Assembly (NCBI RefSeq): GCF_002797935.1
Contig: NZ_PGER01000001.1
Span: 2,232,001 to 2,296,000 of the forward strand
Reading direction: 5' to 3'
DNA from: Flavobacterium sp. 1
GTDB taxonomy: Bacteria > Bacteroidota > Bacteroidia > Flavobacteriales > Flavobacteriaceae
Length of the DNA: 64,000 bases
Part shown: in pieces, positions 1 through 64,000 of the stretch
How positions within the stretch are numbered: the first letter of the stretch is position 1
How the letters are laid out: every line of letters starts with the position of its first letter
Position numbers and translations under genes: made by a program
The notes under the pieces: model-generated
Told to the model about the DNA's origin: nothing
The model's input: only the letters and a program-made list of their open reading frames with translations
Database searches by the model: none

Positions 1-1214
1 AAAAAGGCACAGTGGGACTTTACACGGTATCCGATCAAAAAAACATTGGAATTCCTGATATAATTCGGGAGACTAAAGTTGTTTTCAATGTAAAAATTGA
101 TGGGACAGAAATCCCATTCGAAAGAACAGTGGTTTACAAATACAACGATGATGTAAAAGGAGAAATGTATAATTTTTTAGATATTGTTCCAATTGTGACT
201 ACTGCAATTCAAGATAAAGTATTGCTTTTTCCCAATACCAAACCAAAATATGTAGGCATCACCATAAAAGCCGGAAAAAATGATATAAAGGGAAATTTAA
301 AACTGGACTTGCCTACAGACTGGAAAATTTCACCAGCATCTATTCCTTTTCAATTAGACAAAAAAGGAATGGAACAAACCGTTTATTTTGAAGTTACACC
401 TCCTGCGCAAATGAGCGAAATTATTGGAAAAAGCATAGCAACTATTGATGGCATTCCATACGATAAAGAGCAAATCAACATCAATTATGACCATATTACA
501 AAACAGCAGGTTTTAAAAACTTCTGAGGTAAAATGCATTCGGGTGGATTTGAAAACGAATGAAGAAAAAATCGCCTATATCATGGGAGCGGGTGATGAAG
601 TACCTAAGAGTTTGACACAAATGGGATATAAAGTAACACTCGTAAAACCAGAAGAAATAACTCCTGAAAAGCTTGACTCTTTTGATGTTGTCATGACTGG
701 AGTGCGCGCTTATAATACAGTTCAAGCATTGGCAAACAAACAAGATATTTTATTTGATTTTGTAAAAAGCGGTAAAACAATGATTGTCCAATACAATACT
801 ACCGATGATTTGGTAACCTCAAATATTGCTCCTTATCCGCTGAAAGTTTCGAGAGACAGAGTTACAGAGGAAAATGCTGAAGTCCGTTTTCTGGCACCTA
901 ATCATCCTGCACTGCATTACCCTAATGTGATTACGCAAAATGATTTTAAAGGCTGGAAGCAGGAACAGGGATTGTATTATCCCAAAGAATTTGACAAAGC
1001 CTTTACTCCTATCCTATCGTCGAATGACAAAGGAGAAAGTCCAAAAGACGGTGCACTGCTGATTGCTCCTTACGGAAAAGGAAATTATATTTATACAGGA
1101 TTGAGCCTTTTTAGAGAATTGCCGGAAGGGGTCCCTGGAGCTTATAAATTATTATCCAACCTTATTTCGATTAAGCCTTCGGTAACTATTCCTAATCAAA
1201 AAATAAAACAATAA
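1..1214 (+). CDS. PIG-L (LmbE-like) family deacetylase, C-terminal part, cut by window start
   Basis: The reading frame is open to the left edge, so the true start lies outside; the GTG at 12 is an internal valine codon. The visible 400 residues match the non-catalytic C-terminal half of the long Bacteroidota PIG-L proteins: an NPCBM/Ig-like beta region (about residues 1-170), then a glutamine-amidotransferase-like (ThuA-type) fold with the motif DVVMTGVRAYNT near residue 230 and the ending KGNYIYTGLSLFRELPEGVP. The zinc-binding deacetylase domain would be upstream. The family removes N-acetyl groups from sugars; substrate unknown here. A 35-residue membrane peptide starts 1 base after the stop, followed by a symporter, suggesting a sugar-use operon (inference). 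Confidence 0.8.
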   Translation, partial: KGTVGLYTVSDQKNIGIPDIIRETKVVFNVKIDGTEIPFERTVVYKYNDDVKGEMYNFLDIVPIVTTAIQDKVLLFPNTKPKYVGITIKAGKNDIKGNLKLDLPTDWKISPASIPFQLDKKGMEQTVYFEVTPPAQMSEIIGKSIATIDGIPYDKEQININYDHITKQQVLKTSEVKCIRVDLKTNEEKIAYIMGAGDEVPKSLTQMGYKVTLVKPEEITPEKLDSFDVVMTGVRAYNTVQALANKQDILFDFVKSGKTMIVQYNTTDDLVTSNIAPYPLKVSRDRVTEENAEVRFLAPNHPALHYPNVITQNDFKGWKQEQGLYYPKEFDKAFTPILSSNDKGESPKDGALLIAPYGKGNYIYTGLSLFRELPEGVPGAYKLLSNLISIKPSVTIPNQKIKQ

Positions 1215-1215
1215 C

Positions 1216-1323
1216 ATGGATCCAAACAACCCAAAAATTTGGTCAAAAAGCTACACACTCGTTCTGATAGCTAATGCCCTGTTTATCATTATTTTCTATT
1301 TAATTATGAAATTATACTCTTAA
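1216..1323 (+). CDS. 35-residue single-span membrane peptide
   Basis: ATG at 1216 follows the previous stop by one base, and its TAA at 1321-1323 is three bases before the symporter ATG at 1327. The peptide begins MDPNNPKIWSKSY, then has one hydrophobic helix (about residues 14-32, LVLIANALFIIIFYLIM) and ends KLYS. This tight packing between two co-transcribed genes is the main support. I recall similar tiny proteins beside flavobacterial SSS transporters, but this is from memory and unchecked. A small transporter subunit is an inference. Confidence 0.6.
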   Translation: MDPNNPKIWSKSYTLVLIANALFIIIFYLIMKLYS

Positions 1324-1326
1324 GCT

Positions 1327-3069
1327 ATGCAATTATTTGACTGGATTGTACTGATAATAACACTATTGTTTATTGTAATTTATGGCGCTTGGAAAACTCG
1401 GGGCAGCAAAAATGTTGAAGACTATATTCTGGGCAACAATGAAACACCTTGGTTTACAGTTGGTCTTTCGGTGATGGCTACACAAGCGAGTGCCATTACT
1501 TTTCTATCAACACCTGGTCAGGCTTACCATGACGGAATGGGATTTGTACAGTTCTATTTTGGGCTTCCTATTGCGATGGTCGTAATCTGCGTAACTTTTA
1601 TTCCTATTTATCACAAGTACAAAGTCTATACTGCTTATGAATATTTAGAAAAAAGATTTGATCTTAAAACCCGCTCATTAGCTGCTATTTTATTTTTGGT
1701 TCAAAGAGGTTTAGGAACTGGAATTACTATTTATGCTCCTTCTATCATTTTATCGGCATTATTAGGATGGGATCTTACGTATATGAATATCATTATTGGT
1801 ATTTTGGTCATTATTTATACTTTTTCGGGTGGAACCAAAGCTGTAAACGTTACTCAAAAACAACAAATGTTTGTGATTTTGTCTGGAATGGTAATTACAT
1901 TTTTTCTTATTCTAGATTATCTGCCCAATGATATGACCTTTGACAACGCCTTGCATATTGCCGGTGCCAATCAAAAAATGAATATCGTAGATTTCTCCTT
2001 TGACTTGGATGAAAAATATACTTTTTGGAGTGGAATCACAGGTGGTTTCTTTTTGGCATTAGCTTATTTTGGAACTGATCAATCACAAGTAGGCCGTTAT
2101 TTATCGGGGAAGTCCGTACGAGAAAGCCAAATGGGATTAATCATGAATGGACTTTTAAAAGTACCTATGCAATTTTTGATTTTGCTTACCGGAGTAATGG
2201 TTTTTGTTTTTTTTCAATTCAACGGAACTCCTTTAAACTTTAATCCAAACAATAAAATCACGGTTGAAAACTCAAAGTATAAAAGTGAATATCAAAAACT
2301 GCAAAAGAATTTAGATAAATTATCTGAAGATGAAAAAGTAGTCAATTTGCTATACATCGACCAGCTCAATCAGGATTATGACAATCCCACTCTACGAAAA
2401 GAGTTGGTCGATCTGGCTCTCAAAGAGAAAGAATTAAGAGCACAAGCTCGGGAAATTATTTCAAAAGCTGATAACAAAGCCGAAACCAACGATAAGGATT
2501 ATGTTTTTTTCTATTTTATCCTTCACTATTTACCCAAAGGGCTTATCGGTTTACTGCTTGCTGTAATTATTTCGGCAGCAATGTCTTCAACTGCTTCGGG
2601 ACTTAATGCATTGGCATCAACAACGGCCATAGATATTTACAAACGCAATGTTAAAGAAGAAAAAAGTGAAAAGCATTATCTGAATATATCAAAACTCTTT
2701 ACGCTTATGTGGGGAATTATTGCAATCGGATTTGCATGCATTGCTACACTTTTTGAGAACTTAATTCAATTGGTAAACATTATAGGCTCTATTTTTTATG
2801 GAACCGTTTTAGGAATTTTTCTTGTTGGTTTTTACATTCAAAAAATTCGTGGAAAATCTATCTTTTACAGTGCTGTAATCAGCCAAATTGCAATTTTTAT
2901 CATTTATTATTTTACCAACTTAATTTACCCAAGCGGGTCGGAAAAACTAGGTTATCTGTGGCTCAATTTTATTGGGGCGCTACTCACCATCGTATTATCT
3001 TACTTATTTCAAATAACTGTATTTAAAGGTGAAAAGCAGACTCTATTAACAGACAATGTAACTTCATAA
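1327..3069 (+). CDS. sodium:solute symporter (SSS family)
   Basis: A 580-residue multi-pass membrane protein with the SSS core: residue 11 onward forms TM1, the early motif SVMATQASAITFLSTPGQAY (near residue 50) matches the SSS substrate/sodium region, and AAMSSTASGLNALASTTAIDIY around residues 418-438 is the family's late Na-site helix. A charged insertion at about residues 310-395, rich in Lys and Glu and likely helical, separates two membrane blocks and appears typical of long Bacteroidota members. It probably imports a sugar or sugar acid with sodium, given the PIG-L gene upstream; substrate is inference. A strong bidirectional terminator follows. Confidence 0.9.
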   Translation: MQLFDWIVLIITLLFIVIYGAWKTRGSKNVEDYILGNNETPWFTVGLSVMATQASAITFLSTPGQAYHDGMGFVQFYFGLPIAMVVICVTFIPIYHKYKVYTAYEYLEKRFDLKTRSLAAILFLVQRGLGTGITIYAPSIILSALLGWDLTYMNIIIGILVIIYTFSGGTKAVNVTQKQQMFVILSGMVITFFLILDYLPNDMTFDNALHIAGANQKMNIVDFSFDLDEKYTFWSGITGGFFLALAYFGTDQSQVGRYLSGKSVRESQMGLIMNGLLKVPMQFLILLTGVMVFVFFQFNGTPLNFNPNNKITVENSKYKSEYQKLQKNLDKLSEDEKVVNLLYIDQLNQDYDNPTLRKELVDLALKEKELRAQAREIISKADNKAETNDKDYVFFYFILHYLPKGLIGLLLAVIISAAMSSTASGLNALASTTAIDIYKRNVKEEKSEKHYLNISKLFTLMWGIIAIGFACIATLFENLIQLVNIIGSIFYGTVLGIFLVGFYIQKIRGKSIFYSAVISQIAIFIIYYFTNLIYPSGSEKLGYLWLNFIGALLTIVLSYLFQITVFKGEKQTLLTDNVTS

Positions 3070-3100
3070 AATCATTTGTACTGAAATGATTAACAAAAAA

Positions 3101-3138
3101 AATCCCGATTCATAAAAATTATGAATCGGGATTTTTTT
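3101..3138. terminator. bidirectional intrinsic terminator
   Basis: A perfect 15-bp inverted repeat (3101-3115 and 3119-3133, stem AATCCCGATTCATAA) with a 3-base loop is flanked by A-runs on the left and T-runs on the right, so it can terminate both the symporter operon (+) and the DUF2911 gene (-). Confidence 0.9.
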
Positions 3139-3185
3139 AATAAATAGTAAGATGCACTGCAGTGCATCTTACTACGAAGATCTAT

Positions 3186-4031
3186 TTATTTTTTACTCCA
3201 CTCAGCAATGCTTTCTCTGTTCATTTTTACATAATCCTGATTTTTTGCAGTTTCTGCAGCTGTAAGAGAAAGATTTGCGGTTTCAATAGCTCCTTTTTTG
3301 TCTCCGGCTCTTGCTTGAATCAATGATTTTAAACGAGTGTACCAATAGGGTTTCTCAGTGCTCATCTCCATAGCTTTATCCATATAAGTCAATGCTTTTG
3401 CATTATCACCATTGGATTGATAAAGATATTGCGCAGCCGAAAAATAATCAGCAGATGTCGGACCGGCCAGCACTTTTTCAATATTTGCTAATACTTCTTT
3501 TTGTGTAGGAACTGTAAATTTCATTGAAACAGACGAGTTTTCCCAAGCCATATCTAAGTCAGCAGTATCAGCAGTGATATTACCAATATTTATTGTGAAA
3601 GATTCAACTGGTTTTGACATTGCTTCTTCTTTTACAGTAGTCCTCAATACAACATTTGCTTCATTCCATACTTCAGGATTTCCCCAATTGTTTGTGGTTG
3701 AATAAAAAATCACTTCCCAACTTTCAATTTTTGGAATTGTATATAAAGCATATTTTCCTTTTGGTAAAGTTTTACCATCGATTACAACATCTTCACTAAA
3801 AGAGATTGTAGTATTTTCATTGGCACCTGTTCTCCAAACTTTCCCAAAAGGAACCAAATTACCAAAAACAGCTCTGCCTCTGGCTGCAGGCCTGCAATAC
3901 ACAATTTCTACATCTGTCAATCCAACAGTTTGGAAAACCGTAGCTTTTGGACTGGCTTGAGGCGTTTTCAGCTGAGCCTCAGCAATTAATGGCACTATTA
4001 TAAAAGCCAAAGCAATAAGAATCTTTTTCAT
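3186..4031 (-). CDS. DUF2911 domain protein with TPR-like C-terminus, secreted
   Basis: 281 residues. A Sec signal peptide (MKKILIALAFIIVPLIAEAQ, cleavage after about residue 19) is followed by the DUF2911 domain: QASPKATVFQTVGLTDVEIVYCRPAARGR and VPFGKVWRTGANE are its hallmarks, with a second block around WEVIFYSTTNNWG. From about residue 180 the chain becomes helical with two TPR-like hairpins (SADYFSAAQYLYQSNGD; KALTYMDKAMEM). Function is unknown; expected in the periplasm or outer envelope. A single transcription unit, with a -7 box (TAAATTTG on the minus strand, 4054-4061) about 22 bases before the start codon. Confidence 0.88.
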   Translation of the reverse strand: MKKILIALAFIIVPLIAEAQLKTPQASPKATVFQTVGLTDVEIVYCRPAARGRAVFGNLVPFGKVWRTGANENTTISFSEDVVIDGKTLPKGKYALYTIPKIESWEVIFYSTTNNWGNPEVWNEANVVLRTTVKEEAMSKPVESFTINIGNITADTADLDMAWENSSVSMKFTVPTQKEVLANIEKVLAGPTSADYFSAAQYLYQSNGDNAKALTYMDKAMEMSTEKPYWYTRLKSLIQARAGDKKGAIETANLSLTAAETAKNQDYVKMNRESIAEWSKK

Positions 4032-4370
4032 ACATGTTTTTTTTGTTTGTGCTCAAATTTACAAATTCGAAAAATCAATGATGTTAATATTTCCTTAATT
4101 CAAATTGCTAAGAATTTTATAAGCTTTTGTGAAAATTATGTAACAGAAAACAACAGTACGACAATTATGTTTGTAAGTACAATTCTATTATACTGATAAC
4201 TAAAACGCTGTTTAAAAAAATCGGATAGACAGCGCTAAAACGCTATTGCCATGGAAAATAAAAAAATAATGCTTACAAAAATGAAATATATTATTTATAA
4301 AAGTATGTATTACTGTTTTGAGATCCGCTCTCTTTTTAATTTATAAAAAAGCTTGAACATAAAATCTAAA
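4032..4370. other. intergenic region with a repeated decamer
   Basis: Divergent intergenic space between DUF2911 (-) and the iron-permease-like gene (+). The -7 box for DUF2911 is at 4054-4061. The decamer CTAAAACGCT occurs at 4200-4209 and 4235-4244 (35 bases apart), and CGCTGT/ACAGCG between them can form a short stem. This could be a regulator site, but nothing in the window identifies the regulator. Confidence 0.35.
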
Positions 4371-4871
4371 ATGAAAAAGACAAATTCGATTATCAATAAA
4401 TTTGATGCATTTGCTACCGCCACTTCAAAAGCAATGGGAAGCACAACTGCTTTTACAATTGCTTTTTTAGTTATATTGGTTTGGGCGGTAACCGGTCCTA
4501 TTTTTGATTACAGTGAAACCTGGCAGCTGATCATCAACACCGGAACCACAATTATTACTTTTTTGATGGTTTTCTTAATCCAAAAAGCACAGAATAAAGA
4601 TTCACTTGCTCTTCAGATTAAATTAAATGAACTGATTGCTTCATCCAAATTTTCGAGCAACAGCATCGTGGATATAGAAGATATTACCGAAGAAGAAATG
4701 GAAATCATTCAAAAATACTATCGGCATTTAAGCAATTTGTCCAAAAAAGACAAAAATCTTCAAACTTCACATTCTATTGATGAAGCCAACGAAAAGCACA
4801 AATTAAAAACTAAAACAGTAAAACCAACTGCTAAGGCTAAACCTGCACCCAAAAAAAGTACCAATCAATAG
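4371..4871 (+). CDS. low-affinity iron permease family protein
   Basis: The frame opens with TTG at 4353, but the ATG at 4371 gives the better start (MKKTNSIINKFDAFATATSKAMGS), a 166-residue protein. The hallmark of the family is present: an N-terminal FDAFATATSKAMGS amphipathic segment, TM1 (TAFTIAFLVILVWAVTGPIF), the SETWQLIINTGTTIITFLMVFLIQ second helix, and QNKDSLALQIKLNELI after it. The tail from about residue 130 is Lys/Ala/Pro-rich and probably disordered. A role in iron transport is a family name rather than proven. Its last 7 bases overlap the stop of the convergent HAD gene. Confidence 0.82.
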   Translation: MKKTNSIINKFDAFATATSKAMGSTTAFTIAFLVILVWAVTGPIFDYSETWQLIINTGTTIITFLMVFLIQKAQNKDSLALQIKLNELIASSKFSSNSIVDIEDITEEEMEIIQKYYRHLSNLSKKDKNLQTSHSIDEANEKHKLKTKTVKPTAKAKPAPKKSTNQ

Positions 4872-5518
4872 TTTGATACTTTTTCAAAATTCAATTCATC
4901 AAAATGATTAACGACTACATCAGCCAGTGATAAATCCTGATCTTTGGAATGGAAACTGTTATATCCTACACAAAATATATCGGCTGCTTTTGCAGCTTTT
5001 ACTCCATTGGTACTGTCTTCAATCACAATACAATTTTCTTTTGGCGCATTTGACAAAGAAGCCGCATGCAGGAAAATTGCAGGATGCGGTTTAGATTTTG
5101 GAAAATCTTCTCCACTTACAATATGTGAAAAATATTGATGCAAATTAAAACGTCTAAAAACTCTGTCAATCGTCACTTTTGATGCCGACGAAGCCACAAT
5201 AAGCTGCATTCTGTTTTGATGAAAATCTTTAATTAAATTCTCAACACCATCCAATAAAGCCAAATCTTCTTTGCTGTCGAAAGCATCATTGAAAATAGCT
5301 CTTTTTCTCAAAATCAAATCTTCAACTTCCTGTTCCAATTGATAATGATCTTTTAACTTCTGAAAAGTATTGCGGGTTGACAATCCAGTAAATGAAGTGT
5401 ACATTTCCTCTGGAACTTCAATATTGAGTTCGCCAAATTGTTTAAAATAAGCATAACGGTGTACAAGTTCTGTATCGACAATTACGCCATCCATATCGAA
5501 AATTACGGTTTGTATCAT
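4865..5518 (-). CDS. HAD-superfamily hydrolase, beta-phosphoglucomutase/phosphatase-like
   Basis: 217 residues, the usual size for subfamily IA. Motif I is FDMDGVIVDTE (nucleophile D8, acid D10), motif II lies in LIVASSASKVTIDR, motif III lysine in KSKPHPAIFLHAA, and motif IV in CIVIEDSTNGVKAAKAA. A helical cap occupies residues 18-80. Acts on a small phosphorylated metabolite in the cytoplasm; the substrate cannot be read from sequence. It is convergent with the iron-permease-like gene and its stop overlaps that gene by 7 bases. Confidence 0.88.
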   Translation of the reverse strand: MIQTVIFDMDGVIVDTELVHRYAYFKQFGELNIEVPEEMYTSFTGLSTRNTFQKLKDHYQLEQEVEDLILRKRAIFNDAFDSKEDLALLDGVENLIKDFHQNRMQLIVASSASKVTIDRVFRRFNLHQYFSHIVSGEDFPKSKPHPAIFLHAASLSNAPKENCIVIEDSTNGVKAAKAADIFCVGYNSFHSKDQDLSLADVVVNHFDELNFEKVSNY

Positions 5519-5560
5519 TTTTTTAAAGACTCTAAGATGCTGAGCATTTTGTTTATAGTT

Positions 5561-5640
5561 TTGTTTGAATCGGTTTAATTTTGTTTAAAATGTTTTAATT
5601 CTGTTCAAAGTCGTTTAAACAATCTTAAACTTTTAAACTT
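5561..5640. repeat. phased decamer repeat (NNGTTTAANN), eight units
   Basis: Eight consecutive degenerate 10-base units each carry GTTTAA or a one-base variant at the same phase (units start at 5561, 5571, and so on to 5631). The array stops one base before the tcdA stop codon at 5642. Comparable arrays sit beside the stops of the TatD-type gene and apt. Confidence 0.75.
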
Positions 5641-5641
5641 T

Positions 5642-6358
5642 TCACTCTTTTTTAAGCAAATATCGGATAACGGTTTCTGCAGCGTAAAGACCAAATAATC
5701 CTGGCATATAGCTGTTAGTTCCGTAGAAAGATTTTTTAAAATTGGAGCCATCGGTCATACGCAGACTGCATTCATCCTGAATTTCAGAAGAAAAAACTAC
5801 TTTCACTTTATTGATTTTCTCTTTTTTCAAACGCTTTCTGATCGTTTTAGCCAAATGACAATTTATAGTTTTTGAAATATCAGTTACTTTCACTTTAGAA
5901 GCTTCCATTTTTCCTCCAGCTCCCATACTGCTTATGATTCGGACTTTTTTTCTTCTGGCCGAAATAATCAGATTCAATTTTGGTGTTACGCTGTCGATGC
6001 AGTCTAAAACATAATCATATTCATTAGATACAATTTCATAAGCACGTTCTGGCGAAAGAAATTCTTTTACTCTAATCAAATTCAATTCAGGATTAATGTC
6101 CATCAATCGGTCTCCCACAACGTCAGCTTTTGGCTGTCCAACAGTAGAATGCAAAGCTGGCAATTGCCTGTTTATATTGGTAATATCCACAACATCACCA
6201 TCGACAATAGTCATCGTTCCCACTCCCGCTCTTGCCAAAAACTCGGCAGCAAAGGACCCCACTCCGCCTAGTCCTACGACCATTACGTGAGCCTTTTGCA
6301 GATTCTGTAATCCTTCTTTTTTAAATAATAATTCGGCTCTTTCTGTCCACTCTGCCAT
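5642..6358 (-). CDS. tcdA: tRNA threonylcarbamoyladenosine dehydratase
   Basis: 238 residues of the ThiF/E1-like fold. The ATP-binding glycine motif VVGLGGVGSFAAEFLARAGVG is at about residues 27-47, followed by TIVDGDVVDITNINRQ, which places the adenylation residues Asp, Asn and Arg as in TcdA/YgdL. TcdA cyclises t6A37 in ANN-decoding tRNAs to ct6A using ATP. The C-terminal half has CHLAKTIRKRLKK and a final membrane-edge-like helix (GLFGLYAAETVIRYLLKKE). Ordinary length for the family. The gene lies downstream of the TatD-type gene on the same strand with a 58-base gap. Confidence 0.88.
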   Translation of the reverse strand: MAEWTERAELLFKKEGLQNLQKAHVMVVGLGGVGSFAAEFLARAGVGTMTIVDGDVVDITNINRQLPALHSTVGQPKADVVGDRLMDINPELNLIRVKEFLSPERAYEIVSNEYDYVLDCIDSVTPKLNLIISARRKKVRIISSMGAGGKMEASKVKVTDISKTINCHLAKTIRKRLKKEKINKVKVVFSSEIQDECSLRMTDGSNFKKSFYGTNSYMPGLFGLYAAETVIRYLLKKE

Positions 6359-6397
6359 ATTAAATATATTTTAGTTTGTAACTCCTTTGTCTAAGGG

Positions 6398-6435
6398 TTT
6401 AAAAGTTTAAAATTGTTTAAAGCTGTTTTTTAAAA
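6398..6435. repeat. short phased GTTTAAA repeat at the TatD-gene stop
   Basis: GTTTAAAA, GTTTAAAATT, GTTTAAAGCT and GTTTTTTAAA follow each other from 6398. The TatD-type gene's stop codon (6417-6419) lies within the array. Same motif as at 5561-5640 and 11901-12000. Confidence 0.6.
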
Positions 6436-7070
6436 ACTGCTGCAAAATTACTGTTTATTTGCTGTTTAAGTTCGTATATACTCCACTTTTTATATTTGGA
6501 AGCCAAATCATATACAGCTTCGATTCCATCTTCAACTGTATCGGTTTCTAGAAAAAATTGATCATTGGGAATATTTAGAAAAACAGTTTCAAGTTCAGGA
6601 TTGAGTAATAAATATTTCCCAAACGAAATATAAAATCCGTTATCAATCAATTCCTTAGCGACTTGTTTGTTCTTCGAAAAACCGTGAATAAGCATTGGAA
6701 CGGTAATTTTCATTTTTTTCTTTATCGCAATTACCTCTTGAAAAGCGGCCACACAATGTATCACAACCGGCTTATTGTATTTTTGTGCCAAAAGCAATTG
6801 TTTTTCAAAAACCATTTGCTGTAACTCCAGCGGCATTCCAATACGTTTGTCTAGTCCGCATTCGCCAAGAGCGAGACAATTCGTTTCCTGCAGTTTGCTT
6901 TCAATAATCTTCAGATCAAGTTTCAGCCTTTCTTCATTAATATACCACGGATGAATCCCAATGGAATAATATGGAATTGAAGCATCAAACTCTTGTGGGT
7001 ATTGATTTACCAATTCTAAAACTGTTTCCCGATTCGTGAATTTGTGAGTATGTAAATTAAAAAACTTCAT
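6417..7070 (-). CDS. TatD-family metal-dependent hydrolase (short form)
   Basis: 217 residues, shorter than canonical TatD (about 260) but usual for the Bacteroidota form. Metal-binding signatures: NLHTHK at the N-terminus, ALGECGLDKR with the acidic ligand, VVIHCVAAFQE, PMLIHGFSKNK, and FFLETDT with the last Asp. Such enzymes are 3'-5' DNA/RNA exonucleases or esterases in the cytoplasm. Its ATG overlaps the stop of the upstream DUF1684 gene (TAATG), which suggests translational coupling. Confidence 0.85.
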   Translation of the reverse strand: MKFFNLHTHKFTNRETVLELVNQYPQEFDASIPYYSIGIHPWYINEERLKLDLKIIESKLQETNCLALGECGLDKRIGMPLELQQMVFEKQLLLAQKYNKPVVIHCVAAFQEVIAIKKKMKITVPMLIHGFSKNKQVAKELIDNGFYISFGKYLLLNPELETVFLNIPNDQFFLETDTVEDGIEAVYDLASKYKKWSIYELKQQINSNFAAVFKKQL

Positions 7071-7672
7071 TAATCATGAAATTTCTTTACACCCGCTTTT
7101 ATTTCGACAGCCAAATCGTTTTCCAAAGGCACTTTTGGACATGAATATTTGTGACTGTAAGCACAATAAGGATTGTATGATAAATTAAAATCAATCGCAA
7201 TCGTATTTCCGGAAGGAATTTTCAAATCAATGTATTTCCCCCCAATGTAACTCTCCTTCCCCGAGGTTAAATCCGAGAAAGGCAAAAACAAATAATCCTT
7301 GTATTCCTCTTTTTTGGATAGTTCAATATTGCGGTAAATATTCAGTTTTAATTCTTTTCCTTCCAGCTGAAAATGAGCTTCTCCGTATTTTACATACAGC
7401 GGTTTTTTTGGACCAGAAGTTGGCATCACAAACGGTCTTTCGTCCTCGGTTCTAATGAATTGAGCCACCACAAAAGCCTTTTCATTGATTGGATAAAAGT
7501 CCAACGTCTTGAAATGTGCTAAATCTTCCGGCAAAAGCGGACTTGTTTTTGCATCAGCATATTCGGCATTAATTTCTTTTTGAAATTTTTCGACAACAGC
7601 AAAATCAAATTTTTCTTGGCCAAACCCAAAATTGAATCGTGTCAGCAAAACCAAAGTCAATACAACTTTCAT
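7070..7672 (-). CDS. DUF1684 domain protein, secreted
   Basis: 200 residues with an N-terminal signal peptide (MKVVLTLVLLTRFNFGFGQ). The DUF1684 hallmark is the C-terminal block YIDLKIPSGNTIAIDFNLSYNPYCAY with the cysteine-containing SHKYSCPKVPLENDLAVEIKAG; the central part has PLYVKYGEAHFQLEGKELKLNIYRN. Function unknown; reported families are 160-280 residues. It is the first gene of a two-gene unit with the TatD-type gene, overlapping it by one base. Confidence 0.85.
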   Translation of the reverse strand: MKVVLTLVLLTRFNFGFGQEKFDFAVVEKFQKEINAEYADAKTSPLLPEDLAHFKTLDFYPINEKAFVVAQFIRTEDERPFVMPTSGPKKPLYVKYGEAHFQLEGKELKLNIYRNIELSKKEEYKDYLFLPFSDLTSGKESYIGGKYIDLKIPSGNTIAIDFNLSYNPYCAYSHKYSCPKVPLENDLAVEIKAGVKKFHD

Positions 7673-7830
7673 ATAATTTAAATTTTATGCAAAAATAGTT
7701 TAAAGTTAGAAAGGTACAAAGTCATAACTTCTTAAAAATAGTACAACGCATCAACATATTACCCCAAAGAATGCAAATAATTTAGCTAAGTACGCTAAGC
7801 TTTACGGACATTGCGCTTCCTTTGCACCCT

Positions 7831-7860
7831 TTGCGGTTAAATATATAAGTTTTACCTTTG
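7831..7860 (+). promoter_or_regulatory. Bacteroidota promoter of the MFS gene
   Basis: TTG at 7831-7833, exactly 19 bases, then TACCTTTG at 7853-7860 fits the Bacteroidota consensus (TTG-N19-TAnnTTTG). The ATG follows at 7881. Confidence 0.75.
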
Positions 7861-7880
7861 AAAAAACTCAACATTTTAAG

Positions 7881-9098
7881 ATGCTCAAAACTGCCCTCGG
7901 CCGCTACGTTAATAATTTCAAAGGCTTCACTCGCGAAGTTTGGATACTTGCCCTGATCACTTTTATCAACAGAGCGGGAACAATGGTTCTGCCATTTTTA
8001 TCCAAATATTTAAAAGAAGATCTGAATTTCAGCTACGGCGAAGTGGGATGGATTATGGTTGCTTTTGGTTTGGGTTCCATGTTGGGTTCTTGGATTGGAG
8101 GTAAACTGAGCGACAAAATCGGGTTTTATAAAATCATGATTTTCAGCCTTTTTACAAGTGGAATCCTGTTCATTCTACTGCAGTATATTACCAGCTTTTG
8201 GGGGTTATGCTTTGGAATGTTTTTCATTATGGCCATTTCCGATATGTTTCGTCCTGCCATGTTTGTATCGCTGAGCGTATACGCCAAACCCGAAAACCGA
8301 GTTCGTGCACTGTCTTTAGTTCGCTTAGCGGTTAATCTCGGATTCACAGCCGGTCCGGCATTGGGCGGACTGATTATTATTGGAATGGGATATTCAGGTT
8401 TGTTTTGGGTCGACGGAAGCACCTGCATCATCGCAATTCTGATATTTGCTTTGTGTATTAAAGAAAAAAAGAAAACACCTGCAATTATCAATGATACAGC
8501 AGTTGAAATTGTCCCAAAATCAATTTTTAAAGACAAACCTTTTTGGCTGTTGCTCTTTATCAGTTTTGTAACCTTTATGGTTTTTCTACAAATATTTTCG
8601 ACTTTGCCTTTATATCACAACGAAAAATTCGGACTCAGCGAATTCCAAACCGGAATGCTTCTTTCGATCAACGGGTTGTTAGTTTTCCTTTTAGAAATGC
8701 CAATCGTAAGCACTTTAGAAAGAAGAAAAACGAACAAAATAAAAAGCATTGCCATTGGATCATTGTTCATTACGCTTGGATATTACATTTTGCTATTCGA
8801 TTCTTGGGTTGGAATTTTGGTCATCAGCATCATACTGCTCACTTTTGGAGAAATTTTCTCGTTCCCTTTTGTCAATGCCGTTGCTCTCAACCGCGCGCCA
8901 AAAGGACAGGAAGGACAATACATGGGCTTCTACACCATGAGTTTCAGTCTGGCGCATATTGTCAGTTCCAAAACAGGTCTGGAAATCATTGCACATTATA
9001 ACTATCAAATCAATTGGCTTGTCATGGGAACTTTGGGTGCACTATCTTTCCTTTGCTGTTTTTGGCTAAACAAAATAATTCACAAAGAGTCAAAATAA
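7881..9098 (+). CDS. MFS transporter (drug-efflux-like)
   Basis: 405 residues with about 12 hydrophobic segments. The MFS signature between TM2 and TM3 is GSWIGGKLSDKIGFYK (about residues 73-88), and a TM4-TM5 motif occurs as LVRLAVNLGFTAGPALGGLI, the antiporter-type motif C. A cytoplasmic loop with KEKKKTPAIINDTAVEIV separates the two six-helix halves. Family resemblance is to MdtH/TetA-like proton-driven exporters; substrate not readable. Alone in its transcription unit, with a clear promoter. Confidence 0.88.
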   Translation: MLKTALGRYVNNFKGFTREVWILALITFINRAGTMVLPFLSKYLKEDLNFSYGEVGWIMVAFGLGSMLGSWIGGKLSDKIGFYKIMIFSLFTSGILFILLQYITSFWGLCFGMFFIMAISDMFRPAMFVSLSVYAKPENRVRALSLVRLAVNLGFTAGPALGGLIIIGMGYSGLFWVDGSTCIIAILIFALCIKEKKKTPAIINDTAVEIVPKSIFKDKPFWLLLFISFVTFMVFLQIFSTLPLYHNEKFGLSEFQTGMLLSINGLLVFLLEMPIVSTLERRKTNKIKSIAIGSLFITLGYYILLFDSWVGILVISIILLTFGEIFSFPFVNAVALNRAPKGQEGQYMGFYTMSFSLAHIVSSKTGLEIIAHYNYQINWLVMGTLGALSFLCCFWLNKIIHKESK

Positions 9099-9110
9099 TA
9101 CCTAGATTAT

Positions 9111-9235
9111 AATTGGGGCGTGCCATCATTATGGAAAGGGGCCAAATATGCTAAACCGCTTATTCGGCCCCTTTCCATAATGCTGTCGTGCTATCCGCGC
9201 TACTTCGGTAGCTTGCTTCTATCACTCACGCAAAA
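9111..9235. repeat. REP-like structured element
   Basis: GGGGCGTGCC at the left, then a perfect 17-bp inverted repeat (9127-9143 and 9166-9182, CATTATGGAAAGGGGCC) with a 22-base loop, then CTATCCGC and a second hairpin GCTAC-TTCG-GTAGC (9199-9212, UUCG tetraloop), and finally CTTCTATCACTCACGC. I recall the GGGCGTGCC ... CTATCCGC ... CACTCACGC frame as a recurrent intergenic element in flavobacterial genomes (memory, not checked). No T-run follows, so it is not a simple terminator. Confidence 0.6.
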
Positions 9236-9277
9236 AATCACAACAGTCGTATTTCAAAGGACATTTTTGGATACAAA

Positions 9278-9306
9278 TCCTAACAGGTTTTGAAAACCTG
9301 TTAGGA
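9278..9306. repeat. 29-bp perfect palindrome
   Basis: TCCTAACAGGTTTT, one central G, then AAAACCTGTTAGGA: two 14-base arms. It lies 43 bases after the REP-like element and 54 before the BlaI operators. It could be a terminator-like hairpin or a mobile palindromic repeat. Confidence 0.6.
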
Positions 9307-9359
9307 TAACCAACATAAACCTCAACAAAACCAATACGAAACTAAAATTTCAGTTAAAT

Positions 9360-9404
9360 AACTATATTTATAGTTTGTTAACTAAAAATATAGTTGTAAG
9401 TTTG
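9360..9404 (+). promoter_or_regulatory. BlaI-type promoter with two operator dyads
   Basis: The promoter is TTG (9375-9377), 19 bases, TAAGTTTG (9397-9404). A perfect 16-bp palindrome AACTATATTTATAGTT (9360-9375) touches the -33 element, and an imperfect copy AACTAAAAATATAGTT (9380-9395) fills the spacer. The two dyad centres are 20 bases apart, on nearly the same helix face. This is the geometry expected for autorepression by the downstream BlaI/MecI protein. Confidence 0.8.
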
Positions 9405-9421
9405 TTTCAAATAAAATCATC

Positions 9422-9781
9422 ATGCAAAAACTAACAAATAAAGAAGAAGAGATCATGCACATTTTATGGAAGCTCAAAAAAGCATTCGTAAAAGAAGTCA
9501 TGACAGAAATCACCGAAGAACAGCCACATTATAATACGCTGTCCACCATTATTCGGAATCTGGAAGAAAAAGGATATGTAAATCACAATGCCTTTGGAAA
9601 CACACATCAATATTTCCCAATTGTAAGTATTGAGGATTACAGAAAAGGATTTATGAGTACGGCAATCGATAATTATTTCAACAGTTCCTATAAAAACATG
9701 GTTACCTTTTTTGCCAAAGAAGAGAAAATTTCTGCAGCCGAACTACGTGAAATCCTTTCTATGATCGAACAAAAACAATAA
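9422..9781 (+). CDS. BlaI/MecI/CopY-family transcriptional repressor
   Basis: 119 residues. The winged-helix start MQKLTNKEEEIMHILWKLKKAFVKEV and the recognition region HYNTLSTIIRNLEEKGYV are typical of the family; the C-terminal half is the dimerisation helix. The family represses its own operon until the co-encoded M56 peptidase cleaves it. Twin operator dyads lie in its promoter, and the M56 gene starts 4 bases after its stop. Confidence 0.92.
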   Translation: MQKLTNKEEEIMHILWKLKKAFVKEVMTEITEEQPHYNTLSTIIRNLEEKGYVNHNAFGNTHQYFPIVSIEDYRKGFMSTAIDNYFNSSYKNMVTFFAKEEKISAAELREILSMIEQKQ

Positions 9782-9785
9782 AAAT

Positions 9786-11663
9786 ATGGAAACACTATTC
9801 ATATATATAGCAAAATCGAGCGGACTAATAGGAATGTTCTATATCGCTTATTATTTCCTATTGCAAAAAGAGACTTTTTTTACTGCAAATCGTTGGTTTC
9901 TTTTAGCAGGTTTGTTTACATCCGTAATTTTGCCATGGATAGTTTTTACCACAATTGTTTGGGTAGAACCAACGCCAACTGATTTTGACTGGTCAAAACT
10001 TCCGATGCGACCTGTCCAAAAGGAAAGTTTTGAAATCAACTGGTATCTCGTTCTCGCAATTACTTATATAATTGGAATAACGTTGCTTTTAGTACAGTTT
10101 GCAATGGACTTTTATAAACTTAATCGCGTTTTAAAAGGAAAGACCACCCATCAACAGGAAGACCATAAATTCATTGACCTAAAAGAAAACATTGCTCCAT
10201 TTTCTTATTTCAATACCATCGTTTACAACTCATCACTCTACAGCGAAGCCGAAATGGAAAGCATTCTTGAACACGAAAAAGTACACAGCGAACAACACCA
10301 CACGATAGACGTCTTAATCACGCGTTTCTTTTGTATCCTTTTTTGGTTCAACCCTTTTATGTGGCTGTACAAAAAAGCCATTCTGCAAAACTTGGAATTC
10401 ATCGCCGACAGTGAAGCAGCCAAAAACATATCAGACAAAAAAGCGTATCAATTGACGCTTTTAAAAATTACAACACATGAAAATTGTGTTGTGCTTACCA
10501 ATCATTTTTATCAATCATTAATCAAAAAACGAATCGTTATGTTAAACAAAAATCAATCAAAAAAATGGAATTCCTGGAAGTATGCCTTAGTAATTCCAGC
10601 TTTAGTTGCCTTTGTGTTTTTATTCCAAATGGAAGTTATTGCCAAGGAGAAAAATGTGAGCCCAAAAGTAGAACAATCAGCCTCCGATGATGTAGATGTC
10701 TATAAAATTACCAAGAATACTACAGAAGCCGAATTAAAAGAAAAAGCAGAGACAATTTCTAAAAATTATGGCATAACAGTTCATTTTTCAGCTACAAAAA
10801 GAAACTCAAACAATGAACTGACAGCTATAACTGTCGAATTAAAAAAAGGAAAGGAGATTTCCAATAACAGAAATGTAAACAGTTCTGATGCCATAAAACC
10901 TTTTGGAATAGTTATTTCTAAAGATTCAAAAGGAATGCTAACAATCGATTTTGTTGAAGACGATAAAACAATTGAAAAATTAGCCATAAACAGTAAAGTT
11001 GTTGCACCTAATGAACCAATTCCAGCTAACGCTCAAATTTATATTAATGAAGTAAAAGCCGAAAAAGCCGAAATGGACAAATTAGATCCAAAAGAAATTA
11101 CTTCTGTTAACGTCACCAAAAACGATGAAAAAAAAGAAATCCGAATAATTACAAAAAATTATGCCAAAATATCTAATGATACCATTTACATCAATGGCAA
11201 AAAAGTCACTCAAAATGAATTAGATCAATTAGAACAAGGATCAATTGATAGAATAGATGTCACTAATAATTTTGGAAAAAAAGCAATTCGGATTACAACA
11301 AAAAACGGAACGTATTATCAAGACAAAAATATGCCAGTTCCTCCTGTCCCTCCTACTCATCCAGTTATGAAATTTAAAGCACCTACAGCTCCTGTGTTCC
11401 CAAAAGCGCCAAAGGCGCCAAAAGGAGACCCGGTACATGGAGACCAAAAGGCTTGGAAAGAGTTTGATAAGAAAATGGAAGAATTTGATGCTAAAATGAA
11501 AAAACTAGAACCTCAAATGGAAGCTTTCGACAAACAAATGGCTGAATTTGATAAGCAAATGGAACCATTCAATAAAGAAATGGAAGCTTTTGATGAAAAA
11601 ATGAAAGTTTTTGACAAACAAATGAACGAATACATTTCCAAAAGAGAGAAAGAGAAAAAATAA
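9786..11663 (+). CDS. M56 (BlaR1-like) membrane metallopeptidase with long C-terminal repeat tail
   Basis: 625 residues. The N-terminal 290 residues hold four likely membrane helices (about 8-26, 37-60, 86-107, 265-283), the APFSYFN motif (137-143), and the zinc site HEKVH (163-167) with a downstream Glu in LEFIADSEAA. This is the M56 core that cleaves BlaI-type repressors. The BlaR1 penicillin-binding sensor domain is absent. Instead, residues 290-520 form a periplasmic region with two repeats (KKEIRIITKNYAKI; GKKAIRITTKNGTYY), followed by a Pro-rich linker and a charged tail of about ten turns of F-(D/N)-(K/E)-x-M repeats. The inducing signal is unknown; it may be envelope stress rather than beta-lactam (inference). 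Confidence 0.85.
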   Translation: METLFIYIAKSSGLIGMFYIAYYFLLQKETFFTANRWFLLAGLFTSVILPWIVFTTIVWVEPTPTDFDWSKLPMRPVQKESFEINWYLVLAITYIIGITLLLVQFAMDFYKLNRVLKGKTTHQQEDHKFIDLKENIAPFSYFNTIVYNSSLYSEAEMESILEHEKVHSEQHHTIDVLITRFFCILFWFNPFMWLYKKAILQNLEFIADSEAAKNISDKKAYQLTLLKITTHENCVVLTNHFYQSLIKKRIVMLNKNQSKKWNSWKYALVIPALVAFVFLFQMEVIAKEKNVSPKVEQSASDDVDVYKITKNTTEAELKEKAETISKNYGITVHFSATKRNSNNELTAITVELKKGKEISNNRNVNSSDAIKPFGIVISKDSKGMLTIDFVEDDKTIEKLAINSKVVAPNEPIPANAQIYINEVKAEKAEMDKLDPKEITSVNVTKNDEKKEIRIITKNYAKISNDTIYINGKKVTQNELDQLEQGSIDRIDVTNNFGKKAIRITTKNGTYYQDKNMPVPPVPPTHPVMKFKAPTAPVFPKAPKAPKGDPVHGDQKAWKEFDKKMEEFDAKMKKLEPQMEAFDKQMAEFDKQMEPFNKEMEAFDEKMKVFDKQMNEYISKREKEKK

Positions 11664-11689
11664 CAGTATTTTCCAAAATATAAAACAAC

Positions 11690-11724
11690 AAAAGACGGTC
11701 ACTCATCAAAACCGTCTTTTTTAT
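11690..11724 (+). terminator. intrinsic terminator of the BlaI-M56 operon
   Basis: AAAAGACGGT (11690-11699) pairs with ACCGTCTTTT (11711-11720) across an 11-base loop and is followed by more T residues. Confidence 0.85.
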
Positions 11725-11748
11725 ATCTTTGAAAAAAAATATTTAACT

Positions 11749-11889
11749 ATGTTTAAAATTCTAGCCCAAATCAACAAACTCATTTTACCAAGCTTCACCA
11801 AGCAAAGACTGGACATATCCAAAGCTAAGAAATGGCAAATGGCTATTATTGGATATCGTTATTATGTAACCACGAGAGCTCTTCGCTGA
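11749..11889 (+). CDS. 46-residue basic protein (often labelled SsrA-binding protein in flavobacteria)
   Basis: ATG at 11749 to TGA at 11887-11889. The product runs MFKILAQINKLILPSFTKQ and ends GYRYYVTTRALR; it has 10 Lys/Arg residues. From memory, near-identical 45-47-residue proteins occur throughout Flavobacterium and carry the label SsrA-binding protein, although they are far too short to be SmpB (about 150 residues). I take the gene as real on that basis; the function is unproven. Confidence 0.65.
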   Translation: MFKILAQINKLILPSFTKQRLDISKAKKWQMAIIGYRYYVTTRALR

Positions 11890-11900
11890 AGATTCCTGAA

Positions 11901-12000
11901 TAGTTCAAAATCGTTTAAAATGGTTTATGAGAATTTAATATTGTTTAAACACTCCTGCTAAAACAACATCAAACAAAAGTTAAACAATATTAAACCAGAA
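11901..12000. repeat. phased GTTTAA decamer array in two orientations
   Basis: Five 10-base units with GTTCAA/GTTTAA/ATTTAA at 11901-11950 are followed by units with AAAC/TTAAAC at the same 10-base phase (11961-12000). The array ends three bases before the apt stop codon at 12004. Confidence 0.65.
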
Positions 12001-12003
12001 GCT

Positions 12004-12516
12004 TTAATATGTCATAGCCGCAAAAATATCGTTTCCGGCTATCTTTTCTCTTCCGTTCAAGAAAGTGAGTTCCATCAGGAAATTGCACTGGACAATAATA
12101 CCACCCAGCTGTTCAACTAATTCGCAAACTGCTTTTGCAGTTCCGCCAGTAGCCAAAACATCATCATGAATAAGAACTCTGTCTCCCTTTTGAATAGCAT
12201 CAGCGTGAATTTCCAGCGTATCTGAACCATATTCTAAATCATAAGAAGCCGAAATAGTATCAAAAGGCAGTTTATTAGGTTTTCGAACAGGAATAAACCC
12301 GACATTCAGTTCCTGTGCCAAAAGCATCCCAAAGAAAAAACCACGGCTTTCTACCCCAATTACCTTATCAATTTTTTTATCTTTTACCGATAAAACCAAT
12401 ATTTCTAAGCATTCTTTCCTTGCTTTTGCATCAATTAGCAATGGAGTGATGTCTTTAAATACAATTCCTTCCTTTGGAAAGTCCTGAATATCACGTATGT
12501 ATTTTTTTAAACTCAT
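12004..12516 (-). CDS. apt: adenine phosphoribosyltransferase
   Basis: 170 residues, the standard length. It makes AMP and pyrophosphate from adenine and PRPP in purine salvage. Visible motifs: the N-terminal IQDFPKEGIVFKDITPLL, the catalytic hood region GVESRGFFFG, GFIPVRKPNKLP, and the PRPP loop VLIHDDVLATGGTA (the second Asp of the usual VDD is kept). Single gene, monocistronic, followed by the decamer array rather than a clear hairpin terminator. Confidence 0.95.
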   Translation of the reverse strand: MSLKKYIRDIQDFPKEGIVFKDITPLLIDAKARKECLEILVLSVKDKKIDKVIGVESRGFFFGMLLAQELNVGFIPVRKPNKLPFDTISASYDLEYGSDTLEIHADAIQKGDRVLIHDDVLATGGTAKAVCELVEQLGGIIVQCNFLMELTFLNGREKIAGNDIFAAMTY

Positions 12517-12544
12517 TTTTTTTAATTTTTATACAGAATCATAC

Positions 12545-12574
12545 TTGCAAGTTACACATTTATTCCTATATTTG
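12545..12574 (+). promoter_or_regulatory. Bacteroidota promoter of tRNA-Arg
   Basis: TTG (12545-12547), 19 bases, TATATTTG (12567-12574). The tRNA begins 57 bases after the -7 box. Confidence 0.75.
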
Positions 12575-12630
12575 CACCCGCAAACAAGTTCAATGTACAG
12601 CATTGAAAACAATGAATAAGTTAGCAAAAT

Positions 12631-12704
12631 GGCCTTGTGGCGCAACTGAATAGCGCACTTGATTACGGCTCAAGAGGTTACTGGTTTGAATCCAGTCAAG
12701 GTCA
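12631..12704 (+). tRNA. tRNA-Arg (anticodon ACG)
   Basis: A complete cloverleaf of 74 bases: acceptor GGCCTTG/CAAGGTC with one G-U pair, discriminator A, D arm GCGC/GCGC, anticodon stem CTTGA/TCAAG with loop TTACGGC, variable AGGTT, T arm ACTGG/CCAGT with loop TTTGAAT. CCA is not encoded. An intrinsic terminator follows directly. A44-type wobble A34 would be edited to inosine for CGN codons (known for tRNA-Arg ACG). Confidence 0.95.
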
Positions 12705-12710
12705 CTCTTA

Positions 12711-12744
12711 AAAAACGTTAAATCGAATGATTTAACGTTTTTTT
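12711..12744 (+). terminator. terminator after tRNA-Arg
   Basis: Perfect 14-bp stem AAAAACGTTAAATC (12711-12724) and its complement at 12729-12742, four-base loop, ending in a run of T. Confidence 0.9.
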
Positions 12745-12771
12745 TATGCCTTTATCGTATATTTTTATAAG

Positions 12772-12779
12772 TTTTTACT
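12772..12779. repeat. target-site duplication, left copy
   Basis: TTTTTACT directly abuts the left inverted repeat of the insertion sequence; an identical copy abuts the right end at 14196-14203. Confidence 0.85.
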
Positions 12780-12802
12780 GGATCAGTAGCAAAAGTTGGG
12801 GA

Positions 12803-13738
12803 TTATGCAAAAAGATTGGATAATCTGAATAAGAAGAAATCTATATTTCTCACTCCTCTAAACTGACTTCTAAAAGCTTTTATTTTTGCATTGAAAGATT
12901 CGGCAGAAGCATTTGTGCTTCTATTGTCAAAATAGTTTAAAATTGACTGGTAGTTAAAAGTTATAGTATTGAGCAGAATATTAAAGTTTTTAAAGCCTGA
13001 TTCCTCTACATTTCTATACCAATGCGCCAGTTTGGTCATGGCAATGTGTTTGTCATTGTTGTTATTGTAAATCCCTCGAAGTTGTTGATTTAGATTATAT
13101 GCTGTCTTTATATCGGGGTATAATTCAAATAACATTTGAGCCCTTTCTTTTTGATTTTCAGTCCATTTTTCGCGAGATTTATAGAGTAGATACCTGCTTC
13201 TGGCCAAAAGTTGTTTTAGAGAATCTCCATTAGGCAAGAGCTCTGGGATATATGTTTTATTCTCTCTTTTTGCCTGCAATATCAATTGATTCTCAAAATC
13301 CATAGCTTCCCATCGATGCTTGATTCTAATCTCTTGTAAAGCTTCCAATGCTAATTTTTGAACATGAAACCTATCGGTCACTTGTATTGCTTTTGGAAAG
13401 CATCTCTTAGAGATTAGTTTCATGGAATTAGCCATGTCAAGTGTTATCTCTTTGACACAGCTCCTCTTCTTATAATCAATCTTACTGATGTGTTCTATAA
13501 CCTGATCAGCCTTGGTTCCAGCAACAATAGCAACTAATGAACCTTTTTTGCCTTTGAATTTCTTGTTGGTTACAATAGTATAAAGTTCACCCTGAGATAA
13601 AGCTACTTCGTCAATTGATAAATGAGTACCTATATTTTCAGGATAAACAATCCATTGATGTGCATGTTCTCGTGGATCCCAAGTATTAAAGGAACTCAAG
13701 TGCTTTTTGTATTGTCTTTGGAGCTTCTTTCCGTTCAC
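12803..13738 (-). CDS. ISAon1-type transposase, catalytic part
   Basis: 311 residues read from a GTG at 13736-13738; no ATG lies near. DDE signatures of the ISL3 type are visible: SIDEVALSQGELYTIV (first Asp, near residue 43), ITLDMANSMKLI (second Asp region), TDRFHVQKLALEALQEIR, and NASAESFNAKIKAFRSQFRG near the C-terminus with the final Glu. Ends LSNLFA, the complete family end. In-frame codons upstream of the GTG (GGFFG) and an open +1 frame back into the end of the N-terminal ORF allow either frameshifting or restart; GGAGG lies 13 bases before the GTG. Confidence 0.9.
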   Translation of the reverse strand: MNGKKLQRQYKKHLSSFNTWDPREHAHQWIVYPENIGTHLSIDEVALSQGELYTIVTNKKFKGKKGSLVAIVAGTKADQVIEHISKIDYKKRSCVKEITLDMANSMKLISKRCFPKAIQVTDRFHVQKLALEALQEIRIKHRWEAMDFENQLILQAKRENKTYIPELLPNGDSLKQLLARSRYLLYKSREKWTENQKERAQMLFELYPDIKTAYNLNQQLRGIYNNNNDKHIAMTKLAHWYRNVEESGFKNFNILLNTITFNYQSILNYFDNRSTNASAESFNAKIKAFRSQFRGVRNIDFFLFRLSNLFA

Positions 13739-13778
13739 TCCGAAAAAACCTCCAATGGTATGACAATCGGTAGCGCTG

Positions 13779-14126
13779 TTATCTATTAATTTCTTTTAAA
13801 AAAGCCGCAAACTCTTGAGTCATGCGGGTTCCTTTGGCAACTAAATTCCAATCTCTTTTAATAATTTCTCCTGTGGTTTTATTAGTCCAGCGACGTCTTT
13901 TGATATGCAAATACACAAACTTACCTCTTAGAGGAAAATCCTGAATAGTGATCTCATCCAAAAAGCCCTTTGATACCAGTTCAAATGTATTAAACTCTTG
14001 TGGAGGCTTAATTTTTTCCTCAAAATACAAGTGTAATATTTCTTCTGTATTAGTAGTAGAAACCACTTCAAAGTGGTCTACTAAAAAATCAGGCAGCATC
14101 AATTTTAAAAGGTCAATAGGAGTCAT
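13779..14126 (-). CDS. ISAon1-type transposase N-terminal region protein
   Basis: 115 residues, MTPIDLLKLMLPDFLVDHFEVV to EFAAFLKEINR. This short first frame corresponds to the separately annotated N-terminal region of ISAon1-type transposases: an alpha/beta start, then FPLRGKFVYLHIKRRRW and GTRMTQEFAAFLKEI. It ends 40 bases before the catalytic frame begins, in a different reading frame (+1). A T-rich stretch, GCTTTTTTAAAAG, lies near its end where a ribosome could slip. Confidence 0.88.
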   Translation of the reverse strand: MTPIDLLKLMLPDFLVDHFEVVSTTNTEEILHLYFEEKIKPPQEFNTFELVSKGFLDEITIQDFPLRGKFVYLHIKRRRWTNKTTGEIIKRDWNLVAKGTRMTQEFAAFLKEINR

Positions 14127-14195
14127 CTCAAATTATAAGATTACAAAGTTCTTATTTTATTTTAACATTTCCTCCCCAGGTTTTGTTCTTGATCC

Positions 14196-14203
14196 TTTTT
14201 ACT
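14196..14203. repeat. target-site duplication, right copy
   Basis: TTTTTACT directly abuts the right inverted repeat; matches 12772-12779. Confidence 0.85.
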
Positions 14204-14328
14204 TATAAATATTAACGGTTTGGAAATCCTGTTGAGGTGACTACTCAGGATTCAAACCGCACTTAACTCACTGACAAAGAGCTAATAATTTATTTCACTA
14301 CCTTTATCTTAACAATAAATAGTAAATT

Positions 14329-14508
14329 ATGAAATATGGCGAAGAAGATTACAAAGGGAAAATTTCACCAAAAAAGACACAAAAAATGCTTAAAGAGGAA
14401 GGATTAAATGTAACATTTTAGCAAACAGAAGAAATATTATACTTTCTTCGGAAGCTGGCTAATATCCAAGTAATAAGTTATTTATATAAAAATGACAAGA
14501 AGAAATAA
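14329..14508 (+). pseudogene. small 59-codon gene interrupted by an amber codon
   Basis: ATG at 14329 reads 30 residues (MKYGEEDYKGKISPKKTQKM, then LKEEGLNVTF) to TAG at 14419-14421; the same frame continues for 28 more residues (QTEEILYFLRKLANIQVISY, then LYKNDKKK) to TAA at 14506-14508. From memory, short Bacteroidota proteins of about 55-65 residues run through this same join, with a pattern like KMLKEEG-x-VT-xx-QAxxIL-xFLxKLA. This points to a nonsense mutation (for example GAG or CAG to TAG) rather than two genes. The tail overlaps an antisense frame at 14482-14655. Confidence 0.6.
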
Positions 14509-14655
14509 TAGGACTACTAACGCTGTAATGCTCCACGAAAGGATTAAAATCTTCTTTCTTTTAAGACCCTGATTTTCCTTTGCTATACTACTTGCAATTC
14601 TAGCTTTTAAATCAGACTTATCTTTTTTCGATAAAATCTTAAAATTTGGCTTCAA
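14482..14655 (-). CDS. possible 57-residue membrane peptide (TTG start)
   Basis: A frame starting with TTG at 14653-14655 (KPNFKILSKKDKSDLKARIA) and ending at 14482 encodes a charged helix followed by one membrane helix (ILILSWSITALVVLLFLLVIFI). It overlaps the end of the amber-interrupted gene on the other strand. No ATG start and no clear promoter, so it may be a remnant. Function unknown. Confidence 0.35.
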   Translation of the reverse strand: MKPNFKILSKKDKSDLKARIASSIAKENQGLKRKKILILSWSITALVVLLFLLVIFI

Positions 14656-14708
14656 AATAATTCTTTTTTTTATTTATTAGAGCAATCCTATTATCACTCT
14701 ATTCGAAT

Positions 14709-14754
14709 TAAAGCAACAAAAGCTAAAAGGACTCACGCCTCCTAAGACGTGAGC
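14709..14754 (-). terminator. possible terminator of the oxidoreductase operon
   Basis: On the minus strand CTCACG (from 14753) and CGTGAG (to 14732) form a 6-bp stem with a 10-base loop, followed by TCCTTTTAGCTTTT. It lies about 80 bases after the alkene reductase stop codon. A weak hairpin, but correctly placed. Confidence 0.45.
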
Positions 14755-14832
14755 TCTATTCTAGACAATATCCCTTTGATTTTATTGTTTTAAAATTGTC
14801 TCATGGCCGCCATGTGATGGACAACTTAAGAA

Positions 14833-15912
14833 TCAATCTTTCAGCAACGGATAATCTGTATATCCCTGTTCACCTCCACCGTACATTGTTGCATAGTCAA
14901 GGGGATTAAATTCTGAATCCAATTCAAATCTTCTTGGAAGATCAGGATTAGCCAGAAACAAAGAGCCGTAAGCAATTATTTTAGCAATCCCTTTTTCAAG
15001 TTCTGCTTCCCCGGTTTCCTTATTGAACCCTGCATTTGCAATTACCAGATGTTTGCTTATACTGCCAAAAGTTTCCACTGCGTTTTTAGGATAATTTGGA
15101 TGATTATCCAGAGGCAGCATCCCATTCATAAGATGAACATATGAAAGCGGTAATGCATTCAAAGCTTCTATTAATGGTTTGAATTGTGACTCAGGATCAC
15201 TGTTCTCAATATTATTATAATAGACCGTTGGCGATAGCTTTACGCCAACTTTGTCGTTTCCGATAGCAGTAACTAATTCATGCATTACTTCAAGCACGAA
15301 GCGATTCCTGTTCTCTACGCTTCCGCCATATTCATCAGTTCTAAGGTTTGCACTTTCAGATAAAAACTGGTTAGGCAGATAACCAAATGCGGCATGAAGT
15401 TCGACACCATCAAAACCGGCTTCGATTGCTTTTTTGGCGGCCTGACCGTAATCTTTCACGATCTGCTTGATCTCTAATATAGTCAACTCCTGAGGAGTTT
15501 CATACTCTTTCATTCCCTGAGATGTGAAATGCTGCTGTCCTTTTATTCCTATGGCCGACGGCGCAACAGGAAGTTTCCCGTTTCTATCCACTGAGTGTCC
15601 TACACGACCGGTATGCCAAAGCTGCGCGTAGATCACTCCTCCATTTTCATGAACTGAATTTGTCACTTTCTTCCATGCATCAATCTGCTCCTGGCTATAC
15701 AAACCAGGTGTCAATGGACTGCCAACTGCCTGCTCTGAAATATTTATAGCTTCTGTAAGAATAAGCCCTGCACTTGATCGTTGCGTGTAGTAGGCTACAG
15801 TCAGTTCTGATACTACACCAGCCATGTTAGCACGGCTACGGGTCATAGGCGCCATCGCCATTGCATTGTTTAATGTGTGCTTTCCTAATGTTACTTTTTC
15901 TAATAATTTCAT
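14833..15912 (-). CDS. Old Yellow Enzyme family alkene reductase
   Basis: 359 residues, the usual OYE length. FMN barrel motifs: MAPMTRSRA at the N-terminus, AQLWHTGRVGH, GFDGVELHAAFGYLPNQFL, RTDEYGGSVENRNRF and the C-terminal GEAELEKGIAKIIAYGSLFLANPDLPRRF. OYE enzymes use NADPH to reduce activated C=C bonds such as enones, maleimides and nitrate esters. The substrate-anchoring pair is H173 with F176 where NemA-type enzymes have His-x-x-His or His-x-x-Asn; I recall this HAAF form from other Bacteroidota members. Last gene of a three-gene oxidoreductase operon. Confidence 0.92.
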   Translation of the reverse strand: MKLLEKVTLGKHTLNNAMAMAPMTRSRANMAGVVSELTVAYYTQRSSAGLILTEAINISEQAVGSPLTPGLYSQEQIDAWKKVTNSVHENGGVIYAQLWHTGRVGHSVDRNGKLPVAPSAIGIKGQQHFTSQGMKEYETPQELTILEIKQIVKDYGQAAKKAIEAGFDGVELHAAFGYLPNQFLSESANLRTDEYGGSVENRNRFVLEVMHELVTAIGNDKVGVKLSPTVYYNNIENSDPESQFKPLIEALNALPLSYVHLMNGMLPLDNHPNYPKNAVETFGSISKHLVIANAGFNKETGEAELEKGIAKIIAYGSLFLANPDLPRRFELDSEFNPLDYATMYGGGEQGYTDYPLLKD

Positions 15913-15972
15913 GATATATTGTTATTTAATTATCTTGTAGTTGTATGTAAGTTGTCTTTAATGGAACCTCTC

Positions 15973-16890
15973 TTAGATCAGTTTTCGATCACGGCAATAC
16001 TGTCCGATACTTTCTTCAACAGTTGGCAATTCTCCAAAAAGTTCTTTTTGCCTTTGTGGATTTGTACTGATATACACACCAGTATCGATCCACTTAATCA
16101 TTTGACGCATATCATGAATGTTTTCGCTAAATTTTGCGATGACCGGCAGGATAAATTTCAGTGCAAATGGCGGAATAACGGCCTTGGCCTGGATGTCCTT
16201 TTTAAGGATACTTGTAAATGCTGCCAATAATATCTTCTCGTTTACCGGCCTATCCCAGCCTACATCAATGGATGTATTCAGCTCTTTATCAGGTAAAGTA
16301 ACGGCTGCCATGGCAGTATATTTGGCTAGCTGCGGGGTATAGATAATCCCGTAAGTCCCTGTCAGGAAGGTCGGCAGTATTCCTTTGGTAATCTTATCGA
16401 TTATAAAATCGGGTGTCTGATCCAGGAAAGCCCCCGGTCTTAAGGCAATAAAAGGCTGCTTTTTTTCTGCCAAGTATTTCTCTATCTGATATTTATTGTA
16501 AAAATGAGGTACTGATTTGGCCTTATCAGATTCAAGAATGGAAATCAATACAAAACGTGGAATTCCTGCTTCTTTGGTAGCATCCACCAGATTTCGGTAA
16601 CCGATTGTATCTGTTTTAGAACTGTCTCCTTTTTTTCTGCGTGTATATCCTGCCGCACTGGCCACTATGGCATCAAAACCATGCTTAGGGGAAAGAGCCT
16701 GCCTTAGAGAAGGTGCATCCATCATATCTCCGATTACAAAATTTTTGACACCCATTTTGATAAGTGCACTTCTATCGCTGCTTGCTCTGACCATCGCAGT
16801 TACTTCTGCACCTTGGATAAGCAATTCTTTTACGATCTGACTTCCCAGCATTCCTGTTGCTCCTGCAACAATGACTTTTTTACTCTTCAT
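15973..16890 (-). CDS. NmrA-like NAD(P)-binding SDR protein
   Basis: 305 residues. The Rossmann start KKVIVAGATGMLGSQIVKELL has the NmrA/atypical SDR motif GATGxxG, followed by TAMVRASSDR (phosphate-binding Arg, suggesting NADP) and NFVIGDMMDAPSL. YNKYQIEKYL resembles an YxxxK-type site, displaced as is common in atypical SDRs. Role uncertain: reductase, epimerase or redox sensor. It is the middle gene of the operon, 60 bases before the alkene reductase and 45 after the quinone-reductase-like gene. Confidence 0.85.
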   Translation of the reverse strand: MKSKKVIVAGATGMLGSQIVKELLIQGAEVTAMVRASSDRSALIKMGVKNFVIGDMMDAPSLRQALSPKHGFDAIVASAAGYTRRKKGDSSKTDTIGYRNLVDATKEAGIPRFVLISILESDKAKSVPHFYNKYQIEKYLAEKKQPFIALRPGAFLDQTPDFIIDKITKGILPTFLTGTYGIIYTPQLAKYTAMAAVTLPDKELNTSIDVGWDRPVNEKILLAAFTSILKKDIQAKAVIPPFALKFILPVIAKFSENIHDMRQMIKWIDTGVYISTNPQRQKELFGELPTVEESIGQYCRDRKLI

Positions 16891-16935
16891 TTTTTTTATT
16901 TGTTTTAAATTATTTTTACCGCTTTTTAGTGTTTT

Positions 16936-17859
16936 TTATTCTACAGCGAGAACAACCTTGCCGTTTACTCCGCCGGCCGTCAGGAAATCCTGGGCTATGG
17001 CCGCTTCTTCAAGCTTAAATACTTTGGAAACAACTGTTTGTAATTTTCCAGCTTCTATCATTTCAATTCCGTTCTGCAGGGTCTTAGCCGATATATCTGA
17101 AGCTACAAAATAGGCATTCACATTGTATAGCTCTGCCAGTGCCTGTGAGGGCGGTGTGGCGATACTCAATAGTTTGCCGCCAGGCTTTAAAATCTGAAAA
17201 AGCTTCCCTTGAGCCTCCCCGCCAGCAGTATCTGCCACAAGGTCAATATCCCGAGCAATATTGGTCAGGTCCTGTAACTTATAATCAATCACTAAATCAG
17301 CACCAAGTTTTTCTGCCAAAGCCACGCCATCACCAGATGCAGTTGCAATAACGTATGCGCCTGCGGCTTTTGCCATTTGCACCATAATACCGCCAACAGC
17401 GCCGGCGCCTCCCTGGATTAAAACTTTTTGGCCTTTTTCTAGTTTCCCCTCTGTGAATAGCACCGATTGTGCAGTTCCTATAGTGACAACAATTGATGCT
17501 GCCTTCTCGAAGGACAGACCTTGGGGTTTTGGCAAAACAAGATTTTGGTTTACACTCACATATTGGGCATAAGCGTTTTTCCTTGTTAGGGCGATGACCT
17601 GGTCACCTACCTTAAATTTGGTTACACCTGCGCCAACGGCAGCAATTATTCCAGCGGCTTCACCGCCCGGTATAAAAGGCAGTTCTACAGGACGGGTCTC
17701 TTTCATAATTCCCATTCGTATTTTCATATCGATCGGATTTATGCCTGCTGCCTTAACTTTGATTAAGACTTCATTTTCACTCTGGATTGATGGAATTGGA
17801 ACTTCAACCTGTTCTATTACATCTGAACTTCCATAAGTTCTGTATTGGATTGCTTTCAT
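16936..17859 (-). CDS. zinc-independent MDR oxidoreductase (quinone-reductase-like)
   Basis: 307 residues of the medium-chain dehydrogenase fold: GroES-like part (AGINPIDMKIRMG; IPGGEAAGIIAAVGAGVTKFKVGDQV) then Rossmann part with GGAGAVGGIMVQMAKAAGAYVIATAS and KLGADLVIDYKLQD. Cysteine zinc ligands are missing, so it should be an NADPH:quinone or enone reductase rather than an alcohol dehydrogenase. First gene of the operon with NmrA-like and OYE genes, a set suited to reducing electrophilic carbonyl compounds (inference). Confidence 0.88.
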   Translation of the reverse strand: MKAIQYRTYGSSDVIEQVEVPIPSIQSENEVLIKVKAAGINPIDMKIRMGIMKETRPVELPFIPGGEAAGIIAAVGAGVTKFKVGDQVIALTRKNAYAQYVSVNQNLVLPKPQGLSFEKAASIVVTIGTAQSVLFTEGKLEKGQKVLIQGGAGAVGGIMVQMAKAAGAYVIATASGDGVALAEKLGADLVIDYKLQDLTNIARDIDLVADTAGGEAQGKLFQILKPGGKLLSIATPPSQALAELYNVNAYFVASDISAKTLQNGIEMIEAGKLQTVVSKVFKLEEAAIAQDFLTAGGVNGKVVLAVE

Positions 17860-18168
17860 TATTTTAAAGTATAAATTGAATAATCAGTTTAGTATTGTTC
17901 ATCCGGAGAATACAATGAGTTGCAGTTAAAATGATTAAGGAGAATATTTTTTTCGATACAGCTAACAAAGTCCCTTCTGATTATGGAGGGCCATCACCCA
18001 GATTATTTTTTGATTTTAAGAAGCCTTTCTAAAAGGAGTAATAACTTTTTCATTTTTTCATGCTTAATTACATGGACAAATTTAAAAGCTATTTAATAGG
18101 TAAAATAACCGAAAAAGACACAAGAATAGTCCTATCCGACAAACAAGATTAAAAGTAGAGAAAAAAAA
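17860..18168. other. intergenic region before the oxidoreductase operon
   Basis: 309 bases, AT-rich. It must hold the operon promoter, but I see no good TTG-N19-TAnnTTTG match. A 26-codon frame (18072-18152, +) has no support. AraC sites are likely here because an AraC gene ends at 18169, yet none stands out. Confidence 0.3.
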
Positions 18169-19152
18169 TTATGCAGTATAAGAATACTTCTTGGGTGTAA
18201 TACCATACTGCTTCTGAAATAGCCTGCTGAAGTGGCTAAGATTTGAAAATCCCAATTCATAGCCTACCTCAGAAACGGAGTGTTTGGCCTGCTTCAATAA
18301 AAAGGCGGCTTCTTCCATTCTTGCTTTCTGATAATAGTTATAAATGGTATCTCCAAATGTCTGCTTGAAGAGCTGTTTGAGTTTGGTTTCGCTCATCGAA
18401 GCAATAACAGCTAATTCACCCAAAACAGGCGGTGTGCTCAGGTCACTCAGAATTTCGTTCCGAATAACTAAAAGTTTTTCTGCATCATTACTATTTATAT
18501 TTTTAAAAGTTGTATTCTCTCTCAGTGACAGCTTGCTAAAAAGCAGGTACATCAATTCCTGAACCTTAATTTGTACATAGAAATTATTCATGGAGTTGTT
18601 CATATCCACCGATACAATATTTTTAAGAAGCAATTGCATTTCTGTATCTAAACTTTCGAAAAAGAGAAATGAAGCGTTTTCCCCTGTGATGGTTTTAATT
18701 GTACTATTAGGGTTTTCAATGGAAAGAATCGAGCGCAGTCTATCGACAGCAACTGCAACTACAACATATTGGATACTAATGTTGGCAAGAAAACGGATTT
18801 CTGTCCTTAAGTCATTTGTAGATAAGAGTATGGAAGCATCATTTTTTTGAGAAAATGGTATATTCTCTTCATTCTCATATTTTAATTCAAGATCCTGTTT
18901 GGTATTATAAAAGAAAAAAGTGCGTACACTGCTGGTCTCTGGGGAAGGATTGCGTTTGATAATTAAATCTTCTTTCAATGTATAGCGATGTATCGTTAAT
19001 TTAAAATCACTTCCAAAGCCAACTTTACGAACATAGCCTTCTCCCAATGAATTTGGGATTTCCATGAAATTATCTCTTACAGGAGCATTGATATGTCTTG
19101 CAAAAAATGTAATAAAGTCAAATCCAGGGGCTGTCGTAAATTCGAAGATCAT
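18169..19152 (-). CDS. AraC-family transcriptional regulator
   Basis: 327 residues. The C-terminal 100 residues form the two-helix-turn-helix AraC domain: LGELAVIASMSETKLKQLFKQTFGDTIYNYYQKARMEEAAFLLKQ, then HSVSEVGYELGFSNLSHFSRLFQKQYGITPKKY. The N-terminal 220 residues are an unclassified effector domain, a layout common in Bacteroidota AraC proteins. It lies upstream of the oxidoreductase operon on the same strand, so it is the likely local regulator (inference). Confidence 0.9.
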   Translation of the reverse strand: MIFEFTTAPGFDFITFFARHINAPVRDNFMEIPNSLGEGYVRKVGFGSDFKLTIHRYTLKEDLIIKRNPSPETSSVRTFFFYNTKQDLELKYENEENIPFSQKNDASILLSTNDLRTEIRFLANISIQYVVVAVAVDRLRSILSIENPNSTIKTITGENASFLFFESLDTEMQLLLKNIVSVDMNNSMNNFYVQIKVQELMYLLFSKLSLRENTTFKNINSNDAEKLLVIRNEILSDLSTPPVLGELAVIASMSETKLKQLFKQTFGDTIYNYYQKARMEEAAFLLKQAKHSVSEVGYELGFSNLSHFSRLFQKQYGITPKKYSYTA

Positions 19153-19407
19153 TTCAGTAAAATATATTTAAATCACTAAATTACTTCAAAACTGCAATAA
19201 AAAGATTCATGGATCTGCTTTTTATACAATTAATTAAAAAAATACTTTTACTAACGGCACTGATAAAGCAGTTGGGAGAAAAGAATGCCATTGCCAATCT
19301 GCGAAAAATAATACTGCTAAGTAGTGCTTTTACCGAACAGATAGTATTTTGAATTGACAAGCTCATTAATCTTTAATGATTTTACCATTACTTAGGTGAT
19401 GAAGATA

Positions 19408-19761
19408 TTACCGATCTCTCTTACCCATTGATTTTGCAACCAAATCATAAGAATTTTTAACCATTAACTTTATTTCATCATCTGAGATATCCTCATTAAA
19501 CTTAACACTGACCCAATGCTTATGGCTGAGATTGAATGGCTTGCTAATGGCACTATAGTTTTGCTTTAATTCTCCAATTTTCGAACTATCGCTTTTTATA
19601 GTGATACTATCAAATGAATCAATATCTAAAAGACAGAAAATTTTGTTTTTTACATAGAATACAAGAATGGATTTTGAATTTCTAAAAAATCCTGCAAAGG
19701 GCATTTTTTCGGATGTCTGTTCAAACGAAAGACAATAGTCACGAAATTGTTCAATATTCAT
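19408..19761 (-). CDS. MmcQ/YjbR family protein (copy 2)
   Basis: 117 residues; MNIEQFRDYCLSFEQTSEKMPF and the C-terminal HKHWVSVKFNEDISDDEIKLMVKNSYDLVAKSM identify the YjbR/MmcQ fold, a small CyaY-like DNA-binding domain of unknown role. The stop of copy 1 is two bases upstream, so the two are co-translated. The pair shares the same layout (EDFREYCLSLKGAHDKLTF in copy 1), evidence of tandem duplication. Confidence 0.85.
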   Translation of the reverse strand: MNIEQFRDYCLSFEQTSEKMPFAGFFRNSKSILVFYVKNKIFCLLDIDSFDSITIKSDSSKIGELKQNYSAISKPFNLSHKHWVSVKFNEDISDDEIKLMVKNSYDLVAKSMGKRDR

Positions 19762-19763
19762 TT

Positions 19764-20162
19764 TTAAACATTTTTCTTACTGCTGGGAGTGGTATCTTCC
19801 AAATCCTGCTTTTCCTTCATAGTTAGTGTAGCCACCACTAGGTCATAAGATTTTCTAACCAGATCTTTAATGAGCTTATCGGGAACTTTGCCATTAAACC
19901 CCAAACTTATCCAGTGCTTTTTATTCATATGGTAGCCAGGAGTAATCTCCTCATATTTTGCCTGCAGCTCCTGAGATTCCTGAGGATCACACTTTAAATT
20001 GCAAAAGTCAAAAACTTCTATATTAGCAAACGCAAACCATTTTTCAGCTACTGAAAAGACAAGTAAATCCTTGTCATATTCTGAATTTGAGTTTTTAAAA
20101 GTAAGTTTGTCATGGGCGCCTTTCAGAGATAGGCAATATTCCCTAAAGTCTTCAACATTCAT
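19764..20162 (-). CDS. MmcQ/YjbR family protein (copy 1)
   Basis: 132 residues. MNVEDFREYCLSLKGAHDKL, then FANIEVFDFCNLKCDPQESQELQAKYEEI and KKHWISLGFNGKVPDKLIKDLVRKSYDLV: the standard family signature. First of a tandem pair; the C-terminus is 15 residues longer than copy 2 (LTMKEKQDLEDTTPSSKKNV). Confidence 0.85.
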   Translation of the reverse strand: MNVEDFREYCLSLKGAHDKLTFKNSNSEYDKDLLVFSVAEKWFAFANIEVFDFCNLKCDPQESQELQAKYEEITPGYHMNKKHWISLGFNGKVPDKLIKDLVRKSYDLVVATLTMKEKQDLEDTTPSSKKNV

Positions 20163-20239
20163 ATTAATTTACTATTTTAATTATATAACAGAATACTTGT
20201 GATCATTAACATAATTCCTAAGCTATTCTCTAGAAAGCT

Positions 20240-20279
20240 ACAGATTTCATTTCAGATTGGTTTCTGAAATAAAATCTGT
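20240..20279 (-). terminator. hairpin after the NTF2-like gene
   Basis: Two 16-base arms (20240-20255 and 20264-20279, ACAGATTTCATTTCAG) with one mismatch and an 8-base loop, directly downstream of the minus-strand stop codon at 20290. The following T-run is weak, so it may act as an mRNA 3' stabiliser instead. Confidence 0.5.
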
Positions 20280-20289
20280 GCTATGATCA

Positions 20290-20739
20290 CTATACAATTT
20301 CTTTCTCAGGATCAAATACAATATCCATCGGACGCATAAACGCCCAGTGAGAGTGTAGTATTTTCCAATTGTTTTCCGAAGTTAGTCGAAAAACCTCAGT
20401 CGAATTCCATTTGTTTATATCTGATCCTACGTGGGCAATAATGTTGCAGCAGAATACTGCTGTGTTATCAAAGATCTGAACACTTGGATCAACAATTGAG
20501 TAGTCCGTTGAATATATGACTCCTTTTATTGTGTCATAAAATGCCTTAATATTATTAAAACCATCCAATCTTGCAGTTTTTGACGGATCAAAGTACGAAT
20601 AATTATCCTGATCATATAATTCTAAATATCCATAAGGGTCTCCTTTATACCATCTTGCTAAAGCTCCTTCAACAAGGCTCAATAGCAGGTTCGCAATCTC
20701 TTGCTGTTTATCTGCATCTAAATTACCTGTAATTTTCAT
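20290..20739 (-). CDS. NTF2-like (SnoaL-type) protein
   Basis: 149 residues. It has the pattern of a one-domain NTF2-like fold: a helix (EIANLLLSLVEGALARWYKGDPYGYLELYD), then YFDPSKTARLDG, and a C-terminal sheet pair TEVFRLTSENNWKILHSHWAFMRPM. Such proteins bind or isomerise small molecules; catalytic residues are not evident. A paralogue (22060-22533) lies on the far side of an AraC gene, sharing the ending xxRPMDIxFxP. Confidence 0.8.
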   Translation of the reverse strand: MKITGNLDADKQQEIANLLLSLVEGALARWYKGDPYGYLELYDQDNYSYFDPSKTARLDGFNNIKAFYDTIKGVIYSTDYSIVDPSVQIFDNTAVFCCNIIAHVGSDINKWNSTEVFRLTSENNWKILHSHWAFMRPMDIVFDPEKEIV

Positions 20740-20777
20740 ATCTGTAAAATTTCTTTATTTATACAAAATTAATAATA

Positions 20778-20807
20778 CAAAACAGTAATTTTACAATGCA
20801 AAACAGT
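20778..20807. promoter_or_regulatory. direct repeats between divergent genes, possible AraC sites
   Basis: CAAAACAGT occurs at 20778-20786 and 20799-20807, 21 bases apart (two helix turns), in the 162-base divergent space between the NTF2-like gene and the AraC gene. Direct repeats at this spacing are typical AraC half-sites. On the minus strand TAATTTTG, a -7-like box for the NTF2-like gene, lies close by. Confidence 0.5.
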
Positions 20808-20901
20808 GTAAAAATGTCACTTTCTAGCTATCTTGTTATTTTGTTTGTTTATTTCCCTCAATACTTAGATTCCATAAAATTCATTAATACTAGACCTTAA
20901 T

Positions 20902-21774
20902 ATGAGTAAGTCAATACATCTTTTCAAATTTTTTAAGGCTAAGTATGGAAAAGAATTGTTAATAGATATTGTCGCTATTGATGAAATGAGACGCTATATA
21001 CATAAGCGGCCTGTTCATCAGCTTTCCTATTACGACCTCACACTAATAACAGATGGGGAAGAGCGAATATCATTAAATGGTAAAACATTACTTGTCAAGA
21101 AAGGTGATTTGATATGTTCAATTCCTGGAGATGTTTGGAAATGGCAAGAAAATAGTTCTTTGAAAGGATTTGCGATTGTATTTGATGAAGAATTTTTACT
21201 TTCCTTTTTCAATGACCATCTTTTTCTGGAAAAATTCACCTACTTAAGCCGGCATCGAAGTTCCCCATTCCTAAGACTCAATGATAATCTCTTTCAGGAA
21301 ATTATAATGCTGCTCTTAAAGATAAGGGAAGAAATTGGAACTTACATTGAAAAGAATGACCATGTATTACGAGCGTTGATATATTTAGTGCTTGGTCTGC
21401 TGGAAAGGGCGCAAACAATTATTCTAGAAGATGAAATCCTAACAGCCACCTCAATAAACCGACATGCAGAAAGATTCGTAGAATTGGTAGAATCAAATTA
21501 TAGAACCATACAGAACGTAAATTATTATGCTGAACGCCTATTTATCACCCCTAACTATTTAAATAAAGTGGTTAGGCAATCACTAGGAAGCAGTGCAAAG
21601 GCTTACATAATGAAAATAGTATTGCAGGAAGCTAAAAATTTAATCTCATATACTACAATGTCTGTGGAAGAAATCAGCCGCGAACTGAAATTCAATACTT
21701 CCTCTTATTTTATACGGATGTTCCAAAAAGAGACAGGCACTACCCCTAGAAAATACAGGGAGTTGGGCAAATAG
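20902..21774 (+). CDS. AraC-family transcriptional regulator
   Basis: 290 residues. An N-terminal cupin-like sensor (DLTLITDGEERISLNGKTLLVKKGDLICSIPG, about residues 45-77) precedes the C-terminal AraC DNA-binding pair: NYYAERLFITPNYLNKVVRQSLGSSAKAYI and MSVEEISRELKFNTSSYFIRMFQKETGTTPRKYR. Divergent from the first NTF2-like gene and followed by its paralogue, which makes both likely targets (inference). Confidence 0.9.
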   Translation: MSKSIHLFKFFKAKYGKELLIDIVAIDEMRRYIHKRPVHQLSYYDLTLITDGEERISLNGKTLLVKKGDLICSIPGDVWKWQENSSLKGFAIVFDEEFLLSFFNDHLFLEKFTYLSRHRSSPFLRLNDNLFQEIIMLLLKIREEIGTYIEKNDHVLRALIYLVLGLLERAQTIILEDEILTATSINRHAERFVELVESNYRTIQNVNYYAERLFITPNYLNKVVRQSLGSSAKAYIMKIVLQEAKNLISYTTMSVEEISRELKFNTSSYFIRMFQKETGTTPRKYRELGK

Positions 21775-22059
21775 CAGCCATATTCGTTGATAATTTTAAA
21801 ATAGTCCGTCAGCTTGTTGTCAAATGACAGCACTTTTTATTTTCATGTGTAATATTTTAAAAACTGTTAGCGTTGCAAATTCACTTCATTAAATAAAATT
21901 GTATTCTCACTATGATTGATTGAAAAGTATCATTTCTCTCCGATTTTGTGATACATTTCAAAACTTCTCTCTTCCTAACTTTGCAACAGAAATCAACAGA
22001 ATATTTTGATGCTCTGTTCTTCTTCTTTATTGTACACCGTTTAATAAAAAGTTATAAAA
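21775..22059. other. intergenic region with a -7 box
   Basis: 285 bases between the AraC gene and the second NTF2-like gene. TAACTTTG at 21976-21983 fits a Bacteroidota -7 box, giving a leader of about 70 bases. A 16-base stretch TGTCAAATGACA near 21823 could be a short hairpin after the AraC gene. Confidence 0.35.
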
Positions 22060-22533
22060 ATGAAACACGAAGTAGTATTTGCACCTTCTTTCGAACTTTT
22101 AAGTGAGAAAGAAAAAATTGAAGGAAATAAAATTGTTGATCTTCTTGGTATAGCGATGGACGAATATTATGAGGGTAATCCCTTTGCATTTCTTAAAATC
22201 TACAGCCCAGATAATTTTACATATTTGGATTCAGGAACTGTCAAGAGACGCAACTCTGTACAGGAAATGTCCGAATTTTTCGAAAAGATAAATGGAAAAA
22301 TCATTGCAGAAAAAGAATATATTTTTAAAGATGTAGCGATCCAGTTTACAAAAGATGTGGCTGTGGTCTCTTTCCAGATGTTTGTAAAAGCTTTAGATTT
22401 TGACTTTGAATGGAATGTTTCAGAGATCTTTCAAAAAACTGAAAACGGAGATTGGCTTGTGATCCATTCTCACTATTCATTTGTAAGACCGATGGATATA
22501 GGATTTAACCCCGGTCAATTTCCAATTATTTAA
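22060..22533 (+). CDS. NTF2-like (SnoaL-type) protein, paralogue
   Basis: 157 residues with the same plan as 20290-20739: MDEYYEGNPFAFLKIYSPDNFTYLDSGTVKRRN, then EWNVSEIFQKTENGDWLVIHSHYSFVRPMDIGFNP. The shared ending and similar spacing show common descent. Preceded by a -7 box at 21976-21983 and followed by a terminator. Function unknown; possibly an isomerase or binding protein. Confidence 0.8.
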   Translation: MKHEVVFAPSFELLSEKEKIEGNKIVDLLGIAMDEYYEGNPFAFLKIYSPDNFTYLDSGTVKRRNSVQEMSEFFEKINGKIIAEKEYIFKDVAIQFTKDVAVVSFQMFVKALDFDFEWNVSEIFQKTENGDWLVIHSHYSFVRPMDIGFNPGQFPII

Positions 22534-22538
22534 CTTAG

Positions 22539-22576
22539 AAAAGGGCTTTGTATTTTTGCAAGCCCTTTCTATTTTA
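22539..22576 (+). terminator. intrinsic terminator
   Basis: AAAGGGCTT (22540-22548) pairs with AAGCCCTTT (22560-22568) across an 11-base loop, followed by CTATTTTAAT. It lies 6 bases after the NTF2-like gene stop. Confidence 0.8.
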
Positions 22577-22693
22577 ATATTTCACATTTGTTATTCAGCT
22601 TCAGTCATGCGCTGTATGCTTTTTGGATAGATGTAAACCCTCAGCTTTTTAAATTCCATACATTATCTATGCCTTAGATTAAGTGTCAACGCA

Positions 22694-22723
22694 TTGAATA
22701 GTTGGAAAAAATTATTACATTTG
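22694..22723 (+). promoter_or_regulatory. promoter of the histidine kinase gene
   Basis: TTG (22694-22696), exactly 19 bases, TACATTTG (22716-22723). The ATG is at 22749. The palindromic operator seen upstream of the adhesin operon is not present here. Confidence 0.75.
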
Positions 22724-22748
22724 AAATCAATGTCATTTTTTACTTATA

Positions 22749-24896
22749 ATGTTCCACATACTACGAAAAATTATTTTAATTAGTTTTTTATCTTTTTCCT
22801 ACATTTTAATAGCACAAGAAAAAGATAAAAGTTCCAATCATAGATTAAAGACGAATACTCTTGAACTTCAGGAAAAAAAAATTACGGACGAAGCGTTTAA
22901 TTTACTCAATCATAACGAGGACAAAAAAGCATACAAAACCGCACACCTGCTTTTAAATAAATCTAAAATAAAACGTACTTTAATTAATGCCAACTTAATT
23001 TTAGCTCATTATTTTAATAATAAATCCAGCATTGATTCCTCTCTTTTTTATACCAATCAAGCCTTAAAATTTAATGTCATTGACAATGATTCTCTTCGGA
23101 ATCGACTGTATGCCGTGGGGTATAATTTATTGGCAATCAACAACCGAAAAAAAGGACTTTTGGACGAATCCAAAAAATGGCATCTCAAAGGAATTGAAGC
23201 CTCCCAAAAACACAAAGAAACCGAATTGTATTATACCCATTTGCACGGTTTAGCACTAATTTATAGTGATTTGGGCGACTATACAAATGCACTCAAACTG
23301 TTTAAACAATGTCTGGACTATAAGAAGCAGGATCCTGAAATAATTCTGGGAAGTTACATCAATATTAGCGATATTTATAGCGAATGGAAGGAATTTGATA
23401 AATCAAATTCCTATTTGCATAAAGCAAAAATACTAAGCGAAAAAAATAATAACTACCAAGGAAAAGCAGTTGTATGCATTAGTTTGGCAACCAATTATCA
23501 ATTGCAAAACAAAATAAAAGAAGCCATTCCTTTATTTAATGAAACCATCAAAATTGCCGACAAAAACGAATTGCCTCAAATAGCCATTATCGCGCGGTTG
23601 AATTTAGGCAAAATACTTTTGGATCAAAACAAATTAGATGAAGCCAAAATTATTTTTACCAGCGCATTAGATGATACCGTCAAATTAGGTTATTTAAATG
23701 AACAAAATCAGATTTATAATTACCTGAAAGACATTTCTATTGCCCAAAATGATTATAAAACCGCATATCATTTTACCAATAAATCCTCTGAAATAAAAGA
23801 TTCAATTGCTCATCTTCAAAAGGATAAAGAAATTAATGAGTTGGAAATCAAATACAAAACATGGCAAAATGAAAAAGAAATAAAAGTATTGCAGGTCGAA
23901 AATAAAGCCAAAATATTGGAACTGAAAAATAATGAAGAAACGTTGGCTTACCTAAACCTTCAAAAAGAAATTAATCAAAAGAAGAACGAAAATAAAATTT
24001 TAAGTCTGCATAATATTTCGCAAAAGAAAGCCAGTGAAATTACTTCACTCAAAAAAGATCAACTGCTGAAAACAGCTGAAATTAATTCGGAAAAACAAAC
24101 TAAAAAAATAACTTTTATTTCTTTTACGGCTCTTTTAATTCCGATTATTGGGTTGCTTTTTTTATACTATCAAAGACTAAAAACCCAACGATTGCTTAAC
24201 CAAAATGAGAAAGAAATTAGCGAACAAAAAATAATTTCGCTCGTAAAAGACCAAGAATTAAAGTTAATAAAAGCAGCCGTAAAAGGGCAGGACAAAGCAC
24301 GAACTAAAATTGCCAAGGAACTGCACGATAGCATCGGCGGTAATCTCGCCGCTATAAAATTACAGCTCAACTCCATTTCTACCAAACCCGATACCGTTGA
24401 AAACATACAAAAACAATTGGACGAAACCTATCAGCAAGTTCGGGATTTGTCTCATAATTTGATTCCGGAAAAATTCAGTCAAAATAATTTTTCTAATCTA
24501 TTGGAAGAATATCTAAAAAATCTGGCGGGAATCAACAACTTAAAAACTTCCTTCTCCGCTTATCCAAAAACGAAGATTGATTTGATAGCCGATAATCTGC
24601 AAATGGAAATTTACAAAATCATTCAAGAATTGGTAACCAATACGCTCAAACATGCCAAGGCAACCACTATTGATTTGCAACTGAACTATATAGAAGACAA
24701 CCTCAATATTTTATTTGAAGATAACGGAATTGGATTTGATTCGCAAAAAAAAGAGGGCGGAATTGGTTTCAAAAACATCCATAGCCGATTGAGTACTATT
24801 TCTAGTTCGATGGAAATTGACTCGATGCTAAAACGGGGAACTATTATAAACATTGATATTCCGTTAAATAACTCCCATTTTAAGACCAACACATAA
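22749..24896 (+). CDS. TPR sensor histidine kinase (HisKA_3/NarL partner type)
   Basis: 715 residues. A signal peptide (about 1-22) leads to a periplasmic set of tetratricopeptide repeats (about 50-350; for example GLALIYSDLGDYTNALKLFKQCLDYK), a coiled-coil linker (about 360-450), one membrane helix (about 455-474) and the kinase. The H-box is ARTKIAKELHDSIGGNLAAI with H526; N-box QELVTNTLKHAKAT; G-boxes FEDNGIGFD and GGIGFKNI. It pairs with the LuxR-type regulator four bases downstream. The signal sensed by the TPR part is unknown; in many such systems it is a periplasmic or outer-membrane cue. Confidence 0.9.
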   Translation: MFHILRKIILISFLSFSYILIAQEKDKSSNHRLKTNTLELQEKKITDEAFNLLNHNEDKKAYKTAHLLLNKSKIKRTLINANLILAHYFNNKSSIDSSLFYTNQALKFNVIDNDSLRNRLYAVGYNLLAINNRKKGLLDESKKWHLKGIEASQKHKETELYYTHLHGLALIYSDLGDYTNALKLFKQCLDYKKQDPEIILGSYINISDIYSEWKEFDKSNSYLHKAKILSEKNNNYQGKAVVCISLATNYQLQNKIKEAIPLFNETIKIADKNELPQIAIIARLNLGKILLDQNKLDEAKIIFTSALDDTVKLGYLNEQNQIYNYLKDISIAQNDYKTAYHFTNKSSEIKDSIAHLQKDKEINELEIKYKTWQNEKEIKVLQVENKAKILELKNNEETLAYLNLQKEINQKKNENKILSLHNISQKKASEITSLKKDQLLKTAEINSEKQTKKITFISFTALLIPIIGLLFLYYQRLKTQRLLNQNEKEISEQKIISLVKDQELKLIKAAVKGQDKARTKIAKELHDSIGGNLAAIKLQLNSISTKPDTVENIQKQLDETYQQVRDLSHNLIPEKFSQNNFSNLLEEYLKNLAGINNLKTSFSAYPKTKIDLIADNLQMEIYKIIQELVTNTLKHAKATTIDLQLNYIEDNLNILFEDNGIGFDSQKKEGGIGFKNIHSRLSTISSSMEIDSMLKRGTIINIDIPLNNSHFKTNT

Positions 24897-24899
24897 AAC

Positions 24900-25541
24900 A
24901 TGGAAAAAATTAAAATCATTATTGCCGATGATCATACCATGTTTCTTCAAGGTATCGTTTCATTATTAGAAAATGAAGAAAACATTACCATTTTGGGGAA
25001 AGCGGAAAACGGGAAAGCGGTTTTCAAAATAATAGAAAATTCCATTCCTGATATTATATTGCTGGACATAAGCATGCCCGAAATGGACGGAATTGAAGTG
25101 ACCAAAATTATAAAACAAAAATTCCCTTCCATCAAAATATTGATTGTAAGCACACACAGCAACATACAAATGATTGCCAAACTCATACGTATGGGAGTGG
25201 ATGGTTATTTGCTAAAAAATGCTGAAAAACAAGAACTCCTCCACGCTATTGAAACTATTCAAAACGGAGCCACTTATTTTTGTAAGGAAGTCACAGAAAA
25301 AAATGACGATAACAATTCTAAAATAAAAAGTGAAACCCTCCAAATAACTGAATTGAGCAATAGAGAAAAAGAAATCCTTATTCTTATTGCCCAAGAGTTT
25401 ACGGGTAATGAAATTGCAGAAAAAACTTTTATTAGCCTTAATACAGTCAATACCCACCGTCGGAATTTAATTTCGAAACTCAATGTAAAAAACACGGCAG
25501 GATTAGTAAAATATGCTATAGAATACGGGTTGCTGGATTGA
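24900..25541 (+). CDS. LuxR/NarL-type response regulator
   Basis: 213 residues. Receiver: acidic pair D10/D11, phospho-acceptor D56 (DIILLDISMPEMDG), Thr/Ser near STHSN, and the Lys in LLKNAEK. Output: a LuxR HTH (ELSNREKEILILIAQEFTGNEIAEKTFISLNTVNTHRRNLISKLNVKN). Cognate to the TPR kinase. The four promoters with a shared palindrome at about -42 are candidate targets: adhesin operon and three units of the downstream cluster (inference from position and operator geometry). Its stop is 6 bases from the convergent PorP-type gene. Confidence 0.92.
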   Translation: MEKIKIIIADDHTMFLQGIVSLLENEENITILGKAENGKAVFKIIENSIPDIILLDISMPEMDGIEVTKIIKQKFPSIKILIVSTHSNIQMIAKLIRMGVDGYLLKNAEKQELLHAIETIQNGATYFCKEVTEKNDDNNSKIKSETLQITELSNREKEILILIAQEFTGNEIAEKTFISLNTVNTHRRNLISKLNVKNTAGLVKYAIEYGLLD

Positions 25542-25547
25542 ACCAAA

Positions 25548-26468
25548 CTACCTTTCAAATCCTTTTCCAAGACGATAGTTTAAAACAAGACTATGTGTGT
25601 TATTAATAGTAGCACTTTCTAATGAATAGTTGTACGAATACATAATTCTCCAGTGATCGAATAAATAAAAACCAGCAAGGAAATTCAAGGCTGAACTGCT
25701 TCTGTAACCTGCTCCGACTTCGACTATGTTTTTATAATTAACCATTAAATTAAAATCGACTTGAAGCGGAGCTCCAGAGACGCATTTTATCAAAGTGCTT
25801 GGGTTAATCAGTACTTCTTCAAATTGATTGGTAAAAAAACGATAGCCCAGATACCCATAATAATTGTTTTTTATATTTAGATTCGTCTCATTAGATAAAG
25901 AAGAACCAAATAGATTGGGAGCAGAGAGACCTAAATAAATATGGTCTTTATTATACAAAAAACCAACGCCCATATTGGGTATTAACGTATGAATGTTTTC
26001 TTGAAAATTAGGGTCATTTTCAATTCCTAATTCCAGTAAATTTTCATCATATATGGAGGCTCCTGCGGTAATTCCAAAAGAAATAATATTAGGATCATAA
26101 GCCCACCATTTGCCTTGAGCATATTCGGAATCAAAAAAAATCTTATAGGAGTAAGCGCCAAAAAAATTGGTGACACTCGAAACTCCTATTTGATCTCTAG
26201 ACACTCCAGCAGCTAGCCCCACATGTTTGGATCTTAAGGGAGCGTTCACTGTTAATTGCGTATCTCTTGCGCCACCCTCAACGGAATAAAAATTACCAGT
26301 ACTTATTAATGTAATGTCAATATCTTCATAATAGCCCGCATGGGCAGGATTAATGACGACTGTATTGTAATTATAATTTGCAAAAATTGGCGTTTGCTGT
26401 CCTTGAATGCTATTGGAAACTATTCCAAATGCAATCAGAATAGTTAGCTTAAAATAATTTGGATTCAT
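25548..26468 (-). CDS. PorP/SprF-family type IX secretion membrane protein
   Basis: 306 residues. Signal peptide (about 1-22, ending NSIQGQQ), then the PorP/SprF sequence: TPIFANYNYNTVVINPAHAGYYEDIDI is the family hallmark, followed by an amphipathic beta-strand series expected of an outer-membrane barrel, ending LVLNYRLGKGFER. Its gene starts 3 bases after the adhesin stop; SprF-type proteins are known to be co-encoded with and needed for secretion or attachment of type B sorted adhesins such as SprB. Confidence 0.92.
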   Translation of the reverse strand: MNPNYFKLTILIAFGIVSNSIQGQQTPIFANYNYNTVVINPAHAGYYEDIDITLISTGNFYSVEGGARDTQLTVNAPLRSKHVGLAAGVSRDQIGVSSVTNFFGAYSYKIFFDSEYAQGKWWAYDPNIISFGITAGASIYDENLLELGIENDPNFQENIHTLIPNMGVGFLYNKDHIYLGLSAPNLFGSSLSNETNLNIKNNYYGYLGYRFFTNQFEEVLINPSTLIKCVSGAPLQVDFNLMVNYKNIVEVGAGYRSSSALNFLAGFYLFDHWRIMYSYNYSLESATINNTHSLVLNYRLGKGFER

Positions 26469-26471
26469 TAA

Positions 26472-29400
26472 TTATCGTTTTAAAACAAGGTAACCCTTGT
26501 GCTTTTTTAAATGAGATGCTGCTTCGGTTTTTATTTCAAAAAAGTAAGTTCCTTCTGGAAGCAAATCGGCTCCAAGGTTTCTTTTCCTGTTAGCAACACC
26601 GGTAAAAACGTTGGTGGTATTGTTATATCCTTTTATTTGGAATACTAAGTCTCCCCATCGATTGTAAATGGAGACTTCATTTTTTGGAAACTGGTCGATT
26701 GTATCGATGTACCAAAAATCATTTATTCCGTCGTTATCTGGTGAAAAACCATATTTTGTGTCGTCTTTTTGTCGCTGTTCTACATAAATGGTAATAGCAT
26801 CTTCAGCTGTACAGCCCTCAATATTTTTGAAAATAACGGTATATGTAGTCGTTTCTAATGGACTGGCAATAGGATTACTGATTGATGAATTATTCAATCC
26901 TGTCATTGAATTCCAATTAAAACTTCCTTCGGTAGTTGCAACTGCCTGGAGATAAACTTGTTCTCCTTCTTGAATATAAACATCGCTGCCTGCATTTACC
27001 GAAACTGAATTTTCGAATAATTTGAAACTGCACTTTGAATTATTTTTACTGGCATCTGTTGCCGTTATCGTAACTGTCATCCCAACTGTAAAAGGACTTC
27101 CTGCCAGTGGACTTTGTGTAACAATAGGATTGGCGTCTTGATTGTCTTTAACTGTTACTAACGTTGTATAATCAGGAATTTTTGTTATCGAGCAAGCTAT
27201 GTATTGGTCAGACAAACATGTTATTTTTGGAGATTCCATATCTGCTATTTCATTTACGACCAAAGAGCAAGAGCCTATATTTCCCGAAGCATCTTTGGCC
27301 GAAATCACGACCGTCATTCCATTTGTAAAAGGACTACCGGCTACTGGACTTTGAGTAATTATTGGTAAAGCATCACAATTATCGCTAACTGTAACGGTAG
27401 AAATATAACTTGGCAGCACTGCTCCTGAAATGAGGATTTTGTTTCCCGAGCAAGTAATGTTAGGCTTTATAATATCTGCGGAAGCATTAATAATAAAACT
27501 ACAATTAGAACTATTATTTGAAGCATCTTTGGCGGTCATTGTAATTGTCATTCCATCCACAAAAGGGCTTCCTGCGATTGGACTTTGAGTGATTATTGGC
27601 GAAGGGTCGCAATTATCGGTGGCAATGATTAATGGGATATAATTTGGAATTGTTGCACCGCAGGATAATATTTGATTTCCAATGCAGGTGATGACTGGCT
27701 TTGTAACATCTGCGGAAGCGATAACCAAAAAACTACACACTTCTGAATTATTCGAAACATCTTTGGCGGTCATTGTAATTTTCATTCCAGGCACAAAAGG
27801 ACTTCCAGCTATTGGATTCTGCGTGATTATTGGCGAAGGGTCGCAATTATCAGTGGCAATGATTAATGGAATATAATTTGGAACTGTTGCACCGCAGGAT
27901 AATATTTGATTTCCAATACAAGTGATGACTGGCTTCGTAACATCTGCGGATGCGTTAACCAAAAAGCTACAAGTTTGGGTGTTATTTGAAGCATCTTTGG
28001 CGGTCATTGTAATTGTCATTCCATCCACAAAAGGGCTTCCAGCGATTGGACTTTGAGTGATTGTTGGCGAAGCATCGCAATTATCAGTGGCAGTGATTAA
28101 TGGGATATAATTTGGAATTGTTGCACCGCAGGATAATATTTGATTTCCAATGCAGGTGATGACTGGCTTTGTAACATCTGCGGAAGCGTTAATCAAAAAG
28201 CTACAAGTTTGAGTGTTATTTGAAGCATCTTTGGCGGTCATTGTAATTGTCATTCCAGACACAAAAGGACTTCCTGCTATTGGACTTTGAGTGATTGTTG
28301 GCGAAGCATCGCAATTGTCTGTGGCTGTAATTAATGGAATATAATTTGGAACTGTTGCACCGCAAGATAATGTTTGGTTGCCAATACAAGTGATGACTGG
28401 CTTAGTCACATCTGCGGAAGCGTTAACTAAAAAACTGCAGGTTTGGGTGTTCTTTGAAGCGTCTTTGGCGGTCATTGTAATTGTCATTCCAGACACAAAA
28501 GGGCTTCCAGCAATTGGATTCTGCGTGATTATTGGCGAAGCATCGCAATTATCAGTGGCAATGATTAATGGAATATAATTTGGAACTGTTGCACCGCAAC
28601 TTAATGTTTGGTTGCCAATGCAAGTGATGACTGGCTTTGTAACATCTGCGGAAGCGTTAATCAAAAAGCTACAAGTTTGGGTGTTATTCGAAGCGTCTTT
28701 GGCGGTCATTGTAATTGTCATTCCAGACACAAAAGGACTTCCTGCTGCTGGACTTTGCGTGATTGTCGGAGAAGCGTCGCAATTATCAGTGGCAGTGATT
28801 GATGGAATGTAATTTGGAATTGTTGAACCGCAACTTAATGTTTGGTTGCCAATGCAAGTGATGACTGGCTTAGTCACATCTGCGGAAGCATTAATCAAAA
28901 AGCTACAAGTTTGGGTGTTATTCGAAACATCTTTGGCAGTCATTGTAATTGTCATTCCATCCACAAAAGGGCTTCCTGCTATGGGACTTTGAGTGATTGT
29001 TGGTGAAGCATCGCAATTATCGGTCACGGTGATTAATGGAATGTAACTTGGAATTGTTGTACCGCAAGATAATGTTTGGTTGCCAATGCAGGTGATGACT
29101 GGCTTAGTCACATCTGCGGAAGCGTTAATCAAAAAGCTACAAGTTTGGGTGTTATTCGAAGCGTCTTTGGCGGTCATTGTAATTGTCATTCCAGACACAA
29201 AAGGACTTCCTGCTGCGGGACTTTGAGTGATTGTTGGTGAAGGGTCTGTGTTGTCAGAAACCGTTACCATGCTTATATAATTTGGGATTGTTGCGCTTCC
29301 GCAAGCTAGTAGCTGATTGGAAGGACATATTATCGTTGGTGCTTGTGTATCTCCAACGGATGAAATGGTAAAACTGCAAGTAGAAAAATTAGATTTAGCA

Positions 29401-32400
29401 TCAGTAGCGGTAAGCGTTATGGTTTGTAAACCGCCTGCAAAAATAGTTCCTGCTACTGGATCTTGTGTAACTACAGGACTGCTGTCACAATTGTCCGTAA
29501 CTGTGATGTCTGTTTTGTAATTTGGTATTGCTGAGCCAACAGCCAAAACCTTATTATTTGGACAATCGGTTATTACTGGTTTTTCCGTGTCTGGAGCAAT
29601 TTGTTTTCCAAAAACTACATAGGCAAAACCAGGTGATCTATTAATTCGCAGCCAACTTCCATAAGAATCAATACTATTTCCTATAATTATATCGCTTATA
29701 CCATCATTATTTACATCTCCAGCATAATTTACGGAGTAATTAGCCGAAGAACCATCAGAACTTATTATAAGCACATCTTTAGCACCAAGCGTAGCACGGT
29801 TAACTATTGGAGTCCAGATATTTTTCCCAAATAATATATTAAAATCAGGACCATTTTGAAAAACATAATCTCCAAATCCATCTTTATTAAAATCTCCCGC
29901 AGTACCAAATGAATCTCCCCAATAAATGTTAGTGATTTTAAAACCATTAGTCCCATTCAAATTTTTTAGATCCATTAATGCAGGAATAGTTGTGCCACCA
30001 AAAAGGATATAATCTCTGGCAACTGCTATATCATTATATCCATCGCCATTGATATCTCCTGCCTTTGAAATACCAAGATAAGAAGCCAAAGGATTACTGC
30101 TGTTTTCCAGAACAAACCCGTTGCTGCCATTTAGCGTAGATAGATCAAATACCGCTGGAAAATTTGAAGAACGTCCATAAATGACAAATTTGCGAATCTG
30201 ACCACTTCCGTTATAACCGCCTAGTCCCATATCCGAAATTCCATCTCCATTTATATCTCCTAAGCCCGAAATGGCATCTCCAACCGCACCAGCAGTAGCA
30301 TCACCTTGTATTGAAAAACCGTTAGTCCCATTAATTTGATTGGTTCTTAATACTGCAGGAAATGTAGAATGCGAACCATAGACAACAAAACATTTTCCGT
30401 TTACTGCACTAGAACCACCAGTAATTGCAGCTATATCTTGTATTCCGTCGCCATTTATATCTCCTATTTTATCTGTATTAATCCCCACAGCTTCAGAGTC
30501 ATCTGATCCAATAAGTGAAAACCCATTGGTGCCATCCAAAGTGGACAAAAAGAATTCTGCTGGGAAACCACCTGCTTTTCCAAAAACAATATAAGTGTAA
30601 CCGACTTGGGAACCCGTATTATATTGATCTCGAAAAGGATCACTAATCATAAAATCTCCAATTCCATCTCCATTTATATCTCCCGCACTCCCTACTTTAT
30701 GACCTGTTGCGGTGGAATATAGGAATGGATTGTCATTTCGAATAGCAAACCCGTTTGTGCCATTGAGCAATCCTAAATCTACATTGGGAGGAAAACCAGC
30801 CGAAGTGCCATAAACTACATAAGCTGCTCCTTTGACAATTCGAAATTCATTGAAATATTTGCCATAGCTAGCGTTATAATTTCCGGGAGCTCCAATAATA
30901 AAATCATCAATTCCATCTCCGTTGACATCTCCAGCTGAATTCACACTGAAACCAACTTCTCTACTGGCTATTTCTCCGTAAATTCTAAAACCATTGTTGC
31001 CATTAAGATCACTTATATCAAGAGTAGTGGTTTTACAATTAATTTCGACCATATCAGTTCTTACCTTTATCAAAAAAGTACAGGAGTTAGTATTTCCCGA
31101 TTTATCTGCAACTGTAATAGTCACATTGGTATCAGCTGTAAACAAAGTACCTTGTGGTGGATTTTGAGTGAAAATCAAATCCATATTGTCTGTACAATTA
31201 TCATATACATTATCTAAAAAAGAAACATAATTGGGTAATGTTGAATTTACATATAATAATCTTTCACTTTGAGGACTACTTATAGTGGGAACTTCGTTAT
31301 CGATACGGTTAAGTTTTTCACCATAAAAAACATAAGCGTTCCCGTTTACCAAAGGCGAATAGGATTTTGGTATAGAACCAACTATAAAATCATTGGTTCC
31401 ATCCTTATTAAAATCGCCGATTCCTCCTGCATCTTGACCAAAATAATCCGTACTATAATACTTATCATCATTAAATACCTGATAACCTTTAGTGCCAAAA
31501 ATCATATTTTCATTTAGGATTCCTGTAGCAGTTGTACCGCCGAAAACAACAAAAACGGCACCATTAAGAGCCAATCCACCTTTGCGTGAAGCTATGATTA
31601 CATCGTCTTTACCATCATTGTTGACATCTTTCAAACTATTAACGACAGTTCCCAATTCGCCAAAGGCTTTTTTCCCTTGAAACACAACTCCTGTACTTGC
31701 ATTTAAACTGCTGGTGGGAAAAGTGGCTGGAAAAGGAGTGTTTCTGCCAAAAACAATATAGGCTTCGCCAACTGAACTCAACCCATTAATCTTTTTGCCC
31801 GGTGCTCCAACAACAACATCATCTATACCGTCATTATTAAAATCTCCTGCAGACGCTACTGATGTTCCGAGCGCTTCATAATCAAAAGCTCCGTCATTTG
31901 TTATAACTGTACCATCTGTTGCGGTCATGGTGCCTAATCCATATAATGGAGCAAAAGCCGTACTTTTTCCGTACCAAATTATAGCTCTTCCAGAATATTG
32001 AACACTTCCTTCATTGTAATGTGAAATTCCTAAAATTAAATCATCAACACCATCATTGTTAATATCCCCTGCATTTCTTCCTATTGAAGACCATCCTGAA
32101 TAATAGATTTGATATCCATCGATACGAAACCCATTAGTACCATTTAAAGAGTTGCTATTCAAACTTGAAATTCCAGATTTACCAAAAACAATAAAATACT
32201 GTCCATACGATCCTGTACCCACATTTATGATAACATCATTAATTCCGTCCTTATTGACATCTCCAGCAGTACTCACATCAATAACATAGGTATTTGCAAC
32301 AAAATTTGCAGTAAAAACAACACTATTGGAAGCATTCAAATCAGATCTATTATACAATGGTAGAAAAGCTGCAGCTGAGCCAAATAAAACAAATGCCGTT

Positions 32401-32876
32401 CCCTGTGTGGCAAAATTATCTCCTACAATAATATCATCAATACCATCATTATTAAGGTCTCCCGCAGTACTTATTGTAGTTCCTAATTTCTCATTAGCAA
32501 CAACTCCCCGAATCACAAAGCCATTGGTTCCGTCAAGGGCTGTAACATCAAAATTGTTTATTGAAAGACCTGCTTTTCCATATATAACATAAATTTCCCC
32601 AACATTATTTAATCCTCCAAAATCGGCGCCAGGAGCACCAATCATAATATCTGGAATTCCATCGTGGTTGATGTCTCCTGCACTTTTTGTAGTCGTTCCA
32701 AGTTCATCTGCAGAAGCTTTTCCTTCAATAGAGAAACCATTGGTTCCGTTTAGAATGGATTTTGGGACTTCGGGACAGCCTTGGCTATAGGAAACCAGAC
32801 TATTAGCTAACAAAAAAAGAATCGTGATTACATAAAATATTCGTGATTTCTGAACTGAAATGACATTGTTTCTCAT
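26472..32876 (-). CDS. giant T9SS adhesin with FG-GAP and HYR-like repeats, type B sorting domain
   Basis: 2134 residues. Signal peptide (about 1-31). Residues about 35-525 and 625-1080 carry integrin-alpha-like FG-GAP repeats, each with a DxNxDGxxD Ca-binding loop (for example GDINHDGIPDIMIGAPGA). One HYR-like domain (about 530-610) divides them, and 11 HYR-like repeats (about 1105-1960) follow, of which seven are almost identical 78-residue copies. A short Ig/PKD-like piece precedes the C-terminal type B (gliding-motility-associated) domain from FSPDNDGINDFWYIDTIDQFP to YLVLKR. Exported by T9SS and attached at the surface; probably adhesion or gliding. First gene of an operon with the PorP/SprF gene, behind a palindromic operator. 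Confidence 0.9.
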   Translation of the reverse strand: MRNNVISVQKSRIFYVITILFLLANSLVSYSQGCPEVPKSILNGTNGFSIEGKASADELGTTTKSAGDINHDGIPDIMIGAPGADFGGLNNVGEIYVIYGKAGLSINNFDVTALDGTNGFVIRGVVANEKLGTTISTAGDLNNDGIDDIIVGDNFATQGTAFVLFGSAAAFLPLYNRSDLNASNSVVFTANFVANTYVIDVSTAGDVNKDGINDVIINVGTGSYGQYFIVFGKSGISSLNSNSLNGTNGFRIDGYQIYYSGWSSIGRNAGDINNDGVDDLILGISHYNEGSVQYSGRAIIWYGKSTAFAPLYGLGTMTATDGTVITNDGAFDYEALGTSVASAGDFNNDGIDDVVVGAPGKKINGLSSVGEAYIVFGRNTPFPATFPTSSLNASTGVVFQGKKAFGELGTVVNSLKDVNNDGKDDVIIASRKGGLALNGAVFVVFGGTTATGILNENMIFGTKGYQVFNDDKYYSTDYFGQDAGGIGDFNKDGTNDFIVGSIPKSYSPLVNGNAYVFYGEKLNRIDNEVPTISSPQSERLLYVNSTLPNYVSFLDNVYDNCTDNMDLIFTQNPPQGTLFTADTNVTITVADKSGNTNSCTFLIKVRTDMVEINCKTTTLDISDLNGNNGFRIYGEIASREVGFSVNSAGDVNGDGIDDFIIGAPGNYNASYGKYFNEFRIVKGAAYVVYGTSAGFPPNVDLGLLNGTNGFAIRNDNPFLYSTATGHKVGSAGDINGDGIGDFMISDPFRDQYNTGSQVGYTYIVFGKAGGFPAEFFLSTLDGTNGFSLIGSDDSEAVGINTDKIGDINGDGIQDIAAITGGSSAVNGKCFVVYGSHSTFPAVLRTNQINGTNGFSIQGDATAGAVGDAISGLGDINGDGISDMGLGGYNGSGQIRKFVIYGRSSNFPAVFDLSTLNGSNGFVLENSSNPLASYLGISKAGDINGDGYNDIAVARDYILFGGTTIPALMDLKNLNGTNGFKITNIYWGDSFGTAGDFNKDGFGDYVFQNGPDFNILFGKNIWTPIVNRATLGAKDVLIISSDGSSANYSVNYAGDVNNDGISDIIIGNSIDSYGSWLRINRSPGFAYVVFGKQIAPDTEKPVITDCPNNKVLAVGSAIPNYKTDITVTDNCDSSPVVTQDPVAGTIFAGGLQTITLTATDAKSNFSTCSFTISSVGDTQAPTIICPSNQLLACGSATIPNYISMVTVSDNTDPSPTITQSPAAGSPFVSGMTITMTAKDASNNTQTCSFLINASADVTKPVITCIGNQTLSCGTTIPSYIPLITVTDNCDASPTITQSPIAGSPFVDGMTITMTAKDVSNNTQTCSFLINASADVTKPVITCIGNQTLSCGSTIPNYIPSITATDNCDASPTITQSPAAGSPFVSGMTITMTAKDASNNTQTCSFLINASADVTKPVITCIGNQTLSCGATVPNYIPLIIATDNCDASPIITQNPIAGSPFVSGMTITMTAKDASKNTQTCSFLVNASADVTKPVITCIGNQTLSCGATVPNYIPLITATDNCDASPTITQSPIAGSPFVSGMTITMTAKDASNNTQTCSFLINASADVTKPVITCIGNQILSCGATIPNYIPLITATDNCDASPTITQSPIAGSPFVDGMTITMTAKDASNNTQTCSFLVNASADVTKPVITCIGNQILSCGATVPNYIPLIIATDNCDPSPIITQNPIAGSPFVPGMKITMTAKDVSNNSEVCSFLVIASADVTKPVITCIGNQILSCGATIPNYIPLIIATDNCDPSPIITQSPIAGSPFVDGMTITMTAKDASNNSSNCSFIINASADIIKPNITCSGNKILISGAVLPSYISTVTVSDNCDALPIITQSPVAGSPFTNGMTVVISAKDASGNIGSCSLVVNEIADMESPKITCLSDQYIACSITKIPDYTTLVTVKDNQDANPIVTQSPLAGSPFTVGMTVTITATDASKNNSKCSFKLFENSVSVNAGSDVYIQEGEQVYLQAVATTEGSFNWNSMTGLNNSSISNPIASPLETTTYTVIFKNIEGCTAEDAITIYVEQRQKDDTKYGFSPDNDGINDFWYIDTIDQFPKNEVSIYNRWGDLVFQIKGYNNTTNVFTGVANRKRNLGADLLPEGTYFFEIKTEAASHLKKHKGYLVLKR
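27469..29106 (-). repeat. seven tandem 234-bp coding repeats
   Basis: The sequence encoding TKPVITC recurs at exactly 234-base intervals (anchors 27691, 27925, 28159, 28393, 28627, 28861, 29095). The 78-residue units are very alike, while the outer HYR-like repeats of the same protein have diverged strongly, pointing to recent expansion by recombination or slippage. Confidence 0.9.
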
Positions 32877-32904
32877 TGTGAAATTTTCCTTTTAATTTAA
32901 AAAG

Positions 32905-32954
32905 CAAAACTAAAAGTTGAAAAAATCATATCCATCACTATAAATGATGATTTT
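32905..32954 (-). promoter_or_regulatory. adhesin operon promoter with palindromic operator
   Basis: Operator TCACTATAAATGATGA (32935-32950, plus-strand reading) with TTTT after it, 22 bases, then a minus-strand -7 box TAGTTTTG (32905-32912). The start codon is 28 bases on. The same arrangement occurs at 35624, 40230 and 50066. Confidence 0.75.
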
Positions 32955-33011
32955 GTATTTTGAAAAGAAGATTATTCAGAGTAATTTATATCTTCATTAT
33001 GCTGCAAGATA

Positions 33012-33899
33012 CTAAAAAGCTCTTATAGCACGTATTCTGTTTGAATTTGATTTTGATGTAGAAACAATAGATCCTCCGCCAAAATAAAAAGCTTCTGCAA
33101 TGCTAGCCAAAAGTTCGGTACTACTCCAATAAGTCGAAGTACCGTCTATTGGCAATAAGGTGTTGCCCGCTGATCGTAATGTTTTTTGAACATAAAAACG
33201 ATGTTGATACAACAAACTTAATTCATCAATGCTAGGCAAATACCAACCAGTTCCCAGAGTAGCAATATAGGTTGGTATTGTTCCTGCTGTAATTAAAGAA
33301 GTATTATAAGCACCATCTTCAGTACGGTCGGCACCAAACCAATAACCTCCAGCACCATTTAGCCAAACTCCTGTTGTCTCTGTGTTGGCAACTATTAACC
33401 CGTGTTCCAAACCATCGCTTCCTCGGTAAATTTCAAAAATAATGCCTCCATTAAAAGGTTCACCAAGATAATGGGCAAAACCAGACACTGTACTGCTCGA
33501 ATTTTTAGCATACAAAGCATAAGGAACACTCAACAATTGGCTCGATCCAGAAATAGTATATGAACTGCCTCCTGCTGGGTCAGTTTCTGTTTTTATAAAA
33601 TAAGATCCTGCTCCCCAGTTTATAGCAGCAAACGTACCTGACGTTACTGTTCCAGTACCTATTTCAACACTAACCAAACCATTTGCGTTTGTGGTTGCAG
33701 TTTGTGTTTCTACATACACTGGAGTTCCTGTGTCCGAGGTACGCAGAATGCTTATTCGCATTCCTATTGTTTGATTGCTAATTAGCGAATTATTTGCATT
33801 ACGAATTACGGCTTGGTAACTCATTTTATTTGGTGCTTGGGCAAAAGAAACTGTACTTATTAGTACTATTATTGCTATAATGATCAGTATTTTTTTCAT
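33012..33899 (-). CDS. secreted protein with DUF1566-like (Lcl) C-terminal domain
   Basis: 295 residues. Signal peptide ending TVSFAQ. The next 120 residues (APNKMSYQAVIRNANNSLISNQTIGMRISIL...) form the beta-rich N-terminal domain common in secreted Bacteroidota proteins. The end, GTGWYLPSIDELSLLYQHR to STYWSSTELLASIAEAFYFGGGSI and RIRAIRAF, matches the DUF1566/Lcl fold. Function unknown, perhaps surface or matrix. Its gene starts 11 bases after the stop of the T9SS type A protein gene, so the two form an operon. Confidence 0.75.
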   Translation of the reverse strand: MKKILIIIAIIVLISTVSFAQAPNKMSYQAVIRNANNSLISNQTIGMRISILRTSDTGTPVYVETQTATTNANGLVSVEIGTGTVTSGTFAAINWGAGSYFIKTETDPAGGSSYTISGSSQLLSVPYALYAKNSSSTVSGFAHYLGEPFNGGIIFEIYRGSDGLEHGLIVANTETTGVWLNGAGGYWFGADRTEDGAYNTSLITAGTIPTYIATLGTGWYLPSIDELSLLYQHRFYVQKTLRSAGNTLLPIDGTSTYWSSTELLASIAEAFYFGGGSIVSTSKSNSNRIRAIRAF

Positions 33900-33910
33900 A
33901 ATATTAGACG

Positions 33911-34390
33911 CTAATTTTTAATAATTTTAAATGTTTTCATTATTTTATTATTTTGATTTACGTTTAACAAATAACTTGCTCGGCTAAATCCTGACATTTC
34001 AACTTCAGTCTTTTCATTTTGAATTTTACCCTCTAAAAGTAATCTTCCGAATAAATCATATAATTGATACGTTAAACCTATAATTTCGGTATTTTCTATA
34101 ACTATGTTTAACACATCGGTAGTTGGATTAGGATATATTTTTCCCTCTAACTTTATATCAAACTCCTGGTTTCCCAATACAACTTGAATTTCAAGAGGCT
34201 GTTGTACTCCAGTAACCACAGATTCTTTAATACCGATAATGTTAGCATACACCATTTGCCCCACAGAATAACTTACACTCCCACCTGTACCCAAAATATT
34301 CTTACCCGAAGCCGTTGTATTGCTTTGTGCATTTGCGGTTGCAATTCCCAATCCAAGCTGCAGTAAGGGAATAAAAAATCTATTTTTCAT
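33911..34390 (-). CDS. small T9SS type A sorted protein
   Basis: 159 residues, almost only a signal peptide (about 1-21) plus a sorting domain. The N-terminal part GTGGSVSYSVGQMVYANIIGI resembles the short domain seen in proteins of this kind, and residues 85-159 are the type A C-terminal domain (YPNPTTDVLNIVIEN; YDLFGRLLLEGKI; NNKIMKTFKIIKN). Likely a small exported surface protein. A minus-strand -7 box TAGATTTG is at 34434-34441. Confidence 0.8.
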   Translation of the reverse strand: MKNRFFIPLLQLGLGIATANAQSNTTASGKNILGTGGSVSYSVGQMVYANIIGIKESVVTGVQQPLEIQVVLGNQEFDIKLEGKIYPNPTTDVLNIVIENTEIIGLTYQLYDLFGRLLLEGKIQNEKTEVEMSGFSRASYLLNVNQNNKIMKTFKIIKN

Positions 34391-34508
34391 AATGCTTAAA
34401 TATTTATATTACAATCTATCCGTTTTTTTTCAGCAAATCTAAAAGCATTGCATTTTTATAAAGTCAAATTTTCTTTTTTCAAAAAAATAGATATTGAGTT
34501 TTTTTTTG

Positions 34509-35183
34509 TTATAGTAGATTTTCAATAGCCGTTTTTATTCTCTCTTTCTCTTTAGATTCAAGAATTGATAAAGGCGAAAGGATTTCCAGCAGTAATGTTT
34601 GCTCGTTTAGTATAGTAGTATTGGTTGTTCCAATAGTAATTTGAATATTTTTAATGGCGTTTTGAACCAGTTTTTTACCCAATTCATCTGCAGTGAGGGT
34701 TTCAAAAATTATGGGAAGATATCCAATGGCGCGCAATACATCACCACGTGAGCTTTCGGGAAAAGAATCAACATCTAAAAGTAATTGGGTTTTCTCTCCG
34801 ATGATTTTTTCCAATTCGGTTTCACTATTTTTGATGGCTCGTTTCAGTTCCAAACTTCCAACGATAGCTGTGTTTTCGGGAGCGGCAAAAAACTTTAAAT
34901 AATGACTAGGTTCGACGAGTGTAAGAGCTACAACTTGGCTACTAGAGACCAAAGTAATTTCGGATTTTGAATAGGAATCGGGAATTCCCAAAATCATCAA
35001 TAAATGCTCGTTAGCCGTTTTTCTGGAATGAATAATACTGCCACGAAGCGTGTTTCCTGTATGCAACAATAATTCCAGTTTGGGTAAACTGGAATTATCT
35101 TCTGTATTTTGAGCCAAATCAGCAAGTTCTGTAAACCAACTGGAGAAGTCTTTGAACAGATTTTTTTTGTAAGAGGCAATCAT
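34509..35183 (-). CDS. unrecognised 224-residue protein, last gene of the accessory cluster
   Basis: No signal peptide and no family recognised. Mixed alpha/beta: an N-terminal helix (SYKKNLFKDFSSWFTELADLAQ), a beta part (LELLLHTGNTLRGSIIHSR) resembling an Sm-like/small barrel strand pair, a central TLVSSSQVVALTLVEP, and a long C-terminal helical region. Gene starts 2 bases after the 130-residue gene stop, so both are co-translated, and both sit behind the operator at 35654. Cytosolic partner of that protein is the best guess (inference). Confidence 0.6.
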   Translation of the reverse strand: MIASYKKNLFKDFSSWFTELADLAQNTEDNSSLPKLELLLHTGNTLRGSIIHSRKTANEHLLMILGIPDSYSKSEITLVSSSQVVALTLVEPSHYLKFFAAPENTAIVGSLELKRAIKNSETELEKIIGEKTQLLLDVDSFPESSRGDVLRAIGYLPIIFETLTADELGKKLVQNAIKNIQITIGTTNTTILNEQTLLLEILSPLSILESKEKERIKTAIENLL

Positions 35184-35185
35184 AA

Positions 35186-35578
35186 TTACAATAAAGCTTC
35201 TACATAGTTGGCAATTTGAGAATCGGTTTGAGAACTAAAAGATCCTTGTACTAATTGAACTGTCAATGCTAATGTTTTGTCTTTCAATTCCATTTTTACA
35301 TCATCATTATTATCTGAATTGGTTAATTGAATGGTTGACATTTTGTCCTGTAAAGCCTCTTTCCCCATATCATCAGAACATATTTTTTTTACGAATGACT
35401 CTAAATCATCAAAAACAATATCTAATCTTGTAAGTGGATATTGATCATAAGCGGTAAATGTATCCCAGTTGATATCAACTTTAATATCATAACCTGCTTT
35501 GTCTTTTAGTTTTGCTTCAAAAGCTGGAAGTTTTTCTGTTTTAATTGATTCTGCTGTACGTTTTTCTGCTAATCCCAT
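35186..35578 (-). CDS. 130-residue conserved protein (MGLAEKR family)
   Basis: Begins MGLAEKRTAESIKTEKLPAFEAKLKDKAGYDIKVDINW, then DDMGKEALQDKMSTIQL. I recall a widespread family of about 130-residue proteins, found in many phyla, which starts MGLAEKRAxxxF and has the same DxMGxEAL motif and an IDWDxL motif; its function is unknown. First gene of a two-gene unit under a palindromic-operator promoter. Cytosolic; no membrane segment. Confidence 0.65.
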   Translation of the reverse strand: MGLAEKRTAESIKTEKLPAFEAKLKDKAGYDIKVDINWDTFTAYDQYPLTRLDIVFDDLESFVKKICSDDMGKEALQDKMSTIQLTNSDNNDDVKMELKDKTLALTVQLVQGSFSSQTDSQIANYVEALL

Positions 35579-35623
35579 AGGTTAAATTTTTTATTATTAG
35601 TTAATTGTTAAACTTTTATAATG

Positions 35624-35673
35624 CAAATCTAATCTTGTGTTTTTTAGAAACACTCACTATTTATAGTGATTTT
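35624..35673 (-). promoter_or_regulatory. promoter with perfect palindromic operator
   Basis: TCACTATTTATAGTGA (35654-35669) is a perfect palindrome; TTTT follows. Minus-strand reading: operator, 22 bases, TAGATTTG (35624-35631), start codon 45 bases on. Identical 20-base core at 40260-40279. Confidence 0.8.
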
Positions 35674-35759
35674 GTACTGGAGGTTTTAGCCTAAACTTAA
35701 ATTATTTTTTTTTGCTAAAGCCCATTCCTATTGCTATTTTACTAAAAAACTTTCAAAAT

Positions 35760-36944
35760 TTAAGTAACAGGACTCATCAACTCTTCCTGAAGTTTTATTG
35801 GCAGTGAGTTGAAATGTTTTTCCGTCATATCCGATGGTATATCCTCCGATGGATTCTTATTTGTAGCGGGACGCACCACAAACACACCGCCACCCAAACG
35901 GTTGTCGCCACAATCTTGTACTGATTCCATAAATACTAGCGAATTCTTAGTGCGGATAGTTGCAGGCAATTGAAAAGTACGAAGCCCTAAATTATAGACA
36001 GGTCCAAATTTTTCGACATTTAAAATCTTGATTCTAAAAGTCTCGCCTTTTGTTTTAAAACGTACATAAGTCGTACTCCAAGCTTCTATAAGTACATTAT
36101 TTGGAATTCCATTCCTACTAGAAGAAATACCGATGTGTTTTTTGATTTGAAACTCCCGAAATAAACCTGTTCGACAATGCACAAAAGGATTCGCATCGCT
36201 AGTTTCGAGCGAAATCATTTCTGTCGAAGGCTCTGATTGTGGGAAGGTTTCTTTTTTTGAAATATCGGGCAGATAATAATCCTCCCGATTATTAGTCGTT
36301 CTATTTTCTTGAGAACAACAAATCATGCGACTGTCTCTTACTCCCGAAAGCAAAATTTCTAGTTTGCCTTGGCGTTTAAAAACCACACCCGCTTCATGAA
36401 TTTGGTCTCCCATAACCCGAAGATTTATAAACTCTATATATTCGGCTGAAGTGTATAATTGTATAAAAAGTTTTTCGAAATCTCTTGCGCCCAAATCCAA
36501 TTTTGAGTTGTGTATTTGATTGTAAGGAAGAGCATCTTTTTTTCCTGTTTCTAATAATGGGATGTATGAAGTTGGTCCATAGAAACAACCACTTCGGCTG
36601 GAAAAGGACAGGGGCGTTTCGAATGTAACAATATTGTTTCCGTTTTCATCCAGTAGCGAGTAGGCTTTCCCATAAGGCTTGGTTTCCTTTTCATATACTC
36701 TAAAAGGTCCCGTTCCATCCAGATCCGAATAAACTATATATTGTTTTACGGACGGAATATAAAAGTAGCGCGGATAATACACACGCCCACGAAGCACTGG
36801 TGCCAATTCATACTTTTTCGATTTACTTAATATCGTATTACGAAACATAAATTTATATTTTGAGGAATTCACGGTTTTCGGTAACAAAAAAAAGACAAAA
36901 AGAAAAATAGGAATTAGTATGTAAAGGTTGATTGTTTCAATCAT
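35760..36944 (-). CDS. membrane-anchored beta-rich protein, LRR-less paralogue
   Basis: 394 residues. An N-terminal anchor (LYILIPIFLFVFFLLPKT) precedes a long beta-rich domain: KYKFMFRNTILSKSKKYEL, VLRGRVYYPRYFYIPSVKQYIVYSDLDGTGPFRVYEKE and RLGGGVFVVRP. It is closely related over its whole length to residues 1-400 of the protein at 42819-44522, but stops just where the leucine-rich repeats of that protein begin (QEELMSPVT against QEALLHPDAVTSLKL). No known family. Envelope location with the beta part on one side of the membrane. Confidence 0.7.
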   Translation of the reverse strand: MIETINLYILIPIFLFVFFLLPKTVNSSKYKFMFRNTILSKSKKYELAPVLRGRVYYPRYFYIPSVKQYIVYSDLDGTGPFRVYEKETKPYGKAYSLLDENGNNIVTFETPLSFSSRSGCFYGPTSYIPLLETGKKDALPYNQIHNSKLDLGARDFEKLFIQLYTSAEYIEFINLRVMGDQIHEAGVVFKRQGKLEILLSGVRDSRMICCSQENRTTNNREDYYLPDISKKETFPQSEPSTEMISLETSDANPFVHCRTGLFREFQIKKHIGISSSRNGIPNNVLIEAWSTTYVRFKTKGETFRIKILNVEKFGPVYNLGLRTFQLPATIRTKNSLVFMESVQDCGDNRLGGGVFVVRPATNKNPSEDIPSDMTEKHFNSLPIKLQEELMSPVT

Positions 36945-37039
36945 CGGTATGAATAGGGATGTCGGGTTGCTTTTCTTTCAAAATATCAAGAGCAAGCTGA
37001 ATGAGTTCTTTTAAGACCAAATCTGAATTTATTGAAATA

Positions 37040-37612
37040 TTATTCCTCCAGCTGCTGAATCTCTTCAAAAAAAATATCTTCATATTTTGCTTTTAGATAC
37101 CTGTATATAGGCTCAGTAACCAGAATATAGCCTGGGTCTTCCTTTATCAAAAACATGTTCAGGTGTTCGGGTACTTTATTGGCATAAATTCCTACTTCGT
37201 AGTCATTAAGTGTTTTGGTACAATCAATTCGCCCCAGAATATTTAAAAAAAGGTAATTGTCTATGATTACCTCATTTTTCAGATCTCGAATAATGACAGG
37301 ATGCATCTCAATATTGTCTATTCCAATTTCAAGAAGATCATTATAAAATTGTTTGGTTCCAATGAGTCCCGGGGAGGTGAAAAAAGTGGGGAATATACCT
37401 GTTTCTTCTTCATCGTCTAAATCACAAATTAGAGGACCTTTGAAAGGTTCTCCATTATCACAGTCGTTTGTATAGTCAATAAGAAGATTTCCTGTATGTG
37501 TAATCAACATGCTGTGACTACGCATGAACAATGTGGCAGGCTCCGTGCCATCGTAACGGTACAATGGAATTTTGTCCGACATTGCATAATATTTCTTGGT
37601 TTTAGTCTTCAT
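37040..37612 (-). CDS. Imm11-like (DUF1629) immunity candidate
   Basis: 190 residues, cytosolic. The second half fits the MXAN_0049/Imm11 plan: HPVIIRDLKNEVIIDNYLFLNILGRIDCTKTLNDYEV, LNMFLIKEDPGYILVTEPIYRYLKAKYEDIFFEEI, with the alternating N-x-x-G-x-x-D-C and VTE-x-hydrophobic pattern. Imm11 proteins neutralise polymorphic toxins of type VI or related systems. Assignment is from sequence pattern only and has no toxin beside it that I recognise; it sits three bases after a membrane protein gene in the same unit. Confidence 0.5.
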   Translation of the reverse strand: MKTKTKKYYAMSDKIPLYRYDGTEPATLFMRSHSMLITHTGNLLIDYTNDCDNGEPFKGPLICDLDDEEETGIFPTFFTSPGLIGTKQFYNDLLEIGIDNIEMHPVIIRDLKNEVIIDNYLFLNILGRIDCTKTLNDYEVGIYANKVPEHLNMFLIKEDPGYILVTEPIYRYLKAKYEDIFFEEIQQLEE

Positions 37613-37614
37613 AT

Positions 37615-38463
37615 TTAGTTTTGTTTTTTCTTATTCTCACCTTTCAACTGATATTGTTTTACCAAGCGATTGTCTATATATAAATCGACTTTGTTTCCAG
37701 GAAGAAAGAATATTTTTATGGGTAAAATGCCTTTTTCGTGAATCCAAAAGCTGAGATTGTCGAGTAATCCTGATTTTGGGAGATCCTTTTCCTTACACAA
37801 ACTGTAATCAAACTGAAACTCTTGCAAAGGCATACTATTGGTTTTATCCAAAAAACACTCAAATGTAATTTTGTTGGCAAATCTTGGAATATTCCTCAAA
37901 TTAGGTTGGTTGTAGATAAGAACCTCATCTTTGTTCAATTCTTCTGTGTCTGACTCCAGTTGGATATAGGTTTCGGAGTAATCGGACGTGTTTGTAAAAA
38001 TAATTTTATGTGCAATTGGCATGCTACCCGACTCATTTTTTACCTCAACTTGGCATATACTGAATGATTTGTAATGATATGATATATACTCAGCCTCCTC
38101 AATGTAATGATATACAAATTGACCTATCATAATTAATGCAATTAGACTCAAAGGGAGTACAAAAGCCGTTTTGGGTACTTGGCTTTTACTTAAATAACAA
38201 ACCAAGCAAAAACCGCAAAACAATACAGAAAAAACCACAAGCGTTGGCGTGATAAATTCCGAACCGTTTGGGCCATTACTGCCTCCATTGGGTGTGGCAT
38301 GTGACAGTGTTACATAAAAGAATGAAATAACAAATGCAATCAAACCTGTAACCACCAGCGCAACCGACCAATGTGTAAATCGTACAAAAAACCACTGCAC
38401 ACCCGAAATAATCAGCACGAGGACGATTAACATCCCTATTATTTCTTTGATATCTTCTCCCAT
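37615..38463 (-). CDS. four-helix membrane protein with ATPNG loop
   Basis: 282 residues, with membrane helices at about 10-28, 33-52, 78-97 and 101-120. Between helices 2 and 3 it has ATPNGGSNGPNGSEF, nearly the loop of the 362-residue protein at 39070-40158 (ATPNGSNGNNGNNSLG). The C-terminal 150 residues are soluble and beta-rich, ending LPIKIFFLPGNKVDLYIDNRLVKQY. Unknown family. Starts 15 bases after the preceding 134-residue gene. Confidence 0.6.
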   Translation of the reverse strand: MGEDIKEIIGMLIVLVLIISGVQWFFVRFTHWSVALVVTGLIAFVISFFYVTLSHATPNGGSNGPNGSEFITPTLVVFSVLFCGFCLVCYLSKSQVPKTAFVLPLSLIALIMIGQFVYHYIEEAEYISYHYKSFSICQVEVKNESGSMPIAHKIIFTNTSDYSETYIQLESDTEELNKDEVLIYNQPNLRNIPRFANKITFECFLDKTNSMPLQEFQFDYSLCKEKDLPKSGLLDNLSFWIHEKGILPIKIFFLPGNKVDLYIDNRLVKQYQLKGENKKKQN

Positions 38464-38478
38464 TTGTTTAAAATTTAT

Positions 38479-38883
38479 TTAAAATCTTTGTATTACCATT
38501 TTGACAAGTTTTATTACTACTGAAATAAATATGAGAAGTGGTAAAAAATAACCAGGCAACAAAAGTATTATTCCACTATCTCCATTATAAGGTTTGCCGT
38601 AACGGCCACAAATGTAAATTAGTACACACCAGAAAGTAAAGAAACTGATTGATGATAAAAACCAATGCAGTATAAAATACCTGTAATTGTCTGTAAAAAG
38701 AGAAAGCAGGAAGTTAATAATCAAACAACCAACAAACATATAGGCTCCGTAGCTAATTACAATAGTTTTTGAAAAAAGAGAGATCAACATTATCACTGCC
38801 AGCAAAATACATGTAATCAACAATTGATAATAAACATAATAATCGTTGGTAAAAAAAGCTGTTTTAAAATTATTCATAGTCAT
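38479..38883 (-). CDS. 134-residue four-helix membrane protein
   Basis: Almost entirely hydrophobic: helices at about 18-36, 41-61, 69-90 and 104-128, with KPYNGDSGIILLLPGY in the last loop. No charged motif suggests transport. Its company, all membrane proteins on the same strand, suggests a subunit of a complex (inference). Confidence 0.55.
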   Translation of the reverse strand: MTMNNFKTAFFTNDYYVYYQLLITCILLAVIMLISLFSKTIVISYGAYMFVGCLIINFLLSLFTDNYRYFILHWFLSSISFFTFWCVLIYICGRYGKPYNGDSGIILLLPGYFLPLLIFISVVIKLVKMVIQRF

Positions 38884-39069
38884 AACTTATAATAAAATTT
38901 GATTGATTTTATATACTACTCAGTTCTGCTGGAGTTTTTTTTTTCGGTAATGTATGTTTTAGAATGCTGAATATTATCAATCCTTGCACTATCAAATAAA
39001 TTCTTTAAACGTTCAGATACAATTGAGCAATCCATATGATGATGTTTTAATTTCATACCCAATTAATTT

Positions 39070-40158
39070 TCAAGTTTGTTTAGTTCGACTCAATCTTGCT
39101 TCAATTCTTCCTGATGTTTTTATTTCATTGAAAATTTCTGGCAAGTCTTCAGTCTTTCCTGAAAAAATGAGCCTATGTCTAAACCTTAAAAGTTTTATTT
39201 CCTTATCTTCCTTACTTATAGGGACTTCTTTGTTATTGGCAGAGTCTATCAGTAGTACCCCTTCTTTATTAAAAAGCTTTATTCCGCCATTTAAATAAAT
39301 ATGAAGAAGTAAAGGCTTTGTTTCTTTGCCTCTAAGCATTCTCAATTTACTTTCAGGATACTTTTCCTGTTCTATTTTAAGTTTCTTAAAAGGGAATGGA
39401 ATTTCGGCGGAGTAACATTTATCTTCCACAAACGAAAACCAAGTGATTAAAAGCATATCAGTATCAAAAGGAATTTGTACTAATTCTCTAAAAACTGCTT
39501 TATTTGTATAATAAATTTTGTCCATAACCTCAATTGTTTGGGGAGAATAATAGTCGAGATAATTATTTATTTTAAAATTAGAAGATTTTCTATTTAAAGT
39601 ATTTACAAACTGAATGTTATCTACGCAACAAATCAACTCCAGATCATGTTTAACATCTAAAATTAAAGTTACATACGCTACTGCTTGTCGCCATTTGATA
39701 TAATAATAGTTACTTATTTTTATAGCAAAATATAAAACAGGTAATCCGAACAAAGTAAACAACCATAAATAGAAATAAAGAGGATTAAATTGGTTTGTTT
39801 TTTGATATACAACCAATAAGTAAAAACCAAAATCTGTAATAAATAAGACAATAAATACCGTTAAAAAAGTACTGAAATAATAAATAATTTCGAAGAAAAT
39901 TGATAAAACCCCTAAGCTATTATTTCCGTTATTCCCATTACTTCCATTTGGAGTAGCATTTTTTAAACCATTATAAAAAAAATTAGCAACCAAAGCAAGA
40001 ATGACATTAAAAATAATTGTAGCCTTAACGTCTAACAAATATAGTATTGGATAAGAAATACATGATGCTAACATAATGGGGAAAAACAGGTAACATATAA
40101 ATTCTTTTGAATCAAAATATACTGGTTCTATTTTTTTATAAAATTTATATTTTTTCAT
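39070..40158 (-). CDS. membrane protein, TPR-less paralogue of 44540-46477
   Basis: 362 residues. Four membrane helices (about 20-42, 44-65, 88-110, 120-145), the ATPNGSNGNNGNN loop between 2 and 3, then a soluble domain with NIQFVNTLNRKSSNFKINNYLDYY and VEDKCYSAEIPFPFKKLKIEQEKYPESKLRMLRG. Parallel text is in residues 1-350 of the 645-residue protein (IQFVNTSKRTMSDIKLE; VEDKYYDIELPFPFEKMILEREKYP). It ends at IKTSGRIEARL, where the longer protein goes on to a central domain and TPR. TssN of Bacteroidota type VI systems is a possible relative, unverified. Confidence 0.65.
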   Translation of the reverse strand: MKKYKFYKKIEPVYFDSKEFICYLFFPIMLASCISYPILYLLDVKATIIFNVILALVANFFYNGLKNATPNGSNGNNGNNSLGVLSIFFEIIYYFSTFLTVFIVLFITDFGFYLLVVYQKTNQFNPLYFYLWLFTLFGLPVLYFAIKISNYYYIKWRQAVAYVTLILDVKHDLELICCVDNIQFVNTLNRKSSNFKINNYLDYYSPQTIEVMDKIYYTNKAVFRELVQIPFDTDMLLITWFSFVEDKCYSAEIPFPFKKLKIEQEKYPESKLRMLRGKETKPLLLHIYLNGGIKLFNKEGVLLIDSANNKEVPISKEDKEIKLLRFRHRLIFSGKTEDLPEIFNEIKTSGRIEARLSRTKQT

Positions 40159-40229
40159 GTGATAAATTGTTTTTTAACTGCAAAAGCCCAATATCGTAGT
40201 TTTCGTAATCGAAACTATCATTTCCAAAC

Positions 40230-40279
40230 CAAATTTATAGGTATTGATTTTCTCTAACATCACTATTTATAGTGATTTT
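40230..40279 (-). promoter_or_regulatory. promoter with perfect palindromic operator
   Basis: TCACTATTTATAGTGA (40260-40275) plus TTTT, minus-strand spacing of 22 bases, then TAAATTTG (40230-40237). The start codon of the 362-residue membrane protein is 71 bases further. The same 20-base core occurs at 35654. Confidence 0.8.
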
Positions 40280-40299
40280 CGTTAGTTTCTAAAATAGTA

Positions 40300-41565
40300 T
40301 GTCAAGTTCCGTTTTGGTGCTTGGCGAAGAAACGGATTTCGAAGCACTAAACTGTCTGCCAGCACTGAACTTGATTCGAAACACCAATCTTCATTTAAGC
40401 ACAGAACCCGCTTTTTTGCCAAACGTCTGTTAGTTTTCTATTGTCTATTGAGTCCATTTTTTAATTCCTTCAGATAGTTTAAAATAGCTTGTCGTTTTAC
40501 TTGGTCATTACTGTTTAATTCCCTTTTGAAAAGGTCGTAATTAATGTTTACGAATAGTAATTCATTCTCTGCGTGGAAATAAGTCAATAGTTTCAGCCTA
40601 TTGAGTTTAACGTCACTAAACTCGGGTTCGTAAATTTTCTTATTTGTGTCGAATTTATATTTGATTTCTGTTGAGTCGTTTATAAATTCAATTTGATTTC
40701 CTAATGTGTCTGTAAACTGATTTCTAAACACAAATTTAAGTTTCAATGGTTTCGTGTCCAAAATTGTTGATTCAATCCAATAAGTCCTTATGCTCCAAGA
40801 ATTTTGCAGATTTATGTTTTCAATTTCTGTCAATGTCGGCAATAGTTCCTCTTTGTCATAGCGGTAAAAATTAAATTGATTCCACCAAATACCTGTTCCA
40901 CTTTCATAATTTACCTTATAATATAGTACTGTTTCATTGATTTCATTCTTGAAGTGTTTAAGTTCAAGCCCGTAACGGTGAAAAATTTTATGCTTTGCAA
41001 TAACCTTGTCAGATTTTAAAAAGTAAACATCATTATTCCAAGCTAGTCCACCGTCATAGCCAATTGAGATTGCAAATTCGTTAAAGTCTTTTTTGTTGTT
41101 GTCAAACGAGTAAAAGCCAATTGTTAATTTTTTGTTCTCCGAATTTGAAGCTAAGTTACTGCCTATTTCAAGTTGAGGGAAAATTCGTCTTGCTACATCC
41201 AAATCTATTTCACCGCTTTTAGTTGCTGTCTTTAACACCTTAAAATCAGTCCGACTTAATTTGTTGTTTAGCTTTATTTGATTGTTTAAAGTAGAGTCAA
41301 CTTGGAATGTAAGTTTTTCAGTCCAACCATTTGAATTTAAATTCCCAATACTGTCGAGTAATGTAATAAGTTCCTTTTCAGAATATTGAACGGTCGGAAT
41401 AGAATTCGTTGAGTCTTTGTCGGCTGAAACATTTCGTTTATTGACAGTTTGATTTTTACAAGCTGTTAACCCAAGTAATGCGAAAAAAAATATTGTCCAT
41501 TTCATCGTTGGTGTCGTTTTATAAGCTTACCGCTAACTTTCGCATTGTATTACAATGAATACTAA
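40300..41565 (-). mobile_element. single-gene cassette-like insert (possible attC-type flanks)
   Basis: The lipoprotein gene sits alone between two units of the cluster. On its 3' side (40300-40437, coding strand) a long imperfect hairpin can form: CAAGTTC with GAACTTG, TTTGGC with GCCAA, and GTGCTTCGAA with TTCG-CC-AAGCAC. Next to it stands CTAACAGACGTTTGGC; on its 5' side, GTTAGCGGTAAGC and ACACCAACG precede the start. Recurrent flanks of this type around single genes are known to me from Bacteroidota genomes, and they resemble integron attC sites. No integrase is in the window. Confidence 0.45.
40438..41505 (-). CDS. lipoprotein of unknown family, probable cassette gene
   Basis: 355 residues. 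Signal peptide with lipobox LLGLTAC (Cys16), so a lipid-anchored envelope protein. The rest is beta-rich and Asn/Lys/Asp-rich, with no recognised motif (WTEKLTFQVDSTLNNQIKLNN; GGLAWNNDVYFLKSDKV; WWNQFNFYRYDKEEL). It is flanked by cassette-like sequence and lies between two units that share a common operator, so it is probably a later insertion (inference). Confidence 0.6.
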   Translation of the reverse strand: MKWTIFFFALLGLTACKNQTVNKRNVSADKDSTNSIPTVQYSEKELITLLDSIGNLNSNGWTEKLTFQVDSTLNNQIKLNNKLSRTDFKVLKTATKSGEIDLDVARRIFPQLEIGSNLASNSENKKLTIGFYSFDNNKKDFNEFAISIGYDGGLAWNNDVYFLKSDKVIAKHKIFHRYGLELKHFKNEINETVLYYKVNYESGTGIWWNQFNFYRYDKEELLPTLTEIENINLQNSWSIRTYWIESTILDTKPLKLKFVFRNQFTDTLGNQIEFINDSTEIKYKFDTNKKIYEPEFSDVKLNRLKLLTYFHAENELLFVNINYDLFKRELNSNDQVKRQAILNYLKELKNGLNRQ

Positions 41566-41573
41566 CACATTAA

Positions 41574-42764
41574 TTAAAAACCATTTTCTTTTTTGTAAGC
41601 TGAAAGTTCTTTGTAGAAAACCGCTTCATTGCATTGTTCGAAATCGCGAGCCATTATCAAAAAATAGTCTGTTTTGATAAATGACTTTGAAAAATCAAAA
41701 TACATTAATCGTTTGCATACTTTCATATAAGTCTCCATTACTTGTCTTGCCCAAACCTCGCAAGCCTCATCGTCTTGCCACGGAATTTTTTCGCCATGTG
41801 CATTTGTAACCATATAATTAGACTGAATTTCTATTGGATAAAAATCAATAGCAATTGAATTGGGTTCCTCGTTTTCAGAAAAATACCGCATGTCTGGCGC
41901 ATTATATAACTCATACAATTCCTTGTCCTCAAAATTGCCGTCTATTTCTGAAGCTACACCAAAAGCAATGGTTGGCGGGAATGGCCCTTGCATGCTGTAT
42001 TCAAACAATAGGCAATATACAGGCTCTTCGATTTTTACTTTTTCAAGAATCTGATCGGCTATGTTTTCTACTAAAAAATCTTCTAACTCGGCCAGGATTT
42101 TTTCGACATCTTTAGTTTCCAAATCTTTTTCGAACAGTATACGAATTCTTCCATCAGAGGCTGTTTCTGTAATACGTGCTAAATTGCCTTCGGCATCATA
42201 ATCCAATTCGCCAATGCAATGATGATCGTAATTGGGCCACTCCAATTTGTAACTTTTAATGAATTGTCCCTCGCAGGTATAGGTTTTTAGCGAAATACCA
42301 TACTCAGTGCATTCTACAAACTGATGAGGCATGCCGTCTTTTAAATACAGATAACTCAGGTTGATTGCCTTTAAATCTTCATTGTTTTGGTAAACACAAA
42401 AACTCTTTTGGTACGCTTCTGTATATTCATAGATTGTGGTATAGAAAATATCGTCTCCGTAATGTTGTTTTTTAAAATACGCTTTTCTGTTTTCGAGATT
42501 GATTTTGTATTCATACAAATCATCTGTTTCAGGATCAAAATCTTCCTCATTTTCTATGAATAACTTTGCGTCTGGAGATAAAACTTCGTTGGCAATCTGG
42601 GAAAAATAGGGTTGTATTTCAAACAGATTGTATATCGACTGAACTGTAATCCTATTTTTATCTAATAAAACAACGCTCTCTTTTTCGCTGAATGTGCTGG
42701 CTATACAATTAAATTCTTCTTGTATTTTGGTATATAATATCTCGTTCATGCTATTTTTATTCAA
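41574..42764 (-). CDS. unrecognised 396-residue soluble protein
   Basis: No signal peptide. Acidic overall, with a mixed central part: YGISLKTYTCEGQFIKSYKLEWP and ELDYDAEGNLARITE (a YD/RHS-like fragment) followed by VYCLLFEYSMQGPFPPTIAFGVASEIDG, a pattern I associate with immunity-type proteins such as DUF4303 relatives, but the match is too weak for a call. The C-terminal region has DFYPIEIQSNYMVTN and a helical end. Transcribed with the LRR and membrane-TPR genes, 54 bases after the LRR gene. Confidence 0.5.
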   Translation of the reverse strand: MNKNSMNEILYTKIQEEFNCIASTFSEKESVVLLDKNRITVQSIYNLFEIQPYFSQIANEVLSPDAKLFIENEEDFDPETDDLYEYKINLENRKAYFKKQHYGDDIFYTTIYEYTEAYQKSFCVYQNNEDLKAINLSYLYLKDGMPHQFVECTEYGISLKTYTCEGQFIKSYKLEWPNYDHHCIGELDYDAEGNLARITETASDGRIRILFEKDLETKDVEKILAELEDFLVENIADQILEKVKIEEPVYCLLFEYSMQGPFPPTIAFGVASEIDGNFEDKELYELYNAPDMRYFSENEEPNSIAIDFYPIEIQSNYMVTNAHGEKIPWQDDEACEVWARQVMETYMKVCKRLMYFDFSKSFIKTDYFLIMARDFEQCNEAVFYKELSAYKKENGF

Positions 42765-42818
42765 TAGTAAAACAGGCTTTTAAAACTGTTAGGTCTAACT
42801 TAAAATAATATCATGGAA

Positions 42819-44522
42819 TTACTTCATATTTTTCATATAATCAAACAAATCTTTGTACTCAGGAGGCATTTTATTTTCCAGGACTCTTCCGTCATAGATA
42901 TAAAGTTTCTTCATTTTAATCATGGAACTTGGTAAAGTAGTAATGTTTGTAAGTACCATATCCAAATTTTCCAGTTCTTCTAATCTATCCATTTCTTCTG
43001 GCAAAGTTGAAATTTCATTGGCTCCAATATTCAAACGTTTTAATTTTTTTAGTTCTAAAAGAACGGCTGGAAATTCAGTTAATTTATTCGAAAAAAGATC
43101 TAAGTCACTTAACTCTGTCAGTTTTGCCAGTTGATGAGATATTTTCTGGATGTTGCAGTTTTTCAGTGACAATTGCTCCAGCTTAGGAAATTTTGAAATC
43201 GCATCCGGAATTTCTGTTATTCCGATACTTATTTCCAAATGGGTAAGATTTTTTAAACGCTCTATTTCAGGAATCCATTCGCTGCCATTTTTATCAATCA
43301 ATTTGAGCGATGTTACCGCATCGGGGTGCAATAAGGCTTCCTGCAAAGTTATAGGCAGTGTGTTGAAATGTTCTTCTGTCATATCAGATGGTATATCCGC
43401 CGATGGATTCGGATTCATAGTAGGACGCACCACAAATACACCACCGCCTAAACGATTATCGCCCCGATCTTGCGCAGATTCCATAAATACCAATGAATTC
43501 TTGGTGCGAATAGTTGCAGGCAATTGAAAGGTGCGAAGCCCTAAATTATAAGCTGGTATCAAACTTGTTTTTTCTACATCTAAAATTTTGATCCTGAAAG
43601 TTTCACCTTTGGTTTTAAAACGGACATACGTAGTACCCAAAGATTCTCCCAAAACATAAATAGGAATAATACCCAACTTTGCTACACCTTGCAAGCCCGA
43701 AGAATACTTGGTTTTATATTTTTTGATGGCAAACTCGGGATTTAAACCCGTTCGCCAATGTAGAAAAGGGTTGGTATCGGTGGTTTCGAGCGAAATCATT
43801 TCTATCGAAGGTTCTGACTGTGGGAAGGTCTCTGTTTTTGGAATATCGGGCAGATAATAATCCTCACTACTATTCGTCGTTTTATTCTCTTGAAAACGAC
43901 GAATCATACGGCTGTCCTGTAATCCTGAAAGCAAAATGGAAACCTTGCCTTGGCGTTTGAAAATTATACCTGCTTGATGAAGATCGTCACCCGAAGACCT
44001 AAGGTCAATGAATTCTATATATTCGGATGAGGTGTATAATTGTATAAAAAGTTTTTCGAAATCTCTTTTTCCTAAATTCAAGTTTGAGTTGTGTATTTCA
44101 TCGTAAGGGAGAGCTTCTTTTTTTCCTGTTTCTAAAAAAGGAATGTACGATGTAGACCCGTAGAAACAGCCACTTCGACAAGAAAAGTTCAAGGGTGTTT
44201 TGAATCTAACAACATTGTTTCCTGTTTCATCCAGTAAAGAGTATGCTTTTCCTGTGGGCTTTGTGTTTTTTTCATATACTCTAAAAGGTCCCGTTTCGTC
44301 CAAATTTGAATAAACCATATATTTTTTTAAGGACGGGATATAAAAGTAACGCGGATAATACACACGCCCACGAAGCACAGAAGCCAATTCATACTTTTGG
44401 GATTGGCTTAAAATCGTATTGCGAAATAGGTATTTGTATTTTGAGGTGTTTTGGGCTTTCGCCACTAATATTCCGAGTAAAAATACTGGAATGAGTATAT
44501 AAAGTGCTGTCATTTTTATCAT
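42819..44522 (-). CDS. membrane-anchored leucine-rich repeat protein
   Basis: 567 residues. N-terminal anchor (LYILIPVFLLGILVAKA), a beta-rich region of about 370 residues (shared with the 394-residue paralogue) that ends RLGGGVFVVRPTMNPNPSADIPSDMTEEHF, and then leucine-rich repeats from about residue 400: SLKLIDKNGSEWIPEIERLKNLTHLEIS, KLEQLSLKNCNIQKI, ELSDLDLFSNKLTEFP, KLKRLNIGANEISTLPEEM, ELENLDMVLTNITTLPSSM. LRRs bind proteins, so it may recognise a partner. Starts 17 bases after the membrane-TPR gene stop. Confidence 0.75.
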   Translation of the reverse strand: MIKMTALYILIPVFLLGILVAKAQNTSKYKYLFRNTILSQSQKYELASVLRGRVYYPRYFYIPSLKKYMVYSNLDETGPFRVYEKNTKPTGKAYSLLDETGNNVVRFKTPLNFSCRSGCFYGSTSYIPFLETGKKEALPYDEIHNSNLNLGKRDFEKLFIQLYTSSEYIEFIDLRSSGDDLHQAGIIFKRQGKVSILLSGLQDSRMIRRFQENKTTNSSEDYYLPDIPKTETFPQSEPSIEMISLETTDTNPFLHWRTGLNPEFAIKKYKTKYSSGLQGVAKLGIIPIYVLGESLGTTYVRFKTKGETFRIKILDVEKTSLIPAYNLGLRTFQLPATIRTKNSLVFMESAQDRGDNRLGGGVFVVRPTMNPNPSADIPSDMTEEHFNTLPITLQEALLHPDAVTSLKLIDKNGSEWIPEIERLKNLTHLEISIGITEIPDAISKFPKLEQLSLKNCNIQKISHQLAKLTELSDLDLFSNKLTEFPAVLLELKKLKRLNIGANEISTLPEEMDRLEELENLDMVLTNITTLPSSMIKMKKLYIYDGRVLENKMPPEYKDLFDYMKNMK

Positions 44523-44539
44523 TTTTAATTTCTTTCGGA

Positions 44540-46477
44540 TTACTGTTCTACACTCATTTTTATAAAATCATGAGTTCCTTTACTTGCTAAAATAATATTC
44601 AGCGTTTCGGATTTATGCCCTAATTTTTTGGATTTTTCTGCCAATTCCAATGCTTTTTTGGGATCTTTTAATTTACAATACACTTCGGCTAGATTACATA
44701 CATAAGTACCCTCTTTTGGATAGGTTTCTATTGCTTTTTCAAAATAGGATTTGGATTCCTCGTAGCGCAGTTCCTCGTCCAATATGCATCCATACATATT
44801 ATAAATATGTGCCAATGCACCTGGTTCGTGCTTTGTTTTTGCAATAAAATAATCCTTTTTGGCATAGCAGGCATCAAACCCTTCTTTGTACCACAATAAT
44901 CTGGACGCTAAAAAATAAGCAAAGCCATATCTCGGGTCTAATGTTAATACTGCATCGCATTTTTCTTGTGCCAAAGCGTATTTTTTGTTTCCAACCAATG
45001 CCCAAGCTTCTTTCAAAAGGGTCTGTTTTTGCTCGTCTTCGCTTTCGTCGAGCAAATGATCCTGCATACTTTGTTTGCGGGCTTTATCAATTTGAATCTC
45101 CCAATCGGTAAACGCCATCGATTTTCCATTCGCGCTAAGCGTAAATTTCAAGTCGGTTTTTTTTGATGAGTTCTCAAAAACAAGGTCAAACAAAACAGGA
45201 CTTTCTCCATTCCCATCCGTTAGTTTTTGAATACATTGATAGAGATTTTGATAATTAATTCGTAAAGTCAACCAACGGTATAAATAATCGCCTCGATAAA
45301 CGATTTCTAGTTTTTTTGGTAAAAATCGCAACATGGTTAACTCTAAAGTTTCCTTCTCACTTTCGTATTCCTGAAAAGAAACATCAAACACATCCAAATA
45401 ATTATCGCCTTCAAGTCCCGAAATACTCATGTTCCAAGGAACTAATTTATTTTGTATTTGAAAGCGTTCTTCAATTCCCCCAGACCCTTTAATCGTTTCT
45501 ATCAAACCCGAAAAGGTTTTTGGGTTGTTATAATATTCGTGTGAATACCGATGGCGTTTTATTTTTTCATTTCGTACTTCTTCCGTAATTGAAGTTGGAA
45601 TACTGTTTATATGATTAATTAAAACAGTGTCGCTATTAAAAAGTTTTATCCCTCCATTGGCATGAATGTGAAGATTCAGGCGTTTGGTTTTCTTTCCTCT
45701 CAAAATTCCAGAAACATTTGTGGGGTATTTTTCTCGTTCCAGAATCATTTTCTCGAAAGGAAATGGCAATTCGATATCATAATATTTATCCTCCACAATC
45801 GAATACCAAGACATAAAAAATTTATTTGTACCAAAAGGCAAATGTATGGTATCGCTAAAAGCACTTTTTTCTAAATAATAATTTCTAGTACTGTTGTCTT
45901 CCATTTTTTTTAACTCTGCTTCCGAATAATAACAAGGAGCTTTTTCTAGTTTGATGTCTGACATGGTACGTTTTGAAGTGTTTACAAACTGTATGGCATC
46001 AATATGAGTAAGCAATTGGTTATCATAATCTACTTTCAGTGATACTTTTAGATAATTTACCACCATTTTTCTTTCCTGAAAATAAAAACGACCATATTTA
46101 AAAATATAATAAACAGTGGGAGTCCCAAGCAAAATCAACAACCATAATTGAAAATAAAGTCTATTGAAGATTCCCGTTTTTTGATAAACTACCAGTGTAT
46201 AAACTCCGTAATCGATAAACAGTAATAAGCCAAATATAAGGATGACTCCTGTCAAAAATTCAAAGGTTATTCGTTGACGATTTCTTGCATAATAATACCA
46301 ATACAAATAAGAAAAAAAAGAGATAAAAAGATTAAAAAACAAGGCTATCCCCATACCTAGAAAATAGTGCAATACATAAGTGATAACGGAGGCTATAAAA
46401 ATTAATGCTATTGGAAAAGCACTATCTCTACTAATATAGACTTCTTTTGTTTTTTGGTAAGAATTGTAATTTTTCAT
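44540..46477 (-). CDS. membrane protein with C-terminal TPR
   Basis: 645 residues. Four N-terminal membrane helices (about 20-42, 45-62, 70-92, 105-128), the middle domain NLHIHANGGIKLFNSDTVLINH shared with the 362-residue paralogue, a second soluble domain (about 350-490) and TPR at about 500-635 (AWALVGNKKYALAQEKCDAVLTLDPRYGFAYFLASRLLW; YGCILDEELRYEESKSYFEKAIETYPKEGTYVCNLAEVY). No catalytic motif seen. A scaffold for a membrane complex is an inference. Confidence 0.7.
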   Translation of the reverse strand: MKNYNSYQKTKEVYISRDSAFPIALIFIASVITYVLHYFLGMGIALFFNLFISFFSYLYWYYYARNRQRITFEFLTGVILIFGLLLFIDYGVYTLVVYQKTGIFNRLYFQLWLLILLGTPTVYYIFKYGRFYFQERKMVVNYLKVSLKVDYDNQLLTHIDAIQFVNTSKRTMSDIKLEKAPCYYSEAELKKMEDNSTRNYYLEKSAFSDTIHLPFGTNKFFMSWYSIVEDKYYDIELPFPFEKMILEREKYPTNVSGILRGKKTKRLNLHIHANGGIKLFNSDTVLINHINSIPTSITEEVRNEKIKRHRYSHEYYNNPKTFSGLIETIKGSGGIEERFQIQNKLVPWNMSISGLEGDNYLDVFDVSFQEYESEKETLELTMLRFLPKKLEIVYRGDYLYRWLTLRINYQNLYQCIQKLTDGNGESPVLFDLVFENSSKKTDLKFTLSANGKSMAFTDWEIQIDKARKQSMQDHLLDESEDEQKQTLLKEAWALVGNKKYALAQEKCDAVLTLDPRYGFAYFLASRLLWYKEGFDACYAKKDYFIAKTKHEPGALAHIYNMYGCILDEELRYEESKSYFEKAIETYPKEGTYVCNLAEVYCKLKDPKKALELAEKSKKLGHKSETLNIILASKGTHDFIKMSVEQ

Positions 46478-46512
46478 AATGAAAATAATATTTTTTTTAC
46501 TGGAGTATGTAA

Positions 46513-47670
46513 TTACTCTTCATCAGTTTCATATACCGTAGCATCAATAGCCAGTTTTTGTTGTGCTCTTTTAACAAAAACATTGTCTGACTCAGCACCT
46601 AATGCACGCTGAGTTGGAGTTAAATTTCCGTTGAGCCAAATCATTCTATCCTCATTATTGGCAATTTGATATTTTGTACTCAATCGATGAATTGCTTCTT
46701 GGTACACTTCCCAAACTACCGGATTCTTTTCCCCTTTTTGTTTTTCGATTAAAAAAGGCAAAGCCTCTTGCCAACCTAAATCAGCCAATGCTAAGATGGC
46801 AAAAGTTGGCCAGCCGGCATTTTCATCATTTTGTAAATAAGCAAGCGCTTCGGTATGATTTTTTTCCAGATACCATTTGGCATACAATATCTGATGCACA
46901 TAAATATTTTCTTTGTAATGCTTTAGTTTTTTTGCAATTGTATCATTCAAAAACGTAATCTTATCAATTGTAGCAGAATATAAAGTAAGCAGTAGTGCGA
47001 TAAAACCCGAAGCTTGATTCATTCCATAACTTCTTTTTTCGTTACTACTAAACGCATAAATTTCAAAAACAAGATTGGAAAATTGTTCCCTGTCCTCTTC
47101 CTTCAAAGAAGAGATAGCCTGAGCCAATTCCAATAATGTACTGCCATCTGGGTCTGCACTTGAGCTATTGTAGTGGTTGTCATTTTCTTTCGCATAATTT
47201 TTGACATAATCAAAAGAGGTTTCAAAAAACAAAATAACGGCTTGTTTAAACTTTGGGTTATAATAGGCTTTCGCTAATGCAAAAAGGGATTGCTCGTTTA
47301 CATACAATTGCTGAAAATATAAAAAATCTTCACCTTTCAAACAATCAGTGGCGTATCCTAAAACTTTATTAAATGCTTCCTCATCGTCCAGCGCAATCAT
47401 CACGTCATAGCGTCTGTCTATCATATAATCGGCAATAGCAATAATCTCATTTCGAAGATTTTCGTTTTTAGAAATGTGATAATCCTCTAAAGCCTGATTA
47501 AGGTAAATTTCTTTTATTTGATTTTTAAACACCTGAAAAGAATAAAAATCATCGGTATAGTCACTGCGATTATAGGAAGTTATTTTATCTATGATTGTCT
47601 TGTATTCATTTGGATGTTTTGAGGCAAAATCGGTTATTTCCTGCTCTATTTTAATTTGAAAATTTTTCAT
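46513..47670 (-). CDS. unrecognised 385-residue helical protein (HEAT-like)
   Basis: Almost all helix, with no signal peptide or membrane segment. Helix pairs with Leu/Ala spacing (SLFALAKAYYNPKFKQAVILFFETSFDYVKNY; GFIALLLTLYSATIDKITFLN; WPTFAILALADLGWQEALPFLIEKQKG) resemble HEAT repeats. Ends VKRAQQKLAIDATVYETDEE. Starts two bases after the 369-residue gene stop and lies 36 bases before the membrane-TPR gene. Adaptor or cytosolic partner (inference). Confidence 0.55.
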   Translation of the reverse strand: MKNFQIKIEQEITDFASKHPNEYKTIIDKITSYNRSDYTDDFYSFQVFKNQIKEIYLNQALEDYHISKNENLRNEIIAIADYMIDRRYDVMIALDDEEAFNKVLGYATDCLKGEDFLYFQQLYVNEQSLFALAKAYYNPKFKQAVILFFETSFDYVKNYAKENDNHYNSSSADPDGSTLLELAQAISSLKEEDREQFSNLVFEIYAFSSNEKRSYGMNQASGFIALLLTLYSATIDKITFLNDTIAKKLKHYKENIYVHQILYAKWYLEKNHTEALAYLQNDENAGWPTFAILALADLGWQEALPFLIEKQKGEKNPVVWEVYQEAIHRLSTKYQIANNEDRMIWLNGNLTPTQRALGAESDNVFVKRAQQKLAIDATVYETDEE

Positions 47671-47671
47671 C

Positions 47672-48781
47672 TTATTGCTTTGTATTAAAAATCAATTCTT
47701 TTATAGATTCCAAGGTAAACTCATCACTATTGGCAACTACTTTAGATTCCAAATATTGAGCATATTTATAGTTGTCCGATTGCTCTTCTTTTTCTATAAA
47801 AAAACCATCTACAGGATTCCCATTTTCTCCCAAATGGAGAGAGACCATTTTAGCATAATCGTTCTCCATTTTTATAAAGTAATAATCATTATCTCCATTT
47901 GCCAAAAAACGGGGAGTGAGCTGAATATTTATCGCTGAAAAAATCAGAGAAATATAACTACGATTGGAAATAAAATTTTCAACGTATAATTGTTCATTTA
48001 TTTCAAAATTATAGTGTTGCGTTAATTTAGTGCTGTTGTCATTGAAAAGAAAGTAACATATAAATCCTTTGCCTTTGTAAGGCTTAATTTTTTGAGACAA
48101 ACTGGCATTGCTGAATTGGTATTTAATAACTAATTTATCGGCTGTCTCATAAAGAACAGTTCCATTTTCATTGTCTTTAAATTCAACCGTTATGGTTCCA
48201 AATCTAAGTTCACGGTTATTGACTTCTTCATTATGAAAGTTTTGTTCATGAATTTTATAACCATTGGGTAACAGCACTATTTTAACTGCTTGAAGCACAC
48301 TTCCTATAATCATCCATAAATAGGTATATGTAATTTTGCCCTCTTCATAATATTCAGAAGCACAAAAATTCATTCCATTTACACTAATACTCTCCTTATG
48401 AATTAATCCTTGTAGAGGCATCTTGTTTTTATAAGTCGTTTTGCTCAATTGAACTTCGGCGGGGTTTTCAGAAGCAATTAAATCTAATAATGAATACGAA
48501 TAATGAGTCTTTAATTCTCCGTTTTCATAATAATCTATAAGCGGACTTCTGAATTCATGATAGTAAACAAAATACCCATCAAAAGGATTTCCATCTTTGT
48601 ATTTGCCAATTAAAGGTTTTTTGCCTTCTACAGTAATGAGGTAGTTTGTTGCTTCAACAAGTTTTCCTGCATTGTAAATGTGTTTGTATTCCATGTTTTC
48701 GTCAGAGGTAAGTGTCAATTCTCCCTCTCGCTGTCCAGCTTTATTTAGTTTTTCCTGATCATATTGGTATTGAAATTCCAT
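47672..48781 (-). CDS. unrecognised 369-residue protein with MORN-like motifs
   Basis: Beta-rich, no signal peptide. GKYKDGNPFDGYFVYYHEFRSPLIDYYENGELKTHYSY, YKNKMPLQGLIHKES and GENGNPVDGFFIEK resemble the YENGxxxG pattern of MORN/YwqK-type repeat proteins, degenerate here. The function is not known. The gene is between the beta-propeller-like gene (66 bases upstream) and the HEAT-like gene (2 bases downstream). Confidence 0.55.
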   Translation of the reverse strand: MEFQYQYDQEKLNKAGQREGELTLTSDENMEYKHIYNAGKLVEATNYLITVEGKKPLIGKYKDGNPFDGYFVYYHEFRSPLIDYYENGELKTHYSYSLLDLIASENPAEVQLSKTTYKNKMPLQGLIHKESISVNGMNFCASEYYEEGKITYTYLWMIIGSVLQAVKIVLLPNGYKIHEQNFHNEEVNNRELRFGTITVEFKDNENGTVLYETADKLVIKYQFSNASLSQKIKPYKGKGFICYFLFNDNSTKLTQHYNFEINEQLYVENFISNRSYISLIFSAINIQLTPRFLANGDNDYYFIKMENDYAKMVSLHLGENGNPVDGFFIEKEEQSDNYKYAQYLESKVVANSDEFTLESIKELIFNTKQ

Positions 48782-48846
48782 AATTTTGTTTTAGATTTTA
48801 CTAATTGTAACCACAAAAATTAGAATTAGTATTATTTTGATTTCTA

Positions 48847-50052
48847 TTATTTTAACCCTAAATCTATTTTAACAGACCAAACCATTCCGTTATCGCGATT
48901 GTGGCCATGATTTACATTTCCGAAAATTATAATTTCATTCAAATCTTCCAGTTTAAAACTTTGAGGATAGACTCCTTTTATATCTAAATAATATTCTTGA
49001 AATGATGGAATATCGCTTATAGAAAGTTGCAGGTCATCTATATTGAAATTCAAATATTGGATGTCTGCAGAAAAAATACCACTCGAAAAATGCACGTGGA
49101 GCAAGAATAACCCCGTGCCTTCGCCTATGCGTAATGTTTCTCCAATCAATAAACAATTGCTGTCTGTTCCTGAAACTATGGCGTGAATTTTATAGACTTC
49201 TGGAAAATCATATAAAATTTGAGTAAACGAAAGTATAGTTCCGCTAGCAGTAACTCTTCCAAACAAAGGGTCTTCGACAGCTCTGTCTGCATAAGTGTAA
49301 TCGATACCAGAAAACCAAACACCATCAGTAACCGTTATGCCGTTTTGTGTTTTATAATAAGGAGCTATTTTATTCAATGGCATCAAACCTTCCAGCCCAA
49401 AATGACCCAGCCCTTGATTCCAAATACGTTCTCCTTTAACCGAATACTTAGAAATGCCATGACTTTCTAAAACATAAAAATTCCCAAAATTTGAATCTAA
49501 AATCGATGCCGAAAAATAGCTTTGTTTTAGTGCTGGGTTTTCTGCATCTAAAAAGTCTTGACCCTCTTTTGTGATTTTAGTTTTCCATCTTTCTGGATAA
49601 AAATCATCGTGTCCTCCTGCAGGCACACATTGGTACCAATTGCCATTTATCAAAATAGCATCACCATTGGCACTTTCAATTTTGGTGATTTCGGTGCTGT
49701 AGCCTTTGTCAAATGTGCGGGATGTTAACAATTTATCTTCTTTGAATAAGGCTAATTTCGCCCCCCAATTCAAACTCGAATAACCACTGCCTAATAAATA
49801 GTTACCGTTCTCTAAACCATAAATACATTTCCATAATGTGCCTTTTTCAAAAATGTCTTTATAAATGGCAACTATTTTAACTCCCTCAAAATAAACAACA
49901 ACTTGCTCTATTGACTGATAATTTTCGGTTATCCAAATGTTTAATAAAGCAATATAAATGGCATCACAAGATGTAACTGATACGATTTGAACGCCATGCG
50001 GATTTTCGAATTCTGTTTTTAAATCAGTTGTATGTAATAGTGTCGATAACAT
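48847..50052 (-). CDS. unrecognised 401-residue protein, possible beta-propeller
   Basis: Strand-rich throughout with repeated blade-like parts: YGLENGNYLLGSGYSSLNWGAKLALFKEDKLLTSRTFDKG, VLESHGISKYSVKGERIWNQGLG, GETLRIGEGTGLFLLHVHFSSG, IFGNVNHGHNRDNGMVWSVKID. No signal peptide. First gene of the largest unit of the cluster, whose promoter lies only 13 bases before the ATG (a leader of a few bases, or a start further in). Confidence 0.55.
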   Translation of the reverse strand: MLSTLLHTTDLKTEFENPHGVQIVSVTSCDAIYIALLNIWITENYQSIEQVVVYFEGVKIVAIYKDIFEKGTLWKCIYGLENGNYLLGSGYSSLNWGAKLALFKEDKLLTSRTFDKGYSTEITKIESANGDAILINGNWYQCVPAGGHDDFYPERWKTKITKEGQDFLDAENPALKQSYFSASILDSNFGNFYVLESHGISKYSVKGERIWNQGLGHFGLEGLMPLNKIAPYYKTQNGITVTDGVWFSGIDYTYADRAVEDPLFGRVTASGTILSFTQILYDFPEVYKIHAIVSGTDSNCLLIGETLRIGEGTGLFLLHVHFSSGIFSADIQYLNFNIDDLQLSISDIPSFQEYYLDIKGVYPQSFKLEDLNEIIIFGNVNHGHNRDNGMVWSVKIDLGLK

Positions 50053-50065
50053 TCGTACTTTTTTT

Positions 50066-50115
50066 CAAAATTCGGGCTATTCCTTTTAATGGGTCTCACT
50101 ATTTATGATGATTTT
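50066..50115 (-). promoter_or_regulatory. promoter with variant palindromic operator
   Basis: TCACTATTTATGATGA (50096-50111) and TTTT, 22 bases on the minus strand, then GAATTTTG (50066-50073), a weaker -7 box that keeps TTTG. The distal half-site differs in the same way as at 32935. Expected to drive the seven-gene unit from 50052 leftwards. Confidence 0.65.
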
Positions 50116-50190
50116 ATAATGGATATACAAATAAAAACAGCACATTAAGTTAAGCTACATTTTTGCAATTAATTTGATTTTTAAATTCTT

Positions 50191-50274
50191 CAATGTTTTT
50201 TGTAATTTAAAGCAGGATGTCTTCTTTTTCGGTTGTACCAAATTTCAATATATTTAAAGATCTCCAATTTCATT
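50191..50274 (-). pseudogene. IS3-family transposase (OrfB) C-terminal remnant
   Basis: 28 codons: MKLEIFKYIEIWYNRKRRHP, then ALNYKKH and stop. This is the well-known end of IS3-group OrfB (IEIWYNRKRRHxALxY). A TAA lies three codons upstream, so only the tail of the gene survives. It marks the border of the accessory cluster. Confidence 0.8.
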
Positions 50275-50306
50275 TGTTCTTTAGAAATCATTTTGTTTCC
50301 AAAAAG

Positions 50307-50352
50307 AAAAACGCTTATAACAGATGTTTGAAATCCTGTTACAAGCGTTTTT
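50307..50352 (-). terminator. terminator of the DUF6055 gene
   Basis: AAAAACGCTTATAACAG (50307-50323) against CTGTTACAAGCGTTTTT (50336-50352): 17-bp stem with one G-U type mismatch and a 12-base loop; on the minus strand TTTTTCTTTTTGG follows. Confidence 0.85.
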
Positions 50353-50467
50353 TACTGTCTAAAAAATGATGCTAATCAAAATAAGCGGTGTTTTTCAATG
50401 ACATCCGCTTCTGCACGAGCATGATTATAGAACAAAACTAAAAAGCTAAAAAAGAAATATTTGCAGA

Positions 50468-53365
50468 TTATTCTTTTATAAATGACTTATTTACAGTGTT
50501 ACCCCCTGTTTGAATGCTTAAAAAATAAACACCTTTAAGCAAATAACCGCAATTGTATGGAATATCGATTTTGCCTGCCTCATAAGTCTTGTCAGTAATA
50601 ACATCTAATTTATGTCCATTAATATCAAACAATAAAACGGTAACTTTTTCTTGTTGAGTTTGCATAAAGGAAATGGTTAAGTTTCCTTCTGTTGGATTTG
50701 GATAGATTTTTAAATCAAAGTCAAAATCAGCATTTACCTTAGAAGCAGCAATCTTTTTGGTTGTATTTGGAACAAATTCAATATAATCCAAAATACACGG
50801 TTCAGCTGAATTAACACGCGTCGCATAAATTTCAATGCTGTCACCATTAGCAACAGCTACATTGGAGATACTCTTCATATACCAACCAATACTTGTTGCA
50901 TTGCAATTCCACGACTGGTCAAGTTTTACAGTTGTACCTGTTTTAATAACAAGTCTAAAAGTTCCGCTGTAAGCAGTTGATTTATCATACCATGGAACAT
51001 TTATATTGTAATTACCTGTAGTTCCGTTAAATGTTGCAGCGCTTCCACGAACACCGCTTCCACCACTATATTTACCATTTCCTCCTGAAAATTGACTGGA
51101 TGGAAGGCCACTTATTCCATTTGATAAATTTGAATATCCCGATATAGCAGACAAATTTTCAAACTCTATGCGCGTTGTGGTGCCACCAGTTTGTATCAAG
51201 TTAAAATTTGCAGTAATACTTTGGTTTGCTGTCATGCTAACACCTATAGATGAAGTCGTTCCTAAAACAGTCGTTCCCGAAGTCCAATTTACAAACTGAT
51301 AACCAGTTGCTGCTGTTGCAGTTAAAGTAACACTTGTTCCACTAGCAAAAGTACCCGAAGATGGAGAAACCGATCCTGAACCTGTTGGTGTAACAGTAGT
51401 AGAAAGAGAATAAGTGCCAGTGCTATTCGTACATGCAGGCGTTGCAGCAAAAGCCATTTGTGCAGCTGTAAAATTTGTGAATGTTGTATTTATATCGATA
51501 TTGGAAGAGTCAGCAGCACCTTTACCGTCACAATCTGTTCTACCATTTCTCCAGTAAGGGAACTGCAAATAAACACCTGTGGTGGAACAACTGCCAATTT
51601 CGGCGTCGCCACCAACTACAACCGAACCACCATAATTTCCTGCAAATAACATCGCATTTCCTTTAATATTGGCCGTATTTCCAACCGACCCCCCTTCCAT
51701 CCATGCGTTTCCTTCAACTATTGCACTGCTTGATAAAGTTGCATTGTATACACATGCATTATCTCTAACAACAGCATTACCGCTAATAGTACCTCCATCA
51801 ACCATTGCATACCCATCTATACGGGCATTCCCCGAAATAGTACCACCTCTAACAACTGCATAAGGACCAACATATACTGTTGAAGCTACAGTAGCATTAT
51901 TGGATACCCATCCTCCACCGTTAGAATGTAAATGTCCATTTGTTTTAAGGAATGACCTAAAATCGGCAGCTGGCTGATATCCTTCTGGAGCTGCATTGGC
52001 AATTTTTAACTCATACGGATATCTTCTTTGTTTGGGATACCCCTCATCCATGTTGTAGTTTACATGTACTTTTGGTGCAGAGGACACTACTAGGAAAATA
52101 TTAGATTCCGTCGAAGTATCAAGAGTAAATGATGCTTCTCCATCAGAATTATACATGGGGCTGTAACGAGAGATTGTACCATCGGATTTTGTGGTTACAA
52201 AACCATACCTCCATCCGGCTTGGGTCGGATTTACCTCTGCGTGTCCTTTAAATTTAATAGTAACTTTCTTTTGAGTACCCGCACATGTTGGATATAACGG
52301 AATTACATTCATTCCATAATCTTGTGGAGCCCAGTCATTATTGGTATAATATTGGTCGGTTGTACCAGCTACTTTGGTAAGAAGAGTGTACTGTCTGCTA
52401 GTATAACGAGGCATATTATCTTTTATGCTTTTGTAAACTTTTCTGATTGTCATTCCAAAATTACTGGTCGTATTTATTTGAGAATTCCACTGAATAGGAT
52501 AATCAAATGCTGGCTGGCGTTGCGCATAACTCCAAAGATAATCGTCGAGTTGTTCCTGCGTAAAGCCTTTTAGTCTCTTTATAGTTTCCAGTGGATGTTC
52601 TTCATTTTTAGATTCGGCCCACATTCTTCTTGTGAAATCAAAACCCTCTTTTTCCTGAACATAATACATGAGATGAAAATTGGTATAATGATGTCGATTT
52701 GATGACCACATAAAATGCCTAGTCTGTATCCATCGGGTTAAAGTACCATCAATCTCTGACCATTGAGGGTAAGCTTGAGCACGCATAAAATTGGCATGGC
52801 CTTCAAAGAACGGACCTGCCCAATCATAACCCGTAAATGCAGTTCCATTACCAGGGTTTTCCTGAATATGCATCATCATCTGTAGCGTGTGGGCAAACTC
52901 ATGAGATAATGCCCCACCATCTCTGGTTGCCTCAGGGTGTACGAACATAGCACCGATGGTGTTACTAAACGAGCTGGCTTGTGCAAAAGCCTCCAACCGA
53001 GGATCAGTAGAATTCCAAGTATTCATCATCATAATAATAATTTTGTACTTGCCTAAATTGGTTGTAGGAGCATTGCTGACAAAATGCAAATCGGTTATGT
53101 ATCGCTTAAAAGTGTATTCAAGTGTATCGGCTACCGATTGAGGATTAAACCGTAAAGAGGCATCAGAATATGTAGATGGATTCGTACCAACTTTATCACC
53201 CCAGTAAAGCACAAAATTCGAAGACTCATATTTTCTAGAGTTTGATACTTTATTATAAAATTCATTATTTGGATCGCTCCATTCTGTGGGAGTAAAGAGC
53301 GTTTTCTGCGCAATTGCAAAATAACTGCAAAGAAAAAGGACGACTAGCAAAAACAGTTTTTTCAT
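50468..53365 (-). CDS. large T9SS-secreted protein, DUF6055 metallopeptidase-like
   Basis: 965 residues. Signal peptide (about 1-19). Residues 20-480 match DUF6055-type proteins with a zinc-peptidase-like site HEFAH (155-159) and a later Glu in FFEGHANFMRAQ. A left-handed beta-helix-like stretch follows (about 490-600; repeats such as GGTISGNARIDGYAMVDGGTISGNAVVRDNACV), then a Listeria-Bacteroides (InlB B-type) repeat (STTVTPTGSGSVSPSSGTFASG), a CBM-like jelly roll (RIEFENLSAISGYS ... CILDYIEFVP) and a type A sorting domain (KIYPNPTEGNLTISF ... KSFIKE). Possibly acts on glycoprotein or polysaccharide outside the cell (inference). Own terminator. Confidence 0.8.
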   Translation of the reverse strand: MKKLFLLVVLFLCSYFAIAQKTLFTPTEWSDPNNEFYNKVSNSRKYESSNFVLYWGDKVGTNPSTYSDASLRFNPQSVADTLEYTFKRYITDLHFVSNAPTTNLGKYKIIIMMMNTWNSTDPRLEAFAQASSFSNTIGAMFVHPEATRDGGALSHEFAHTLQMMMHIQENPGNGTAFTGYDWAGPFFEGHANFMRAQAYPQWSEIDGTLTRWIQTRHFMWSSNRHHYTNFHLMYYVQEKEGFDFTRRMWAESKNEEHPLETIKRLKGFTQEQLDDYLWSYAQRQPAFDYPIQWNSQINTTSNFGMTIRKVYKSIKDNMPRYTSRQYTLLTKVAGTTDQYYTNNDWAPQDYGMNVIPLYPTCAGTQKKVTIKFKGHAEVNPTQAGWRYGFVTTKSDGTISRYSPMYNSDGEASFTLDTSTESNIFLVVSSAPKVHVNYNMDEGYPKQRRYPYELKIANAAPEGYQPAADFRSFLKTNGHLHSNGGGWVSNNATVASTVYVGPYAVVRGGTISGNARIDGYAMVDGGTISGNAVVRDNACVYNATLSSSAIVEGNAWMEGGSVGNTANIKGNAMLFAGNYGGSVVVGGDAEIGSCSTTGVYLQFPYWRNGRTDCDGKGAADSSNIDINTTFTNFTAAQMAFAATPACTNSTGTYSLSTTVTPTGSGSVSPSSGTFASGTSVTLTATAATGYQFVNWTSGTTVLGTTSSIGVSMTANQSITANFNLIQTGGTTTRIEFENLSAISGYSNLSNGISGLPSSQFSGGNGKYSGGSGVRGSAATFNGTTGNYNINVPWYDKSTAYSGTFRLVIKTGTTVKLDQSWNCNATSIGWYMKSISNVAVANGDSIEIYATRVNSAEPCILDYIEFVPNTTKKIAASKVNADFDFDLKIYPNPTEGNLTISFMQTQQEKVTVLLFDINGHKLDVITDKTYEAGKIDIPYNCGYLLKGVYFLSIQTGGNTVNKSFIKE

Positions 53366-53579
53366 AGTATATCTATTTATTAGTTACGAACATAAAGTTC
53401 TTTGTAAATATAAATATTTAATTGTCATTTTTATAAGACAATATTAACCATATTTAATACTATTTTACTTAATTTCATTAGTTATACTGAAAAAACCTGT
53501 CAAATTGACCGCCACTTTCCAATTCAAATTGATCACCTAATTTTGGGCTAAATTGATTGTTAAAAACTACTGACTTTTC

Positions 53580-53840
53580 ATGTTGTTGAAACCATACATT
53601 CGTTTAAAAAAAACGGATTATAACAAACAAAGTAACAGACATGAGAAAATTAGAAAAGTAATTAAATTCTATTGTGATGAAAAGAGTAAACTATTCATAA
53701 GCAGTTATTTATCCCTTTCCAGGAATACGGCAAAGAAGTATATTTCTTTATCTGAAGTTCTCGGATTATTAACAGAAACAGGTAACCTTGTTGTTGGAGA
53801 AGAAATTAAACTATATTTTGATATTCAGGCAAATCATTAA
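53580..53840 (+). pseudogene. IS21-type transposase (IstA) N-terminal fragment
   Basis: 86 codons. IRKVIKFYCDEKSKLFISSYLSLSRNTAKKYISLSEVLGL matches the IstA N-terminal helix-turn-helix (KLRxVLxFYxxGxSxxxISxxLxLSRNTVKKY). The rest of IstA and IstB are missing and the frame ends after 86 residues (LYFDIQANH). A remnant; it could still bind DNA if expressed. Confidence 0.65.
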
Positions 53841-54062
53841 CACCATTTTTTAAAGAACGTATTAGCACAAGTGCATCTTTAGACGTGGCAAAGCCAAATT
53901 TGGAAATTAATCGATGGAAATCTAAACCTTCATTTCTTTTTTAGAATTAAGAAAGTTCCATCGATAAAATCCTCTTCATTATATACAAAATAACGGCAGA
54001 CTTCTACTTCATTATTATATCCTTCCCTTTAATCATTTCTTTGGACTATAAAATTCAAAGAA
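53841..54062. other. intergenic region with a 10-bp inverted repeat
   Basis: 222 bases. ATCGATGGAA (53910-53919) is inverted at 53956-53965 (TTCCATCGAT) with a 36-base loop. The efflux operon promoter must lie here, but no good match to the Bacteroidota consensus is seen. Possible IS21 end, not confirmed. Confidence 0.35.
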
Positions 54063-55382
54063 ATGAAAAAAATAATCATAACAATGCTGATACTTTTCCA
54101 AGTAGGTCTCGTTACGGCACAGGAAGAAAAACCAAAAATATGGAGTTTAGAAGATTGCATTTCATACGCAATCAAAAATAACATTACGGTAAAGCAAGCA
54201 CAGCTTACTGAGAACAGTGCCGAAATTAATTACAAACAATCCAAATATGAACGTTTGCCAAGCATAACTGCAAATGCTTCGCAAAGTATGAATAACGGGA
54301 GCAGTATTGACCCCATTACAAGCAGTTATGTTACCCAATTGGTTCATTCAACAAGTGCTGGAGTAAATGCTTCGCTAACTTTGTTCAAAGGCAATTACAT
54401 CAACAATACGATTAAGCAGAACGAGCTTTTAGTAAAACAAAACGAGTTCTTTGTTTCCGAAGCAAAAAACAATGTCCTTTTGAGCGTGGCACAAGCCTAT
54501 CTGCAAGCTCTTTATTACAAAGAAGGCATTGAAGTTTCTAAAAACATTATTGCTTCTTCCAAAGAACAGCTTAATCAAATGAATACCAAATACAAAGCGG
54601 GTTCCGTTGCTGGAATAGACGCAGCCAATTTGGAAACCCAGCTCAAAAATGACGAAGTAACTCTGATTACGGTACAAAACAACTACCGTCAACAACTTAT
54701 CGCCTTAAAACAACTATTAGAATTAAACCCTGAAGATTCCTTTGATATTGCAGCAACAAAATTAACTACTGAACAATTTGCAATTCCCGAATTAAAAAAA
54801 GTATACAGTTATGCTTCCGAAAATCTTCCTGAAATAAAAAGTGCAGCCATTCAAACTTCAATTAAAGAGCTCGAATTATCCAAAGCAAAATCAGGCTATT
54901 TACCCACATTGAGTTTAAACGCCGGATTAAATTCGGGATATACCAACACGCAGCCTTATAATTTCATTAATCAATTTGATGGAAATTTTTACCAAAGCGT
55001 GGGACTGTCCTTAAGCATTCCAATTTTTAGCAAATACCAAAACAAAGCGAAAATCGAAAATACCAAAATTGAAATTGAAAACTCCAAACTTTCAGTTCAA
55101 TCCGCAAATAAACAATTGTATCTAAAAATTGAAAGTGCCTGGCAAAATGCAATTTCGAGCCAAAGCCAGATGGAAGCCGCTATTGCATTGAAAAACTCTT
55201 CAAAATTGGCATACGATATGTCCCTAAAAAAATCAGAATTGGGAGCATTAAGTTCAACCGATTTACTGGTGAGTAAAAACACTTATCTCAATGCAGAACA
55301 AACTTATTTACAAGCAAAATTATCACTGGCATTATACTATCAGCTGCTTCAATTTTATCAAGGAAACCAAATTCAAATTTAA
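54063..55382 (+). CDS. TolC-family outer membrane efflux protein
   Basis: 439 residues. Signal peptide (about 1-19, ending LVTAQ), then the duplicated TolC helical repeat: CISYAIKNNITVKQAQLTENSAEINYKQSKYERLPSITA and the C-terminal SKLAYDMSLKKSELGALSSTDLLVSKNTYLNAE. Forms the outer-membrane channel of the MacAB-type pump encoded just downstream. First gene of the operon, 11 bases before the adaptor gene. Confidence 0.92.
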   Translation: MKKIIITMLILFQVGLVTAQEEKPKIWSLEDCISYAIKNNITVKQAQLTENSAEINYKQSKYERLPSITANASQSMNNGSSIDPITSSYVTQLVHSTSAGVNASLTLFKGNYINNTIKQNELLVKQNEFFVSEAKNNVLLSVAQAYLQALYYKEGIEVSKNIIASSKEQLNQMNTKYKAGSVAGIDAANLETQLKNDEVTLITVQNNYRQQLIALKQLLELNPEDSFDIAATKLTTEQFAIPELKKVYSYASENLPEIKSAAIQTSIKELELSKAKSGYLPTLSLNAGLNSGYTNTQPYNFINQFDGNFYQSVGLSLSIPIFSKYQNKAKIENTKIEIENSKLSVQSANKQLYLKIESAWQNAISSQSQMEAAIALKNSSKLAYDMSLKKSELGALSSTDLLVSKNTYLNAEQTYLQAKLSLALYYQLLQFYQGNQIQI

Positions 55383-55393
55383 ATCTAACAGTC

Positions 55394-56599
55394 ATGAATA
55401 AAAAAACAAAAATAATTCTAGCTTTTGCTTTTATAGCAATAGCCATTGGCACAGCCATCTTTGCTTTTACCAACAAAGAAGCAGTACTTCAAATCGAAAC
55501 GGTACAAGTTAAAAAAGGAAATATCAGCAATGTGATCACTGCAACAGGAACTATTGAAGCTACAAAACAAGTGGAAGTTGGAACACAAGTTTCCGGCGTG
55601 GTTCAAAAAATTTATGTAGATTACAATTCTACCGTAAAAGCAGGTCAGCTTATTGCCGAACTAGACAAAGAAAACCTTCTGGAAATATTACAGCAGGCAA
55701 AATCAGCCTATAATGTTGCTTTGCAGGATCAAAATTACAAACAAGTCATTTACGACAGACAGTATTCGCTTTTAAAAGCCAATGTCATCAGTAAAGCCGA
55801 TTATCAAGAAGCGCTTTTTAACTTAAATACTGCGAAAGGTACAGCTCAACAACAAAATTCGAACTTACGAAAAGCACAGACAAATTTGGGTTATGCCAAT
55901 ATTTATTCGCCAATTGATGGTGTTGTCCTTTCCAAAGCTGTTGACGAAGGACAAACCGTAGCTGCAAGTTACAGCACTCCTACCCTTTTTACCATTGCAA
56001 AAGATTTAAAGGAAATGCAGGTCGAAGCCAATGTTGATGAAGCCGACATCGGCAGCGTGAAAGAAGGTCAGAGAGTAACGTTCATGGTAGATGCATATCC
56101 TGATGAAGAATTTTCAGGTTCCGTAACTCAAGTGCGTTTGAATTCAACCGTAACTTCAAATGTAGTGACTTACACTGTAATCATAAGAGCCGATAATCCT
56201 GAAGAAAAATTAAAACCGGGACTTACAGCTACTGTATCCATTTTCACAATGGAATTAAAAGATGTCCTGACTCTGGAAGCAAAAGCATTTTCTTTTGAAC
56301 CCGATATGAACTTGGTAACCCAATACATTACGGATAAAAAAGGAACTGCATCAGAACAAAAATTAGCTCTAACACCTTCAAAAGATAAAAATTCCAAAAC
56401 CATTTGGGTAAAAGACAACAGCGGAATCCATCAGCAAAAAATTACCGTAGGCAGGAACGATGGAATTAATTATGAAATAATCAGCGGTTTGACAAAAGGG
56501 AACGAAGTGGTAACTGCTTTGAAAAATGAACAAGCAGTAACTGGAACATCTGAAAACTCTTCCAGCCCATTTATGCCAAAACCACCTGGAAAAAAATAA
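55394..56599 (+). CDS. MacA-type periplasmic adaptor protein
   Basis: 401 residues. One N-terminal membrane anchor (about 7-27), barrel-sandwich hybrid (ATGTIEATKQVEVGTQVSGVVQKIYVDYNSTVKAGQLIAELD), a coiled-coil hairpin with about 85 residues, its lipoyl return (IYSPIDGVVLSKAVDEGQTVAAS), beta-barrel (GSVKEGQRVTFMVDAYPDEEFSGSV) and membrane-proximal domain. Connects the ABC transporter to TolC. The gene stop is 3 bases before the ATPase gene. Confidence 0.92.
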   Translation: MNKKTKIILAFAFIAIAIGTAIFAFTNKEAVLQIETVQVKKGNISNVITATGTIEATKQVEVGTQVSGVVQKIYVDYNSTVKAGQLIAELDKENLLEILQQAKSAYNVALQDQNYKQVIYDRQYSLLKANVISKADYQEALFNLNTAKGTAQQQNSNLRKAQTNLGYANIYSPIDGVVLSKAVDEGQTVAASYSTPTLFTIAKDLKEMQVEANVDEADIGSVKEGQRVTFMVDAYPDEEFSGSVTQVRLNSTVTSNVVTYTVIIRADNPEEKLKPGLTATVSIFTMELKDVLTLEAKAFSFEPDMNLVTQYITDKKGTASEQKLALTPSKDKNSKTIWVKDNSGIHQQKITVGRNDGINYEIISGLTKGNEVVTALKNEQAVTGTSENSSSPFMPKPPGKK

Positions 56600-56602
56600 G
56601 TC

Positions 56603-57346
56603 ATGAAAACAAAAATTATAAATATTCAGGATTTAAAACGAGAGTTTAAAATGGGCGACGAGATTGTACGCGCCATTAAAGGAATTTCGTTTTCTATTGA
56701 AGAAGGAGAATTCGTGACTATCATGGGTTCTTCAGGTTCTGGGAAATCAACTTTGCTCAATATTTTGGGCTGTCTTGACCAGCCATCTTCAGGACTTTAT
56801 GAAATTGACGAAACTTCTGTTCGAAACTTAGATAAAAACCAATTGGCAAAAATCAGAAACGAAAAAATTGGTTTTATTTTTCAGTCCTATAATCTTCTGC
56901 CAAGAACAACGGCTATAGAAAATGCAGAGCTCCCTTTGCTTTACAACCGAAAAATTCAAGCACAGGAAAGACGCCAAAAAGCAATTGCTTCTTTGGATCT
57001 TGTGGGGCTGTCGGAACGTTTACATCATACCCCAAGCCAGCTTTCGGGCGGACAGCAGCAGCGTGTCGCCATTGCAAGGTCGCTGGTAAATGACCCAGTT
57101 GTGATTCTGGCCGATGAAGCCACAGGAAATTTAGACACCCGAACTTCGTATGAAATCATGGTGCTTTTCCAGAAACTAAATGCAGAAGGAAAAACGATTG
57201 TATTTGTAACTCACGAACCTGATATTGCTTTATTCAGCGGACGGACAATTGTTTTGAAAGACGGACACATTATCAAGGATTACAAAAACGAGAACATTCT
57301 AAATGCTGCCGAAGCAATAAAAAACATGGGAAATGACAACGATTAA
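56603..57346 (+). CDS. ABC transporter ATP-binding protein (MacB ATPase type)
   Basis: 247 residues. Walker A GSSGSGKST (about residues 42-50), Q-loop in FIFQSYNLLPRTTAIEN, signature LSGGQQQRVAIARSL (from about 147), Walker B VILADEAT, H-loop VFVTHEPD. In Bacteroidota the MacB ATPase and permease are often encoded by separate genes, as here. Powers export with the permease 21 bases downstream. Confidence 0.93.
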   Translation: MKTKIINIQDLKREFKMGDEIVRAIKGISFSIEEGEFVTIMGSSGSGKSTLLNILGCLDQPSSGLYEIDETSVRNLDKNQLAKIRNEKIGFIFQSYNLLPRTTAIENAELPLLYNRKIQAQERRQKAIASLDLVGLSERLHHTPSQLSGGQQQRVAIARSLVNDPVVILADEATGNLDTRTSYEIMVLFQKLNAEGKTIVFVTHEPDIALFSGRTIVLKDGHIIKDYKNENILNAAEAIKNMGNDND

Positions 57347-57367
57347 CCGCACTAAAAAACATAAATT

Positions 57368-58585
57368 ATGAATCTTTCCGGTTTATTAAAAATAGCACTC
57401 AAAGCACTTCAGATTAACAAAATGAGAGCTTTTCTGACGATGCTCGGAATTATTATCGGTGTTGCTTCGGTCATAGCCATGCTCGCTATTGGTGAAGGTT
57501 CCAAAGAGAGCATCAAATCGCAAATTTCCAGTATGGGATCTAATATGCTTACCATTCGCCCTGGAGCGGGAATGCAGGGCGGCGTGAGAATGGACGTGAG
57601 TTCTATGCAGACATTGACAATCAAAGATCTAGAATCGATTCAAAAAAACGGAACTTTAGTAGAAAACACCTCTCCAGTAGTAAACGGCAACGGTCATGCC
57701 ATAAAAGGTTCCAAAAACTGGCCGACATCTATTTATGGTGTGGCTCCAAACTATTTAAAAGTAAGGGTTTTGACCGTTCAAGACGGTACAATGTTTACAG
57801 ATGAAGACGTAAAAGCTTCCGCAAAAGTAGCCGTTATCGGTAAAACAATTGTTGAAAATTTATTTAGTGCTGGTGAAAACCCAATTGGAGCAACCATCCG
57901 TTTCAATAAAATTCCGTTTAAAGTTATAGGTGTCCTTTCGGAAAAAGGAGAAAATACTTTTGGGCAAGACCAGGACGATGTAATTTTAGCACCTTATACA
58001 GCTGTTCAAAAAAGAGTGCTCGCCATAACCTATCTGCAATCCATCGCTACTTCATCAAAAAGTGAAGATAAAGCCCCAGAAGCTGTCGAGGAAGTTTCAA
58101 AAATTCTGAGAGAAAACCATAAGCTGGTAAACACTGATGATGATTTTAATGTATTTTCGCAACAAGAGCTAATCTCCATGTTCAGCTCTACGAGCGAAAT
58201 GATGACGTTACTTTTGGTCGCCATTGCAGGGATTTCCCTTTTGATTGGCGGAATCGGAATTATGAATATCATGTATGTTTCAGTTAAGGAAAGAACCCGT
58301 GAAATTGGTTTAAGAATGGCCGTGGGAGGCACAGGAAGAGATATTTTGATGCAATTTTTGACCGAAGCCATTATTATCAGTATTACAGGTGGAATAATTG
58401 GAGTAACTTTAGGCTTGTTTTCGACTGTTTTTATTGCAAAAGTTTTAAATTGGCCAACAAGCGTCACCTTGTTTTCCATATTACTATCATTTGCGGTTTG
58501 TGCCATAACCGGAATATTTTTCGGATGGTATCCTGCAAGAAAAGCAGCAACCCTAGATCCTATAAACGCTTTACGTTATGAATGA
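57368..58585 (+). CDS. MacB-type ABC transporter permease
   Basis: 405 residues. TM1 with KMRAFLTMLGIIIGVASVIAMLAIGEGSKESI, a periplasmic MacB_PCD domain of about 200 residues (SMGSNMLTIRPGAGM; GTMFTDEDVKASAKVAVIGKTIVENLF), then FtsX-type membrane part with GISLLIGGIGIMNIMYVSVKERTREIGLRMAVG and GWYPARKAATLDPINALRYE at the end. A mechanotransmission type exporter of peptides, macrolides or lipids. The stop overlaps the histidine kinase start by 8 bases. Confidence 0.93.
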   Translation: MNLSGLLKIALKALQINKMRAFLTMLGIIIGVASVIAMLAIGEGSKESIKSQISSMGSNMLTIRPGAGMQGGVRMDVSSMQTLTIKDLESIQKNGTLVENTSPVVNGNGHAIKGSKNWPTSIYGVAPNYLKVRVLTVQDGTMFTDEDVKASAKVAVIGKTIVENLFSAGENPIGATIRFNKIPFKVIGVLSEKGENTFGQDQDDVILAPYTAVQKRVLAITYLQSIATSSKSEDKAPEAVEEVSKILRENHKLVNTDDDFNVFSQQELISMFSSTSEMMTLLLVAIAGISLLIGGIGIMNIMYVSVKERTREIGLRMAVGGTGRDILMQFLTEAIIISITGGIIGVTLGLFSTVFIAKVLNWPTSVTLFSILLSFAVCAITGIFFGWYPARKAATLDPINALRYE

Positions 58586-59621
58586 TTTTATAAAAAACAA
58601 CCGCCTATTCACAGCCTTTACACACGTTTTGGTTTGGGCGGTTTTATTTAGCCTGCCCTATCTTTTATCCTCAGGACAATCCTTTGATTTACACAAAATA
58701 ATAGAACATTCCTGGATTCCCTTGGCTTTTTATGCGGTTATTTTTTATCTGAATTATTTCTTTTTAATAGATGGTTTTCTGCTCAAAAGGAAAGTGATTC
58801 TTTATTTCATCGTTAATGCGCTGCTAATCGCTTTCTTTATTTGGCTGAAATTCCAGCTTCGTGATTTTTTTATGGAGGAAGATCAAAATGACATGCCAAA
58901 AATTGATTTTCCGCCAAAAAGATTCTTTATTTATATTGACACACTTTCTCTTATCATTCCGCTGATTTTTTCAATCACTTTGCGCATTTATGAACGCTGG
59001 GTTAAAACCGAAGCCGAAAAAAAAGAATCGAAGAATACCCAATTGGAGTCAGAATTACAGCATTTGAAATACCAGCTGCAACCTCATTTTTTCTTTAATT
59101 CGCTGAACAATATTTATTCATTGGTTGATATTTCGCCCAAAAAAGCAAAGGAAACCATCCACAGTTTGAGTATTTTAATGCGGTATCTTCTATACGAATC
59201 CAATGTTGAAAAAGTTAGCCTCAAAAAAGAAATCGAGTTTATGAAACAATACATTGAATTGATGGATTTGAGAACATCAGAAAAAACGATTGTCAAAGCC
59301 GATTTTCCTGTTATCACCGAAGATTTGCAAGTAGCACCGCTTCTGTTTATTTCATTGATTGAAAACGCTTTCAAACATGGCGTTTCGGCAGTTAAATACT
59401 CAAATATTTATTTTTCAATGCAAATAGACGGACAAAAAATAAGGTTTGAAACCAAAAATAATAATTTCAAAAAGAACGATTTGGACAAAAGCGGTTCTGG
59501 AATCGGGCTGAAAAATATTAAAAAAAGACTGGAATTATTATATCCTGAAAAACATCTTTTTAAAATTCAGGAATCCGATGAACTTTTTACCGCACAATTG
59601 GAAATTAATACGCAGAAATAA
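58578..59621 (+). CDS. LytS-type sensor histidine kinase
   Basis: 347 residues. Four membrane helices in residues 12-145, then a short coiled coil, the His_kinase domain (YQLQPHFFFNSLNNIYSLVD with H170) and the HATPase (SLIENAFKHGVSA; GSGIGLKNIKKRLELLY). LytS-type kinases sense membrane or cell-surface signals through their helices. The gene overlaps the permease stop by 8 bases and the LytTR gene by one base, so it is translationally tied to the pump. Confidence 0.92.
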   Translation: MNDFIKNNRLFTAFTHVLVWAVLFSLPYLLSSGQSFDLHKIIEHSWIPLAFYAVIFYLNYFFLIDGFLLKRKVILYFIVNALLIAFFIWLKFQLRDFFMEEDQNDMPKIDFPPKRFFIYIDTLSLIIPLIFSITLRIYERWVKTEAEKKESKNTQLESELQHLKYQLQPHFFFNSLNNIYSLVDISPKKAKETIHSLSILMRYLLYESNVEKVSLKKEIEFMKQYIELMDLRTSEKTIVKADFPVITEDLQVAPLLFISLIENAFKHGVSAVKYSNIYFSMQIDGQKIRFETKNNNFKKNDLDKSGSGIGLKNIKKRLELLYPEKHLFKIQESDELFTAQLEINTQK

Positions 59622-60355
59622 TGGCTATACAGGAAAACAAAATCAGCTGTATTATTGTAGATGACGAACCATTTGCATTGGAACTTATTCAAAATTACGT
59701 TTCCAAAACGCCATTTCTGGAATTAAAAGGAAAATGCAGCAATGCCTTTGATGCTTTAGAATTATTAAATACCGAAAAAATCGATTTGGTTTTCCTAGAT
59801 ATCCAAATGCCCGAATTATCAGGACTGGAACTTTCAAAAACGATTTCAAAAGAAACCAAAATCATTTTCACCACAGCATTCAGTGAATATGCGCTTGATG
59901 GTTTCAAGGCCGATGCCTTAGATTATTTGATGAAACCGTTCAATTTTGAAGAGTTTTATAACGCTGCCGCAAAAGCCAAAGAATGGTTTGCATTGAAAAG
60001 AAAAGAAACTCCGGAAAATCCCAAAAACGCCGATTTTATTTTTGTGAAATCCGAATACAAACAGTTGAAAATCAATTTTTATGAAGTGCTGTATTTTGAA
60101 GGATTGAAAGATTACATCAAAATCTGGCTCGTGAATCAGCCCAAAGCCATACTAACTTTAATGAGTTTAAAATCATTGGAAGAAGAATTACCCAAATCCA
60201 AATTCATGAGAATCCACCGTTCTTTCATCGTAGCTTTGGACAAGATTGAAGAAATAGAACGAAACCAAGTTATCATCAACAAACAGCGGATTACTGTCGC
60301 CGAACAATACAAAAACAAATTCCAGCAATTCATCAGTAAAAATTCTATTCATTAG
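59621..60355 (+). CDS. LytTR-type response regulator
   Basis: 244 residues. Receiver with VDDEP, phospho-acceptor D60 (DLVFLDIQMPELSG) and LMKPFNF; LytTR DNA-binding domain with FIFVKSEYKQLKINFYEVLYFEGLKDYIKIWL and FMRIHRSFIVALDKIEEI. LytTR proteins bind direct repeats upstream of their targets; the likely target is this same efflux operon (inference). Starts at the kinase stop with a one-base overlap. Confidence 0.93.
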   Translation: MAIQENKISCIIVDDEPFALELIQNYVSKTPFLELKGKCSNAFDALELLNTEKIDLVFLDIQMPELSGLELSKTISKETKIIFTTAFSEYALDGFKADALDYLMKPFNFEEFYNAAAKAKEWFALKRKETPENPKNADFIFVKSEYKQLKINFYEVLYFEGLKDYIKIWLVNQPKAILTLMSLKSLEEELPKSKFMRIHRSFIVALDKIEEIERNQVIINKQRITVAEQYKNKFQQFISKNSIH

Positions 60356-60755
60356 ATTTCTTTAAAAATTTATCATCTGCAAATGCCAGCGAACAAACTA
60401 ATCCTGCTGGAAATTGGAGCAGGTTCTATAACCAAATCTGAACCTATGATCGAAATTCAAGCAAAAGTTTAAACAGCAGCTTATTCTAAAAATGAAGCTG
60501 CCTGATTGGACTGCTTTATTACTTTATGTAATTCGAATTTATTCTTTATATAGTTAACTCTTGATTTTATAATCCTTAATTTACTTCTTTACAAATAATG
60601 TAACCTAATAGGCTGCATGCAGTATGACCAATATTAATTCAACATCGTATTAACTTAAAGCAAACTTAATTCTATCTAAAAATTATAAAATTAATGGGAT
60701 AATAAAATTTAAATTTAAATTTCCAAAGGCAGATTTATTCTCGAACGCGGCATCC
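60356..60755. other. intergenic region between efflux operon and prophage
   Basis: 400 bases with no clear gene. A 29-codon frame at 60383-60472 has no support. The boundary between chromosome and prophage is probably here or near 60,700 (a TTTAAATTTAAATTT stretch), but no duplicated attachment site can be recognised because the other end is outside the window. Confidence 0.35.
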
Positions 60756-61436
60756 CTACATCATAGTATTAATACGAATACTTGCTTTTATAAGCGCCAA
60801 TGCAGATATTTTTGAAACATGAATATCTTTAGACTGGTGGTGGGAATTCTGACTTACCAATTTTACAAAGTCCTGCCCCAGCTCTGATTTCTGAACATAT
60901 TTTACTGTAATATACTCTTCCCAATCATTTAACTTAACGCTCAAAAGATACATTTCTCCAAAAAAGATATTCTCAAATTCGGTTTCTTTATACAGAATTA
61001 TATCTCCGGACTTTAACAATGGATACATACTATCTCCTGTTACAGAAATGGCTCCGTCACATTTTGGCAGATTCGGAATTTTTATAGTATCCAGTACTCT
61101 TTGCGGTTTACCACTGCTAAACAATTCCCGTAATCCCGCCACAGCTTCCAAATCATATAATGGTATCTCCTGATTCACATGAAGTGAGTCAAGCGTTTTT
61201 CTGTCGTTATTCATTACTACAATATTAGTATCTTCTTTTATCATTGATCCATTACCAGTTAATAACCACTCTGAGTTTATTTCCGGATATTGGTGTAATA
61301 TTTTACACGCCTTGTCAGTTCCCATATTACTGCTATTATCTAAAAATTTATTAGAAAAGCCCAAATCATTACAAAACTTATACTTCGTTATTCCCTTATA
61401 ATCAAGGTATTCTCTCATTCTTTCTGTTGATCCCAT
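60756..61436 (-). CDS. prophage CI-like repressor (HTH plus S24 peptidase)
   Basis: 226 residues. A CI-like helix-turn-helix at about 5-45 (RMREYLDYKGITKYKFCNDLGFSNKFL), then after a linker the S24 LexA/CI peptidase: DGAISVTGDSMYPLLKSGDIILY with nucleophile S136 and the later Lys in EEYITVKYVQK; the self-cleavage site region is around residues 97-102 (EAVAGLRE, with AG). Represses the early prophage genes and can be removed on RecA activation. Divergent from the early genes, over twin operator repeats. Confidence 0.9.
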   Translation of the reverse strand: MGSTERMREYLDYKGITKYKFCNDLGFSNKFLDNSSNMGTDKACKILHQYPEINSEWLLTGNGSMIKEDTNIVVMNNDRKTLDSLHVNQEIPLYDLEAVAGLRELFSSGKPQRVLDTIKIPNLPKCDGAISVTGDSMYPLLKSGDIILYKETEFENIFFGEMYLLSVKLNDWEEYITVKYVQKSELGQDFVKLVSQNSHHQSKDIHVSKISALALIKASIRINTMM

Positions 61437-61441
61437 AAAAA

Positions 61442-61497
61442 GATGTATTATTTTACGTTAAAAATTTGTTTTGATGTATTATTTTACATTATATTTG
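61442..61497 (+). promoter_or_regulatory. prophage repressor operators and early promoter
   Basis: GATGTATTATTTTAC occurs at 61442-61456 and 61473-61487, 31 bases apart, each holding the dyad GTA-N6-TAC. The -7 box TATATTTG (61490-61497) follows the second copy by two bases, so binding there would block the early promoter. The distance suggests repressor binding on both sides of the promoter for the divergent repressor gene. Confidence 0.7.
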
Positions 61498-61500
61498 CAA

Positions 61501-61733
61501 AGTAAAGAAAAATAATAATCAAAAACAAATGCAATTAGAAGCATACTGAAATATTCAAAAGAAATGAAAAAAAATTAAACAACTGATTATCAATGTAAAA
61601 AAAACCTTTCAGAATAAAAAAAAATGAATATAATCTAAAAACACAAAGCAGGAATAAAACTACGAATTAGGCGTAGTAAATCAAAATAGAAGTTTTAATA
61701 TCAAATTCATTAATAACTTTTAATTAATATAAA
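61501..61733. other. leader region of prophage early genes
   Basis: 233 bases, AT-rich, with an early start codon for a 6-codon frame (MQLEAY at 61529) and no other frame of note. Direct, short A-rich runs only. Confidence 0.3.
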
Positions 61734-61871
61734 ATGCAAACAATTGAAATCAAGGAAAAAATCCAAGAGTTAGAAAACTGGCTGATTGAAAATCCAAATA
61801 GTCTGGAAAGAAATTTAATCGAGTCTGACATCAAAAAATTACGAACCCAATTAAAAAAAAATCATGAGTAA
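61734..61871 (+). CDS. 45-residue prophage early peptide
   Basis: MQTIEIKEKIQELENWLIEN then PNSLERNLIESDIKKLRTQL and KKNHE. Predicted helical, coiled-coil-like. The stop overlaps the next ATG (61864) by 8 bases, good evidence of translation in the same operon. No function known. Confidence 0.55.
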   Translation: MQTIEIKEKIQELENWLIENPNSLERNLIESDIKKLRTQLKKNHE

Positions 61872-62148
61872 AAAACAAATCGAAGAACGCATTGCTTTGT
61901 TATATCTGGCACTTCAATATTGCTCAGAACGTACAAAAACTTTTACTGCCGGAGAAAGAATCTGCATTAATCAGGAACGTTTTCAATGGATGCACATTCT
62001 GGACGACGAAACGGCTTCTCCCCGTCCTGTTCCGCAAAATATTGAGAACAAGCTAAAAGAGGTTTCGAGACTTGCCGTACAGCATAATTTCACACCTTAT
62101 TATGATGATCCTTTTAAAAACGAAACAGAAATTTTATTACAAAACTAA
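61864..62148 (+). CDS. prophage protein of unknown function, 94 residues
   Basis: MSKKQIEERIALLYLALQYC, a helical N-terminus, followed by FTAGERICINQERFQWMHIL. No family recognised. Overlaps the end of the 45-residue gene by 8 bases and is followed 13 bases later by the DUF3164 gene. Confidence 0.6.
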   Translation: MSKKQIEERIALLYLALQYCSERTKTFTAGERICINQERFQWMHILDDETASPRPVPQNIENKLKEVSRLAVQHNFTPYYDDPFKNETEILLQN

Positions 62149-62161
62149 AAACGAAACATTT

Positions 62162-62878
62162 ATGAACAATTCATTATCAAACGCAATCACCCCATCTATG
62201 GACTTATCACAATTCTCTGCACAACAATTAAAAGAAGCTTTAAACAGAATAGAGAACAAAAAAAATGAAGAAAGAGACGCTTACAAAAAACTGGTAGCCG
62301 AAACGATTCCGAGAGCTCTTTTAAGATTACAAAAAACATCTGAAATGATGAGGAATGTAAAGACAGAAACATTTCAGCTGTTTGAAACTATTCTGGATTT
62401 AAAGAATCAGGTGTATGGCTTTAAAGAAAAACAAATGTCACATACTTTCTCTAACGATAAGGAAGAAATCACTATTGGATACCGCATCAACGAAGGCTGG
62501 GATGATACAGTAACAATTGGTATTGAGAAAGTGCAAAATTTTATTTCGTCACTTTCTACAAGTAAAGAAACCGCATCGCTGGTAAAAATTGTTTTCAACC
62601 TTTTAAAAAAAGATGCAAAGGGAAATTTAAAAGGTTCCAGAGTTTTGGAACTTCAAAAACTGACTAAAGAATTCAATAATGAAGAATTTACCGATGGAGT
62701 TGAAATTATAGCTTCCTCCTTTAAGCCTGTGCGTTCCAGCTGGTTTATAGAGGCAGCTACAATTGATGAAAATGGTGTTCGAACCAACATTCCTTTATCT
62801 ATGTCCTCAGTAGATTTTTTACACGGATACGCCTTTAATTTCTTTAACCAGCAAAACGAACACATCAATGCAGCCTAA
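62162..62878 (+). CDS. DUF3164 family prophage protein
   Basis: Open frame extends up to 62072, but the ATG at 62162 (MNNSLSNAITPSMDLSQFSAQQLKEAL) gives a 238-residue protein and does not overlap the preceding gene. The DUF3164 signature includes FETILDLKNQVYG, GYRINEGWDDTVTIGIEKVQNFI, LLKKDAKGNLKGSRVLELQKL and IPLSMSSVDF. DUF3164 is a hallmark early gene of Mu-like transposable phages. Suggests this prophage is Mu-like (inference; transposase not seen). Confidence 0.85.
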   Translation: MNNSLSNAITPSMDLSQFSAQQLKEALNRIENKKNEERDAYKKLVAETIPRALLRLQKTSEMMRNVKTETFQLFETILDLKNQVYGFKEKQMSHTFSNDKEEITIGYRINEGWDDTVTIGIEKVQNFISSLSTSKETASLVKIVFNLLKKDAKGNLKGSRVLELQKLTKEFNNEEFTDGVEIIASSFKPVRSSWFIEAATIDENGVRTNIPLSMSSVDFLHGYAFNFFNQQNEHINAA

Positions 62879-62885
62879 CAACGAT

Positions 62886-63047
62886 ATGTACACATCAGTA
62901 CTTTTAGCCATTTTACTCATTGCAACCAACTTAAAGCCAATATTACTATACCGGGAATGGTTTTGTTTTAGAGTTAAAACAATCTTTAAGCAATACTGCA
63001 ATGAGCGTAAAAACAAGATCAATACAGATCATAAAACGGCAAGGTAA
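62886..63047 (+). CDS. possible 53-residue prophage peptide
   Basis: MYTSVLLAILLIATNLKPIL with one hydrophobic helix and a basic tail (REWFCFRVKTIFKQYCNERK). ATG lies 8 bases after the DUF3164 stop. A second overlapping 31-codon frame (63001-63096) is possible. Not recognised. Confidence 0.45.
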   Translation: MYTSVLLAILLIATNLKPILLYREWFCFRVKTIFKQYCNERKNKINTDHKTAR

Positions 63048-63261
63048 AGAACTTGCAATTTTAATAATAGTCTCAGCAACAGGATTTATAAAATAATTAT
63101 CAAATAAAAAAGTATCATTCATCTAATCAATATGAAAAAACTATGCACTTCTAATCATTCTTTTTACTTCCTGAAAATACCGCATGCTGTACAAAATAAA
63201 TAATTCTTCATTTTCATTTAAACTCTTCTTCATTTTCCTTCACTCTTAATACTCTATCACC

Positions 63262-63510
63262 ATGCCTATAACTGCAAAAAGAAGCCTCGGAATTCAAAAA
63301 AACAAATTACTCCGCTACAAACTTGTCAAAGAATTGTATCAAAAATACAAAACTGAAGATATTCCTACTACGGTAGTATGGCGCAAATATATTTGCCCTG
63401 TTTATCCAATATCACGAACAACTTTGTATGAAATTCTTTGTACGCCCATCACTTCAGAATTAAAAAGAATTGAAGAACTACTTCTGAGTACCACCAAAAA
63501 ATCTTCTTAA
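63262..63510 (+). CDS. 82-residue prophage protein, HTH-like
   Basis: MPITAKRSLGIQKNKLLRYK, VKELYQKYKTEDIPTTVVWRKYICPVYPISRTTLYEIL. The helix-turn-helix-like end (PISRTTLYEIL) suggests DNA binding. Probably a Mu-like phage early regulator; not recognised further. Followed by a strong terminator. Confidence 0.6.
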   Translation: MPITAKRSLGIQKNKLLRYKLVKELYQKYKTEDIPTTVVWRKYICPVYPISRTTLYEILCTPITSELKRIEELLLSTTKKSS

Positions 63511-63542
63511 TCAGCATAAAATAAAACGAATTTTTTAGCCTG

Positions 63543-63580
63543 TAAAGCCTCATCCTGTTATAATCTAGGATGAGGCTTTA
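63543..63580. terminator. strong intrinsic terminator in prophage
   Basis: Perfect 14-bp stem TAAAGCCTCATCCT (63543-63556) with its complement at 63567-63580 and a 10-base loop, 33 bases after the 82-residue gene. It ends the early transcription unit. Confidence 0.85.
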
Positions 63581-63804
63581 CTTTGCTCTGAATTGATTTT
63601 CATTCGCTTTCTGTACAACTATGTAAAGCCTTAGAATACAAATGTTCGCACTCCTTGCATTCGTTTTTTTAAGGCTTTTTTTCGGCTGATCTTTGTCGTC
63701 TCAAAAGAAAACAACAGCTGAAATCAAAGCGAGAATCAAAACTCAAACTACTATCATTTGCCCTAAATAATATAAATATATTGAATTCTTATAACAAACA
63801 TTAA

Positions 63805-64000
63805 ATGGAACAATTTCTTTACCCGACTCTTACCGCATTTTTTGCCTCTTTTATTACTTGGTTATTCTCTGTGAGAAAATCATTAGCTCAAGACAGAGCT
63901 GCCGAACTTGACAATGCAGTTAATGCCGTAAAATATTACCGTGATTTACTTGATGATATTACTGCCAGATTAACAGCTGCAACAGAAACAATAAAAACTA
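63805..64000 (+). CDS. phage small membrane protein, cut by window end
   Basis: ATG at 63805; at least 65 residues (MEQFLYPTLTAFFASFITWL, then FSVRKSLAQDRAAELDNAVNAVKYYRDLL...). One N-terminal membrane helix followed by a coiled coil. I recall similar 80-110-residue proteins in Bacteroidota prophages, possibly holin or spanin related. No ORF beyond the edge can be seen. Confidence 0.6.
   Translation, partial: MEQFLYPTLTAFFASFITWLFSVRKSLAQDRAAELDNAVNAVKYYRDLLDDITARLTAATETIKT

Follow-up and report, generated by a model that had tools for sequence, protein, structure and literature searches.

To our knowledge, few Bacteroidota have response regulators with a known operator, and the titles and abstract openings of the literature searched yielded no description of the operator reported here. 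The NarL-type regulator GacA/UvrY drives the non-coding RNAs CsrB/RsmZ, which carry GGA in hairpin loops. PorX of Porphyromonas is not known to be of the NarL type. By their titles, the reports on this system describe PorX as working through an ECF sigma factor or as a binding partner of PorL, and PorXY-SigP resembles the system described below in being a two-component control tied to the T9SS (PMC4800418, PMC5005315). A regulated T9SS adhesin together with SprF in Flavobacterium is exemplified by remFG-sprCDBF of F. psychrophilum, for which two promoters were reported, one of the sigma-54 (SM4) and one of the SM5 type; the available part of that report does not mention a response-regulator dyad (PMC9723704). 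A further parallel is NarX/NarL of E. coli. NarL recognises inverted 7-base elements 2 bp apart and activates ogt from -44.5, and promoter derivatives are activated from -67.5 and -77.5 (PMC7419079). Both systems combine a two-component system containing a NarL-type regulator with operators of 7-2-7 layout (PMC7419079, accessible part). The system analysed here differs by another heptamer, by a Bacteroidota sigma-A promoter with the -7 box TANNTTTG, by an operator position of -42.5, or perhaps of about -68.5 in other lineages, and by its putative targets, which are surface proteins and proteins of no assigned role. Unusually clean comparative evidence supports a putative NarL-type regulon of familiar layout.

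Four promoters share a 7-2-7 operator

Four promoters within the window, i.e. the whole stretch of 64,000 nucleotides from Flavobacterium sp. 1 that was analysed, carry the same palindromic operator (Table 1). The first-pass annotation had described palindromes at 32935, 35654, 40260 and 50096, each followed by TTTT on the plus strand, with a gap of exactly 22 bases to the -7 box on the minus strand and an invariant half-site next to this box. All of this holds: the letters match as written, TTTT and the spacing of 22 bases are present in 4/4 cases, and ATAGTGA is identical in all four. The minus-strand consensus of the four sites reads AAAA-TCAYYATWWATAGTGA-N22-TANNTTTG, site 4 having GA instead of TA. 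The intact 16-mer, TCACTAT-TT-ATAGTGA, is composed of two perfect 7-base arms flanking 2 unpaired bases and thus forms an inverted repeat of 7-2-7 layout. The distances from box to ATG are 28, 45, 71 and 13 nt for units 1-4. Using the placement of the Flavobacterium -7 box at -12 to -5 given in the available part of PMC9723704, the dyad covers -50 to -35 with its centre at -42.5, a value that depends on this placement, the transcription start being predicted from the position of the -7 box.

Table 1. Features of the locus, given in window positions with the coding strand and the basis of assignment.
Feature	Position	Strand	Basis
Sensor histidine kinase, 715 aa (TPR, HisKA_3, HATPase_c)	22749..24896	+	Pfam PF07730, PF02518
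LuxR/NarL-type response regulator (receiver + GerE), candidate dyad binder	24900..25541	+	Pfam, co-occurrence
Unit 1, second gene, PorP/SprF outer-membrane partner	25548..26468	-	Pfam PF11751, 167.4 bits
Unit 1, first gene, giant T9SS type B adhesin, 2134 aa	26472..32876	-	NCBIfam TIGR04131, translation
Unit 1, -7 box TAGTTTTG	32905..32912	-	sequence check
Unit 1, operator TCATCATTTATAGTGA	32935..32950	-	window and genome motif scans
Unit 2, 224-aa protein, predicted Sm/Hfq-like N-terminal domain	34509..35183	-	structure prediction
Unit 2, 130-aa protein	35186..35578	-	no informative fold match
Unit 2, -7 box TAGATTTG	35624..35631	-	sequence check
Unit 2, operator TCACTATAAATAGTGA	35654..35669	-	window and genome motif scans
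Unit 3, first gene, 362-aa protein with hydrophobic stretches	39070..40158	-	
Unit 3, -7 box TAAATTTG	40230..40237	-	sequence check
Unit 3, operator TCACTATAAATAGTGA	40260..40275	-	window and genome motif scans
Unit 4, seven genes (401, 369, 385, TPR 645, LRR 567, 396, 355 aa)	40438..50052	-	ORFs, Pfam
Unit 4, -7 box GAATTTTG	50066..50073	-	sequence check
Unit 4, operator TCATCATAAATAGTGA	50096..50111	-	window and genome motif scans

Fixed spacing across Flavobacterium and the proposed mode of regulation

We selected 46 Flavobacterium loci by homology to the regulator without using the motif. These contain 57 distinct dyads with at most one mismatch, for which TANNTTTG is found at a spacing of 22 in 49/57 and of 21 in two, at no other spacing between 0 and 50, and four times at 51-56, the background of TANNTTTG being 0.00078 per position. 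Loci selected by the motif show TANNTTTG at 22 in 62/85, with single cases at 13 and 56. The standard motif, allowing at most two mismatches, is present in 41 of the 46 regulator loci; of the five exceptions, L206 has a spacing of 21, L171 carries what by eye is a decayed form, and L163, L189 and L196 contain no standard site within the locus stretch examined. Behind 15 of the 51 standard sites in the 46 loci no ORF of at least 80 aa starts within 130 nt, many of these being the hairpin loci described below. The consensus of 91 representative sites, drawn from 113 with at most two mismatches, is ATCAYTATTTATARTGAT, preceded by AAAA, and their spacer has no conserved -33 element and no strongly conserved element.

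Apart from the five exceptions and the sites lacking an ORF, which speak against it, this supports a model according to which the kinase and the adjacent regulator constitute a two-component system, the regulator, once phosphorylated upon a presumed signal, binding as a dimer to the dyad ATCACTA-TTTA-TAGTGAT. At -50 to -35 the dyad would fill the place of the -33 element; since it occupies this place in the present genome, class II activation by the regulator would be expected, at sigma-A promoters devoid of a -33 element, and all four units (T9SS adhesin/PorP, 130/224-aa, 362-aa and seven-gene) would be switched on jointly. The same overlap of the dyad with a would-be -33 element could also be read as repression, with the dimer over -50 to -35 blocking RNA polymerase at the -33 region. 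We consider repression unlikely, as the spacer lacks a conserved -33 element, the spacing (22 in 49/57) is as rigid as expected for contact with RNA polymerase, and the dyads at a spacing of 48 found in other lineages, few in number, are located too far upstream for simple occlusion. Judged from the sequence comparisons, the two-component system probably controls the four units via the dyad by class II activation.

Co-occurrence of regulator and operator

The first-pass annotation had pointed to a LuxR-type response regulator at 24900 beside the first unit, and Pfam confirms both the receiver (PF00072, 2.2e-28) and the GerE domain (PF00196, 4.1e-16). A kinase relative precedes the regulator in all 46 Flavobacterium loci. 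Scoring the best 12 candidates per genome, we found orthologues of the regulator in 22/249 genus genomes, including the window's own, at E 1e-81 or better; the other orthologues share 63-69% identity, the next-best relative 44%, and the DNA-binding domain is nearly invariant among 10 aligned orthologues. The motif with at most three mismatches gives 120 matches in 46/249 genomes (reversed control, 10), distributed as 93 in the 22 regulator genomes and 27 in 24 of the 227 genomes lacking an orthologue. With at most one mismatch it is present in 21/22 regulator genomes vs 2/227 others (Fisher p 3e-27) and, restricted to the 53 genomes of at least 4.6 Mb, in 19/20 vs 1/33 (p 3e-12), p values that overstate independence because the genomes are related. 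The twenty-second regulator genome, G057, has a site with three mismatches next to its regulator gene, shortly beyond the end of it. G135, with 1.6 Mb between regulator and sites, would be a case of control in trans. In G108, having no regulator above 39%, the promoter of a lost adhesin is still recognisable beside the same neighbours as in G053; both its -7 box and the otherwise invariant half-site are altered, and it appears to be a relic.

Another regulator encoded elsewhere might bind the dyad, the regulator at 24900 being a linked neighbour. The complete genome G091 fits such a scenario, as it keeps two motif promoters (0 and 2 mismatches) with a best regulator of 41% among all 110 candidates scored; it counts against a strict dependence on the regulator and could be explained by recent regulator loss or by a related regulator. 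The motif without an orthologue is also found in G148, a genome that is 76% complete. Furthermore, four weak matches (2-3 mismatches) precede the gene of another LuxR regulator of the same superfamily, suggesting that related regulators may share the operator. The co-occurrence in 21/22 genomes, including G135 with its distant regulator and targets, and the dyads at kinase and PorP promoters beside regulators of 51-52% identity nevertheless render binding by another regulator very unlikely. The earlier proposal that a dyad near -42 is the site of a LuxR-type activator gains support from the 7-2-7 layout, the centre at -42.5, the co-occurrence with the regulator and the neighbourhood that regulator and target relatives share in some other Bacteroidota.

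Specificity of the motif

The first-pass annotation had proposed a genome-wide search along with shuffled controls. The pattern AAAATCAYYATWWATAGTGA-N22-TANNTTTG with at most three mismatches matches four times in the whole genome, all at the four promoters, and AAAA plus dyad, N22 and -7 box, again with at most three mismatches, yields four matches in 5,351,669 bases and none in the reversed control. Within the window, the 16-mer alone with at most three mismatches has 11 matches vs 1.15 expected, a number reached in 0/100 shuffles; they correspond to nine places, namely the four sites, of which two match on either strand and count double, plus five places that deviate by 2-3 mismatches. Genome-wide, the bare 16-mer at three mismatches is not enriched (46+55, i.e. 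101, vs 45+57, i.e. 102, in the reversed control), showing that specificity resides in the combination of AAAA, N22 and the -7 box. The four 22-base spacers are unrelated, with 4-9 of 22 bases identical, hence promoter duplication is not the source. Chance in an AT-rich background, or copying of one duplicated promoter, is favoured by the missing enrichment of the bare 16-mer and is a negligible explanation in view of the four full matches against none in the reversed control, the dissimilar spacers and the motif in 41/46 regulator loci.

Genes behind the operator

The adhesin scores 46.8 bits with TIGR04131 (cut-off 35), comprises a type B CTERM sorting domain and is adjoined by PorP/SprF. 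The Sm/Hfq-like domain of the 224-aa protein is a prediction with middling scores and low model confidence; for the 130-aa protein a fair model (pLDDT 82) was obtained, and fold comparison gave no informative match. The 362-aa protein is predicted to be a membrane protein from its hydrophobic stretches, and similar proteins stand behind the same motif elsewhere. The seven genes of unit 4 presumably form one transcript. Elsewhere in the genus the first gene behind the motif codes for FG-GAP or LRR T9SS proteins, for TPR or LRR/WGR proteins, for an L,D-transpeptidase or for a NAMPT-like enzyme.

Conservation at orthologous promoters, a check set by the first-pass annotation, was found for the 130-aa gene. 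Any homologue of this gene occurs in 15/249 genus genomes; where it shares at least 49% identity, the motif with at most two mismatches and N22 is located before the gene in 13/13 genomes, the window's own included. Four further genomes collected by 130-aa homology (G583, G450, G529, G328, of which G529 and G328 overlap with the genomes of the regulator-homology locus set) have the motif in 4/4 and the regulator at 64-66% in 4/4. For a GNAT gene, with homologues in 148 genomes of which 30 were looked at and 27 judged, the motif is present in 7/27, all seven having the regulator, and the remaining 20/27 have other sequence there, five of these with the regulator.

Related operators in other Bacteroidota

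The locus set chosen by regulator homology comprises 80 loci, retained of 366 relatives, namely the 46 from Flavobacterium (63-86%) and 34 others (36-53%). With at most two mismatches the standard motif is found in none of the 34 loci with 36-53% regulators, and once at three mismatches. Where the regulator is 51-52% identical, however, dyads closely similar to the standard one reappear in front of the HK-RR pair, PorP or the 130-aa gene. Reichenbachiella (L195) has them ahead of HK-RR and Pseudochryseolinea (L197) ahead of PorP-adhesin-224-HK-RR. They are also present in L204 (Flammeovirgaceae by title), whose collinear genes are a 362/645-aa relative, 130-aa, 224-aa, HK, RR, PorP and adhesin, Niastella (L200) having the first five genes of this order. 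These genera belong to orders other than that of Flavobacterium. When 30 arm-shuffled words were compared across the 34 loci, TCACT-N6-AGTGA came out as the commonest, at only five occurrences vs 0-3. G222, G575 and G024 encode distant 130-aa homologues (30-33%) less than 2 kb from a 40-43% regulator, and a perfect TCACTGAATTCAGTGA stands in front of these homologues.

Among eight dyads tested in distant loci, five (L197, L202, L204, G222, G575) have a -7-like box with at most one mismatch at exactly 48, the dyad pair of L195 has one at 19 and 45, and for the other dyad of L204 no -7-like box was found. A second fixed operator position at about -68.5, 48 bases from the -7 box, is a lead, because the eight dyads were partly picked with the box in view.

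Hairpin loci where others carry the adhesin gene

In 13 of the 46 loci (L156, L158, L164, L166, L172, L173, L176, L177, L179, L182, L186, L187, L188) an operator promoter is positioned about 160-230 bases beyond the regulator stop and points towards the regulator, with no ORF of at least 60 aa within 300 bases of it; several of these loci end less than 1 kb from the site, and the adhesin may be elsewhere in the genome. L206 and L124 (G057) have a similar layout. Fourteen sequences, 12 of the 13 plus L124 and L206, form a common hairpin with the loop TTGGGG where other loci have the adhesin. The outer stem of 10 pairs is paired in 140/140 cells; one-sided changes to G-U number 17, and L206 contributes two double changes. 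The whole structure has three double changes (reached by 7/500 shuffles), its pairing gain over shuffles is modest (27/500) and further pair types are no more numerous than in shuffles (449/500), counts that are inflated by related rows. Folding the regulator strand turns the G-U pairs into mismatches (-16.6 vs -6.2 kcal/mol, 13 sequences). TTGGGG recurs in L187, there within another hairpin.

A model of the hairpin, R1, retrieves the seven genus genomes of this layout at E 1e-11 or better, partly by construction. The other stronger matches (E 2e-5) fall into adhesin coding sequence of G006 and G063, the one in G006 within a repeat reading NQTLAIGDAIPDY; up to E 1, matches occur in 28/249 genomes, the remainder being weak with E 0.0025 or more. 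R1 also matches adhesin coding sequence in L170, L178 and L192, out of 25 sources. Judging by these matches, the hairpin seems to be a piece of the adhesin gene that has been retained. We tentatively suggest that the adhesin and PorP genes beside the regulator were lost in this subset and that the fragment may survive behind the operator promoter as a short non-coding RNA with structure, driven by the regulator, a possibility we rate at somewhat below even. The main rival is a decaying pseudogene, against which the intact stem argues. The likeness to GacA/UvrY concerns these hairpin loci only and differs in that CsrA was found in 0/10 genomes searched, seven of them with the hairpin, with 3/14 control genomes positive.

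Implications

For this system a candidate regulator can be specified along with its operator sequence, the fixed operator position and the putative targets, and the set can be put to the test in ordinary Flavobacterium strains from soil and water; the operator promoters offer a ready-made reporter. The analysis links one two-component system to a giant T9SS adhesin as well as to several protein families of no assigned function, and it suggests that some lineages may place the operator in one or the other of two set positions, 22 or 48 bases away from the -7 box.

Apparent adhesin remnants beyond the regulator stop

In 14 Flavobacterium loci (L124, L156, L158, L164, L166, L172, L173, L176, L177, L179, L182, L186, L188 and L206) we identified, beyond the stop codon of the regulator gene and behind the same operator promoter, a short conserved hairpin with the loop TTGGGG at the place at which the giant adhesin and its PorP partner stand elsewhere. 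The hairpin is apparently a fragment of adhesin coding sequence. Two further loci, L165 and L187, carry what appear to be additional adhesin remnants behind the operator promoter beyond the regulator stop; each contains a G-rich stretch, possibly the loop of a hairpin, as judged by folding for L187 and by eye for L165. In three hairpin loci (L112, L118 and L124) rRNA genes directly adjoin the regulator locus, 5S rRNA being present in all three and 23S in two. A relic adhesin promoter with damaged half-site and -7 box is found in L294 of genome G108, which encodes no regulator orthologue; L294 has no adhesin at this place.

Operators and related dyads at other genes and positions

In the loci L264-L293, which cover the promoter of a GNAT gene, the operator and -7 box are present at this promoter in 7 of 27 judged genomes, all seven encoding the regulator, and the other 20 have a different sequence at this place. 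Within the window, a dyad with two mismatches, TCGCTTTTTATAGTGA, lies inside an ORF and is absent from the full-motif matches.

Coordinates of further features
Feature	Position	Remark
224-aa protein of unit 2	34509-35183	predicted Sm/Hfq-like N-terminal domain
Two-mismatch dyad	19589-19604	within ORF 19408-19761
L294, relic promoter	G108:C4:417000-430000	

In L081, L197, L202, L204 and L308 a related dyad and a -7-like box are separated by exactly 48 bases, a distance possibly representing a second fixed operator position. L019, L022, L036 and L038 encode a different LuxR-type regulator (for L022, 41% to the regulator of the window), whose gene is preceded by a TCACTA-type dyad at 22 bases from the -7 box, an arrangement suggesting that this regulator controls its own gene.
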